From Sipunculus nudus (lineage: Eukaryota > Annelida > Sipuncula > Golfingiida > Sipunculidae): DNA of 64,000 bases. The notes under the pieces were generated by a model. That model made no database searches. It saw only the letters and a list, made by a program, of their open reading frames with translations, and was not told the origin of the DNA. The stretch's first letter is position 1. Each line of letters opens with the position of its first letter. Shown piece by piece: positions 1-64,000 of this stretch. A program made the translations under genes and the position numbers. Location: the NCBI GenBank assembly GCA_026874595.1, contig CM049306.1, positions 15,831,019 through 15,895,018 on the forward strand. The letters are read 5' to 3'.

Positions 1-41
1 ACATAGCAATTGTGCATAAAGTTCCATATCAAGTGTTCACA
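1..41 (-). repeat. Copia 3' LTR, partial (window edge)
   Basis: These 41 bases match the last 41 bases of the complete LTR at 7997-8184 with a few substitutions. The LTR terminus (TG on the minus strand) is at position 41; the rest lies before the window. Confidence 0.8.
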
Positions 42-47
42 TACTGA

Positions 48-61
48 GTCTCTCTTCTTTT
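48..61 (-). promoter_or_regulatory. Polypurine tract of the copia element
   Basis: A pure pyrimidine run on the plus strand (purine run on minus) lies six bases inside the 3' LTR boundary, where plus-strand DNA synthesis of an LTR element is primed. Confidence 0.6.
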
Positions 62-392
62 AACAAACCATGTCAACGTGTTTGAAGGTATGATCTTTAA
101 CGCAAGTAAAATACCAAAAAATGAACTCAAACTTTAAAGTTAACTGTATCAAAATCAGGAAAGCTTACACCTCTTCAGTGCAATAATAACAATCGTTTAC
201 GTTCTCTGTTTGGTCTTCAGACAAAGAGTCTATTACCGAGTCTATTACAGAGTTTAGGACAGTTATGCTTGTTGTTTCAAATCAGAAATCTTTTACATAA
301 ATAGTTAAGCTTAATATTCACTAGCAACATCAGTGGGTGAGGTTTGTACTGTAAACCGTGTAACTCAGTGTCTGCTTATTATGAGTGTCCAT

Positions 393-1427
393 TCATAAAT
401 ATCCTTGTAAACTGTTACAGCGCAATACATCTTTCAGTGAATCTGAACAAGCACCAGATTTTTGTGAGGCAATTTGCCAACTGTCTGTTAGTATCTATCC
501 ACTGAACTTGCCTTATTCGGCCATCTTCTACAAGTTCTTTGATAGCACTGATCTCAATTCTCAGTCATTTCTCATCAACATATTTGGTTGATTTCAAAGC
601 ATCATGTAGGAACTTGTTATCTGTCATAACCACAATTGGAATATGTTCTTTGTAAGCATTGCCACAATAAAGCTTACTCAGGAGCAATGATAAAAACACT
701 GCTTCATCTAAAGCATCTGACAGTGCTAATGTTTCTGCTGCAAGGGAGCTCTTTGATTCATTCCTGATTCGTTTAGACTTCCTGCTTAGCAAGGCACATT
801 GTTCATGCTTACCTTTTAGAAATATCAAGTGTCCTCCTTGACTGCCTCCATTTGGAAAATTACCATGAGACGAATCTGAATACACCACAAGGCTAAGATC
901 TTTCTGCGGTCCCAAGTTAGGATATGTAAGGGTCACTGATTCAGCCTTCAGACGTCTCACCACTTTGTTTACTCTTTTTAGATGTTCTACTCTTAAATTG
1001 CTACAGATTTGTAGCAAGTTCACATGTGTCATAACTGACATCGGGTCTGGTTTGGTTACTGACCCATAAGACCTGTCCAATTTTGGACCGCAAAATGTCT
1101 TTTTCTAGTTCATTAAGTGCTGCAGCATTTTCATACCCTTTCATTTGACTTGGGTCAGTTTGTTGGAGGTTGTCAATATAGCCATTTTGATCCAGGGAAA
1201 TAGTATTGTGGGTCTGTTTTAAGGATAACCCTCCATATTTTAGGGTGTTGGTTTCCTGTTTCCCCACTTAGAAGGTTGTTCGCATTCTTGAGATAATTTC
1301 ATGTTCAAATGACTTGGTTCCAGCCCAGGCAAAATCATCGACATGAACAGCCATCATCCCTACCAATTGATCATTCTCATGCCAGTGAAAGAGCGCTGGA
1401 TCTAACTTGGACACTTGCCCCTTGTTC
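393..1427 (-). pseudogene. Copia pol remnant: RT C-terminal half plus RNase H
   Basis: Reading on minus from about 1420, the frame shows the RT active-site box as HVDDF (codons near 1349-1335), then a copia-type thumb segment (LRSKIGQVLWVSNQTRPD around 1100-1050), then RNase H with SDSSHG near 940 and the ETLALSDA segment near 715. The end of RNase H continues past a stop at about 565 to a terminal stop at 393. The RT fingers and first catalytic aspartate are missing, because integrase C-terminal sequence ends at 1428 directly next to the sequence before HVDDF. At least one frameshift lies near 1000-1080. This is a dead copy. The enzyme would copy element RNA into DNA in cytoplasmic particles. 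Confidence 0.85.
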
Positions 1428-2460
1428 TCAAGGACAAAAAACTAATTGCGAACTGTTGTGTGTTTCTCGAACATCATTTCTGTCACTTGATTCTGAGTTG
1501 CTCGTTTCATGTTCTTGAGGAGAAACTGTTGGTTGAGTCTTATCATATCTGTGCTGTACCCTGCACATATGTGCTCTTATTAACTGGCCACTATGTCTGA
1601 TGAATACCACTTGACCATCCTGTCCAATTACTTTACCAGGACCTTTCCAACATTTTAAGTCATCTCTTTTATAAAACACTTCATCACCAGTCTCAAAGGT
1701 TTGACCAGACTGACGTGTTTGGGCTCTTAAGGCTTTCCTTATTTTCTCTTAGGCTTCCACTGCAATAAATGCCTTCCTTGCACTATGCATCGCATTCAGA
1801 TGCTTTGCTACTGTGGCACTGAATGTTTCATTTTCAAGGGCGGCAAATTCATCATGTACTACTGAAGGTAACCTGATATTTGAACCAAATGCTAACTGGT
1901 TAGGACTGAATCCATTATGGTTCAGAAGACCTTGTTCTGCACACACAGCCCACACTAAAGCAGTCACAATGAAAGTCTTTTTTTACCTTAACCAGACTCT
2001 CTGTTATAATCTGTATATGTCTCTCACACATACCATTGCTCCATGGTGAATAGGCAGGTGTTGTTTGAAGAACAATGCCCCATTTATCACACATTTCCCG
2101 AAATTCATCTGATGAGAACTCACCACCTTTGTCACATTGGCACTTGCGGGGTTTGCCAAATATAGCTATCCATTGCTGTTGGAATGCATCAACTATGACA
2201 GATGTGGATTTTGAGCTGACAAAAACTGCACTGCTGTATCTTGAAAACATGTCAATCATGTGAAGGTACCACAAGTTTCCTTCCAGCTGGTGAAGATCTA
2301 ATGCTACAACATCATTAAACTCCCTAGCAACACACTGACCAACTACAGGACGTGCTACTGGTTTCATGTACTTCTTACAGATTTCACAGGTAGCTACAAC
2401 CTTTCCTATAGCTTCAGAGACCTAACCATTTCATGTTGTCAGCAGATGCATGTGCTAGCT
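1428..2460 (-). pseudogene. Copia integrase remnant
   Basis: On minus, the HH-CC zinc region starts with HKQLAHAS (just above 2414) and continues as CEIC near 2385. The catalytic core follows: VALDLHQL (first Asp, about 2300), QCDKGGEF (second Asp, about 2125) and a Glu in MCERHIQ (about 2015). The C-terminal part is read in another frame (1749-1967, then 1428-1679, with YKRDDLKCWKGPGKVIG, a typical integrase C-terminal segment). A stop at 2414 and a frameshift near 1970 break it. The three catalytic acidic residues are still visible, but the chain cannot be translated in one piece. Confidence 0.85.
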
Positions 2461-3484
2461 GCTTATGTAGCTTTATTTTAGATTTTTGTTGTTTAGCCTT
2501 GTTTTCTTCATCCACAAGGAGAAACATCTCTTCAACAGGGACATCACTGCTGGCTGATTTTGACTGAGGAGTAATGTTGACACAATAATGGCCATTAGCA
2601 AACTGATATAGTAAAACTTTTTTTCCCAGCACCTCAGCGGTGTCATTCTGCAGATCAAGCAGTGTGCTTGCTTTTTTAAGTGTTTTCTTACTAAGTAACA
2701 AAGGAATATTCTGCTTAACAATTTCTACATCCAAAAAGGCATCTGTGTCTGCAATTGTCACGGGAATTCTTGCAGATTTTGTGGCTTGTACGATTTTGCC
2801 ATCTCCAAACTTGAAGTTAGTACAACTGTTCTTTTCTGTAACACTGCTCTTTAATTGTGAATCAAGGGAGTTCAAATAATCTTCATACCATTTTTGGCCT
2901 GATACACTTTTTGTGCATGCAGTGTCAATAATAGCTGCATGTGAGGTTTCAGTGATCAATATGTCATATTTATCCACTTCCTGTGTAAGCAGAACAAGTT
3001 TGACATCCTCACAATCATAGGTACTTTCACTGTCACTAACATCAAGTCTTGGGTTCATGTTACAACTGTCATCATGAGCAGTATCTGCCACAAGCACTGG
3101 ATAGTTTCTGCTTTGATCTCTACGTGGACAGTCTTTCTTCCAGTGCATTTTGGTGGAGCAGATTGCACACACTGTCACTTTACCCATTTTATCAACAGGA
3201 TTCATTTTATAGTGACCACCTCTTCTCCACCTGTTTTGTGGTCTTGTGACACTGGTTGCCAATGCTTCTTCTTTCAGCCTCATATTGCTCATACTGTCAA
3301 TAAACCCTGGGCCACTGGCTTGTGTTTTAACACAAATTCTTTTCAGTGCAGATTTTATAAATTCATATTTTATATCATTGGCCATGGTAATAGCTAACTG
3401 TTTTTCTTCAGGAGTTAGACCAGCATTATCTCTCAGTGTAAAAGCTAGAACTTCCTCAGGTAACTCCATTTTGTATTCTCTCAT
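2414..3484 (-). pseudogene. Copia gag C-terminal part, zinc knuckle and protease
   Basis: An open frame of 356 codons on minus. Residues 1-100 are the gag capsid C-terminal region. Residues 106-119 form a CCHC zinc knuckle (C-x2-C-x4-H-x4-C: C106, C109, H114, C119) for RNA binding. Residues 184-195 (AIIDTACTKSVSG) hold the protease aspartate D187 in the D-T-A form found in some animal copia lineages. The last 15 residues begin the integrase zinc region. The first Met is an internal gag residue: the frame is cut at 3484 by the family-A insertion, and the upstream gag codons continue at 5770 on the far side. Confidence 0.88.
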
Positions 3485-5769
3485 TTTTTAGCTCAGCTGA
3501 CTGTAAGTCATCTGAGCTATAGCGATCACTCTTTGTCCGTCGTCCGTCTGTCCATCTGTCGAGCCGTCTGTCCGTCCGTCCGTCTGTCCATTAACCTGGC
3601 ACAAATCGTAACCGCTGGACCTAGAATCTTGTAATTTTACATTCTGAGAGGTCCATAAAAAATCTCCTTGGAAACCAGAAATTAGGTCTCTGTTACCCAT
3701 ATCCTTTAAGCTATGGGGCCCCAAAGTACCCCCCAGAATATTAAAAAATTTCATACAAAAACTTCAATATCTCATTAACTACATCACTGATGGTCATGAT
3801 TTTTTGCATACATATTGATCATGAAAAGTTTCATCAGTTCCTGCAGACTGGTGGTGCCACCTGTATTTTTCGATTTTTTTACGAATTTTTTTCTCTATTT
3901 TTGAGACCTTTAAAAATGTGAACATCTGTTAACAGGGCACAAATCGTAAAGACTGGACCTAGAATCTTAATTCTTGACACACTGAGAGACCTATGATTAG
4001 TCTCCATGGAACCAGAATTTATGTCTCTGTTACCAATATCCTTAGAGCTGTTGGGCCTCAAAGTACAGTACCCCCCCCCCCCCCAGAATAGTCAAAAATT
4101 TCATACATAAACTTCAATATCTCATTAACTACATCACTGATGGTCATTATTTTTTGCATACATATTGATCATGAAATGTTTCATCAGTGTCTGCAGACTG
4201 GTGGCGTCTTCTGTATTTTTCGATTTTTTACAAATTGTTTTCTCTATTTTTGAGACCTTTAAAACTGTGAACATCTGTCAACAGGGCACAAATTGTAAAG
4301 ACTGGACCTAGAATCTTCATTACTCACACAGTGAGAGACCTATGAAAAGTCTCCATGAAAACCCGAAATAAGGTCTCTGTTACCCATATCCTTTGAGCTG
4401 TGGGGCTCCCAATTACCCCCCCCCCCCCCGAATAATGGAAAATTTGATAAAAACAAATTGCAACATCTCAATAACTACAACACTGATGGTCATGATTTTT
4501 GGCATACATATTGATCAAGAGGTGTTCCATCAGTTCCTGTAGACTGGTGGTGCCACCTGTATTTTTTCAAATTTTTACAATTAATTTTCTCTATTTTTGA
4601 GACCTTTAAGGGTGTAGTTATCTGTCAACAGGGTACAAATCGTAACGACTGGACCTAGAATCTTCATTCTTGATACACAGGGAGACCCATGAAAAGTCTC
4701 CATGGAAACCTGAAATTAGGTCTCTGTTACCCATATCCTTTGAGCTATGGCACTCCAAAGTACAGCTCAGAATAATGGAAAAATTGTTACAAAAGCTGAA
4801 GTATCTGAACAACTAATGCAGAGATCACCATAATTGTTTGTATGGATATTGATCATGGAGTGTTTCATCAGTTTCTCCAGACTGGTGGCATCACCTGTAT
4901 TTGTTCGGGTTTTTAACGAATTTTTTTCTCTATTTTTGAGACCTTTAAAGATATGAACATTTGTTAATTGGGCACAAATTATAACAACTAGACCTAGAAT
5001 CTTCATTCTTGACACACTGGGAGACCCATGAAAAGTCTCCATGGAAACCTGAAATTTGGTCTCTGTTACCCATATCCTTCAAGCTATAGGACTCCGAAGT
5101 ATCCCTCAGAATAATGGACAATTTGATACAAAAGCTGAAGTATCTGAACAACTAATGCAGAGATCACCATGATTCTTTGCATGGATATTGATTATGGAGT
5201 GTTTCATCAGTTACTGCAGACTGGTGGCACCACCTGTATTTGTTCAGGTTTTTTACGAATTTTTACTCTATTTTTGAGACCTTTAAGGATGCAGTCATCT
5301 GTTAACGTGGCACAAATTGTAACAACAGGACCTAGAATCTTCATTCTTGTCATGCAAGGAGGCCCATGAAAAGTGTCTATGGAAACCTGAAATTAGGTCT
5401 CTGTTACCCATATCCTTCAAGCTATAGAACTCCAAAGTATCCCTCAGAATAATGGAAAATTTGATACAAAAGCTGAAATATCTGAACAACTAATCCAGAG
5501 ATCACTATGATTCTTCGCATGGATATTGACCATTAAGTGTTTTTATTAGTTTCTGCAGACCAGTGGAACCCCCTGTATTTTTTTTTTTAAAGTTAATGCA
5601 TTTTTTCTCTATTTTTGAGATATATAAATACAGTCACAACCTTGGCCTGTTGGTTAATCTGTTTGATTCTTCAGTTGAATGGGTATATACTACTATTCAG
5701 ATGATAAAATTTCCTTTGGCTAATCTCTTTCCAGTCAGCTGAGCGTCATGACCCATGGGTCACTTGTTT
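3485..5769 (+). mobile_element. Family-A Helentron-like non-autonomous element, inserted in copia gag
   Basis: It starts in a T-run followed by a perfect 5' hairpin (stem AGCTCAG/CTGAGCT, inner stem TGACT/AGTCA with one mismatch in this copy), then a GTCC/GTCT microsatellite (about 3537-3595). About six tandem monomers of roughly 330 bp follow, each with a TTTGAGACCTTTAA segment and a GGTGGYGCCACC-like palindrome, and two of them carrying poly-C tracts. The 3' end has TCAGCTGAGC (inverted copy of the 5' motif), the palindrome GACCCATGGGTC and CACTTGTTT. There is no target duplication; the copia gag frame resumes if the insert is taken to sit within a run of Ts. Short ORFs inside are repeat translations. 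Confidence 0.8.
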
Positions 5770-6053
5770 CGTAGCAATGTCAAATTCCAGTATATATGAA
5801 TCCATAGACATTTCAACAGTTTTTCTGAACCGACTGAACTTACTGTATGCCTCGTACTCATGTCCACAACATCAGCACCAAAAGATTAATCCAATGTCTC
5901 CAGCAGGATTTCAAGCCCATTATCAGCATCTAGCTGGTCTGCTGTCAGTTTATTCACAACTTTACTGGCCCTTTTATGTCCATCAAGAGATCCTAGCAGC
6001 ACAACAATTCCCCTTTCTTTCTGTTTCAGGTCTGTCACCTTCTCCCACATCTT
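5770..6053 (-). pseudogene. Copia gag middle segment
   Basis: On minus, MWEKVTDLKQKERGI and following codons (6045-5886) are gag capsid. After a stop and frameshift near 5885, the frame EYEAYSKFSRF continues to 5770, where the family-A insertion cuts it; the next gag codons are at 3484. On the other side, the preceding gag codons lie beyond the 8-bp duplicated target at 7888-7895. The Met commonly called upstream of this block lies in inserted DNA and is not the gag start. Confidence 0.8.
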
Positions 6054-7895
6054 GATTTTGTGGAGCGAATGTCGAATCACTCACGCACCCCTGGTTAGCA
6101 AACAAGGTTAAGAGGGCGATATAGTTGAAGGGGATAGAGAGAAAAAAGGGTTATAGTTTTTTGGGGGTTTTCAGTACATATATAACAACTGTTTACTGTC
6201 TCCTGTTTGACTCGTGACATTTGTTCATGTGACATCTTGAACTTGGCTGCGTGGAAGTACCTGGAAGAGATGAAATACATGAATTATTAGTACATTTGAC
6301 ATGACATGCAAAGACAGCGTGCTGGATCGGGTCTCGAACCACTGACCGGAGGCATACAAGTCCCATTGCATAACCACTATGCCACACAGAACTCGTAGCA
6401 GCACCGGGGAAAATGGGGGTATTTAAACCTGGATTAAAAAATGTGATCACGTGGTACACTGTGGAGTACTGTACTGATCAACAACCCGCCATTGTGACCG
6501 AGACAACTTTAACTTTATTAACCAGCATGCAATGCGCGACGTATGCTACAAGTCATGTGATCTGATCATGTGACGTTTTTATGAATGATAAAGGATACTA
6601 CATTCCTCCCAACCTTTAGAGATGTACTGTAACATGTTTGTTTATGTGTTGGTGTTACTGTTAATACAGTGTTTTCTGTTACAGAGGAATTGTTATTTCA
6701 GCAATACCACATTTGTAATAAATACTTATGGTCTCAACATAGTGTTTCTCCTTGATTTCTGTAATCTCACATGTGAGTCTGTTAATGCATCTGAATTCTG
6801 AATGTCTCATGGCATAATAAATCCCTTATGTAAACTTATGTTGATGGATGTGGTTAGTGTCCTTTTAAAACAATTACTCTTAAGCTATGCAGTTGCAAAT
6901 TACAAATATAATTACGTGTATCTCAGTCGTTTCAGTAATAACAATTAACCACTTACTACAAATCTCAAATGACATGGTATACAACTGTTAACTGATGGCC
7001 AATTTAAGGGCAGCGATCCGCCTACACCCTTTTACAATATTGAGCTTATTGCTCATGGCGCATCATTTCACACAGTCTTTAAGATATTCAGGTCTGCGTC
7101 TCTCTCGTCTCGGTCTACTTTGTATAGGTGGTTTCTGGTGTACTTTGGTGTTCACCATCATTTATCTCATTTGGTTGCACAACTTTTGCTGGTGTCGTAG
7201 TCGTCAGAATTTCCACTGCTTCAGCTGTGGTATCTGATGAAAGGTGTTCAATGTATATATCATTTGATCTTGTTTGTGCAGAATCTATAATAGGATAATC
7301 TCTAAATCTATGTGTACCTTTTCTTTCATAGGATTGGTCAGCCATGTGTTCTGCAAGTTCTTTGTGGTTTGTGTCATCAGCTGTGTTAATTACAGAGTTT
7401 ACCAGTTTGAACTGGCTGGCATCTCGGCATAAGGTTCTATCATCTGTTATCCTTCTGGCTGTGATCTGTGATCCTGCTATGTGTATGACTATATAGAATA
7501 TTGGTTTTACAATATATTGAATATAGAATATTTACTAAAAACATCGTATCGAGATGTGATAAATCCGACTTAGAGTTATGCGAGATTGTGAAGGTGTGAG
7601 TTATGCCAAAAGGTGGGGGTTTCCTGATGATGTATTAAAAAAATAAAGGGAATGATATTTTATGCGACACCGAACAGTTGATCATGACGGACATATAAGG
7701 ATGTTGATACGACTACATGGAGATCGTAGATAAAAGATGTATTATGTCATAACCTGTGACTGAGTATAGGTAAGAAAGTGATATTTGAGTAGTATTATAG
7801 GCAGTTGTATGTTAGAAAGCGTCCCTTGTTGTGTGACATGGCATAGGTGGCGCCGTATAGGTGCATTAGTGATTCAACATTCTGGCCGATTTTGT
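6054..7895. mobile_element. DNA transposon with 8-bp target duplication, inserted in copia gag
   Basis: GATTTTGT is present at 6054-6061 and again at 7888-7895, bracketing an insert (6062-7887) with inverted ends of about 29 bp. The left end starts GGAGCGAATGTCGAATCACT; the reverse complement of the right end starts GGCCAGAATGTTGAATCACT, and both continue to GCACC. The copia gag frame runs up to the first duplicate and resumes at the second. An 8-bp duplication fits hAT, P or Merlin elements; the GG termini favour Merlin slightly, but no transposase was recognised. The interior has a tRNA-like SINE remnant (6318-6390) and a 76-codon minus-strand ORF (7345-7115) of unknown nature. The rest is unannotated AT-rich DNA. 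Confidence 0.8.
6318..6390 (-). repeat. tRNA-derived SINE head or tRNA pseudogene
   Basis: On minus, an A-box-like TGGCATAGTGG (from 6384) and a B-box-like GGTTCGAGACCC (6340-6329) are spaced as in a tRNA gene, consistent with an internal RNA polymerase III promoter. The T-stem does not pair well, so it is not a functional tRNA. Confidence 0.6.
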
Positions 7896-7965
7896 TCTTC
7901 CAGTCTTGATAACTCATGTCATCTCTGAAAGCCGGGGGATTGCTTCTTACATTCTTGGCTGCCAT
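7896..7965 (-). pseudogene. Copia gag N-terminal segment
   Basis: On minus, an ATG at 7965 lies 21 bases after the primer binding site and opens a frame reading MAAKNVRSNPPAFRDDMS and then a Trp-Lys-rich stretch. This matches the usual start of copia gag (short N-terminus, NPPxF, DDxSYxxW). The frame is cut by the 8-bp-TSD element and continues at 6053. Confidence 0.75.
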
Positions 7966-7985
7966 ACTTGTTTTAATGAACCAGG

Positions 7986-7996
7986 CTCTGCTACCA
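7986..7996 (-). promoter_or_regulatory. Primer binding site (initiator tRNA-Met type)
   Basis: TGGTAGCAGAG on minus, directly adjoining the 5' LTR, is complementary to the 3' end of animal initiator tRNA-Met including CCA. It primes minus-strand DNA synthesis. Confidence 0.85.
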
Positions 7997-8184
7997 TGAA
8001 AATAACATCCAAGCTTTTATAGACAACTTTATTCAGTTGACATAAACTGATTCATAGCCATCAGCCATCTTGAACACCTGTGACCTTCACCTCTATAAGT
8101 CATGTCCCAAGCACTAGTTATTGTCCACCAGGTGGCAGCACAGACATAGCAATTGTGAATAAAGTTCCAAATCAAGTATTCACA
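7997..8184 (-). repeat. Copia 5' LTR, complete (188 bp)
   Basis: On minus it begins TGTGAATACTT and ends ATTTTCA. It contains an AATAAA polyadenylation signal and a TATAAAA box close together in the last 40 bases, and a CCACCAGGTGGCAG motif (plus 8125-8138) matching the vertebrate CTCF core consensus. Confidence 0.85.
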
Positions 8185-8225
8185 TCAGATTCAGCTGAGC
8201 ATCATCGCCCATGAGGCACTTGACT
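8185..8225 (+). repeat. Worn 3' end of a family-A element
   Basis: TTCAGCTGAGCATCAT, then a decayed palindrome and GGCACTTG, match the family-A 3' terminus with substitutions. The copia element sits just upstream, so it probably inserted into this A copy. Confidence 0.6.
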
Positions 8226-8659
8226 GCTTCCATTTTCTTTTATTTAAAATTTCTTTACCAAAAAGTTAAAAGTTAAGAATTTAGAGATTAGAGGATGAAT
8301 TGATCCTGTCAAATTAATTTGTTAAAATCTTTGATTTCTAAGAATCATTATTAGAATATGATTGCATACTTTTATTAGACAGTGAACAGTTGTTTTGGAT
8401 ACCTTAGCTATTATTAACTTGACTGCACTCATAGTCATAGAGAACATACCCAGATCTACATTGAGATATTTATCGTACCAGATTCCTCAATCAGATGTCA
8501 GCACCCAGGTTAGGTCCTTAATTCATGAGGAAAGATGAACAAACAAAACATGATTCTGCAACCACATAGAGATCAAGTTCCAGGTAAGATATAGTCAACT
8601 TTTCCTTGCCAGAGGGTGTATTTCCTCATCGGATTCTTTATATATCTGTGATATATAAA
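8226..8659. other. No gene or recognised repeat
   Basis: AT-rich DNA with no ORF of note and no match to the repeat families in this window. Confidence 0.5.
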
Positions 8660-9022
8660 TTTTTAACAAAGCTGACTGAAAGTCATCTGACCTATAGCAA
8701 TCACTCTTTGTCTGTTGTCCTTCTGTCGTGCCGTACATATGTTAACAGGGCACAAATCATAACTGCTGGACCTAGAAACTTCAAGCTCAAAATCCATGGA
8801 GGTCCATAAAAAATCTTCTTAGAAACCTGAAATTAGGTCACTGTGATCTATACCCTCCAAGCTATCGGGCTCAACCCCCCCCCCCCCTCCCAAATAATTA
8901 AAAATTTGCTAGAAAAGCTCCATTATCTCAATATTTAATGCATTGATTGCTATGATTCTTTCCATGCATATTGATCAAATAGTGTTTCATCAATTCCTGA
9001 AGACTGGTGGTGCAGCCTGTAT
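8660..9022 (+). mobile_element. Family-A 5' fragment, older
   Basis: A decayed 5' hairpin (8661-8697), a short GTCC-like tract and one monomer with a poly-C tract (about 8875-8887), cut at 9022 by the next A start in a T-run. Confidence 0.65.
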
Positions 9023-11033
9023 TTTTTAGCTCAGCTGACTGAAAGTCATCTGAGCTATAGTGATCACTCTTTGTCCGTCGTCCGTCTGTCCGTCCGTCCG
9101 TCCGTTAACCAGGCACAAATCGTAACCGCTGGACCTAGAACCTTGTAACTTGGCATTCTGAGAGGTCCATGAAAAATCTCCTTGGAAACCAGAAATTAGG
9201 TCTCTGTTACCCATATCCTTCGAGCTATGGGGCCCCAAAGTACCCCTAAGAAAAGTAAAAAATTTCATACAAAAACATCAATATCTCATTAACTACATCA
9301 CTGATGGTCATGATTTTTTGCATACATATTGATCATGAGATGTTCCATCAGTTCCTGCAGACTGGTGGCGCCACCTGTATTTTTCGATTTTTTACGATTT
9401 TTTTTTCTCTATTTTTGAGACCTTTAAAAATGTGAACATCTGTTAACAAGGCACAAATTGTAAAGACTGGACCTAGAATCTTTATTCTTGAGACATTGAG
9501 AGGTCAATGAAAAAATGTCCATGGAAACCAGAAATTAGGTCTCTGTTACCCATATCCTTCGAGCTATGGGGCCCCGAAGTACCCCCCAGAATAGTCAAAA
9601 ATTTCATACAAAAACTTCAATATCTCATTAACTACATTACTGATGGTCATGATTTTTTGCATGGATATTGATCATGGAGTGTTTCATCAGTTCTGCAGAC
9701 TGGTGGCACCACAGGTCTGTATTTTTTTAATTTTTACGAATTTTTTTCTCTATTTTTGAGACCTCTGAAGATGCAGTCATCTGTTAACAGGGCACAAATC
9801 GTAACAACTGGACCTAGAATCTTCTCTCTTGACATGCAGAGAGGCCCATAAAAAGTCTCCTTGGAAACCTGAAATTAGGTCTCTGTTACCCATAACTTCT
9901 GAGTTATGGGGCTCCGAAGTACCCCCCAGAATAATGGAAAATTTGATACAAAAGTTCAAGTAACTGATCAACTATTGCATTGATCACCATGATTCCTTGC
10001 ATTGATTTTGATCATGGGGTGTTTCATCAGTTTCTGCAGACTGGTGGTGCCACCTGTATTTTTTCGATTTTTACGTGTTTTTTCTCTATTTTTGAGACAT
10101 TAAAAGATGCGGTCATCAGTTAACAGGGCACAAATCCTAATGACTGGACCTAGAATCATCTCTCTTGACATGCAGGGAGGCCCATGAAAAGTCTCCTTGG
10201 AAACCTGAAACTAGGTCTCTGTTACCCATAACCTCTGAGCTATGGGGCTCAGAAGTACCCCCCAGAATAATGGAAAATTTGATACAAAAGCTCAAATATC
10301 TGAACAACTATTGCATTGATCACCATGATTCTTTGTATGGATATTGATCATGGGATGTTTCATCAGTTTCTGCAGTCTGGTGGCGCCACCTGTATTTTTT
10401 CGATTTTTACGAATTATTTTCTCTATTTATGAGACCTTAAGATGGGGTCATCTGTTAACAGGGCACAAATCGTAACGCCTGGACCTAGAATCTTCTCTCT
10501 TGACATGCAGGGAGGCCCATTAAAAGTCTCCTTAGAAACTTAGAAAAAGGTCTCTGTTACCCATTTTCTTCAAGCTATGGGGCTCCCAAGTACCCCCCAG
10601 AATGATGGAAAATTTTATACAAAAGCTCAAGTATCTGAAAAACTATTGCAATGATCACCATAATTCTTTGCACGGATATTGATCTTGGAATGTTTCATCA
10701 GTTTCTGCAGTCTGATGGCGCCACTGGTATTTTTTCGATTTTTACGAATTTTACAGGGCACAAATCGTAATGCCTAGACCTAGAATCTTCTGTCTTGACA
10801 TGCAGAGAAGCCCATAAAAAGTTTCCTTGGAAACCTCAAATTAGGTCTCTGTTACCCATATTCTTCGAGCTATTGGGCTCAGAAGTACCCCCCAGAATAA
10901 TGGAAAATTTGATACAAAGCTCAAGTATCTGAACAACTAATGCATTGATCACCATGATTCTTAGCATTGATATTGATCATAGGGTGTTTCATCAGTTTCT
11001 GCAGTCTGGTGGCGCCATCTGTATTTTTTTCAA
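9023..11033 (+). mobile_element. Family-A element, 5' part with about five monomers
   Basis: Canonical 5' hairpin at 9028-9060, GTCC microsatellite at about 9075-9104, then monomers of about 330 bp with TTTGAGACC and GGTGGCGCCACC marks (for example near 9365). It is interrupted at 11033 by another A start in a T-run. Confidence 0.75.
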
Positions 11034-11582
11034 TTTTTAGCTCAGCTGACTGAAAGTCATCTGAGCTATAGCGATCACTCTTTGTCCGTCTTCCGTCTGT
11101 CCGTCTGTCCGTCCGTTAACCAGGCACAAATCATAACCACTGGACCTAGAACCTTGTAACTTGGCATTCTGAGAGGTCCATGAAAAATCTCCTTGGAAAC
11201 CAGAAATTAGGTCTCTGTTACCCATATCCTTCGAGCTATGGGGCCCCAAAGTACCCCCCAGAAAAGTAAAAAATTTCATACAAAAACTTCAATATCTCAT
11301 TAACTACATCACTGATGGTCATGATTTTTTGCATACATATTGATCATGAGATGTTCCATCAGTTCCTGCAGACTGGTGGCGCCACCTGTATTTTTTTTAT
11401 TTTTTACGAATTTTTTTCTCTATTTTTGAGACCTTTAAAAATACAGACACAATTTTGCCCTGTTGGTTAATCTGTTTGATGCTTCAGTTGAATGGGTATA
11501 TACTACCATTCAGATGAAAAAATTTCCTTTTGCGAAATCTCTTCCCAGTCAGCTGAGCGTCATGACCCATGGGTCACTTGTT
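11034..11582 (+). mobile_element. Short complete family-A element (549 bp)
   Basis: One monomer only: 5' hairpin, GTCC tract (11084-11115), GGTGGCGCCACC near 11377, then the 3' motif TCAGCTGAGC, palindrome GACCCATGGGTC and CACTTGTT. It is the smallest complete copy in the window and defines the minimum of the family. Confidence 0.8.
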
Positions 11583-13802
11583 ATTAAATTTTAACACATT
11601 TTTAGCTCAGCTGACTATAGTGATGGTCCGTCTTCTGGCTGTCTGGCCGACTGTTTTGAAATCGTTGGACTTACAGACCCAAAATTATACATACAGTTAG
11701 ATGTCCCCAAGTTCTCCTAGCAAACCAAAAACTTGGTAACTGCAACTTTGGGAAAACTTTCATTTTCAAGTAAAAACCTATTGTAATACTTAAAAACTGC
11801 CCAATATGAAAACCACTGGTGTCAATATATTCATGTTAATATAACCATTTCTGCATATATTTCCTATTTCATTCTTGAAATTAGGTCAATATTGCGTCCT
11901 CAAACATAATTATGACTTTGTCAAAAATCATGAAGTATATTTACTCACCTTAGGCCCAAAAAAATAAAATGCTTGGTTCTCAGGCACCACCCGCCTGAAT
12001 TTTAACCCCAATCATCATACATTTTAATTTATTTTTAGCGAACCTGTGAGCTTATGCGATGGTGTGGCGTTGTCCGTTGTCCGGCGTCCGGTGTCCGGCG
12101 TCTGTATGTTAACCCATACTATCTTGAAAACGGCAAGAATTAGCATCACAAAATTTATGCATAAAATTAGTCATCTAAAAAACTCTATTGGATTTTGCTT
12201 ATTTTTTGGCTAACTGCATTTTCTTAGATTTTATAGGGAAAAAGCTAAAAAAGCTTAAAAAATCTTCTTCTCCGAATATGTTCAGCCAAATTGTCCAATA
12301 TTTTACAGAAATGATTCCTGAAACAATCTCTCTCAAATTTGTTCGAATGGTGTAAGTTCAGGGAATTTTGGCCGAATTACAGGAAGTTGAACTTAGTCAT
12401 CTGTCCAAAAAAGCATACTAAAATTACAGTCTCAGAATGGCTTGAGCTATCATCACCAAATTTTATGCCAATGTTGGTCACATGAGTCATATCTGAAATT
12501 GAGGTATTGGTGGCGCCACCTACATCGGCCTTTTTTGTACGGGGGTCATCAGTGCCCGTATCATATTGACACCTACAAATAACTTCTTCTCTGAAACGAA
12601 ATGGCCAAATTGTTTAATATCGCACAGAAATGATCCTAGGGTAGTGCTTTCTGAAGTTTGTTCAATGGTCTCAGTTCAGTGACTTTGGGCTAAGTTATGG
12701 GAAGCTGAATTAAGTCATATGCCATAACAGCCCATTTTAGCTCAGTGGCTACAAAAATCTTCTTCTCAAAAACCACTGGGCCAAATTCTTAAATCTCACA
12801 CATTTATTATCCTTAGATGTTGATAATTCAAGTTTGTTCAAATGGTCTCAGTTCAGTGACTTTTGGCTGAGTTATGGAAAGCTGAATTTAGTCATATGCC
12901 ATGACAGCCCATGTTAGCTAAGTGGCTACAAAAATCTTCTTCTCAAAAACCACTGGGCCAAATTCTTAAATCTCACACATTAATTATCCTTAGAAGTTGA
13001 TAATTCAAGTTTGTTCAAATGCTTTTGGTTCAATGATTTTTGGCTGAGTTATGGGAAGCTGAACTTTGCCATTATGCTGTATTTTCCCATATGAGTTATA
13101 AACCTACAAAACATTTTTCGACTGATGATACTGAGGCCAGTTTGTTTAATATTTTGCAAGAATAATTCCTTGAATCATTCTAATAATAATTGTCTTTTAT
13201 GGTTCCAAAAAATGAATTTTGGCTGAATTATAAAGATTGAATTGAGTCATTTTACCATATATGTTAGCTGTGTGAAGCAGATACATCTAGCCTAGCGCCA
13301 GTTTATCAGCATCCATTACATCATGCCTCTAGACATTTAGATTTCAAAATATCTATGGAAAATATTGACAAGAATGTTTTTTAAAAGCTTTTAAAAAATG
13401 TAGATTTATGATATTACATATCATCTGTACACTATTCATAATTTCTCAGGAATAGCAGGAGCTACCATCCCCAAATTTTATGCAATTATCAGTCACATAT
13501 CAAATATTGATGGATTCAGCTTATTTTTGCTATCTGCATTTACTTAGATTTTACAGGGAAAAAGCTGATAAAAACTTCTTCAATATTTTACAGAAATGAT
13601 CCCAGAGGCAAGCCTTCTCAAGTTTGTTCAAATGGTTTGTGTTGGATAAATTTTAGCAGAGTTACATAACAGGCCAAGATTGTGTATGTTTCTTGAATAG
13701 GTTGAGAAACTGCCAACTGTTTCAGATTTGGCAACAGATCAAGAGTTCATTCAGTGCAGCCAGATTTAGACCAAGAGTTCAATCAGTGCAGCCAAGCACA
13801 AG

Positions 13803-13890
13803 GCATGTGATCACCTCATGGGCAGCATGTGATCATTTCATTGGTAGCATGTGACCACCTCATGAGTATCATGTGATCACCTCATGTTCA
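13803..13890. repeat. 22-bp minisatellite, four units
   Basis: Units beginning GCATGTGATCACCTCATG start at 13803, 13825 and 13847, with a fourth variant unit after that. Each is partly palindromic around TGATCA. Confidence 0.7.
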
Positions 13891-14204
13891 TTCAGTGCAG
13901 CCAAGTACAGGTCAAAAGTTCACTCAGTCTAGCCAGGTGCAGGTCAAGAGTTCACTCAGTGCAGTAGCCTGAGCCAGTAATTTGTCACAGTACACTCCGG
14001 ACAACACCCCCTCTCACCTAAGCCTGGTCAGCCTGGTGCATCAGACTCAAGGCCTGATATTCTGACCTGTCTATGTGTCTTTAATGGCTTTTTCGTTCAC
14101 AAGACCAGTGTCGCCATCTACAATGACTTTTGCAAAGTGTATGTGCCTGCTTAATTCTATGGAGGAATTTGATATATCAGCCTGAAATTGGGCATATTTA
14201 TACA

Positions 14205-15386
14205 CTAGCTGATAGACCCAGTATACCGGGCTTATTACCGGGGTTGGGGAGATTTATAAACTGAGATGTGAAATGTATGCTAATTTTTTTTATTCTAAAA
14301 GTTAACAGAAAATATAGGTTTTCAGTGGGAAACTGTCTCAATAAGATATGTATAAACATTTTGGCACGACTTCAGAATAACTCACGAACCTCTATGAGGC
14401 ACAACAGTTCTATGAACAAAAAACGTTTCTATGTCCAGCTGCCTGTATCTTAATTTTGCCACTTATGTTTATCTGCCTCTTACTTTTAAATTACATGAAT
14501 CCTAAACATCATCCCGCCCGTCTGTATAAACTTATAACCTGGTGGAGACAATTCGTGAGAGATCCTGCAGTCGCTCCAATATTTTTAACATTTATTTTGT
14601 GGGGCTCTCCTCGTGGCATGAAATTTATACCCCGGTATATTTACCTTGAAGACCTGGACATTGATGGTGTTTACATTGCGAACCGGAATGAGACGCGGGG
14701 GCATTCAGGTTTTCAATGATATTTGACTGGATTCTATCATTGGACGTATTAAGATTAGGTTGATGTGAGGAACACATGAAACATTAATTAAATGTACGTT
14801 GCAAGGAAACTGTTCCTGAAGAAAGAAACAGAAATATGCATACCTCGTAAGCAGCAGAAGCAGACCCAACGGGACTGCATGCAGAGGGCCCGTATTCATT
14901 TTCAACAGCCGCAAACTTTTTTTAATCGTATCAGACAAATTTTGAGGCCTGAAACCCCCGGCACCACCCCAGCCCTGTTCCTGAAATTGGGACCTTGAAT
15001 TAGGTTTTGTCATTAATCCTCCTGGGTTGAACTCTCCATTTCATAAAGCGAGAAACATGTGTTTTACCCTTTTACTGACCATGCACGTGGTTCAAATCCA
15101 CGTTATTCATATGAACAAAAGTCCTTAGTGTTAGGGGTTAAGTGACCACGATGCACGCATTCCGGTGATTGCCGAAGGCAGTTCAACTGTGCTCGGTAGA
15201 AAAATGGAAAAATCACTCAAAATTATATGTATATTAAAAATTATTTATTTTCATATCGCCTATGTCACTGCGGGGATAATAACCTTTAAAATGATGTATG
15301 GCACAATATTGTACAAAACGCGGTTATAGAGAACACTGCGAACAAACGTGAACTGAATTCCTTTTATAAGTATTAGATGTCAAATA
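14205..15386. other. Unidentified insertion within family B
   Basis: The B body breaks off after ATTTATACAC near 14204 and resumes with TAGCTTTGTCGTATAC near 15387, judged against the B copy near 57820. The insert has open frames at 14268-14453 and 14456-14719 (plus) that resemble nothing I know. Its 15060-15110 region has a T-arm-like hairpin around GGTTCAAATCC. No inverted ends or clear target duplication were seen. Confidence 0.45.
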
Positions 15387-17345
15387 GCTTTGTCGTATAC
15401 AAGACTGGTGGTGCCACCTTCAATAATTTTTGTGTTGTGTGCACCCATGCCAGAATTTCAGCAGTGATGTTTGTGTATTGTTTCTTGTTCAAAATGTTTA
15501 GTACTTGCATCGTTCATATATATGAAAAGTAGTGGTTCAGCATTGAAGCGTTATACCTGGTGTATATCCATATGCACAGGTTCGCATTAGGCCTGTAGGC
15601 CTTGTTGAATCTTTCAATAGGAGAATTTCCTATGATTTCCTATGTTATGTAGTGCTTGTACCTGTTTTGCAAAAAAAAACCCTGTTAATTTCATGCTTTT
15701 CCCTGATCATATGATATTTTTATTGAAACATACAACAAAGGTAAATAATAAAATGCCACCCGCCTTAGATTTCTGAAAAAAAGTGCCTGAAAACCATACC
15801 TTTTTATTATTTTTGCCTAACAAGATAATTGTTGAAGCTAGAGATTTTTTCTTGGGATTATCTTTATTTAATCAAGATTTAATTTTATACTAGAAATCAG
15901 ATTAGAATTTCATAAATTTTAGTGATTAGCATAATTGTAAAATCATTACCTTAAATTTCAAGTTGGCCAACTTTGACCATTGCACATCGTTTTCCTATTG
16001 GCAGTATTAATTCAATTTTCACAGTATGTATAAATAAGGACTTAAACTTTTAAAAATCTGAAATTTGAAAAACAAATTCAAAAGTATGGCTAGAAATTGA
16101 TTTTTATTTGAAGGCCCTATTGTATTGACTTGCATTGTCAATCCCCAGGCAGCCTACTTCTGGTCACTACAGCCCTGCCTGGGTAACCTTATTAGTAATG
16201 CAACACTGGTTGAGCACCCCTGTTAAATTGTCACAGGGGTAAAGTAATTCACATACCCCCCCCCCCCACCCCATCCCTACACACACAGCAATATTCACCA
16301 AGTGTAATTTCAAAAATGTTTTTGTTTAAACTGTATTTTCTTAATTGTAAAGCTGTTTCACTCATATGTACCAAACTTTGCTTGAGATGGTAATTCAAAG
16401 ACTAATCAAGAAGTAATGTTACTTGTTTAAAGAAATTAATTTCCATTTAAATAATGTTTACATATTAAAATATAATTAAACTCATCAGTATGAATAAATT
16501 GATAACATATGATCCAAATTATTGATAAATAAAGGCATTTGATAAATATTTGATACTTAAAAAATAAGTACATTTGATGCTTGATGTGGTATTATCTGAC
16601 AAATTTAGGGATATATTATCATGCATTTTAGAATTGTGAATCAACTTATGTGTAGAATTAATTAATGTGTTCTGCAATTCATATTTTAAGTAAAAAGCTG
16701 TAAATTGTAATATGTTCAATCTCATAAATGATATATGAAAGCCATGATTAAAATGTTTTGAATTTGCATTTGGAAATATGTTTAGCCTGTTTTTAGAATT
16801 ATTAATTACATTAACACATAGTTTGTTTGTTAAATGTATCTTTCATATCACTCTCAGGTCCATCATGTTTTTAATCCTCAGTGCATTAAATGGTTTCAGG
16901 TCACAATATTCATGGATAACATAGTGCAATATGCACTTATCAGATTGAGTTTATGCTCATTTGGAAATTTTTACAGCATTTTATTGCAGAGTATAAATTA
17001 AACGTGTATTATTATACTTCAGCTAGTCTCCACTTAATATTTCTGCCTTATAGTATAATTGACAGGGGTATATACATTCCCAGGGGAGTGGTTATTTTAA
17101 GCACACATTACTATCACATAGCTGAAATACTGATACTTGATACTTTATATTTGATCATGAGAGGCTCTTGCATCTTTGGTATAGTTCATCAAAAGGCACA
17201 GTATTAGTTTGGCAAACATGTATTTAGTATTTGATAGCACGGCCATTTCCTCTTAGCTAATTTATATAAAAACAAATTTAGAAAAAAGTATATCTTGCAC
17301 TTGCTAAAAATCAGATGAGTGCTGTGACCCATAGGTCCCTTGTTT

Positions 17346-18006
17346 TCTCTATTTTTAAGACCTTCAAACAAAGCAGTCAGGACAATAACAAGGCACAAAC
17401 CCTAACTGTTAGACCTAGAAACTTTTATTTGTACATGGGGAGGTCTTAGGCAAATCTCCTCGGAAACCAAAAATTAGATCATGGTACGCGACATATGATC
17501 TGTGAGCTACTGGCTGAAAACATGATTTCGAGCACCCAGAGAGTCAGACAAGGCACAAATCTTCTAATGTGACTTCAAGGAGGTCCTGGATATATGTACT
17601 TGGAATCATGAAATTAGGTCACTGTGATATCTATATTTTGCGAGTAACTGGCAAAAAACATGACTTTTGGCACCGTGACAGTTACAAAGGGCACAAATTG
17701 TATCCATTAGGCCTAGAATATTCTAACGTAACATCCAGATAGTTTCTGGGCAAACTTTTTCAGAAACCTTAAGCTAGGTCATGATGACCCGTATTCTGCA
17801 AGCCACTCGCCAAAAACATGATTATGAGCACCCAGAGAGTCAGACAGGGAACAAATTGTATCCATTTGGCCTACAATCTTCTTATGTGACATTCAGGGAG
17901 GTCATGGATAAATGTCCTTGAAAATATGAAATTAGGTCACTGTGACCTGTATTCTGTGAGCTGTGGGGAAAAAACATGAATTGAGCACCCTTGAAGTCAG
18001 ATGTGT
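17346..18006 (+). repeat. D-type monomer array, left part
   Basis: About four diverged monomers of roughly 150-170 bp with recurring marks: CAGACAAGGCACAAAT, CCTAGAA, GGAGGTC, GAAATTAGGTCA and GAGCACCC. It resembles the family-A monomer (shared GGCACAAAT, GACCTAGAA, GAAATTAGGT) and is probably an older relative. It continues at 35398 after the F element and the gypsy element. Confidence 0.65.
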
Positions 18007-18268
18007 ATGTCACAGGCGAAATTAGAATCCAGGCGGATTTTAAATCCGCCTAGACGAGATTGAAATTTTGATTTCGCCTATGCTAAATCACAATCCAAAA
18101 TATGCAGTATGCACCATTTATAATAAGCAATATATATAAATAAAATTGTCAAATACCTGCATCTTCCTTGCCTCTTACAGCTAATAAAAAGCAAAATTTT
18201 AATGTTATTTGCCAAGGCAAAAAATAAATACTGAAACCTGAAAAAATCAGACTGAAAATATACCTGTG

Positions 18269-21200
18269 TTTTTTAGCAAACCTGTGAGCTTATGCGATGA
18301 TGCGGCGTCAAACGTCGTGCGGCGTCTACGTTAACCATAGCTATCTCAAAAACGGCAGGAGCTAGCATCACCAAATTTTTTGCAAATAGTCAGTCATCCA
18401 AAAAACTATATCAGATTTTGTTTATTTTTTTTTCTAACTGCATTTTCTTAGGTTTTATAGGGAAAAAGCTAAAAAAGCTTTAAAAATCTTCTTCTCCGAA
18501 ACTGTCCAGCCAAATTGTCCAATATTCCCTGGAACAATCTTTCTCAAGTTCGTTCAAATGGTTCCAGTTTGGAGATATTTGGCCGAGTTACAGGAGGTTG
18601 AACTTTAACAAAGTTCTGTGCAAAAAAGCATATTAAAATTACAATCTCAGAAACGGCTGGAGCTATCATCACCAAATCATCTGAAACCATATGGCCAAAA
18701 TGTTTAATATCGCACAGAAATGATCCTAGGGTAGTGCTTTCTGAAGTTTGTTCAAATGGTCTCTTTTAAGTGACTTTTGGCTAAGTTATAGGAAGCTGAA
18801 TTTAGTCATATGCCATAACAGCCCATTTTAGCTCAGTGGCTACAAAGATCTTTTTCTCAAAAACCACTGGGCTAAATTCTTAAATCTCACACATTAATTA
18901 TCCTCAGATATTGATAATTCAAGTTTGTTCAAATGGTTTTGATTCAGTGCTTTTTGGCTGAGTTACGGGAAGCTGAACTTAGCCAGTTGGCTGTATCTTC
19001 CTATATGAGTTATAAACTTGCGAAACGTTTTTCGACTGATGCCACTGATGCCAGTTTATTAAATATTTTACAAGAATAATCCCTACATAAATTCTTATAA
19101 TAATTGTCATTAATGGTTCCACATGAATGATTTTTGGCTGAATTATGGAGATTGAATTGAGTCATTTTGCCATATATGTTAGCTGTGTGATGCATTTACA
19201 TCTAGCCTGGCACCAGTTTATAAGCATCTATTACATCATGCCACTAGACATTTAGATTTCAGGTTATATTTGGTTAATATTGACAAAAAATTTTTTTGAA
19301 AGCTTTTAAAAAATTTAGATTTATGATTGAAGTTATTCATCATACCAGGCAATGTTACAATCATGGATATTCAGCTCTCTGTGGCTATATAAAGACAACT
19401 ATACGTTGATTATAAATTATTGGTATCCCTACTCAACTTAATTCAAGAATTTGCCATCAATGATATATATGTGTATTTTAATTTTGATGTCTTTGATGGT
19501 ATTCTCATTTACAAGACAGGTGGTGCCACCTTCATTGACTAGAATTTTTAAAATTTGGAATAATGATCGGTCACATGTGAACTGCTATGCCCTCATTTTT
19601 GGTTGACCTCTGACCTTTCCTCTCTGCCCAGCGTCCATTTGTGCGTCTTTTTCCACACATAAACCCACATATCTCGGGAACCGTTTGACTGATAAGGCTA
19701 AAAATTTTGCACAAATGTAGCCCTTGGAAAGCTTTATAACATACACTTAAATGGTGGCGCCACCTGAAACAATCATTGCACAGCGTCCATCTGTTCATCT
19801 GCCTTGGGATAAAAACACATATATCTCTGCATTGGTTGGACTCACCCGCCTGAAATTTTGCATGTGTATACATCCTGGACAGCTTTCTTGATTTCATGAC
19901 AGGTGGCGCCACCTACTTTCACGTTTTAGCTACAGACATCCAAGCTCATATCTCCGGAACCGTTTGACCAGTTGGGCCAAAATTTTGCATGTGTAAAGAT
20001 CTCCCATAGCTCTTTATCATACGCAAAACTGGTGGTGCCACCTGTAACCATTTTTGCACAGTGTCCATCTATTCATCTGCATCGGGATAAAATCACTCAT
20101 ATCTCGGCAGTGGTTTCACTTATCCACCTGATATTTTGCAGGTTTATAAATCTTTGATAGCTTTCTTAATTTTATGACAGGTGGCACCACCTACATTCAT
20201 ATTTCGCTGCAGACATCCAAGCTCATATCTCAATAACCATTTGACTGATTTGGCAAAAATTTTGCATGTTTATAGATCTCACATAGCTCTTTATCATACG
20301 CAAAACTGGTGGTGCCACCTGCAATCATTTTTGCACAGCATCCGTCTATTTGTTTGCCATGGCATAAAATCACTCATATCTCGGCAGTGATTTGACAAAT
20401 CTGTCTAAAATTTTGCAGGTATATACATCTTGGATAGCTTTCTGGATTTTGTGGCAGGTTGCGCCACCTACATTTATGTATACGCTGCAGACATTCAGGC
20501 TTATATCTCAGGATTGGTTTGACATATCCCCCTGAAATTTTGCATGTGTATAGATCTCATTTAGCTCTTAATCATAAACAAAATTGGTGGCACCACCTGC
20601 CACCATTTTTGCATAGCACCCATTCTGTTTTTCTGCCATGGGCTAAAATCACTCATATCTTAGTAGTGGTTTAACTTATCTGCCTAAAATTTTGCATGTT
20701 TATACATCTTGGACAGCCTTCTGGATTTTGGGGTAGAAGGCGCAACCTACATTCAAATTTACGCTGCAGACATTCAAGCTCATATCTCAGGAACCATGAC
20801 CAATTTGGCAAAAATTTTGCATGTTTATAGATTTCACATAGCTCTTAATCATACGCAAAACTGGTGGTGCCACCTGCAATCATTTTTGCACAGCATCCGT
20901 CTATTTGTTTGCCGTGGCATAAAATCACTCATATCTCGGCAGTGGTTTGACATATCTGTCTAAAATTTTGCAGGTTTATACATCTTGGATAGCTTTCTGG
21001 ATTTTGTGGCAGGTGGCGCCACCTACATTTATGTATACGCTGCAGACATTCAGGCTTATATCTCATGACTGGTTTGACATTTCCCCCTAAAATTTTGCAT
21101 GTGTATAGATCTCATTTAGCTCTTAATCATACACAAAATTGGTGGCACCACCTGCCACCATTTTTGCATAGCACCCATTCTGTTTTTCTGCCATGGGCTA

Positions 21201-21645
21201 AAATCACTCATATCTTAGTATTGGTTTAACTTATCTGCCTAAAATTTTGCATGTTTATACATCTTGGACAGCCTTCTGGATTTTGGGGTAGAAGGCGCAA
21301 CCTACATACACATATCGGCTGCAGACATCCAGGCTATTATGCAACACACCTCACTCTATTTCCCCTTGCCACTCATCCATGCCTCACTTCACCTTTCCTA
21401 CTCTGATTTTGGCGGATACATGAAGTCGCTTGTTGACTACCCATATTCTAGTTTTTGTGTTGTGTGCACCCATGCCAGAATTGAAGCAGTGATGTTTGTT
21501 TAATTGTTTCTTGTTCTTAGTGTTTAGTACTTGCATTGTTCATATACATGTTACACATGTTCTTGAAAAGTAATGGTCCAGCATTGAAGCATTATACCTG
21601 GTGTAATCTCATTGCACAGGTTCGCATTAGGCCTGTTGGCCTTGT
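18269..21645 (+). mobile_element. Family-B element containing an E copy
   Basis: T-run start, then GCAAACCTGTGAGCTTATGCG and a short GGCGTC-type tract. The body runs to about 19535, is interrupted by E (about 19540-21451), resumes with TTTTTGTGTTGTGTGCACCC and ends with CACAGGTTCGC, AGGCCTGTTGGCCT and TGTT. Family C starts in the very T-run that ends this copy. Confidence 0.75.
19540..21451 (+). mobile_element. Family-E element, 5' worn, with 280-bp monomers
   Basis: It begins near a TCACATGTGAACTGCT segment shared with the intact E copy. Tandem half-monomers of about 140 bp follow, each with a GGTGGYGCCACC palindrome. It ends with GGCGGATAC, a hairpin and CCATATTCTAG, followed by T. The expected 5' GTATCCGCC hairpin is absent, so the 5' end is truncated or diverged. 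Family B sequence flanks both sides. Confidence 0.65.
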
Positions 21646-22304
21646 TTTTTTAGTTCACTCTGTGAACTTATGCCATGGCGCAGCGTCCGCCGTCCACTGT
21701 CCACTGTCCACTGTCAACTGTCCACCGTCCACCGTCTGTTGCCAAATATCTCAACAGCCACATCAGCTATCTTCATAAAACTTTGCAGAATTACTAATCT
21801 TGGGATGGACATGCAAAAATAAGCTTTTGGTGGCGCCACCTATGTTGACCTACTTTCTGCGGGATTAAATGGTCTTTTAAACTTCTTTCAAGATAAGTCA
21901 TAAAGTATTAATATTTGGCCTTCATATCATAGTCAACAGTTCCTTAGAGGAAGGGGAATAATTTGAGTATAAATTCAGTCAAGTCATATTCAAGATGGCT
22001 TCTCTACGGAACTTCAAATTCTGTCGATCGTAAAATATGACAGCTTGATGTGTTTCTATGTATACATGATGTATTGTCTGTTACCAAATATCTTAGGAAC
22101 TGCTGCAGCCTTCAGTTTCAAATTTCACAGGAATATTAATCATGTGACTGCTAAATGATTTTGACCTCCAGGTGGCGCCACCTGTGTTGACCTACTTTCT
22201 GCGGGGAAAAATGGTCTTTTCCACTTCTTCCAAGATAAGTCACAAAGTATTGATATTTTGGCCTTCATATCATAGCCAACAGTTCCTTAGAGGAAGGGGA
22301 ATAA
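21646..22304 (+). mobile_element. Family-C 5' part (first duplicate)
   Basis: It starts in the T-run ending the B copy, then has GTTCACTCTGTGAAC (a self-complementary hairpin), a short run of CCGTCCACTGTCC units (about 21686-21740) and one 339-type monomer with GGTGGCGCCACC at 22171-22182. Family E interrupts it at 22305. The intact relation is in the second duplicate (24934 onward). Confidence 0.75.
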
Positions 22305-22350
22305 TTGTATCCGCCAATACAGAGTTTTGCGGATACTATGTTTTCAGCTG

Positions 22351-22376
22351 GCCGCCGCCGCCGCCGCCGCCGCCGC
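22351..22376 (+). repeat. (GCC)n trinucleotide repeat
   Basis: Almost nine pure GCC units directly after the E 5' hairpin; the duplicate at 25639-25664 has the same length. Confidence 0.9.
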
Positions 22377-22775
22377 TTAGGTGTCCGGAGAACTCCTCCG
22401 TAACCGCTGGGCGGAATTTTCCGAAACCCGGGATTATGTTCGGGTCACATGTGAACTGCTGCGCCCCGATTTTGTTTTGACCTCTGACCTTTCCTTTGCG
22501 CTCTGCGTCCGTTTGTGCGTCTGTTTCCACACATAAACCCACATATCTCGGGAACCGTTTGACCGATCAGGAAAATTTTTTTGCTCAAATGTAGCCCTCG
22601 GAGAGCTTTATAACATACACCAAAAATGGTGGCGCCACCTGCAACCATGTTTGCACAGTGTCCATCTGTTCGTCTGCCTTGGGTTAAAATCACTCATATC
22701 TCTGCAGTGACTTGACTAATTCACCTGAAATTCGGCATGCGTAAACATCCTGGATAGCTTTTCTGATTTTATGAC

Positions 22776-23488
22776 AGGTGGCGCCACCTACATTCACGTT
22801 TACGCTGCAGACATCCAAGCTCATATCTCGGGAACCGTTTGACCGATCAGGAAAATTCTTTTGCACAAATGTAGCCCTTGGAGAGCTTTATAACAGACAC
22901 CAAAAATGGTGGCGCCACCTGCAACCATGTTTGCACAGTGTCCATCTGTTCGTCTGCCTTGGGTTAAAATCACTCATATCTCTGCAGTGACTTGACTAAT
23001 TCACCTGAAATTGGGCATGCGTATACATCCTGGATAGCTTTTCTGATTTTATGACAGGTGGCGCCACCTACATTCACGTTTACGCTGCAGACATCAAAAG
23101 TCATATCTCGGGAACCGTTTGACCGATCAGGAAAATTCTTTTGCACAAATGTAGCCCTTGGAGAGCTTTATAACATACACCAAAAATGGTGGCGCTACCT
23201 GCAACCATGTTTGCACAGTGTCCATCTGTTTGTCTGCCTTGGGTTAAAATCACTCATATCTCTGCAGTGACTTGACTAATTCACCTGAAATTTAGCATGC
23301 GTATACATCCTGGATAGCTTTTCTGATTTTATGACAGGTGGCGCCACCTATATTCACGTTTACGCTGCAGACATCCAAGCTCATATCTCAGGAACCGTTT
23401 GACCGATCAGGAAAATTTTTTTGCACAAATGTAGCCCTTGGAGAGCTTTATAACATACACCGAAAATGGTGGCACCACCTGCAACCAT
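22776..23488 (+). repeat. 280-bp tandem monomers of family E
   Basis: Units start at the GGTGGCGCCACC near 22778, 23058 and 23338 (exact 280-bp spacing). Each holds a second palindrome about 140 bp on, so the unit is itself a diverged dimer. Translations such as MAPPTFTFTLQTSK repeat only because the DNA does. Confidence 0.85.
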
Positions 23489-26400
23489 ATTTCGCTGCAT
23501 ACATCCAAGCTCATATCTCAATAACCATTTGACTGATTTGGCAAAAATTTTGCATGTTTATAGATCTCACATAGCTCTTTATCATACGCAAAACTGGTGG
23601 TGCCACCTGCAATCATTTTTGCACAGCATCCGTCTATTTGTTTGCCATGGCATAAAATCACTCATATCTCGGCAGTGATTTGACAAATCTGTCTAAAATT
23701 TTGCAGGTATATACATCTTGGATAGCTTTCTGGATTTTGTGGCAGGTTGCGCCACCTACATTTATGTATACGCTGCAGACATTCAGGCTTATATCTCAGG
23801 ATTGGTTTGACATATCCCCCTGAAATTTTGCATGTGTATAGATCTCATTTAGCTCTTAATCATAAACAAAATTGGTGGCACCACCTGCCACCATTTTTGC
23901 ATAGCACCCATTCTGTTTTTCTGCCATGGGCTAAAATCACTCATATCTTAGTAGTGGTTTAACTTATCTGCCTAAAATTTTGCATGTTTATACATCTTGG
24001 ACAGCCTTCTGGATTTTGGGGTAGAAGGCGCAACCTACATTCAAATTTACGCTGCAGACATTCAAGCTCATATCTCAGGAACCATGACCAATTTGGCAAA
24101 AATTTTGCATGTTTATAGATTTCACATAGCTCTTAATCATACGCAAAACTGGTGGTGCCACCTGCAATCATTTTTGCACAGCATCCGTCTATTTGTTTGC
24201 CGTGGCATAAAATCACTCATATCTCGGCAGTGGTTTGACATATCTGTCTAAAATTTTGCAGGTTTATACATCTTGGATAGCTTTCTGGATTTTGTGGCAG
24301 GTGGCGCCACCTACATTTATGTATACGCTGCAGACATTCAGGCTTATATCTCATGACTGGTTTGACATTTCCCCCTAAAATTTTGCATGTGTATAGATCT
24401 CATTTAGCTCTTAATCATACACAAAATTGGTGGCACCACCTGCCACCATTTTTGCATAGCACCCATTCTGTTTTTCTGCCATGGGCTAAAATCACTCATA
24501 TCTTAGTATTGGTTTAACTTATCTGCCTAAAATTTTGCATGTTTATACATCTTGGACAGCCTTCTGGATTTTGGGGTAGAAGGCGCAACCTACATACACA
24601 TATCGGCTGCAGACATCCAGGCTATTATGCAACACACCTCACTCTATTTCCCCTTGCCACTCATCCATGCCTCACTTCACCTTTCCTACTCTGATTTTGG
24701 CGGATACATGAAGTCGCTTGTTGACTACCCATATTCTAGTTTTTGTGTTGTGTGCACCCATGCCAGAATTGAAGCAGTGATGTTTGTTTAATTGTTTCTT
24801 GTTCTTAGTGTTTAGTACTTGCATTGTTCATATACATGTTACACATGTTCTTGAAAAGTAATGGTCCAGCATTGAAGCATTATACCTGGTGTAATCTCAT
24901 TGCACAGGTTCGCATTAGGCCTGTTGGCCTTGTTTTTTTAGTTCACTCTGTGAACTTATGCCATGGCGCAGCGTCCGCCGTCCACTGTCCACTGTCCACT
25001 GTCAACTGTCCACCGTCCACCGTCTGTTGCCAAATATCTCAACAGCCACATCAGCTATCTTCATAAAACTTTGCAGAATTACTAATCTTGGGATGGACAT
25101 GCAAAAATAAGCTTTTGGTGGCGCCACCTATGTTGACCTACTTTCTGCGGGATTAAATGGTCTTTTAAACTTCTTTCAAGATAAGTCATAAAGTATTAAT
25201 ATTTGGCCTTCATATCATAGTCAACAGTTCCTTAGAGGAAGGGGAATAATTTGAGTATAAATTCAGTCAAGTCATATTCAAGATGGCTTCTCTACGGAAC
25301 TTCAAATTCTGTCGATCGTAAAATATGACAGCTTGATGTGTTTCTATGTATACATGATGTATTGTCTGTTACCAAATATCTTAGGAACTGCTGCAGCCTT
25401 CAGTTTCAAATTTCACAGGAATATTAATCATGTGACTGCTAAATGATTTTGACCTCCAGGTGGCGCCACCTGTGTTGACCTACTTTCTGCGGGGAAAAAT
25501 GGTCTTTTCCACTTCTTCCAAGATAAGTCACAAAGTATTGATATTTTGGCCTTCATATCATAGCCAACAGTTCCTTAGAGGAAGGGGAATAATTGTATCC
25601 GCCAATACAGAGTTTTGCGGATACTATGTTTTCAGCTGGCCGCCGCCGCCGCCGCCGCCGCCGCTTAGGTGTCCGGAGAACTCCTCCGTAACCGCTGGGC
25701 GGAATTTTCCGAAACCCGGGATTATGTTCGGGTCACATGTGAACTGCTGCGCCCCGATTTTGTTTTGACCTCTGACCTTTCCTTTGCGCTCTGCGTCCGT
25801 TTGTGCGTCTGTTTCCACACATAAACCCACATATCTCGGGAACCGTTTGACCGATCAGGAAAATTTTTTTGCTCAAATGTAGCCCTCGGAGAGCTTTATA
25901 ACATACACCAAAAATGGTGGCGCCACCTGCAACCATGTTTGCACAGTGTCCATCTGTTCGTCTGCCTTGGGTTAAAATCACTCATATCTCTGCAGTGACT
26001 TGACTAATTCACCTGAAATTCGGCATGCGTAAACATCCTGGATAGCTTTTCTGATTTTATGACAGGTGGCGCCACCTACATTCACGTTTACGCTGCAGAC
26101 ATCCAAGCTCATATCTCGGGAACCGTTTGACCGATCAGGAAAATTCTTTTGCACAAATGTAGCCCTTGGAGAGCTTTATAACAGACACCAAAAATGGTGG
26201 CGCCACCTGCAACCATGTTTGCACAGTGTCCATCTGTTCGTCTGCCTTGGGTTAAAATCACTCATATCTCTGCAGTGACTTGACTAATTCACCTGAAATT
26301 GGGCATGCGTATACATCCTGGATAGCTTTTCTGATTTTATGACAGGTGGCGCCACCTACATTCACGTTTACGCTGCAGACATCAAAAGTCATATCTCGGG

Positions 26401-26776
26401 AACCGTTTGACCGATCAGGAAAATTCTTTTGCACAAATGTAGCCCTTGGAGAGCTTTATAACATACACCAAAAATGGTGGCGCTACCTGCAACCATGTTT
26501 GCACAGTGTCCATCTGTTTGTCTGCCTTGGGTTAAAATCACTCATATCTCTGCAGTGACTTGACTAATTCACCTGAAATTTAGCATGCGTATACATCCTG
26601 GATAGCTTTTCTGATTTTATGACAGGTGGCGCCACCTATATTCACGTTTACGCTGCAGACATCCAAGCTCATATCTCAGGAACCGTTTGACCGATCAGGA
26701 AAATTTTTTTGCACAAATGTAGCCCTTGGAGAGCTTTATAACATACACCGAAAATGGTGGCACCACCTGCAACCAT
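23489..26776 (+). repeat. Tandem duplication, copy 2 (3288 bp)
   Basis: Second copy of 20201-23488. It contains the tail of E (to 24739), the B 3' end (to 24933), the C 5' end (24934 onward) and the start of the intact E (25593 onward). Beyond 26776 the sequence continues into unique monomers and the E 3' end. Confidence 0.9.
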
Positions 26777-27181
26777 GTTTGCACAGTGTCCATCTGTTCG
26801 TCTGCCTTGGGTTAAAATCACTCATATTTCTGCAGTGGTTTGACTAATTCACCTGAAATTCGGCATGCTTATACATCCTGGATAGCTTTTCTGATTTTAT
26901 GACAGGTGGCGCCACCTACAATCAAGTTTACGCTGCAGACATCCAAGCATATATCTAGGGAACCGTTTGACCGATTGGGCCAAAATTTTGCATGTGTATA
27001 AATCTCACATAGCTCTTTATCATACGCAAAACTGGTGGCGCCACCTGCAGCCATGTTTGCACAGCTCCCATCTGTTTGTCTGCCATGGGATAAAATATCC
27101 ATGCTAATATGCAACACTTCACCCGTTCCACTCTGATTTAGGCGGATACAAGTAGTCGCTTGTCGACTACCCGTATTCTAG
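25593..27181 (+). mobile_element. Family-E element, complete (about 1.6 kb), Helitron-like ends
   Basis: 5' TTGTATCCGCC with a hairpin to GCGGATAC, GCC run (25639-25664), then 280-bp monomers. The 3' end is GGCGGATAC, a 7-bp hairpin GTAGTCG-CTTGT-CGACTAC, 11 bases and CTAG, followed by T. A hairpin about 10-12 bases before a CTRR terminus and a following T is the standard Helitron 3' end. No Rep/helicase gene is present, so it is non-autonomous. Confidence 0.75.
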
Positions 27182-29400
27182 TTTGAGTATAAATTCAGTC
27201 AAGTCATTTTCAAGATGGCGTCTCTACGTAACTTAAGATTCTGTTGATCGCAAAGTATGACAGCTTGATGTGTTTCTTTACATGATATATTGTCTGTTAT
27301 CAAATATCTTAGGAACTGCTGCAGCCTTCAGTTTCAAATTTCACAGGAATATTGATCATGTGACTGCTAAATGATTTTGACCTCTAGGTGGCGCCACCTG
27401 TGTTGACCTACTTTCTGCGGGAAGAAATGATCTTTTCCACTTCTTTCAAGATAAGTCACAAAATATTAATATTTTGGCCTTCATATCATAGTCAACAGTT
27501 CCTTAGAGGAAGGGGAATAATTTGAGTATAAATTCAGTCAAGTCATATTCAAGATGGCGTCTCTACGGAACTTCAAATTCTGTCGATCGTAAAATATGAC
27601 AGCTTAATGTGTTTCTATGTAAACATGATGTATTGTCTGTTACCAAATATCATGGGAACTGCTGCAGCCTTCAGTTTCAAATTTCACAGGAATATTAATC
27701 ATGTGACTGCTAAATGATTTTGACCTCCAGGTGGCGCCACCTGTGTTGACCTACTTTCTGCAGGAAAAAATGGTCTTTTCCACTTCTTCCAAGATAAGTC
27801 ACAAAGTATTGATATTTTGGCCTTCATATCATAGCCAACAGTTCCTTAGAGGAAGGGGAATAATTTGAGTATAAATTCAGTCAAGTCATTTTCAAGATGG
27901 CGTCTCTACGTAACTTCAGATTCTGTTGATCGCAAAGTATGACAGCTTGATGTGTTTCTATACATAATGTATTGTCTGTTACCAAATATCTTAGGAACTG
28001 CTGCAGCCTTCAGTTTCAAATTTCACAGGAATATTGATCATGTGACTGCTAAATGATTTTGACCTCCAGGTGGCGCCACCTGTGTTGACCTACTTTCTGC
28101 GGGAAGAAATGATCTTTTCCTCTTCTTTCAAGATAAGTCACAAAATATTAATAATTTGGCCTTCATATCATAGTCAGCAGTTCCTAAGAGGAAGGGGAAT
28201 AATTTGTGTGTAAATTCAGTCAAATCATTTTCAAGATGGCATCTCTACAGAACTTCAAATTGTGTGGGTTGCAAAATTTAGCAACTTGATGTGTTTCCAT
28301 ACAGGATGTATTGTCTGTTACCAAATATCTTAGGAACTGCTGCAGCCTTCAGTTTCAAATTTCACAGGAATATTAATCATGTGACTGCTAAATGATTTTG
28401 ACCTCCAGGTGGCGCCACCTGTGTTGACCTACTTTCAGCGGGAAAAAATGGTCTTTTCCACTTCTTTCGAGATAAGTCACTAAGTATTGATATTTTGGCC
28501 TTCATATCATAGCCAGCAGTTCCTTAGAGGAAGGGGAATAATTTGAGTATAAATTCAGTCAAGTCATTTTCAAGATGGTGTCTCTACGTAACTTCAGGTT
28601 CTGTTGATCGCAAAATATGACAGCTTGATGTGTTTCTATACATGATGTATTGTCTGTTACCAAATATCTTAGGAACTGTTGCAGCCTTCAGTTTCAAATT
28701 TCACAGGAATATTGATCATGTGACTGCTAAATGATTTTGACCTCCAGGTGGCGCCACCTGTGTTGACCTTCTTTCTGCGGGAAGAAATAATCTTTTCCAC
28801 TTCTTTCAAGATAAGTCACAAAATATTAATAATGTGGCCTTCATATCATAGTCAGAAGTTCCTAAGAGGAAGGGGAATAATTTGTGTGTAAATTCAGTCA
28901 AATCATTTTCAAGATGGCATCTCTACAGTACTTCAAATTGTGTGGGTTGCAAAATTTAGCAACTTGGTGTGTTTCCATAAAGGATGTATTGTCTGTTACC
29001 AAATATTTTAGGAACTGCTGCAGCCTTCAGTTTCAAATTTCACAGGAATATTGATCATGTGACTGCCAGATGATTTTGACCTCCAGGTGGCGCCAGCTAT
29101 GTTGACCTACTTTCTGTGGGACAAAATGTTACTTTCCACTTCTTTCAAGATAAGTCATAAAGTAATAAGAGGAAGAGGAATAATTTGAGTATAAATTCAG
29201 TCAAGTGATTTTCAAGATGGCAAATCTACGGATGTTGATGTGTTTCTATACATGATGTATTGTCTGTTACCAAATATCTTAGGAACTGCTGCAGCCTTCA
29301 GTTTCAAATTACACAGGAATATTGATCATGTGACTGCTTAATGATTTTGACCTCCAGGTGGTGCCACCTGTTTAGCTACTTTCAGCAGGCTGTAATGGTG
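27182..29400 (+). repeat. 339-bp tandem monomer array of family C
   Basis: The GACCTCCAGGTGG landmark recurs at about 27379, 27722, 28061, 28400, 28739 and 29078, mostly 339 bp apart, then at 29349 after a deletion. Each unit carries GGTGGCGCCACC and near-identical flanks. No coding potential. Confidence 0.9.
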
Positions 29401-30619
29401 TTTTCTGCTTTTATCAAAAATATGTCATTAAGTATTTATTTGTTATAATCCACAAAAACAGAGTCTCCTCTAGGACCCTTGGACTGATCTTTCCAAAACC
29501 TGGCATACTTGTTCCCTCACCTATGAAGTTGTAGGTAACAATGATGGAGAACCTTTCTGTGCAGTACAAACCTGGGTTTCTTTTATATAACAACCCTCAA
29601 TCTCAGGAGTGGTTCAATGTATTGATCTGAAATTTGTCATGTCTATCCATCTAGGAAAGTTTTTTCGTTAACCAGACAGGTGGCGCCACCTACAATACTT
29701 TTTGCGGAGTGTCCAACTTTGCATTTGCCATTTGATTGTCTTAGTGTTTGTTCAGTGTATTGGGTTGAAATTGTGCATGTCCATAGATCTTCGTCACCCC
29801 CATCTCGTAAACAAGACTGGTGGCGCCATCTGCAATAATTTTCCTGTGGTGTCCATTCATACATTTGCTTTCGGTGAAAATTGCTCATATCTCAGGAGTA
29901 TTGGTCTGAAATTTGGCATGTGCAGTCATCTTGGAAAGTTTTCTCATAAACCAGATAGGTGGCACCACCTACCTTGTGCAATAGGACAGTGTCCACTTGG
30001 AAAGGAATGAATGGTATTTTCACATTCATTTTATTTTAATCACTTGCCAAATTGCACAGTAATTCACAGAGTGAACATTAGACCCCTGGGTCTCTTGTTT
30101 TAATTTCACCCACCTGTCAGAAAAGAATCCATCACTTCTGTTAAGGATTCTTAAGCATCAGTGATTATAAAAATCCATTTATTTTTTATGTTCATTAAGA
30201 TATATCAAAATCCATAGTTTCTGTAAGACTTACACTTAAAACAAAGCAAAATCAAAATTTCCGTCTTGTTGGCCGGGGCAGATCTTAAATTCCTAAAATG
30301 ATCCTATTCATTAAGATGTTCATATATACAGTTCTCAACAGTTTAATCTCTCCACACCAAATGTGAGAATAAATTGCAATTATTATGAAACAATCAGCAT
30401 GATTAAACCAAAAAATTGAATGAAGCAGATTAATAGCTAGGATTTTAATATGGCCTAGGCGAAATCAAAATTTCAATCTCATCTGGGCAGTTTTTAAATA
30501 CGCCTAGGCGAGATTGAAATTTTAATCTCGCTAGGCGAAATCAAAATTTCAATCTCACCTAGGCGGATTTTTAATCCGCCTGGAATTTAATTTCGCCTGT
30601 GACATCTACATACTGAATC

Positions 30620-30726
30620 TGTTGTATAATGCGAAACACATATCATGAGATACCTCTGTATTTGGCGACCCCTAACGGTAATAAAGAGAGTTATGTTTTT
30701 CATGATGGAGTCCCGTGTGTTTAACA
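30620..30726 (+). repeat. Gypsy-1 5' LTR
   Basis: Begins TGTTGTATAATG and ends TTTAACA, with an AATAAAGAG polyadenylation-type signal. Matches 35295-35397. Confidence 0.85.
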
Positions 30727-31294
30727 TGATGGCAGCAGCAGAAAATGGACTAAAATAGCCGTAATAGTGATTGATACCTACAGATAACAGTATCATTTCA
30801 TTTGTAAGGAACCAAGGACAGTGAACAACCAAACCTGTAAGGTTGACATTCTATGGTAGTGCGAGAATAACCAAGTTGCTCCCTGGCCATTTCAGCGGAA
30901 AACACCACGACTCCTGTTATCGCTCACTACATCTTGTAAGGTGATAGGCTCACAAAAGGAGCCGCACGAATCCTAGGTCACGAATCCTAGGTACAGTGTT
31001 TTAAATATCTGTAGCACCCAAAATAGACATAAAACTTTCTAGATAGCCCATTATTGTTATTCAGAAATCAGAATTAACTATCTGAACACTGTCAATGAAA
31101 GAAAGCCGCCTCAAACTCGAACCTTAAAGCTTGTCGCCGTTCATAGCTTTCAGTGGGGCTCTTTGAAGGAGCTACAGTACTTAATACCAGACAGTGCATA
31201 GTAACTCAGTAGCCAGGCTACATTTATCGCAGTATAGGGCTCGATATAGTACCACCAGCCATAAACTGATATTAAAGGGTCAAAAATCTGTAAG

Positions 31295-32166
31295 ATGGCT
31301 ACATACCAGATCCCCATGCCCAACTACATGTCATTAAAGGGTGACGTTGTGATTTTGTTGTTAATTTGAGAGTGCCTGGGAGGACTATTTAGTTGCTACT
31401 GAACTAAAACTTAAGCTCAAAAAATGAAGATGGGTCTGACAATCCTGCTGGGATGGCTATTGTTGCAGCCACCCTATGCTCTGTAATGGGTGCAGATTGC
31501 AAGAGAGTACTTAATAACCAACCGGGACTCCAACCAGAGGACAGAAATAATCCCATCAGGATAATGAAGGTGCTGAGAACATATTTCATACCACAAAGGA
31601 ACGTGCTATATGAAAGGTTTCTCTTTAACTCTGCTGTGCAGAAAACTGAAGAGACAGTTGATGAATTTGTTCTTAGATTGAGACAACTTGTAGACTCATG
31701 TGAATTTGGTGACCTGAAGGACTCTCTTATCTGAGACAGGATAGTAATAGGCACAACTGATGAAGGAGGGAGAGAGTGACTCCTTAGGCAGAGACCAGTA
31801 CCCAGTCTTGAAAAAGTTATTGAGAACTTGCGGGCAGCAGAGGTCTCACGCACTCACAAACAGATCATTTCTGGCACAGGTGAGACTGCAGTAAACTATA
31901 TGGGACGACATAAGCAGTTTAAAGACAGGAAATATCAAGGTCAAGGTCGTCAGTAAAGTCAAGGACATGTACAAGGTCAAGGTCATCTTAAAGGACAGGT
32001 CAGTCAAAACAAAAACAGCCTCAAAACAACCAAAAAAGACAAGGTGCTAGTAATTCACAAGATCTTAAGCGCAAGTGGTGTGGCAGGGATCGAAACCACA
32101 GCAAAAAAGATTGCCTAGCAAAAAACAGCAAATGCCACAAATGTCAGAAAGTAGGTCACTTTGCTG
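31295..32166 (+). pseudogene. Gypsy-1 gag with decayed zinc knuckles
   Basis: The ATG at 31295 opens MATYQIPMPNYMSLKGD, a typical start of this gag lineage. It meets stops and frame changes within 60 bases. The capsid continues in the frame at 31453-31734 (VAATLCSVMGADC through LRQLVDSCEFGDLKDSLI), is stopped at 31732, and is still recognisable to about 31865. Two C-terminal zinc knuckles lie near 32072-32165: the first lacks its first Cys (RKWCG), the second (CHKCQKVGH) lacks its last Cys. The protein would package element RNA; this copy cannot. Confidence 0.8.
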
Positions 32167-32174
32167 TCGCGTGG

Positions 32175-32738
32175 TTGTCCAAGATAACTGCAGAAATTGA
32201 AGTTGATTACGAAGAGTCTAAATACATGGGAGAAGTGAACTCAGTCTCTGAAAACATCTGGTCAGCTGATATTGAGATCAATGGAAACAAAACAGCATTC
32301 AAACTTGACAGTGGTTCAAAGATTACAGTTTTCGGAGAGAAAATCTCATGGATTAAATGCCAGAAAGTTGAAAAGTGCTCATCAAAGTTCAGAGGCCCAG
32401 GAGAAGTGCCCTTATCACATCTGGTAACAGGTGAAATAAAGGAAGCAAATATTAGCATCAGAGATCGTCAACACACAGAATCAGTGTACATCATGAAAGG
32501 TCAATCAATTAATCTCTTGTCAAAGGCAGCCATTCAGGCTCTAAACTTACTGAAATCCGATCTGATCTACAGTGTTGAGAGTACACCAGACTTTAAAAAA
32601 GAGTTTTCAAAGCTATTCAAGGGTTTAGGACTTGAAACTGCATTTCAGAACATTAAGATAAATTTAACCTTGATAGAAGTACTTGCTCATTATGACCCAA
32701 ATAGACACTGCATTGTGGCTGCTGACTCCAGCCAATAA
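32175..32738 (+). pseudogene. Gypsy-1 protease fused to an RNase H start, RT deleted
   Basis: 187 codons. Residues 30-60 carry the aspartic protease box FKLDSGSKITVFG (D45, D-S-G). At residues 145-160 the sequence passes directly from pre-RT linker to ...HYDPNRHCIVAADSSQ, the beginning of RNase H, so the whole RT palm is deleted. A stop at 32736 replaces the next residue; GLGAVLLQDDAEG and PVSYAS follow in frame. The start Met is internal to a longer ancestral frame. Confidence 0.8.
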
Positions 32739-32819
32739 GGCCTAGGGGCAGTTCTCCTACAAGACGATGCAGAGGGAAATCTGCGTCCGGTTTCGTATGC
32801 CTCACAATAACTGAAAGTC

Positions 32820-33300
32820 GTGACAAACACGACTCTATTAGGGCCCCCTACTGAGTCTTGACACAAGCCAAATTTAGAACCGCCCTGCAAGTCCACGCCA
32901 TGCTTTATAACCGTATCTCCGCATACAGTCAGCAGGCAGATCGTAGGCAGAAATCTCCCATGCATGCAGAACAATATACGATTATATTGGGTTATAACAG
33001 AATATTTCACACACACGGTAGGTGTCGTTGAAGAGATAAGAAACTTCACGCACATGGTAGGTGTCGTTGGAGAGATAAGAAACTTATTAAAAGGTCTAGC
33101 GGGTTTATTTGAAGTGACACAATACTTGTAAACAATGAGGCGTTGTCAAAAATGACGAAAATATTTGCATCCTCATTGGGCCTTATAATGCGTTCCTCAG
33201 AGTTAGATGTCCAGGCACTCTGGCAAGCCAGTAAGCTGGCCATAATATCAGAGGGTCGATCTGGCACTAGATCACTCAATGAGCCAAAGATGAGATAAAC
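32820..33300. other. Insertion of about 470 bp in gypsy-1 RNase H
   Basis: RNase H homology stops near 32815 and resumes at about 33303 (KEALAATWACEKFSDY). The insert contains a 38-bp direct tandem repeat (33008-33085, CGGTAGGTGTCGTTGAAGAG type). No inverted ends or target duplication were seen, so its origin is unknown. Confidence 0.55.
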
Positions 33301-33302
33301 AG

Positions 33303-34914
33303 TCATAGAAAAGGAAGCACTAGCAGCAACATGGGCATGCGAGAAGTTCTCAGACTATGTGCTTGGAACAAGTTTCACCCAAGAAACTGACCACAAACCT
33401 TTAGTCCCTCTACTCTCATCATCAGATCTGTCAAAGCTACCAGCTAGGATACTGCCCTTCAGACTGCGTCTCATGCGATATGCTCCAAAAGTCAAATTTA
33501 ACCAAGGGGTCAACCAGAAAACAGCAGACACACTATCTCGTACTCCATCAAGCAAGCCAGTACAGGAAGACTTGATAATGATAGAGGAGACTGAAGAATT
33601 CAAAGATATAGTCATTAAGAACCTTCCAGCAACAGACAAACAACTTATCGAGATCAAAGAGGTTCAAAAGACAGATGCAGTATGCGCTCAAGTTAGGAAA
33701 TACGTCGTGGAAGGATGGCCGCCCATTATGCCAAGTCTCCCTCTTCTCAGGCCATATTGGGATAACAGGCAACACCTCATAGTAAATGACCACATGCTAC
33801 TGTTCAACGATCGCATTGTGTTACCTCAAGCCCTGCAGCTGGAACTCCTCGAAAAAATCCACACTGGACAACTTGGCAACACTAAATGCAAGGGAAGAGC
33901 ATATAACAGTGTCTGGTGGCCTTCCATAACATCTCAAATTGAAGCTATATGCAACAAATGTGTTACATGTGCGCTACATCGTCCTGAGAGGAAAGAGCTG
34001 TTGCTCCCATTATCTGTTCCATGGGGACCATGGGACCGGATAGGCACAGACTTGTTCGAGTTGAACAAGAAAAATTATCAAGTCATAAACTATGGTTCAA
34101 GATGGCTTGACTTTAAGGAGTTGCCCTCGACAACTACACAAACAGTCATAAAAGCACTTTGTGAAACATTCGCCACACACGGGACGCCCAATGTGGTAGT
34201 CTCTGACAATGGACCACAGTTCTCTTTGAATGAGTTCAAGAGCTTCGCTGAGGACTGGGGGTTTACACACGTTACCTCTTCACCCAGATACCCCCAGGCC
34301 AACTGAGCAGCAGAGAGAGCTGTACAGACGGCTAAGAACATCCTTAAGAAGAACTCCAATCCCTACCTGGGGCTACTGGCATACAGATCAGCACCACTAC
34401 AGAGTGGGAAGACTCTGTCACAGCTTCTCGTGTCACGTCTGCTGTGCACAAATCTGCCTACAGCAGAGCATAATCTTACACATAATGCACATTTTTATTT
34501 ATCACAAAGGACCACAGAAAATACAAACACAGGAAAAGTTCAGGGAGGAGGACGAGGCGTATGTATAAGCAAAAGTACACACAGGACTATAATAAAAGGC
34601 ACAGAGTCATAGATTTGCCATCCCTGAAACCAGGGGACAGAGTTTACATAAGAGATCAAGGCCGTCATGGAGATATCATTGAGAAACTGGACTATCCCAA
34701 ATCTTATAAGGTCTCTATGGAGAACGGCAGTGTAATCAGGCGTAATTGCGCAGCCCTGATCTATATCGGGATAGACAGCGAACCTCACCCGATACAGTCG
34801 AGGCCCCACAGGGGATTACCTTGCAAAGACAATCCCCGACTCAACTCTCTCGCCATCGTATTCCTGCGTCTACTAAAAACCAACCAGGAACAAATGCCAC
34901 TACCTCATCAGTAG
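33303..34914 (+). pseudogene. Gypsy-1 RNase H end and integrase
   Basis: RNase H ends with TDHKPLVPLL and a tether, near 33390-33540. Integrase zinc-finger cysteines (CNKCVTC) lie near 33952-33970; the first His pair is partly lost (HTGQLGNTKC). The core has TDLFEL (first Asp, about 34050) and VVVSDNGPQFS (second Asp, about 34200). A stop at 34304 falls before the AAERAVQTAK stretch with the catalytic Glu. The C-terminal GPY/chromo-like region is in the frame at 34561-34914 (SLKPGDRVYIRD). At least one stop and two frame changes inactivate it. Confidence 0.85.
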
Positions 34915-35294
34915 TAGATACCAGCAACCAAACCTGTCAGCTAACAGGTCAGTCAACAAGGTCAGTTAGAACGGTCAAATCTACTCGCAAACCTGACATG
35001 ATTTATTACAAGTGAAGGGGCAGAATAATCCCCAAAGCTCTGAGGTTAGTCTGCCCATGAAGAGCTTTATTATATAAGTCTAATTTTGTGCCGTTTGAGA
35101 TATTAAGGTGATATGTAATAAGTGGACACAGTTAAGCTATTATTGAATCAGTAATTTTATCGGTTGATGATAAATGAATAAGCCTCTACTTTTTTGATTG
35201 CATAAGCTGAGAAGAGACATTTGCATGTTATTTGATGCCTGTTGGACACTTTATGTTTATTTAAGATAAATTTTGAAATATCCCAAAGGGGAGA

Positions 35295-35397
35295 TGTTGT
35301 ATAATGTGAAACACGTATCACAAGATACCTCTGTATGTGGCGACCCCTGCAGGTAATAAAGAGAGTTATGTTCATGATGGAGTCCGGTGTGTTAACA
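35295..35397 (+). repeat. Gypsy-1 3' LTR
   Basis: Begins TGTTGTATAATG and ends GTTAACA; preceded by a purine tract. Pair of 30620-30726. Confidence 0.85.
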
Positions 35398-36190
35398 CTG
35401 TTTGCCATAGAATCTTCTAAAAAATAATATCTAGGGAGTCGATCTTAGGCAAATTTTCTTGAAAACCTGAAATAAGTTGATGATGACCTATATTCTGCTA
35501 GCAAATGGCCCAAATCATGATTTTTAACAACCAGACAATCTGAAAGGTCACAAATTGTAACCCTTAGGCCTAGAATCTTATAACACAATATCCAAGGAGG
35601 TTCTGACCAAATCTCCTGTGAAACCTGAAAGTAGGTCATGGTAACCTATATTCTGCAAGCAACAGGTCAAAAATATGATACTTAGCACCTAGACAGTCAG
35701 GCATGGCACCAAACTTTAGTGCTGGACCTAGAACTTTCTAATATGACATCCAGGGAGGTCCTTGGCAAGACTCCTTGAATCCTGAAATTAGGTCAATGTG
35801 AACTATATTCTCAAAGCTTTGAGCAGAAAACCTAATTTTGAGCACCCAGAAAGTCAGACGGGCCACAGATCTTAACTGTTGGCTCTAAAAATGTCTTTCT
35901 TAATATAAAGGGAGATCATTGACATCAGAAATTAGGTCATTTTGCACTATATTCTGTGTGAAACAACATGATTTGAGTACCCTATAAGTCAGATGGACAC
36001 AAGTGGACTTAGAAATTTCTAAAGTAGCATCTGGGGTGTTCCCAGTCAAATCTTCTTCTTGTTACCTATTTTCTAAGGACTATGGGCAAAACATCATGAT
36101 TTGAGCACTCTGGAAGTCATTCTAACCATCTTTAAGGTTCCTTAACAAATATATTTTACCAGACCATAACATCAATAATTATTACATACA
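35398..36190 (+). repeat. D-type monomer array, right part
   Basis: Four to five diverged monomers with GGCCTAGAATCTT, CCAAGGAGGT, GAAATTAGGTCA and GAGCACCC marks, continuing the array at 17346-18006. The last 60 bases are not clearly D. Confidence 0.65.
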
Positions 36191-36197
36191 TCACCTG

Positions 36198-37189
36198 TAT
36201 AAGTCAAGGCCCAGTTCCTGATCCAGACAGGATTAAGGCTGGACCTGATCTTGATCAGGATCTGGTCTGGACAAATTCTCGATATGTCTAGACCAGATCC
36301 TGCTTGGGATCAGTCCGTCCTATATCCCAATCTTTAATTAATCAGAAAGCAAATGACTCCTTGTTATTATTCAGGTGAAGGTTTAATTGATATTTCTACC
36401 CATACCCCTGATCCAGCTCATAACTGTATCTACTGGCTAACTACATGTCAACAAGGCTCATTTTAATTATCAAACCGATGTAATTTTTTTTTTATTTATA
36501 AAATGTTTTGTTTGTTTTAGATACAAAAATTAATTATTTTGATTCATACATACATGATGCATGTGGGTAATAGAAGCCAGAAAAATATTTCGTTCATCAA
36601 GTTGAACATATTATAGACATTTTACAAAGGTTAAGTTGTGCCACAAAAATCAGTTATATTGTTTTATTCCATTAATTAATTCATGTCGGGTATCAGTCCT
36701 GCTACTAAGAATATAATTGTTTAACTAACTCTCTGTATTTGAAGTTTGGCATGGCATAAATAAAATTTTGTCATGACAAAATTTACTTAAGTTTATGAGT
36801 AGGCGGGACTAAGTGAATTTTTCATAATTTAATTAGAAGTATGTCCTGAAGGCAATATTTAGTGTTAACTGAGTCTGAATCACGATCTGGGCTGGACCAG
36901 ATCCTGATCAGGGTTTGATCTGGTCAGAATCACAATTAAGATTTGGTCTGGACGAATTGGAAATTGTTCCAGGCCAATTAGTGATTGGTCCAGACCAAAT
37001 CCTGATTGGGATTCAGTCCGACCTAAACTCTGATCAGGATTCAGTCTGGCCTAAACTCTGATCAGGATCTGGTCCAGCCCTTGTCCAGCCGAAAACAAAA
37101 TTGGGTTTAGGCCAGACTGAATCCCGATCAGGATATGGTCTGGACCAATCCCCAGTTGGTCCAAATTGGGATCTGGGCCTTGACATATA
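36198..37189. mobile_element. Short inverted-repeat element with TATA flanks (984 bp)
   Basis: The left end (36202) reads AGTCAAGGCCCAG and the right end, reversed (37185), reads TGTCAAGGCCCAG. TATA flanks both sides (36198-36201, 37186-37189), compatible with a TA-targeting element. The ends hold many short inverted units of the kinds CTGGTCTGGAC, GGTCCAGACC and CTGATCAGGAT, while the centre (about 36330-36880) is AT-rich. No ORF, so non-autonomous. Confidence 0.65.
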
Positions 37190-37195
37190 CATGTC

Positions 37196-37231
37196 AAATC
37201 AGATTAGCATCATGACCCATGGGTTACTTGT
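37196..37231 (+). repeat. Family-A type 3' end
   Basis: AATCAGATTAGCATCATG, then GACCCATGGGT and TACTTGTT: the 3' terminus of the outer A/D element interrupted at 17346-37190. Confidence 0.7.
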
Positions 37232-38505
37232 TCAGATATCTTATGCTCATGCAGACAGACCAAATGAGAAACAGACAGCATTAATTATTATATAACATCT
37301 TTCCAAATTGATTGACAGGTGGAAAAGAGTTTCTTAATATTCCTTATATCACATAGAAGTGACAACATCAGGTTACCACTTGCAATTATGGACCAAACAG
37401 ATAAAAAGGAGGCAAATGATGTGTGACATCTATATAGTTTCTGGAGTTATCTGAAATGATGACAAAAATAATAAGGAATAGTCTGTATGTGGAGTGTAGA
37501 TCATGAATTTGTGTGTCATGACAGAATCATGTCTGTTACCATGTACTTTAGGATGTCATCCTCTTCAAAGGATTCCTGCTGTACACCCAGTTGCACCTCA
37601 ACTCCAGAATCTCATTAGCACATGTTCATTATACACCCATTCCTTAAACATCCATTCCTTTTCATTAGAAACCTTCCTGAGTCATCAAGTGTAGGATTAT
37701 TTGTTATTTACTTTTTTACAAAAGATGGTCTAGTGTTACCCTTATTAAGTGTGTCTTTTATGAATGCATTAGTAGTTACACAGACTAGCACATGACCACC
37801 AGCATTGAAGGCTTAATAACGATTTACCCATAGCTGTATAAACCCAAGTATGTTACAGTAAAAATGAGAATGTTTTCAACAGCTTGTCTAAATATTTAAT
37901 TGCATAGATGGATCAATAAAATCATGATATAACAGAACATTTCATGGAGGTCCACTGTAGGCATGAAACTTCATAATCAATTTATGGAAAAAGATCAGTG
38001 TGTAAGATTTATTTATAAACATTTGTATTTAAACATGCAACGTGTTGCACTGGATCACCTCTCCCTGATAATGTAAAGAAAAACGCCATAGCAGGCATTC
38101 ATCAGCATGCCTGACTGATCTTATTCCAGCATTAGCTTAACTATCTGCCAGTTGTCAAGGGTGGTTAAACAAAAGAGAGGCCCTCTAATTACAGCCGGTG
38201 TGAGTGACAGCTAGTCAATATAAACCAAAACTCAATTTAAGTAGTCACTTAATTACCCTTTCTTCTGGAACATGAAGAGCACAGTGCTGAACTGTATTGC
38301 TCTGACTATTGATGAGGTCACTGATATCAATAAAGCTTGGGTATTACTGGTTACCCACATCAAAAAAGAGCCCATATAGACACTGGCTGACTATGTCCTG
38401 GGTGTAACAAAAAAGGCACTCTTGGTAAATCTCCCCCCCCCCCTTACCCCTTTGCATGCCAATAGCTATTCAGACAAGTACAAATCAAACTTTTTGTTAT
38501 TCCCC
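37232..38505. other. No gene or recognised repeat
   Basis: AT-rich DNA with only short chance ORFs. A poly-C tract lies at about 38430-38442. Confidence 0.5.
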
Positions 38506-38509
38506 TGTT

Positions 38510-39710
38510 CTAAGTAGGGAGGACTATTAAAATGGTCCACATCTGTTCATCTGTCTGTCAGTCTATCCATCTGGCTGTATTCTCATGCCATATATCTCTA
38601 AACCCCCTACTGCTTTCTTTACCAAATTTTACAGACATACTCAGCACATGACTTACATGTGATTATAACCTGCAGGTAGCACCACCTCTATTTAATGATT
38701 TTTCTGGGGGCAAAAAAGGATCATTTTTACTTTCCTTTAGATAAGTCAATAAATAAGAAAACTTTATAGTTATATGCAAGGATTTGCTGAAGCAAGGGGA
38801 ATCAAATGAATACTGTATTGAATAGAATTAATTTCAGGGTGATGTTTCCACAGGACTTGGTATTTTGCTGATAGAAAAATGTTGTGATTCCACATTTCCA
38901 TATGTGGTGGAAATTCATTTACATTTTATCTCATGAACCACCAGACAAATCATTACCTAATTTTTTAGATATATTGATCTCATTACTGCATTTGATTAAA
39001 ACCTTGAGGTGGTGCCACCACTGTTTAATGTCTTTCTGCCATCCAAAATGGTCTTTTTTTTCACTTTCCTTCACATAAATCAGTACTGGTATATAAGAAC
39101 ACTTCAGCTTTCACATCATTTTTTCTTTGAGGTACAGGAATTTAGCGAATACTAATTTGAATAGAATTATTTTCATACTGATGTTTCCACAGACTTGAAA
39201 TTTTGCGGATCAAGAAATTTTCTGATTTCACATGTTTTCATATATGGGGCAAATTCTTTAACCTTTCATTTCATGAAACACTTGTCCAATCGTTACCAAA
39301 TGTGTGGGGGATATGTTTAATTATTTTACTGCCATGTGATGTTTGCCTGCAGATGGCACTACCTCTGGTAGCTTACTCTCTGTGAGGTAAAATGGTATTT
39401 TATGCTTTTTCCTCAATTAGTCAGTAAATTTTAAATGTTAGTTTTCCTATCATGGCCACTGTATCATAGACCAAGGAAAATTAAGTGTGTTTGACTTGAA
39501 AGGTTTATTTTCAAAGTGGCTTCTTCATTCAAATCAAAATGTTACCAGTCACAAATTTTATGATTTCAGGTGTTTGCATATATTTTGTTAAATCTGGTGC
39601 AAATATCCTAGCAACAGCAGTAGCTGTTTGCATAAAATGTTGCAGGCATATTTCTTGGCCACAACCATGACAAAACAGGGAACTAAATTTATTAAATAGC
39701 TAATCATGCA
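38510..39710 (+). repeat. Degenerate family-C monomers
   Basis: Three to four worn units in the C order: dinucleotide-rich CTGTCTGTCAGTC start, CCAAATTTTACAG, CTGCAGGTAGCACCACCTCTA, AATGATTTTTCTG, TAGATAAGTCA, AGGGGAATCAAATGAATA. The palindrome has decayed to GGTGGTGCCACC or further. The A2 start at 39711 cuts it. Confidence 0.6.
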
Positions 39711-41568
39711 TTTTTAGCTCAGCTGACCCTAAGTCATCTGAGCTATAGCGTCCGTCCATCTGTCCGTCCGTCCGTAAATGTGGCACGTTTTGAAACCGTA
39801 AGACCTAGGAATCCAAAATTCAGCATAATGTTAGATGTCCCCAAGATCTCCTACCAAGCCGAAAACTGGGTCTTTGCGACTTCATTCCTTTGAGAAATTA
39901 AGGAAAACCTCAATTTTTTATTAAAAACCTATTTTCACACTTCAGAATATCAAAACCACTTATCTGTTTTTCCTCATATTTACCATAAATATTCCTCTAT
40001 ATAGTTCCTGTGTACATGCCAGAAATTAAGTCTGTTAAGTATAAATTCTTTAAGTTATGGGCCCGAACATAATGGACTTTGTAAAAAATCAGGAAAAATA
40101 TTTACTTAACATGAAAAATTTTGAAACTAGAGTCTATTTTCCCAAGAATATAACTATGTTTTATTAAGATTCAATTGTTTACCCAAAATTAGATCTGAAT
40201 TTAGTAAATTTTTTAAGTTATTAGCATAAAAATAAAATCAGTACCTTAAATTTTGCCCAACTTTGACCAAGGCACGTTTTTTTCCTGTTAGTACCATTGA
40301 TTTAATTTTCACAGCATGTAAACATAAATATTTAATTTGTTAAAATCTGAAATTTGAAAATAAATGCTTGAAAATTAAGCTAGTTATTGATTTTTTTCTT
40401 GAGGCTCTATTGTAGTCATTTGCTTTGATTACAGATGCAGGGTCCCACTCCAGGTCACTGGAAGTCAGCTATGCCAGGATTTCTGATTTGTTACAGTCAC
40501 TGGGGGAGATCCCCTGCTGTGACAGGTGTACAGTTATTCTCATATCACCCCACCCCCCCCCCCCCCCCACAAACCCAACCCACCAAGTGTTATGCAGTAA
40601 TTGTTATTGTTTTCACTGTATCTCCTTAATTGTAATGCTGTTTCCACTCTGATATGCAAAAAACTTTCCTTGAAAAAGTAATTCAAGGTGTAATCCAGAA
40701 AATGCAATGTTGTGTAATGTAGCATTTTTAAAGAAATCAGTTTTCTTTTAAATGATTTTAACAAATATAATTGAACCCATCAGTATGTTTAAATTTATAA
40801 AATATGAAGCACATTATGGATAATGTGAAACACAATTAAAATTGTGAAATCTAAATCAAGTATTATTTTTAGATATTTATTGTTTTGCAGATTTAAAAGA
40901 TATATGTTTGTGGTAAAAATAAATAAACATTTGTATGCATGATGTGGTGTTATCTGACAAGATTGTGATATATAATGATGCAGTTTTTGCAGATTATGAA
41001 TCAACTTTTATATTCTGATATATATGTTATATTAGAAATGTATAGAAATATAAACTTAAATTTAAAAAAATTGATGTGATAAAAAAATGAGGATTTAATA
41101 CAAACATTTGTTCATTATCTTCCTGCCTCAGCAGAATTTGAGATCAGGCTTTGTTTGCCCTGTTTTATGTTGTTAATTGGTTATATTTCAACTGTATACA
41201 TTTCATTAAAAAATACATATATATTTAATAATATATTTTATACAAAAAATAGATTCAATTGAACAAATGTGTAAACTACTGAAATGTCAACAGTTAATCA
41301 AAAAGCCAACTAATGATCATGTTAATAGTACAGATCATTTGTTCACAAACTGCTCACATGCTTCAGTTTCAACATTAGGAAACACATGGTCAGGTCACAA
41401 AATATTATTTGCAACAATTTCTTGTTTATCAATACAAACCAATCATATAAACCAACCATGGCCTTTAGTACCTCTTCCTCTTACACTTTATCTCCATTTG
41501 ATATTATTTTAGATTTTTACCTTCAAGGTCAACTTCAGCTGAGCACAGTGACCCATGGGTCCCTTGTT
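39711..41568 (+). mobile_element. Family-A2 element, complete (1.86 kb)
   Basis: 5' T-run, hairpin AGCTCAGCTGA...TCATCTGAGCT and a GTCC tract (39750-39775). The body contains a stretch (about 39905) reading CCTCAATTTTTTATTAAAAACC, which serves as the empty site for the A insertion at 49626. A poly-C tract lies at 40550-40568. The 3' end is TCAGCTGAGCACAGTGACCC, ATGGGTCCC, TTGTT. It has no inserts and is the best reference for A2. Confidence 0.8.
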
Positions 41569-43290
41569 TTTTTGTTAAAACCAGTTTGTATTTTGCAAAT
41601 ATTTTGAATTTAACAGGTGTTCTTGCCAAGGTTTGGAGATATTTGGGTATCCATGACACCACACACCCCTAGTTTAACAGATGTATTTTTGCCAAAGGAG
41701 TATTTGTGCCTCTGGGCCTCTGTTCACAATGGCAAAGTCTTCTACTCTAAATTTTATGGAGTTAAATAACCTTACATGTTTTGATATATTTTTTGTTATA
41801 TTATTCAAAGATATGATTAATTCGAATTATCTTTGGCAATATTATAAATATTTTAAAGTGTTCCATCACAGAAAAAAACACCAACTTTGTTAAAAAGGAT
41901 CAAAACAAAAGAAGTATGTGTGAAAAGTTTTTTTTATGTATTTAATTCATTTACTTTGAGTTTTTTTTTCTTCTATTATGTGTTTCAAATTTGACTTGAA
42001 TGTACAGTTCTGAAAAAATCATTTTGTCATTTGTTTAAGCATGTGTCTTTGGTAACCTAAAATGTACACATCCTAAGGTCATTTTTTCAACATGTACAAA
42101 ATTCAGTAAGAAAATATTTAGGAATATTTAATTGTATTAAATATTTAAATAATTGAAACAATTTAACTAACAACGTTTTCAGCTTTATTTATTATAGAAT
42201 AACATATTCTTGATATGTTTGTACTTTTGCTGTACAAATAGCAAAGTAACATTGATATTGTATATGTGAATGACAGTCTGTGATATAAACTTGCCTCATC
42301 AGGAGTAGAATATCAATTTACAGATAATTTTATTTTTAGGATAATGAGATTTCCTATTTTTCCCAAGAAAGATTATACTTCAGATCCTATTTGTCTCAGG
42401 AACAAACATTAAGAATCATAATATAGGCCCCATTGGTTCAAGTTCAAGACCTGCACAACTACTATTCTACCCTCAACATATATTTTGTAAATACCTATAA
42501 TTATACAAGGAGAGTGGGGTGGGGGGGGGGGAGAGGGGAAGATTTAGTCTGAGGACATTTTGACCTAGGGAGATTTTGTCATCCCTGATATCCATCTGCA
42601 CTGAGAACTTGAATTAATTCATGCTCTAACTGTTGTATCTGCTTGACATGTCACTGTTACATGGATGCAAGCATTGACAATATTATAGGATCTGTTTTTG
42701 TAAGCTGATTAGAACCTATTAATTATTCAACATAATCATTCCGCATCAAACAAAATAAAGCTCATTAGTTGCCTTGAAATTGTGTAAAAGAACCCTTCTG
42801 TTGACTTGAGGTACACCAGAGCTGCCACCAAACATAAATTATGTGGCACAGCTTGACAGTCAGGTTCATTGAATCATTTATCAATCTATGCTGACAGCTG
42901 ACTGTGTTAAGTTCTAGTAAACTGGCATGCTGTGCTGGACTGAACATATTTAAAAAATATACACCTGACAGCATTATCCTCACCATTACAACAGATATCA
43001 GGCAGATGTTTAAGAAGTCAAAATTTAGAAAAGCTCTGATTCAGTATGATTTACCTGATCTGATTTTTGGAGATAATTATTCTTTACTGATTTTTGTCTG
43101 GCCCTCATACCATAGAGTTGGACACATGAGTATGCCAGCTTAACCATATTTTATAACAACAGGACAAGCAGGCTTCAATGTAGCATATCAATATCTCCTG
43201 TCAGAGCAAAATTGAGGTTACTGCAACTTTATTTATTAAACCAAAATGAAAAAAAAAAATCAGAATTTTCCTGATTTAACCACCAGTTAA
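41569..43290. other. No gene or recognised repeat
   Basis: AT-rich DNA, a G-rich run at about 42517-42536, and short ORFs without recognisable domains. Confidence 0.5.
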
Positions 43291-46200
43291 TTTTTAGCTC
43301 AGCTGACTATAAGTCATCTGAGCTATAGTCATGGTCCATTGTCCGTCGTCCGTCCGTCTGTCTGTCCGTCTGTCCGTCCGTCCGTGCGTCCGTCTGTCTG
43401 TCTGTCCGTCTGGATGTCCATCCGTAAGACTGGCACGTTTCGACACCGTTGGACCTACGAATCTGAATTTTGGCATACAGTTAGATGTCCCCATAATCTC
43501 CTACCATGCCAAAAATTGGGTCAATAGGACTTCGTTCCTTTGAGATATTAAGGAAAAACCTCAATTTTTTATTAGAAATCTATTTTCACACTTCAGGACT
43601 GCCTAATATCAAAACCACTCATCTGGTTTTCTTCATATTTACCATAAATATTCCTCTATATGGTTCCTATGTACATGCCAGATATTAAGTCAGTATTATA
43701 TAATTTAAAAAAGTTATAGCCCCAAACATAATGGACTTTGTAAAAAAATCAGGAAGATATTTGGTCACTTAAGACCAAAAGTGTTAAAGGTAGGGACTTT
43801 TTTCCAGTAATACAACTTTAATTAATCAAAATTTAATTGTATACCAAAAATTAGATCAAAATTTGTTAAATTTTTTTAAATATTGGCAAAAATATAAAAT
43901 TGGTACCTTAAATTTTGCCCAACTTTGGCCATAGCACATTTTTTTCCTGTAAGTACTGTGGATTTAATTTTCACAACATGTATACATAAGGATTTAATCT
44001 GTTAAAATCTGAAAATTGAAAGTAAAAGCTGCAAAATTAGGCTAGTTATTGAATTTTTTTGGAGGCTCTTGTTGTATTCCCTTACATTGTCAAGCAGTCC
44101 ACTTTGATGACTGTAGGTCATTCAGTGCACATCTCTATGCTCCCCAGGCTGATTACATATTTTTAGATGTCCCAAAATTCTCCTACCATACCAAATATTG
44201 GGTCATTAGGACTTTGTTCCTTCGAGATATTAAGGAAAAAAAAACTCTGTTTTCCATAAAAAAAGCCATTGTTACACTTCAAGGCTGCCTAATATCAAAA
44301 CCACTGATCTGTTTTTGATTGTACTTAGTATTCACATTCTTTTATACATTTTCTATGAACATACCAAAAATTAGGTCAGTATTGGGTATTATTTTGAAGT
44401 TATGGGCCAAAACATAATGCAATTTTTTTAAAAATCAGGAAATATATTTACTCACCTAACATGAGAATTGCTGAACCTAGAGACTTTTTTTCAGGAATAT
44501 AACTTTATTTAATCAAGATTCAATTGTTCACCCAAAATTAGATCTGAATTTTGCAAATTTTTCAAGTTATTAGCATAAATAAAAAATCAATACCTTAAAT
44601 TTTGTCCAACTTTGGCACTGATGATTTAATTTTCCCAGCATATACGCATAAGGATTTAATCTTTTAAAATCTGAACTTTCAAAAGAAATTGATTGGAATG
44701 AATAGCTTTTATTCATGTTTTCATACACCATGTCAAGTGTTGTTTACATCTAGCCCACCTAGTAGTACAGCCTTCACTTGCATTATGTAACCCACCCCAG
44801 GCAGCTTACCTTGGCCCAGCTTGGCCACTACTAGCAGGCTTCCCCTCTACCCTGCACTCATCCCTCCCCCCCCCCCCCAGCTGGTGCATAAACTAGATGA
44901 ATGTTATAATTTTTCTGTATTTTATTTTATTCTTGGACATGCTACATTTTAGAGTTTGTATTGAACCACCAGGGTTACAATGATTAAAGTGTACATTTAA
45001 TTGTGTCCACAAAGTGGTGTATTGCTGTGAAAGTGTGGATGTTCATGAGATAAGTAATTCCTTACTTCAGAAGAGTAAAAAGTTCACCAGGTGTGAAATT
45101 GACTATTAATTCCAGTAATTAATTAAAACTGGGATAGTAATTAGCACAATGATATTGTTTGTCCCTCATTCAACCAACAGTGTGTATACTTTATTTGAAA
45201 AGATGTTTTATTTTATCAAATTTACTTTTATTTTATTTTGGTGAATAAAATTAAGCATGTCCTGAAAACTCCAATGTGCAAATTTTTTTAATAGTGATTC
45301 AAGTAATATTCTTGTAGATGCCATGTTGTGGCATTATTTTCTTTAAAAATCAGTTTAAACATTTATGAATTAAAAATAATAAAATATATGTGTATGCATA
45401 ATATGACCCAATGTTTTTTACTCTGTATATATAATGATTGCAACTTTTGCAACAATTCTAATATTTTAACTTATATTTTCAGGTTTTTTAATTAAAAATT
45501 TATAAACCTGTAAATAAAAAAAATGATTCAGATAAAAACTTCTTAATGGAAAAAGTGGATCTGCTTAAAAAAATAGGATTATATATAAACTTAAATGCAT
45601 TATTCTCTTGAAAGTGAAATAAAGATATTAGTCCATTCTGTCCACTTGCCTGTCCATCTGTAAATTTTCGTATGCAACACAGTATCTCAAAACTTTTACT
45701 GTTTTTCTTCATGACAGTCTTGTCAGAGTATTAGTTTGCAATCATATATTTAGAACTTTACTATAACCAAGTAGGAGGGCCCCTTTCCTCTTAGCTTTTC
45801 ATATTCTTATATAAATGAAAAACATTACAATAGAATATTTCTACATCCACCTTCGTGCTGCCCTCACTTTTCCCTTCTCCGAACCCCATCCCAAAGTCAG
45901 CTTCAGTAAGCAAGAACAAGATGAATCAGATATATTCATACTTTAATATTTTGTATAACTATTCGTCCATAGGTACCTATGTACATGCCAGAAATTATGT
46001 CAATATTGTGTAATATGTAGACATAGTGGGCATCACAATAATGTTCCTTGTCAAGACTAAAGAGATATTGTGTCATACAGTCACATATTCATAAATCACT
46101 TCATCAGCATAGTTAATCATAACATCATATCTGTCAAATTGAACGCTTGCAGACTACCATACATTTTAGATCCTTCAACAAATAGCCTTATCATCATTCT

Positions 46201-46487
46201 ACTACTGCTTATTACTGCTGTCATTGCATTCATATTTGCTCAAATATATCACAATTTTCAACCCCTTCTAAATAAATAAAAAATGAACCACTTTATTTGA
46301 CTCTATTAATCCATCAGTCAGGTAATTTCATTTATCATTTACTCACATATTACATTACATTCCTTTATAATAGCCAAACATGCACATGATATTCATAAGC
46401 TTTATCGACTCGATATAGTATCACAGTGGAGAAACATTTATAGTCCAATCACGATCAGCTGAGCGCCGTGACCCATGGGTCCCTTGT
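43291..46487 (+). mobile_element. Family-A2 element with two body units (3.2 kb)
   Basis: 5' T-run and hairpin, then a long GTCC/GTCT microsatellite (about 43338-43420). The A2 body is present twice (TAGATGTCCCC near 43482 and TAGATGTCCCA near 44164, about 680 bp apart). Poly-C lies at about 44867-44878. The 3' end is GATCAGCTGAGCGCCGTGACCC, ATGGGTCCC, TTGTATT. Confidence 0.75.
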
Positions 46488-46549
46488 ATTGTTAAACCGT
46501 TGCATAAAATTATTTGTAAAACACTGTTTAACACCAGTGATATGATGTC

Positions 46550-46830
46550 CTAATTTATTGTTTGAATACTTTCAGTGGTAATTGGCTGTATTGTAACCAA
46601 GCTGATATGCAATATGCCCGAAGGCATACTGAAGCTTGAAAATATGATGCCAGCACCATTGACAAAGCCATGGAGGTCTGTCTGACAGGTATCTGGAGTG
46701 ATTGCTGGAGTACAACTGGATGAATATTGCTCAAATGTATATCCTTCAGTGCCATAAACTGGAGTTATGTATCTGACCACACATGGAGCAAGTGATCCAT
46801 GGGGAAAATCAAAGTTCTCTTAAGAAACTA
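46550..46830 (-). CDS. Possible exon or retrocopy fragment, unknown product
   Basis: An open stretch on minus of about 90 codons, ending at a stop near 46550. It is open upstream of its first Met (46780) back to a TTCTTAAG that could be a splice acceptor near 46822. The sequence (for example VYGTEGYTFEQYSSSC, DLHGFVNGAG) has protein-like composition with several Cys and Gly. No family was recognised, and no splice donor or partner exon could be assigned. Chance or a dead repeat remains as likely as a gene. Confidence 0.2.
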
Positions 46831-47456
46831 ATTTACTGTGACCCAATTTTAGGTTTTGACTTTAAATTTCTCTGAAAAAACCAATCTTAAATGTGACAAC
46901 TTGTTCTCCATATATTTATTGTTGATGTAATACTTATGTAAACACTCAGGCTGGTCACATTCTCATTATAATGCCAGTAGTTATAAAATCTACATTCTGT
47001 GATTGTCAAAATGACTGAAGTCACATTTTTGGCTTAATTCAGAAAGCATATCGTGCACACTCGTGATTGTGACATTACAACAACTGTAACAATAATATGT
47101 AAACCTGCTTCTGGACTGTAATTTATTGCAATTTGTAATTTATTAGTAATTTGTATCCTGGAGATTACTTAATGAATTAGGACAAGAAATGTGACCTAAA
47201 ATGTGTAACATAGATATGTTATTCTTAACTTAATTAAGCATGAGTTGCTTTTTTATTAGAATTTCCTTGAACTGAGGCTATCTATAGAAGATTTGCAACC
47301 TATGCAGAACACCTCTACATTTTTTGTGTTGCAAATTAATGAAAAGATTAATACAATATCAGTCAAACAGGTTGTTATTATACAAAAGCCATATTTCTAG
47401 ATCTTGATATATTTAGGTGGTCATATTTTTTATTGTTTAGGTTGCTATAAATCACC

Positions 47457-47876
47457 ATGAAATGGAAACACATTTCTAGGAAGATGCACCTGGAACATGT
47501 ACAGCATCAAGCAGTGGTACTACGTCCAGGTTGGTCAATCATTAGTTTGACCGAGCTGAAATACTATGATTTCACTGACTTAAGGAGAGCCATGCATGCA
47601 TGTTTTCACACTGGAAAGTGCTGTGAGCGGTTGTCTGTCATCCAGAAATGCTCAAAGAGCTATCAACCAATTTTCATGAAACTGGTTCAGATAATGGGTC
47701 TTGTTTACAGGAAGAACCCATTAATTATGGTTCTTAACAAGAGTTTAAGCCAGGATAATTCTTTCCCAACAGATGACCTCTCCTGGTTCTATATTATTGC
47801 TTCTCAAAACCATGGTTGGCCCTTGAAATCAAGGGTTTCCTCAAGTAACTTGATCCAGTGGTACAGTTCTGTTTAA
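47457..47876 (+). CDS. Hypothetical ORF, 139 aa
   Basis: One of the longer uninterrupted frames outside the retroelements. It starts at an ATG after a T-rich stretch ending in a possible acceptor (TTTAG at about 47440). The residues show no signal peptide, transmembrane segment or motif that I recognise, and two Cys pairs (CFHTGKCC, KCSK) are the only notable feature. The wording of the DNA (TATCAACCAATTTTCATGAAACT) resembles repeat monomers elsewhere, so it may be an unlisted repeat. Confidence 0.2.
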   Translation: MKWKHISRKMHLEHVQHQAVVLRPGWSIISLTELKYYDFTDLRRAMHACFHTGKCCERLSVIQKCSKSYQPIFMKLVQIMGLVYRKNPLIMVLNKSLSQDNSFPTDDLSWFYIIASQNHGWPLKSRVSSSNLIQWYSSV

Positions 47877-48747
47877 CAGTACGAGTCAGTAACTCCAAGT
47901 ACAAACATTATATTTAGGATAACTTTTGTTTGGTCTTTTATTTTTCATGGACCTTGGTGACTTTACATGCGCCTCTTTTACTGTGTAAGTTGGATTTTGG
48001 AATATTTATATCATTTGTTTGTTGGTTTGTTTATTTTTTTCTGTCCATGATATCTCAGAAAGTTATTATGTATTTCTGTATAGTATTGTAGAAAGGAATA
48101 TTTTATCAAGTTTTAGATCTGATCTGGATGAAATCCTGCCATGGTGGAGGTATGTGGTGATTAAAGTCTGGTGTTTCCTGTATTATCCCGCTTGGCAGCC
48201 ACATCGATGCAGATCACCCACCCTCAGCCCAGGGCTATTATGGCCTGTAAATTATGCCTGGCTTCTTGCAGTGTCCTGTAAAGTCCAGACACCACATAGA
48301 TTGGGCTATAAAACATTGCTAACTTCCATAACATCCAATGTTGTTGCCCACGCTTCATTTTGGCATTGATTCCCCTAATCTGCAATACTTCACTGTCGTA
48401 CTGAAAATCTATCGGAAGCACCTTCTTCCTCTTTCTTGATCATAAAACCCACAATGAGGCACACGGCCTTGTTAGTCAAATCTTGGGGATATGTCTGTTG
48501 TCTCTGGAATTCAAGTACCACCTGCTAGGCCACAGCAAATGAAGGCATGCCATACTCAACTTCTGTTACTGGACATGCCCACATTTCTTCTGTCTCTAAT
48601 TTTAATATATTTTGTTTTTCTGATTTTATATTTTATTAATTGTTCTCTGATGACTCTCATGTTCTTTGCATGCACAGTGTGTTTATTAAACTCTTACTTT
48701 TGAAGATAAATAACACAGTTTTATTCTGATTTACAAAGTTTTGTTTT

Positions 48748-49115
48748 TAGCTAAGCTGACTGAAAGTCATCTGAGCTATAGCCATAACTCATTGTCCATC
48801 GTCCGTCTATCTGCATGTCTTTCCAGCTGTCTGTTTGTCCGTTAACAGAGCAAAAATCATAACCACTGGACCTAGAAACCTCTTACTGTAAACCCATGGA
48901 GGTCAATAACAAATCTCCTTTGAAACCTGAAATTAGGTAACAATGACCTATACCCTTCGAGCTATGGTATCTGAAAGTTCTCCCAGAAAAATTAAAAATT
49001 AGATACAAAAGCTCAAGTATCTGAATAACTAATGCATTAATTGCCATGATCCTTTCCATGCAAATTGATCATAGAGTGTTTCACCATTTCCTGGATATTG
49101 GTGGCGCCACTTGTA
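48748..49115 (+). mobile_element. Family-A 5' part, outer layer of a nest
   Basis: TTTTTAGCTAAGCTGACTGAAAGTCATCTGAGC hairpin (48748-48780) with one change, worn GTCC tract, and one monomer up to GGTGGCGCCACTTGTA, where family B starts in the T-run. Confidence 0.7.
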
Positions 49116-49625
49116 TTTTTTAGCGAATCTTTGAGCTTATGTGCAGCATTGTCCAACTACAGTTGTCCATTGTCTGTCATTAACCCATGCTAACTCAAAA
49201 AGCATCAAAGCTAGCAGCCCAAAATTTCAAAAGAATCAGTCACAGGCCAAACTCTATGAGATTATGCTTATTTTTTTTTGCTATCTGAATTAACTTAGAT
49301 TTTATAGGGAAAAAGCTAAAAAAAACCTTTAGAAATCTTCTCTCCGAAACTGTTCAGTGAAATTGTTGTATATTCAAAGAAATAATCCCTGAAACAATTT
49401 TTTAGCTCAGCTGACTATAAGTCATCTGAGCTATAGTCGTGGCCCATTGTCCATCGGTCTGTCTAGCCGTCCATCCGTCCGTCCGTAGATGTGGCACATT
49501 TTGAAACCGTAAGACCTAGGAATCCAAAATTCAGCATAATGTTAGATGTCCCCAAGATCTCCTACCAAGCTGAAACCTGGGTCTTTGCGACATCTTTCCT
49601 TTGAGAAATTAAGGAAAAACCTCAA

Positions 49626-51674
49626 TTTTTAGCTCAGCTGACTGAAAGTCATCTGAGCTATAGCGATCACTCTTTGTCCGTCGTCCGTCTGTCTGTCTGT
49701 CTGTCTGTCCGTCCGTCTGTCCGTCTGTCTGTCCGTTAACCAGGCACAAATCGTAACCACTGGACCTGGAATCTTCTAACTTGACATCCAGGGAGTACCA
49801 TGAAAAATCTCCTTGGAAACCTGAAATTAGGTCTCTGTTACCCATAACCTCTGAGCTATGGGGCTCCGAAGTACCCCCCCAGAAAAATGGAAAATTTGAT
49901 ACAAAAGCTCAAGTATCTGAACAACTATTGCATTGATCACCATGATTCTGTGCATGGATATTGATCATGGAATGTTTCATCAGTTTCTGCAGTCTGGTGG
50001 CGCCACCTATATTTTTTCGATTTTTACGAATTTTTTTCTTTATTTTTGAGACCTCTTGAGATGTGGTCATCTGTTAACAGGGCAAAAAATTGTAATGACT
50101 GGACCTAGAATCTTCTCTCTTGAAATTCCGGGAGGCCCATGAAAAGTTTCTTTGGAAACCTGAAATTAAGTCTCTGTTACCCATAACCTCTGAGCTATGG
50201 GGCTTCAAAATAACCCCCAGAATAATGGAAAATTTGATTCAAAAGCTCCAGTATCTGAACAACTATTGCATTGATCACCATGATTCTTTGCATGGATATT
50301 GATCATGGAATGTTTCATCAGTTTCTGCAGTCTGGTGGCGCCACCTGTATTTTTTTTATTTTTACGAATTTTTTTCTCTATTTTTGAGACCTCATAAGAT
50401 GTGGTCATCTGTTAACATGGCACAAATCGTAACAACTGGACCTAGAATCTTCTCTCTTGACATGCTGAGAGGCCCATGAAAAGTCTCCTTAAACACTTGA
50501 AATTAGGTCTCTGTTACCCATAACCTCTGAGCTATGGGGCTCTGAAGTACCCCCCGGAATAATGGAAAATTTGATACAGAAGCTCAAGTATCTGAACAAT
50601 TATTATATTGATCACCATGATTCTTTGCATGGATATTGATCATGAAATGTTTCATCAGTTTCTGCATTCTGGTGGAACCACCTGTATTTTTTCGATTTTT
50701 TAAAGTTTTTTTTCTCTATTTTTGAAACCTTTTAAGATGTAGTCATCTGTTAACAGGGCACAAATCATATCAACTGGACCTAGAATCTTCTGTCATGACA
50801 TGCAAGGACGGTCATAAAAAGTCTATATGGACCTGATACAAGGTCTCTGTTACTGATATCCTTTCAGCTATGAGGCTCGGAAGTTCCTCCCAGAATAATG
50901 AAAAAATTGATACAATAACTAATGCATTGATCACCATGATTGTCTACATTTGTATTGATAATGGCTTGTTTCATCAGTTTCTGTAGACTGGTGGTGCCAC
51001 CTGTATTTTGATTTTTTAAGAATTTTTTTCTTGATTTTTGAGACCTTTAAACATTTGGTCATCTGTTAACAGGCCACAAATCATAATGACTTGACCTAGA
51101 ATCTTCTTTCTTAACATGCAGGGAGGTCCATGAAACATCTTGGAAATCTGAAATTAGGTCTCTGTTACCCATATCCTTCATGCTCTGGGGCTCCGAAGTA
51201 CTCCCCAGAGTAAAGATTTGGTCATCTGTTAACAGAGCACAAATTATAATGACTTGACCTAGAATCTCCTTTCTTGATATGCTGGGAGGCCCCTGAAAAG
51301 TCTCCTTGTGCACCTGAAATTACATCTCTGTTACCCATATCCTTCATCCTATGCCGCTTTGAAATACCCCCCAGAATAAACATTTGGTCATCTGTTAACA
51401 GGGCACAAATCATAATAACTGGACCTAGAATTTTATTTTTTGACATGCTGGGAGACCCCTGAAAAGTCATCTTGTAAACCTTGAAATAGGTGTCTGTTAC
51501 CCATATCCTTCATGCTACAGAGCTCCATAGTACCCCAATGAATATTGGATGATTTTATACAAAAGATCAAGTTTGGAAAAAGTATTTCATTCAAATTTGA
51601 CATTCAGATGATAAAATTACTTTTGTCAATGTCTTCCTGGTCAGCTGAGCGTCATGACCCCTGGGTCACTTGTT
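49626..51674 (+). mobile_element. Family-A element, fourth layer (2.05 kb)
   Basis: Canonical 5' hairpin, long GTCT/GTCC microsatellite (49677-49736), about five monomers plus shortened 170-bp half-monomers at 51210-51540, then TCAGCTGAGCGTCATGACCC, TGGGTC and CACTTGTTTT. It lies in the A2 run that has six Ts in the uninterrupted A2 copy at 39711-41568. Confidence 0.85.
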
Positions 51675-53553
51675 TTATTAAAAACCTATTTTCACACTTC
51701 AAGACTGCCTATTATCAAAACCACCCATCTGTTTTTCCTCATATTTACCATAAATATTCCTCTATATAGTTCCTATGTACATGCCAGAAATTAAGTCTGT
51801 TAAGTATAAATTCTTTAAGTTATGGGCCCGAACATAATGGACTTTGTAAAAAATCAGGAAAAATATTTACTTAACATGAAAAATTTTGAAACTAGAGTCT
51901 ATTTTCCAAAGTATATAACTATAGTTAGTTATGATTCATTTGTTTACCAAAAATTAGATCTGAATTTTGTAAATTTGTTAAGTTATTAGCATAAAAATAA
52001 AATCAGTACCGTAAATTTTGCCCAACTTTGACCATGGCACGTTTTTTTCATGTAAGTACCATTGATTTAATTTTCACAGCATGTAAACATAAATATTTAA
52101 TTTGTTTAAAGGCCTACTTCCATGAAAAAAATAAAATGAAATACTACTGAAGGTTTATTCATTTACATGTATATGTTTAAATTATGGTATAATAAAATCA
52201 AGTTTTGCGCACTTAACCGTTAAAATTTAAATCGAAAGACCCGTAATCCACCCCACTCAGGGCCCCAAGCCAAACAGAAGCGTCCTGGCCAAGGCAATTG
52301 TGACGTCACAACCAGAACACACCGGGCGGTATTGTAATGGCATCAGTTGAGTTTAACACGATCTGGGGAAAATATGCCAAAGTATTGCGTGGTCGGGTTG
52401 AGCAGTAACATCAAGGGTGATGGTGTGAGCTTAATCAAATTTTAACAAGTGTATAAGCTACATGTTCGTGCCAAATGGACAGGATTTCTTAACAGAAGAG
52501 GCTTAACTGGACCCGGCCGAGCATGATCTGGGAAGGGGATTCCCCAGGTTTGGCCACTGACATGAGGGTGCGGACGGACTTTTCCTAACATTTAGTCAGT
52601 TTTGTTGCCACTCTACATCCCTTACATGCGTAGGCTGCTAACTAGGAAATGATGCTGCTTTTCATCTTTACAACTCCTGAATCTCTTAGTCTTCAACTTT
52701 GCAACTGTTATTCCCCGACTCGGCCTTGACACGTTGGGAGCTGGCACCATGCAGTCTGCACTGACGCCGTATCAGGATTTCAAGCGATGTGTTATATGAC
52801 AACCAACATATAGCTGCTTGTTGATCATATAAGTTTAATAATATCAAACTGATCAATAAATTAATTTATTATTAAATGTGTTGAACGCTTGTAAATGATA
52901 AAAACTTTATTTTTTATTTTGGGACTTTTTTTTTACAAGTTTCAAGACACATATGACCGAAGGGGTCAAGTAAAGCTCGGTGCATGGTGCCTTAGCAAAG
53001 GCATTAACATTGGAGAAACAATTTATAGGATTCTTAAAAAAATAAACCCAGGACCACGTTAAAAATCGTTCCTCCTTATTGTTGACAATAATCAAAATAA
53101 TTTATTTTAATATTTCAAATCTTTTGAAATATCAGACAATTAACAATTTTAAAAAATTATACCATGCATTTCAGCATATTTTATTTCTGTGCCCAAATAA
53201 TATGAAAAAAATAGGCTTCGTAATGGCTTCCTTACATTAAACGTGTGTGTTATATATGGGTTGGGGATATTTTCACTCTGTTTGAAATTTTTTTAAAGTT
53301 TTCTTTTAAATATATGTTATGATAAAATGTTATATTGTTTTAAAAATGTGTATTTGTTGTATAAAATGTGATAAGCAATGTTTTATCCATTTTTATATAG
53401 CCAAAAAAACAAAAACAAATTCTACGCCAAGTATTCACACACACTCATACATATAATTTAAGAGGTGTGATTAAAATGTAACAAGTATGTAAATTTAAGT
53501 ATGTAATACTTGTATATGAAATATGAATATATAACGTGTATACATGTAAATAT

Positions 53554-53563
<10 letters not shown>

Positions 53564-53604
<41 letters not shown>
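53564..53604. repeat. (TA)n(GT)n microsatellite
   Basis: About a dozen TA units followed by about eight TG units. Confidence 0.9.
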
Positions 53605-54349
53605 AGATATATAAAGATAGACACTTGTAGTATGTATATAACAAAATATCAAATCAATTACACAGTCAGTCATAAAGAGAACTCCAAATCTGTTTCAGCA
53701 GTCTCTCTCCTTCCTTGTTAGTATGATTTGCCATATTGCACTCAAAGATGTTACACTTGAACCTTCAGATGATACACTTGCCAAAGTACCCATGCATTTA
53801 GTCCATATATACCTATACAAATACTGATCAACCTTACCAAAGACAACATATGGGTAATTTTGTATAATTTTAAATGTTAATTTATTGTAAATGTACTTTT
53901 CTTGGAATTAAATCTGCTATCATGCAGAGTATTATAACTGGAATACATGTATGGTTTCTGGGCACATTTTTTTTTCACATTACACAATTCTTACATTGGG
54001 GCATACTAAAAGTACCCCTGAAATCCAGATAAACGGTTTTACATCAGCCCAAACAAAAACAGAGCAATTATTCTTAAAATCTTGCTTGTAAATTTTTATT
54101 TGCACAAGTAAAGCCTAGCTGAGGCAGTATTGCAAGAACATTGCCAACATAAAACAGATTAATAATACTTTCATTAATAGCCATGGGCTTTCCGTCTGGT
54201 GGAGTGTTATATACAGAACTGTATCATACATATATACTGTGTATAATTATAATGTCACTGTGTGTGATTTTTGTATTATGAAACATGACTCTTTCATAAT
54301 TCATTTAAAAATGTGAATTTCATGCTTTGTATTATATATTTCAAATTTA

Positions 54350-54354
<5 letters not shown>

Positions 54355-54434
<80 letters not shown>
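54355..54434. repeat. (TC)n(TA)n microsatellite
   Basis: Pure TC run followed by a long pure TA run. Confidence 0.9.
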
Positions 54435-54437
<3 letters not shown>

Positions 54438-54505
54438 TTATAAAAGGAAAGAGTGTAAATTATATAGATAATCAAATGTATGTATCATCTCCATGATGAT
54501 GGGCC

Positions 54506-54527
54506 GGGGGGGGGGGGGGGGGGGGGA
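54506..54527. repeat. Poly-G tract
   Basis: More than 18 consecutive G; length is probably unreliable in any assembly. Confidence 0.9.
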
Positions 54528-56214
54528 GTACTTAAAATTAGTACCACCCTCCATCGGGATGGGTGTGGTACGTAAACAGCTTCATTTAAGACTAGCCCCG
54601 TGTGTGGTACTATAAGGTTACATGTATTTATGAGGTAAGGCCTGCCAAGTCAAAACTCGCTTTATATGTTATAGTAATTTATACGAAAAGTATATATACT
54701 ATAGTAATACTACCGCTATACAAAAAAGCGCTTATCATTGTCAAAACAACAAAAATGCATTCCTGATTATGAAGCATGTATGTATAAATTATGAGAAAAA
54801 GAAAGGACCAGCGCTTTATTCATACAACAAAACCAAGTTGCTTATCAGCTGATTTTTGCAGAATCAAAATATGCCACCACGGCACCAGTCACAACATTGT
54901 TAATGTATCACAACAACAAACTTTGTTGCAAAGCGTCGCGAGCGATATTGGACAAACTCGACCAAGTCAAGAATCACCATCGGCATCTGGTACTACTCAA
55001 CATTTTCTTGCTAATATTATATTACTGAATAATCTCGTTATTTTGATTATAATCACCAGATTGAGAATATCCCTTAAAATTCCCACAGACTCCATCCTCG
55101 ATTTTGTAATGCCTGTCACTTCGTCACTGGAATCAAACCTGTTGCCAGTGTTGGCTTGCAGCGGCCGCTGTCTCACTCTGTGTCACCGACTTTTGTTTCT
55201 AACAACGTATACATGGCCCAAAATTACATGAGGCTAATGTCAAAGTTGCCATAAATCTACAGATCTAAATTCGCCGCTTTATTCTCCTTTAACGTGTCTC
55301 AGACATTGTCATCTTACGATGATTCCTCCGACTCGCTTGATCAGATCGACCCGTCCGGCCTTGCTGGAACCACGTGGACGCGCAACCGGGGTTCTGGTTG
55401 TGACGTCACACACGTCCCAAGGGCTGTCTCAACTTTTTCAGGGGGCTCCTAGGACTATGTTCACATATTCGTTCCTATCACGGATAGTATCTCCCCAATG
55501 TCAGTAATTTTTACATCAATTCTATTTGTAGGTTCATACCTTTCATATATGCAAAAACACCCAGAGGGTGGAAGTAGGCCTTTAAATCTGAAATAAAACC
55601 TTGAAAATTAAGCTAGTTATTGATTTTTTTCTTGAGGCTCTATTGTAGACATTTGCTTTGATTACAGATGCAGGGTCCCACTCCAGGTCATTGGAAGTCA
55701 GCTATGCCAGGGATTCTGATTTGTTACAGTCACTTTGGGAGATCCCCTGCTGTGACATGTGTACAGTTATTCTCATATAACCACCCCAATTAACCCCCCC
55801 CCCCCCCCCGCAAACCCAACCCAAGTGTTATGCAGTAATTGTTATTGTTTTCACTCCTTAATTGAAATGCTGTTTCCACTCCGATATGCAAAAACTTTCC
55901 TTGAAAAAGTAATTCAAGATGTAATCCAGAAGATGCAATGTAGCATTTTAAAAGAAATCAATTTTCTTTTAAATGATTTTAAAAAATATAATTGAACCCA
56001 TCAGTATTCTTAAATTTATAAAATATGAAGCACATTAGGGATAAATAAAAATTGTGAAATCTAAATCAAGTATTATTTTTAGATATTTATTGTTTTGCAG
56101 ATTTAAAAGATATATGTTTGTGGTAAAAATAAATAAATATTTGTATGTATGATGTGGTGTTATCTGACAAGATTGAGATTTATGATGATGCAGTTGAGAA
56201 TTATGACCATTATT

Positions 56215-56452
56215 GACCATATTGACCATTAAGTCTTTTTATTAGTTTCTGCAGACTGGTGGAGCCACCTGTATTTTTTACGCATTTTTTTCTCTTTTTT
56301 GAGATATATAAATACAGACACAATCTTGGCCTGTTGGTTAATCTGTTTGATGCTTCAGTTGAATGGGTATATACTACCATTCAGATGATAAAATTTCCTT
56401 TTGCGAATCTCTTCCCATTCAGCTGAGTGTCATGACCCATGAGTCACTTGTT
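56215..56452 (+). mobile_element. Family-A 3' tail
   Basis: One partial monomer, the CAGTTGAATGGGTATATACTA linker also seen before the other A ends, TTCAGCTGAGTGTCATGACCC and CACTTGTT. No 5' part is present. Confidence 0.7.
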
Positions 56453-58334
56453 ACCTTCAAGGTCAACTTCAGCTGAGCACAGTGACCCATGGGTGCCTTG
56501 TCTCAAGTTTGTTTGAATGGTCCCGGGCAGTGAATTTTGGCCAAGTTACAGGAAGCTGAACTTAGTCAGTTGGCCAAAAAAGTCACTAAAATTACAGTTT
56601 CAGAAACAGCTGTAGCCATCATCTTCAAATTTTATGCAAATGATGGTCACATGACTCATATTTTAAATTGAGGTATTGGTGGTGCCAGCTGCATTGACCT
56701 TTGATGTATGGGGTTCATCAGTCATCAGTACATTGGCCCAAAATTTCTCAGGAATAACTGGAGCTAGCATCTCCAAATTTTATGCAAAAATCTGTCATAT
56801 ATCAAATGTTGTGGGATTGAGCTTTTTGTGGTGCCACCTACATTAACTTACATTTACAGGGAAAAAGCTAAAAAAAATTGAAAATCTTGAGATCATTGAG
56901 CCAAAATGTTCACTATTTCACAGAAATAATCTCAGAGATGAGCTCTCTTAAGTTAAGTTAAATGGTTAAGGTTAATTTTGGCTGAGTTACAGGAATTTGA
57001 ACTTAATCATTTGGCATACTCTGAAATGACAGGAGCTAGCTTCACCAAGTTTTGTGCAAATGTTGGTCGCATGACTCATATTTGAAATTGTGGTTTTTGT
57101 GGCCTGATTTTTACCATCAAAAACATAGTAATTTTATCCTCTTTCAGCACAAAAATGTTTTATGATGCAACTGTCAAAATGAATGGTTTAAGCTATCACA
57201 AGAATTATCCTAGGGTAGGATTCTTTCAATTGTATAAGAATAGATTGGGCAACATTTTGTCTGCATTTATAAATAGCTTGGTAGACTGCCAACTATTTCA
57301 GACTTGGCAACGGGCCAAGTCTCAGTCTAGATCTATTTATAGCTTTGGCAGATTGCCAACTGTATCAGATAATGCAACAGGTCAAGAGTTCACTCAGTGC
57401 AGCCAGGTACAGGTTAAAAGTTCACTCTGTACAGCCAGGTGCAGGTAAAGAGTTCACTCAGTGCTAGCAATTTGTTCTGGTCCACTCAGGGAAACTGCCT
57501 TTCTCACATAAGCCTGGTCAGCCCAATGCACCTGGCTCAAGAGATGTTTGCTGTATTGGCCGGATATTTTGACCTGTCTATGCATCTTTGAATGGCTTTC
57601 TTGTACACAAGACTGGTGTCAGCTCCTACAGTGACTTTTGCCAATTGTTTATACCTGTTTATTTCTCAGGAGGGATTTGATATATCAGCCTGAATTGGGC
57701 ATATTTATTCATTTTGGATAGCTTTGTTGTATAAAAGACTGGTAGCCCAACCTACAACAAATATTGCACTGTGTATGTCCCTGTTTTTTCTTTTAGGAAG
57801 GATTTGATATATCAGCCTGAGCATATTTATACATCTCAGGTAGCTTTGTCCTATGCAAGACAGGTGGCGCCACTTACAATAATTTTGCTGTGTATGCTCC
57901 TGCTTATTCCTCAGGAGTGATTCAACATATCAGCCTGATATTATACATGTTGATACATTGATATAGAATTGTTTTGTTGTATACAAGACTTGTGGCGCCA
58001 CCTACAATTGTTTAATGCATCTGTGCACATAGCTGAATAGTGGTTTTAAGTATCTGCCTGAAATTTTCATGTCCATACATTTGTGATGGCTTTATTGTAC
58101 ACAAGACTGGTAGTGTCACCTACAATCATTTTTTGTGTTGTGTGCACCCATGCCATTATTTCAGCAGTGACGTTTGTGTAATTATTGCATGTAATCGGGT
58201 TCAAAATGTGCAGTGCTTGCCTTGTACTCCTTCTTAATCACTTGTTACCATTCTGTGAGCATAAAATGAATGAATATTATTACTTGAAACTGATTATGAA
58301 ATAAAGCTTACAAAGTTCTGAGATAATGATAATC

Positions 58335-59336
58335 TTAAATGGGCACAATGATGTATTGGTTGAAGCGCTCACATGCGAAGACAATGGCTAAGCACTTTTT
58401 CTCGATCTGAGCGTATCGTTGCTCAGTTTGTGATAGCGATCGTGATGCATAGGCCCCTGGTTGGCCCTCCTGTAATAAGGTAGCACCTAGGCTAACTTCA
58501 CTACCATCACACTGTATTGTGACCAGTATACTCACATCATAATACTGTAAAACAGGATGTTCCATTACCAGCTTCTTGATTGAGAGGAACGCTTGCTCTT
58601 GCTGACTTTGCCACATCCACAGAGAGTCTTTGTCAGTGAGCCGTCTCAACTGTTCACAAACCTCAGAAAGCCATGTTAGGAACTTCGACAGATAGTTGAC
58701 AAATCCCAGGAACCTCTGTACAGCCTGTACATTCTCTGGGCATTTCATTTTGGTGATAGCTTCGATCTTTTCCGGATCGGGTTTGAGCCCTTCAGATGTC
58801 AATAAATGTCCAGTGTATGGAACTGCTGTCATACGCAGACACATCTTTTTCTTATTGAACTTCAAACCAACTTGTCTGGCACCTTCAAGTATGCCTATGA
58901 GATTGGAGTCATGGTCTGCTATGGCTTCTTCTACTGTGTCTCCTGAACCCCAAACACATATGTCATTATGTATGACACCACATCCTGGCAGACCCACAAT
59001 ATGTTCACTTTGTCCTCTCTGATATTCCTCTGATGCTGGTTTGATTCCCATGGGCATTCTCATCCAGCTATATCTACCAAAGGGGGTCCAGAAAGTGGTT
59101 GCATAACTGCTTTCCTCGTTTAGTTTGATGTGCCAGCAGCCGTCCTTGGCATCAAGTACGGACAGATTAGGAAGTCTGTCCACAATTGTTGGCATGGGTA
59201 GTGGGGAGGCTTTAATGCCTTTTTCAAATTTCTGGGGTCTATACAGATCCTCAACATTCCTGAAGCTTTTCTGACAGCGACCATATTGCTTATCTGGTCT
59301 GTTGGAATGGTAACCTTTGAGATTACAAAATCTCAT
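58335..59336 (-). pseudogene. Gypsy-2 reverse transcriptase and RNase H fragment
   Basis: 333 codons. RT boxes: VLDAKDGCWHIKL (catalytic Asp in residues 62-65), TPFGRYSWMRMPMGIKPAS (85-102), VIHNDICVWG (121-130) where the family has a D-D pair, here N124-D125, and RFLGFVNYLSKF near 209-220. RNase H starts at QCDGSEVSLGATLLQ and is cut after CERFNQYI. Further pol sequence upstream (59337-59900) is in broken frames with protease box DTGS near 59810. The lost catalytic Asp would abolish polymerisation even if the frame were whole. Confidence 0.85.
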
Positions 59337-60018
59337 TCCAAGTCATCAAGCTTTTTCTTCAACTTTGCTATAAGTGGAACTGGCACCTGTCTGGGTTGCC
59401 AGCTGAACAGGTTGAACAGATTTGTCAATTTCAAGGTGTAGCTCACCCGGAAAAAGTCCTAGCCCATGGAACACATCACCATAATCTTTGTAATATGTGA
59501 TCAGACTTTAATGGCTCATGTTTTCTATCAGAAATGTGGCTTACACTGTCCATAGGTACATTTACAGTTAAAAGTGTTCACAAGCATCTGCAGACAATAA
59601 TGGACTCTGAGTACCTTTCACCATCTGGAATTCCAGTGTTTGTGTATGCTCTCCACAGGTACATTTAATCTGACTCTTTCCAAGTGGATTCATGTATGAT
59701 CCATCATACAGTCAAAGTCTAGCTCTGCTTTTGTCCATTGGTGGGTCACCATCTTGAGCTATTCTGCAGTAGTCACGAAAACATATCAGATAACATGTTG
59801 AACCGGTATCCATTTGACATAGTAAATCTTGACCAGTGTCCTCAGCAACAATTATTTGCATATTTAGTTCCATCAACTGCTTGCCTCTATCAGAAACTGA
59901 GCTTGGTTATCTTTAATACTGAATCATCAGAACTGCTTGATTCACTGTCCTCAGTGTCATCCACTGGATGAACTTTTGCCTGTTTATGTTTAGCAGTTGG
60001 TCTCCATCATCGTTTGGT

Positions 60019-60756
60019 TTAGTGACAAACTTTAGCGAAATGATTAAACCTGCCACAGGCAGCACATTTCTGTCCATAAGCTGGGCATGCATCCTTCCCA
60101 GCTTTGTGTTTGCTACCACAATATTTGCATGACTTTGTTTCAAAATGTTTGGTCTGTGCCTGGGATTCTGATTTTCTCCATTGTTTAAATCTGCTTTTAT
60201 GCTTGCTTTGTTCTGCATATTGAACACTGTCATGTTGTTCAGCATTGTTAGTCATCTGTGTAAGATGTTTCTTGGCAATTTCACTTGCATGACAAGTTTC
60301 TATGGCTGTTTTAAGTGTCAGTTCACTGGTTCTTAAGAGCTTAGAATGAAGGGACTCATCATTGGTGCCTATTTCAATTCTATCCCTAATCATGTTGTTA
60401 TGAAGTGCACCAAAATCACAAGTGGAGGCTAAGTGGCGCAGTCTGTTAATGTAATCATCAAAACTTTCATTACCTCCTTGATCAGCAGGATTCAACACAT
60501 ACCTTTCTAATATGACGTTCTTTTGCGGGTGGAAATGTCTTTCCAAAACATCTAGGATTTTGTTTATATTCTTGCAATCCTCATCCTTGGTATCGAGGTG
60601 TCTGTATATGCGATAACAGTCTTTGCCCATGACACTAAGCAAGGTTGCAATCCTAATCTCGTGCTGCTTCTTGACAAGCTATGTGGTAATTTCATAATTA
60701 TTCCACTGTGAATGGAAAATGTCCCAATTATGGCTCAGGTCACCCTTCACAGACAT
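60019..60756 (-). pseudogene. Gypsy-2 gag
   Basis: The frame opens with an ATG at 60756 (MSVKGDLSHNWDIF), has one stop near 60680, and is then open for 207 codons to 60019. Capsid region, then two zinc knuckles at the end: CKYCGSKHKAGKDAC and CAACGRFNHFAKVC, both with all metal ligands in place. Pairwise similar in layout to gypsy-1 gag (LLSVMGKDC against LCSVMGADC), so the two elements belong to one lineage. Confidence 0.82.
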
Positions 60757-60851
60757 TGCGGAGGGAACTGGAACTGCTGACCATTGCGAAATAATCCACA
60801 GTCTAGGCTAATTAACTAGAATAGCAGATTGCAGGCGCATTTTACATGACA

Positions 60852-60863
60852 CTTTTGTCACCA
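60852..60863 (-). promoter_or_regulatory. Gypsy-2 primer binding site
   Basis: TGGTGACAAAAG on minus directly follows the LTR; the tRNA is not identified. Confidence 0.6.
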
Positions 60864-61001
60864 TGTTTCAACAACAAGTGCGGCTGAGAACAACGCTTTA
60901 CTAGACATAAGCACAAACATGTGACGTAGCACACAGGCATGTGTACATATAAAATATCTGACCCGTGACATAGTGAACTTGTAACTTATCATCTCATTAC
61001 A
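60864..61001 (-). repeat. Gypsy-2 5' LTR (138 bp)
   Basis: On minus, TGTAATGAGATG to TTGAAACA, directly followed by the TGG of the primer site. No partner LTR is in the window, so the boundaries rest on the TG...CA ends and position. Confidence 0.65.
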
Positions 61002-61320
61002 GTGGTGACCTATTTTTTGCAAACTACAGGCTGAAAACAAGTGCCAAGTCAGTCAGATTGGGCAGGAATGGTATCTGTTTGGCCTAGAATCTTCTTACGT
61101 TACACCAGTGGAGCTCATATAAAATCTCCTTGAAAACCTGAAATTAGGTCACTGTGACCTATATCCTTTGAACTATGGGGCTTTGAAGTACCACCCAGAA
61201 TAATTAAAAATTTGATACAAAAGCTCCAGTATCTGAATAACTAATGCATTGATTGCCATGATTCCTTCCCTGCATATTGGTAATGGGATGTTTCATCTTT
61301 TCTGCAAATAGTTAAAAGAA
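61002..61320 (+). repeat. D/A-type monomer sequence
   Basis: GGCCTAGAATCTTC, GAAATTAGGTCACTG and CCCAGAATAATTAAAAATTTGATAC mark one D and one A monomer that run into each other, linking the two monomer types. Confidence 0.6.
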
Positions 61321-61436
61321 CAGTCTTTGAAAACAAATGCATATTACTGCCACAAAAAAGAAAAAGAAATAAATCTAAGGTGTGAGGTTTGAGAAAAATG
61401 GTACATTAAGTGTGCCAGCTTATAAGTTAACTAGAT

Positions 61437-62880
61437 GTGGTTGGACAATGGTTCTCAGAGGGCCCCGCGCTTCCACTAGTGCTGGATTAGTTTACATATG
61501 AGTGAAAAATCAAGTTAAATTTGAAAAATATGACAAATAGAAACTGTTTTTATTTGTCATATTTATCAAATTTAACTTGATTTTTTCTAAGAAACAGGTA
61601 TTTATCAATATGCATGAGGGAAAAATCCTACTGAATCAAATGATATTAAAAAAGATAGGTCTGAAAAAAAAATGTGCAATAGAAAATCACTGAATGTAGT
61701 CTGTTAGCCATATTTGATTTGAGCAAGTCTGTAATTCAATAGGTCTGGAGCCCACATTGGCACCAATGATCCCTGTGAAATTTGGTTAGCTGCAGAAATA
61801 TTGTTATTGAGTTATCGCGTGCGAAAGAAAATCAGTGATTGGGCTGTGGTGGCCATATTGGAATTCCAACAGGTCTGTAATTCAATAGGTCTGGAGCCCT
61901 CATATGTACCAACCATCCCTGTAAATTTGGGAAAGCTGAAATATGTTGTTGTAGAGTTATCAAGCGCGAAAGAAAATCAGCAATCGTGCTGTGGTGGCCA
62001 TATTGGAATTCAGACAGGTCTGTTATTCCATAGGTCTGGAGCCCTGAATTCCAACAGATCTGTAATTCAATAGGTCTGGAGCCCTCATAGGTTCAAATCA
62101 TCCCTGTGAATTTGGGAAAGCTGCAATAGATTGTTGTTGAGTTATCATGCACGAAAGAAAATCAGCAATCGGGCTGTGGCGGCCATATTGAAATTCAGAC
62201 AGGTCTGTTATTCAATAGGTCTGGAGCCCTCATAGGTTCAAATCATCCCTGTGAATTTCAGAAAGCTGCAGTAGGTTCTTGTTGAGTTATTGTGAGCAAA
62301 AGAAAATTGCGATTGGGCTGTGGCAGCCATATTGGAATTCCGACATGTCTGTAATTTGATAGGTCTGGAGCCCTCATAGGTTCAAATCATCCCTATGAAT
62401 TTCGAAAAGCTGCAATAGGTTGTTATTGAGTTATCATGCGGGAAAGAAAATCAGCCATCGGGCTGTGGTGGCCATATTGGAATTCAGACAGGTCTGTTAT
62501 TCCATAGGTCTGGAGCCCTGAATTCCAACAGGTCTGTAATTCAATAGGTCTGGAGCCCTCATAGGTTCAAATCATCCCTGTGAATTTCAGAAAGCTGCAG
62601 TAGGTTCTTGTTGAGTTATTGCGTGCAAAAGAAAATCGCGATTGGGCTGTGGCAGCCATATTGGAATTCAGACAGGTCTGTTATTCCATAGGTCTGGAGC
62701 CCTGAATTCCAACAGGTCTGTAATTCAATAGGTCTGGAGCCCTCATAGGTACCAATCATCCCTGTGAATTTTGGAAAGCTGCAGTATGTTGTTGTTGAGT
62801 TATCGAGCGCAAAAAAAAGTGTCAAGGACGGACTGACACAGTGATCACTATAGGGCACCGCTTGTCAAGCGGGGCCCTAA
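61437..62880 (+). mobile_element. Element G with 145-bp tandem units and inverted AGGGCCCCGC ends
   Basis: The left end holds AGGGCCCCGCGCTT (about 61458) and the right end its inverted form AAGCGGGGCCCT (about 62868-62879). Between 61690 and 62810 GGTCTGGAGCCC recurs at 61742, 61888, 62033, 62073, 62218, 62362, 62507, 62547, 62691 and 62731: steps of 144-146 bp with three extra 40-bp half-units. The right end has hairpins GTGTCA/TGACAC and CCGCTTG-T-CAAGCGG and finishes CCCTAA before T, a possible Helitron-type terminus. No ORF. Confidence 0.65.
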
Positions 62881-63609
62881 TAAAATGTTATAATATTGTT
62901 TCAACACAATTCAATGATGGGCATAAAAGGAAAATAATATTTCTTGCCGGTCCTGGACCTTTATCACTGATAATTTTTTATAACAGATTAATGAATATTT
63001 AAAGCTCATTAAATTAAGATGAAATATTTTTTTTATTTCTGAAAACATGTCTTTACAAAATGAAAATCATCATAAAAGTTTCCCTGGCAAAATACGTGGA
63101 GACAGATATTTAACTACAATTGCGCTAAATTTAAATATAATAGTGCTAAATAATGAAGAGTCTGTCTTTTATCAGTATCAAAAGTAATAAAGTGTGTGCT
63201 TAAGATATTTACAAACAAATTTATAACATAGTAGGATGTTTTCAAAGGAAAATTGAGATTGTTTTATGGTTATTTATGTCCTGGGGGTATTGAATTTAAG
63301 GACTCAGCAAATTTGATATTGTCCCTTGAGACATAGTCATAACATTTTGTCCTAGGGGAAAATAGCTTGTTGGACCATTATGTAATGACCATGTTAAGAT
63401 CTTGTGGTACCAAGAAGCTTCCGAAATCATGTCTTATGGTCATTGTGATCTGTGCTCAACTTCTTTTAAATGATCTTAAAATGATTTTAACTGATCCAGT
63501 TCTGGATAACATCCATCCAAAAGAATGTTCAAGTTCAGGATTTTTTATACTTGGCAGCATTTATTTTAGTAACACTGATTTTTATCATGGTTACCTGCCA
63601 ACTTTGACA
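62881..63609. other. No gene or recognised repeat
   Basis: AT-rich DNA. A 94-codon frame (63367-63651) runs into the tandem array and shows no domain. Confidence 0.5.
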
Positions 63610-64000
63610 ACACAATTCTTGCTTAAATTTTATCAAAACATTCTTCCCTAAGAATCTCTTGTATTTCTTTAAGACTTGTCAACTTTATCAAAACTTTTCT
63701 TGCCTCCGAATCTCTTGTTTTTCTTCAAGACTTGTCAACTTTATCAAAACATTTATTGCCTCAGAACCTCTTGTTTTTCTTCATGACTTGTCAACTTTAT
63801 CAAAACATTTCTTGCTTAATAACCTATTGTTTTTCTTCAAGACTTGTTAATTTTATCATAACATTTCTTGCCTCAGAACCTATTGTTCTTCTTCATGACT
63901 TGTTAATTTTAACATAACATTTCTTGTCTCAGAACCTTTTGTTTTTCTTCAAGACTTGTCAACTTTATCAAAACATCTCTTGCTCAGTATCTCTTGTTTT
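63610..64000 (+). repeat. 56-bp tandem repeat array, runs off the window
   Basis: GACTTGTYAA recurs at 63673, 63729, 63785, 63841, 63897 and 63953, exactly 56 bp apart. Because 56 is not a multiple of three, the apparent repeat proteins switch frame and are artefacts. Confidence 0.9.

Follow-up and report, generated by a model that had tools for sequence, protein, structure and literature searches.

The window, by which we mean the whole 64-kb stretch of DNA analysed here, contains three repeat families (A, B, and C; designations such as C1, C3, and C7 refer to genome sequences), and all 28 of their ends lie on the + strand. The 14 definable 5' ends each consist of a T-run and an A followed by a subterminal repeat, and the 14 3' ends carry the inverted repeat, a GC palindrome (degraded in some cases), and CTTG. 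Family A has nine 5' ends (3491, 9029, 11040, 11605, 39717, 43297, 48750, 49405, and 49632), every one preceded by T5 or longer plus an A (9/9), and ten 3' ends (5735, 8191, 11549, 17311, 37199, 41535, 46455, 51641, 56419, and 56469), with a degraded palindrome at 8191 and two mismatches in the inverted repeat at 17311 and 37199. Three 5' ends (12038, 18276, and 49123) and three 3' ends (15575, 21615, and 24903) belong to family B, and two 5' ends (21653 and 24941) and one 3' end (30063) to family C. These ends all conform to the common plan that an earlier note on this DNA had described for A, B, and C. The note also described the bodies as diverged and the plan as the same; the plan is indeed shared, but the three families align in sequence as well after the subterminal repeat (TGTGAGCTTATGCGATGG / TGTGAACTTATGCCATGG in B and C, TCTGAGCTATAGCGATCA in A; aligned by eye).

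The palindrome GACCCATGGGTC occurs ten times in the window (≤1 mismatch; 0.11 expected), and AGGCCTGTTGGCCT and AGACCCCTGGGTCT occur three times each (≤2 mismatches; 0.22 and 0.14 expected, respectively), some sites being scored twice across patterns or strands. When both strands of the window were scanned, all six matches to the palindrome plus CTTGTT and all six matches to the A 5' box fell on the + strand. Genome-wide, GACCCATGGGTC with CTTGTT no more than 20 bases downstream was found 9,765 + 9,797 times, and the reversed control pattern 0 times.

The pairing of 5' with 3' ends into elements, which we infer, places a family A HINE at 3490..5767 (5' subterminal repeat, GTCC microsatellite, ~338-bp tandem repeats, 3' subterminal repeat, palindrome, and CTTGT), a 5' end of A at 9028..9110 that sits in a T-run belonging to another A repeat, and a short A copy with both ends at 11039..11581, all on the + strand, as are the features that follow. 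A B element with 5' and 3' ends lies at 12037..15605; a second B element, with ~278-bp repeats, occupies 18275..21645, and a C element begins in the T-run at its end. The C element at 24940..30098 contains 280-bp and 339-bp repeats. Within it lies the 3' end of a canonical Helitron (hairpin plus CTAG, 27152..27181), which represents a family separate from A, B, and C. Further A elements are found at 39716..41567, 43296..46487, and 49631..51673. The first of these retains 41270-41446 as a remnant of the endonuclease region of the Helentron, 77.5% identical to C7; a 100-aa piece of it had no Pfam match. The second is a deletion derivative of the large Helentron described below, with which it has a 5' region and a 3' variant in common. 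The repeat termed E (56725..58240; 56.7-58.2 kb) had been called related in the earlier note; its body does resemble that of B, but no subterminal repeat pair, and hence no terminus pair, was recognised by eye. Copies sit inside T-runs that belong to other copies (9029, 11040, and 49123 have A-repeat flanks in common), and one B-C junction is present twice owing to a tandem duplication of 3,288 bp (20242 vs 23530). The 28 ends are thus not 28 independent events.

A T-run is present at all 14 of the 5' ends in the window. The flanks of the eight window elements with both ends share 0-1 base beyond the T-run, although a target-site duplication of Ts only would be invisible. The 17 A 3' flanks that were fetched are all distinct starting at CTTGT, CTTGTT itself having been demanded by the search pattern. 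Neither target-site duplications nor a mismatch between termini and copy boundaries, the two observations named beforehand as speaking against rolling-circle families, was seen in these samples. Canonical Helitron ends (5' TC, 3' CTRR, A|T target) are not displayed by A, B, and C, which instead have T-run-AG... and CTTGT.

A search for a Rep-bearing relative with the same termini, which had been suggested as a check, succeeded for family A. C3 carries a ~28.9-kb element that is bounded on either side by A termini and contains a Rep domain (5' terminus 10551024, Rep domain 10575424, 3' end ~10579898). The last part of this element is 98% identical to C7. In place of CTTGT, its 3' end reads ...CCCT and is fused to the middle of an A HINE; the Rep frame is short, at 498 aa, and the PIF1 stretch falls outside the sequence read. 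The C7 protein contains DUF6570, Helitron_like_N, and PIF1 domains according to Pfam, together with HUH (PHIHM), paired tyrosine (YIVDY), and Walker A (GGAGVGKS) motifs read by eye; among PDB sequences it matches helicases of the PIF1 type and, within the helicase part, also Helraiser (7lcc). Its endonuclease region was recognised by eye only. The related C13 and C17 additionally have Herpes_teg_N and an endonuclease domain (below the Pfam cut-off in C17), and Pfam also finds the endonuclease in C4 and C8. The 5' region of the window element at 43296-46487 is 91.6% identical to C3 and 95.9% identical to C7. When the 3' region of C7 was compared with the genome, the match stopped at or just past CTTGT (query 1190-1194) in 28 of 40 scored loci out of 1,936 candidates, at 1194-1197 in 26 of them and at 1201 in two; another 10 of the 40 had no segment reaching the 3' end of the query. 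None of the copies read is both intact and complete. The longer-read C7 copy lacks the first ~0.35 kb and has frame breaks in its helicase/endonuclease end, and the two C7 copies constitute a segmental duplication, the match running 2.9 kb beyond the A 3' end.

The genome contains 143 matches to Rep (PF14214), the longest open frame being 2,426 aa, and at least two diverged Rep lineages are present among the loci read, which are a minority of the 143. Several other Rep loci were rejected as partners of A: C4 and C8, both of lineage I, have neither an A end plus palindrome nor B or C ends (≤1 mismatch, ~13-14 kb each); lineage-I C11, in which only A ends were sought, has none in the ~13-14 kb read; and in C17 the A 3' end comes only after HINE fragments. 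The first five Rep regions to be read contained no B or C termini (≤1 mismatch), and of B or C the C3 and C7 spans contain only a lone B3-like 11-mer lacking the palindrome.

These data indicate that A, B, and C are HINEs, in agreement with their earlier reading as non-autonomous rolling-circle families, and that A, including A2, is very probably moved by the ~28.9-kb Rep/PIF1/endonuclease Helentron. The further proposal of one enzyme that reads the plan rather than the sequence lacks support, since the partner of A matches it at the sequence level, the Rep lineages are diverged, and the Rep regions first read are devoid of B and C termini. B and C probably have sequence-matched partners of their own, none of which has been found so far. 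By analogy with known Helitron and HUH biochemistry, Rep would make its nick at the 5' end, in single-stranded DNA, the palindrome at the 3' end would serve as the stop signal, and the copy would be joined into a T-run without target duplication. Separately, insertion may use the strand exposed at replication forks, in which case neighbouring rolling-circle elements of different families would be expected to point the same way.

Rolling-circle elements of neighbouring unrelated families do tend to share orientation. Six strand domains were drawn in C1:0-3.36 Mb from 100 listed A ends, with the lone A ends at 452824 and 2236572 ignored in the drawing and scored as misfits; in the first 1.2 Mb, 53 of 54 A ends lie on one strand. 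Canonical Helitron ends fit these domains in 15/16 cases (11/12 for those with no A end within 3 kb). T12 runs agree in 10/19 cases without one array at 534-573 kb, which holds 7 of the 26 runs, and in 17/26 with it, and LTR-like repeats fit in 1/4, matches beyond 23.6 Mb being left out of one comparison and those beyond 16.6 Mb out of another. Of 461 pairs of A ends separated by 100-250 kb, 393 agree, as against 362.6 in shuffles of the same 12:88 labels (8 of 2,000 as high). From 3.36 to 16.6 Mb, coherence reaches only ~30 kb; there, 43 of 60 pairs of Helitron and Helentron ends 3-50 kb apart are on the same strand (29.7 in shuffles). Other measures were set aside: exact B and C patterns gave only 54 and 208 matches, too few for dense maps, a 3-mismatch search returned only 0-mismatch matches among the 100 listed of 457, the LINE 3' end had only 11 copies as a second control, and base skew was too noisy because of tandem arrays.

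Our leading, though tentative, reading is that the insertion polarity of the Helentron-type families A, B, and C and of canonical Helitrons may be set by fork direction. Their orientations would then be a fossil replicon map, with coherence of ~30-50 kb generally and domains as large as a megabase close to one end of a chromosome. It is possible, but rather unlikely, that nesting suffices, with the T-runs of resident HINEs lying on one strand and later Helentrons inserting there in the same orientation. Nested insertions of this kind are seen in the window (9029, 11040, and 49123) and at L046 and L057, and coherence fades past 30-50 kb outside the first 3.36 Mb. However, the 53/54 bias spans 1.2 Mb although only ~14 kb of the 140 kb sampled from C1:0-3.3 Mb consists of window-like repeats (a figure for families present in the window; 8 of 20 sampled pieces have no such repeat). 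The agreement of distant A pairs and of canonical Helitrons, which are known to target A|T, also argues against it.

An asymmetric target, with one strand per domain richer in T-runs or in another strand-asymmetric site, seems improbable: barley Helitrons are described, in the portion of the source available, as favouring an asymmetric target, and pooled T6+/A6+ runs number 72/45 in + pieces and 62/130 in - pieces, but this difference is driven by a few tandem-array pieces and T12 runs agree with the domain strand in only 10/19 cases once the one array is dropped. Equally doubtful is selection by gene orientation, whereby intronic copies survive in one sense. The ~30-kb reach of coherence could correspond to the length of a gene, yet of 10 long ORFs selected from the window four have retroelement domains, one has a weak sub-cut-off match, and five have none, so that no host gene is seen among them, and selection on orientation in introns is not known to be as strong as 53/54 in 1.2 Mb. 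Multiplication of inserted elements, orientation included, by segmental or tandem duplication is most improbable, since the 17 A 3' flanks fetched from the domains (17 of the 100 listed ends) all differ at the junction, although C1 does have satellite-like arrays within its first 3.3 Mb and the two C7 Helentrons are themselves a duplicated pair.

If fork direction does set polarity, the orientation of elements could serve as a record of replication direction for genomes that lack replication data. The orientation pattern offers a sign, open to testing, that HUH transposons of eukaryotes may use strand-specific fork DNA as IS200/IS605 do. What is new here is the driver of family A, which connects an abundant HINE family of bivalve type with a coding Helentron, a step that the oyster paper left open; the end plan itself has already been published for the oyster Cg_HINEs.

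The Cg_HINEs of Crassostrea gigas are described as having a 5' subTIR with a nearby inverted repeat, a GTCY microsatellite, tandem repeats, a 3' subTIR, and a palindrome, the same build as A, B, and C, and as occupying T-rich/TT sites with no TSD (PMC7492417). No autonomous Helentron could be linked to them there, and the part of that description available does not mention strand domains, whereas here a Helentron is linked to A and such domains are seen (PMC7492417). HINE/DINE-1 elements of mites, flies, and mosquitoes are reported to derive from Helentrons by deletion and to share their subTIRs and palindrome, and Helentrons to encode Rep, helicase, and endonuclease; the derivative relation, ends, and coding set are as here, but the proto-Helentron is ~14 kb and the element here ~28.9 kb, of which ~24 kb lie upstream of the Rep domain (PMC4067079). 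Helraiser and canonical Helitrons, which produce no TSD, are similar in their HUH Rep and helicase and 3' hairpin terminator, but have TC...CTRR ends and A|T targets, unlike A, B, and C; lagging-strand ssDNA was put forward as a possibility in the Helraiser work (PMC4778049). For IS608 and ISDra2 (IS200/IS605), orientation is reported to recapitulate replication direction; these elements are bacterial and their fork dependence is experimental, whereas here we infer it from element orientations (PMC5371812).

In the window (C1:15,831,019-15,895,018), all 14 definable 5' ends of families A, B and C consist of a T-run of T5 or longer, an A and a subterminal repeat, and most copies have a GTCC-like microsatellite after it. 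All 14 3' ends present an inverted copy of the subterminal repeat, a GC palindrome, which is mismatched in some of them, and then CTTG. This bears out the claim of the earlier note that one plan is common to the three families. All 28 ends lie on the + strand, and palindromes in the window are in large excess over shuffles. Across the 1.43 Gb genome, the exact A palindrome has CTTGTT no more than 20 bases downstream at 19,562 sites (reversed control pattern, 0), balanced between strands over the genome as a whole; exact B and C ends number 54 and 208. The further claim that the bodies are diverged under an unchanged plan stands for the plan, but not the plan alone is shared: by eye, the block 3' of the subterminal repeat is alike across the three families (TCTGAGCTATAGCGATCA, TGTGAGCTTATGCGATGG and TGTGAACTTATGCCATGG), which suggests that they are related, though diverged, at their 5' ends. 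Family E resembles B in its body, but no terminus pair was recognised in it. A 3,288-bp tandem duplication (window 20242-26989) takes in the 3' end of a B copy and the 5' end of a C copy, along with their repeats.

The Rep profile PF14214 has 143 matches in the genome, and an A 3' end lies downstream in two of the five Rep loci first read, on contigs C17 and C7. On C7 it comes after a helicase and then an endonuclease region (identified by eye) with frame breaks; the same A 3' end closes another copy on C7. A copy on contig C3 is 97-98% identical to C7 over long aligned blocks; tracing it upstream leads to a complete A 5' terminus with GTCC microsatellite at C3:10,551,024, and with its A 3' end at ~10,579,898 the element spans about 28.9 kb. 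No further A, B or C terminus pairs were found inside it in the portion read to 10,575,600. The C7 copy encodes DUF6570, Helitron_like_N and PIF1 domains, with an HUH motif, paired tyrosines and Walker A visible by eye, and its PDB sequence matches are PIF1-type helicases and Helraiser; PIF1 is assumed from C7 to be present in the C3 element, because 4.2 kb of the latter (10,575,600-10,579,850) lie outside the part read. Family A therefore has the Rep-bearing relative with the same termini that the earlier note had suggested seeking. In the Rep proteins of C17 and C13 (L004 and L005) the N-terminus has a Herpes_teg_N domain (E about 1e-12), which may be a counterpart of the OTU protease known in Helentrons. 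At C3:10579850-10580100 (L017), the Helentron 3' end ...GGGTCCCT runs into the interior of an A HINE and lacks the closing CTTGT. A 1.2-kb piece of B body (window 14204-15380) lies inside both A-type Helentron copies at 90% identity (L018:2949-4106 and L019:1475-2636).

Among the copies compared, neither target-site duplications beyond T-run letters nor termini out of step with copy boundaries, which would speak against rolling-circle insertion, emerged. Of 1,936 candidates from a genome search with the C7 3' region, 40 were scored, and matches stop at 28 of these loci at query 1194-1197 (26) or 1201 (2), CTTGT being 1190-1194; the two C7 copies match past the A 3' end because of segmental duplication, and ten loci do not show the 3' end. 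The flanks (~700 bp each) of 17 A 3' ends sampled from 100 listed are mutually distinct at the junction in all 17, where CTTGTT is not evidence because the search pattern required it. In the eight two-ended window elements the 5' and 3' flanks share no bases except T-run letters. The sequence after CTTGT on C7 (TTAGATTCCC...) recurs, preceded by a T-run, upstream of that same 5'-truncated element (L020:429-1225), consistent with insertion in Ts.

Window elements fit the relation, already known (described in PMC4067079), of HINEs as Helentron derivatives. The element at 43,296-46,487 resembles the C3 Helentron in its microsatellite and 5' region (identity 91.6% across 784 bases), matches C7 at 95.9% over 1.8 kb and shares the 3' variant GCCGTGACCCATGGGTCCCTTGT with the large Helentron. 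In that at 39,716-41,567, a portion of the endonuclease region of C7 survives (41,270-41,446; 77.5% over 178 bases), the short translation of which had no Pfam match. For oyster Cg_HINEs, the relevant passage of PMC7492417 states that its authors could connect no autonomous element.

Orientation is organised in domains at the start of contig C1. The first 100 listed A ends there (64 kb-3.34 Mb; 12 on +, 88 on -) form 10 runs, against an average of 22 and never fewer than 12 in 20,000 shuffles, and 53 of the 54 within the first 1.2 Mb share one strand. Six domains were drawn from these same ends, hence 98 of 100 fit by construction. The 3' ends of canonical Helitrons agree with the domain strand in 15 of 16 cases, and in 11 of 12 once ends <3 kb from an A end are removed (circular-shift p = 0.017); the sole C end also agrees. 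Window-like repeats occur in 12 of 20 sampled 7-kb pieces and have the expected strand in 11 of the 12 with the second boundary at 1.45 Mb, or in 10 with the A-only midpoint of 1.393 Mb, because one piece (L033, 1.405 Mb) switches sides; another (L039, 2.13 Mb) is on the wrong strand under either boundary, and one agreeing piece (L029) holds a domain-defining A end. Among controls, T12 runs agree in 10/19 cases (17/26 with one array included) and LTR-like repeats in 1/4; in sampled pieces, retroelement ORFs lie on + in a - domain (L025) and on - at one margin of a + domain (L037); in L029 a LINE ORF lies on + in a + domain. A pairs 100-250 kb apart share a strand in 393/461 cases versus 362.6 expected when these labels are permuted (8 of 2,000 permutations as high), and those 250-500 kb apart are without excess (512/652 versus 513.3). 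Five pieces from the first 3.3 Mb (L023, L024, L026, L036 and L040) are array-like or strongly strand-skewed DNA, and L038:622-1065 encodes a SCAN domain (E 4e-13), perhaps, as a guess, a retroelement capsid.

Beyond 3.36 Mb the strand pattern is weaker. Among ends of the A subfamilies A1 and A2 and of Helitrons (C1 3.36-16.6 Mb; pairs share members), same-strand pairs number 33/41 at 3-15 kb, 46/60 at 15-30 kb, 37/63 at 30-50 kb, 98/182 at 50-100 kb and about half at >100 kb. All pairs at 3-50 kb give 116/164 (shuffle mean 81.7; none of 5,000 shuffles reaches that count), between-set pairs 65/89, a count that includes A1 versus A2 (mean 43.8; 1 of 5,000), and Helitron versus Helentron pairs 43/60 (mean 29.7; 20 of 5,000). 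Counting against the pattern, runs tests are weak for A1 alone (36 runs versus 44.9, z -1.9) and Helitrons alone (37 versus 41.8, z -1.1), and B and C end pairs at most 100 kb apart agree in only 4/7 cases (3/3 within 11 kb). LTR-like controls share a strand in 15/29 pairs at 3-30 kb (3.36-35.7 Mb) and agree with rolling-circle ends in 10/19 at 3-50 kb. It should be noted that these data come from one chromosome, with near-megabase domains known in its first 3.36 Mb only. In the window, a canonical Helitron 3' end lies inside C (27152-27181; hairpin GTAGTCG...CGACTAC plus CTAG, a motif found 5,556 times genome-wide), and retroelement pol fragments, unlike the rolling-circle elements, occupy both strands: 1918-2421 (-), 31992-34303 (+) and 58338-59342 (-).

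Nested Helitrons are described in Fusarium (in part of PMC5148889). Here, nesting explains some of the coherence at short range, since new copies enter the T-runs of HINEs already in place and adopt their orientation. It does not readily account for the 53 of 54 A ends in 1.2 Mb, the A pairs at 100-250 kb or the Helitron agreement. All three would be explained if rolling-circle elements inserted into single-stranded DNA at replication forks, because such a target is strand-specific; we put forward fork-linked insertion tentatively, as a serious possibility that falls somewhat short of an even chance, slightly lowered by the side switch of L033 at the domain boundary and by the pair counts once corrected for composition. 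The target preference of barley Helitrons is asymmetric, with AAA lying 8 bp downstream of A-T (as outlined in PMC5738225), and an asymmetric local target therefore needs controlling for. Among the matches listed from the open-licence PMC literature, none described Helitron orientation as linked to forks or arranged in domains; single-stranded DNA from lagging-strand replication is raised as a possibility for Helitrons in a passage of PMC4778049. For IS608 and ISDra2, insertion into single-stranded DNA of one particular strand at the fork is established, as summarised in PMC5371812, whereas here it is proposed.
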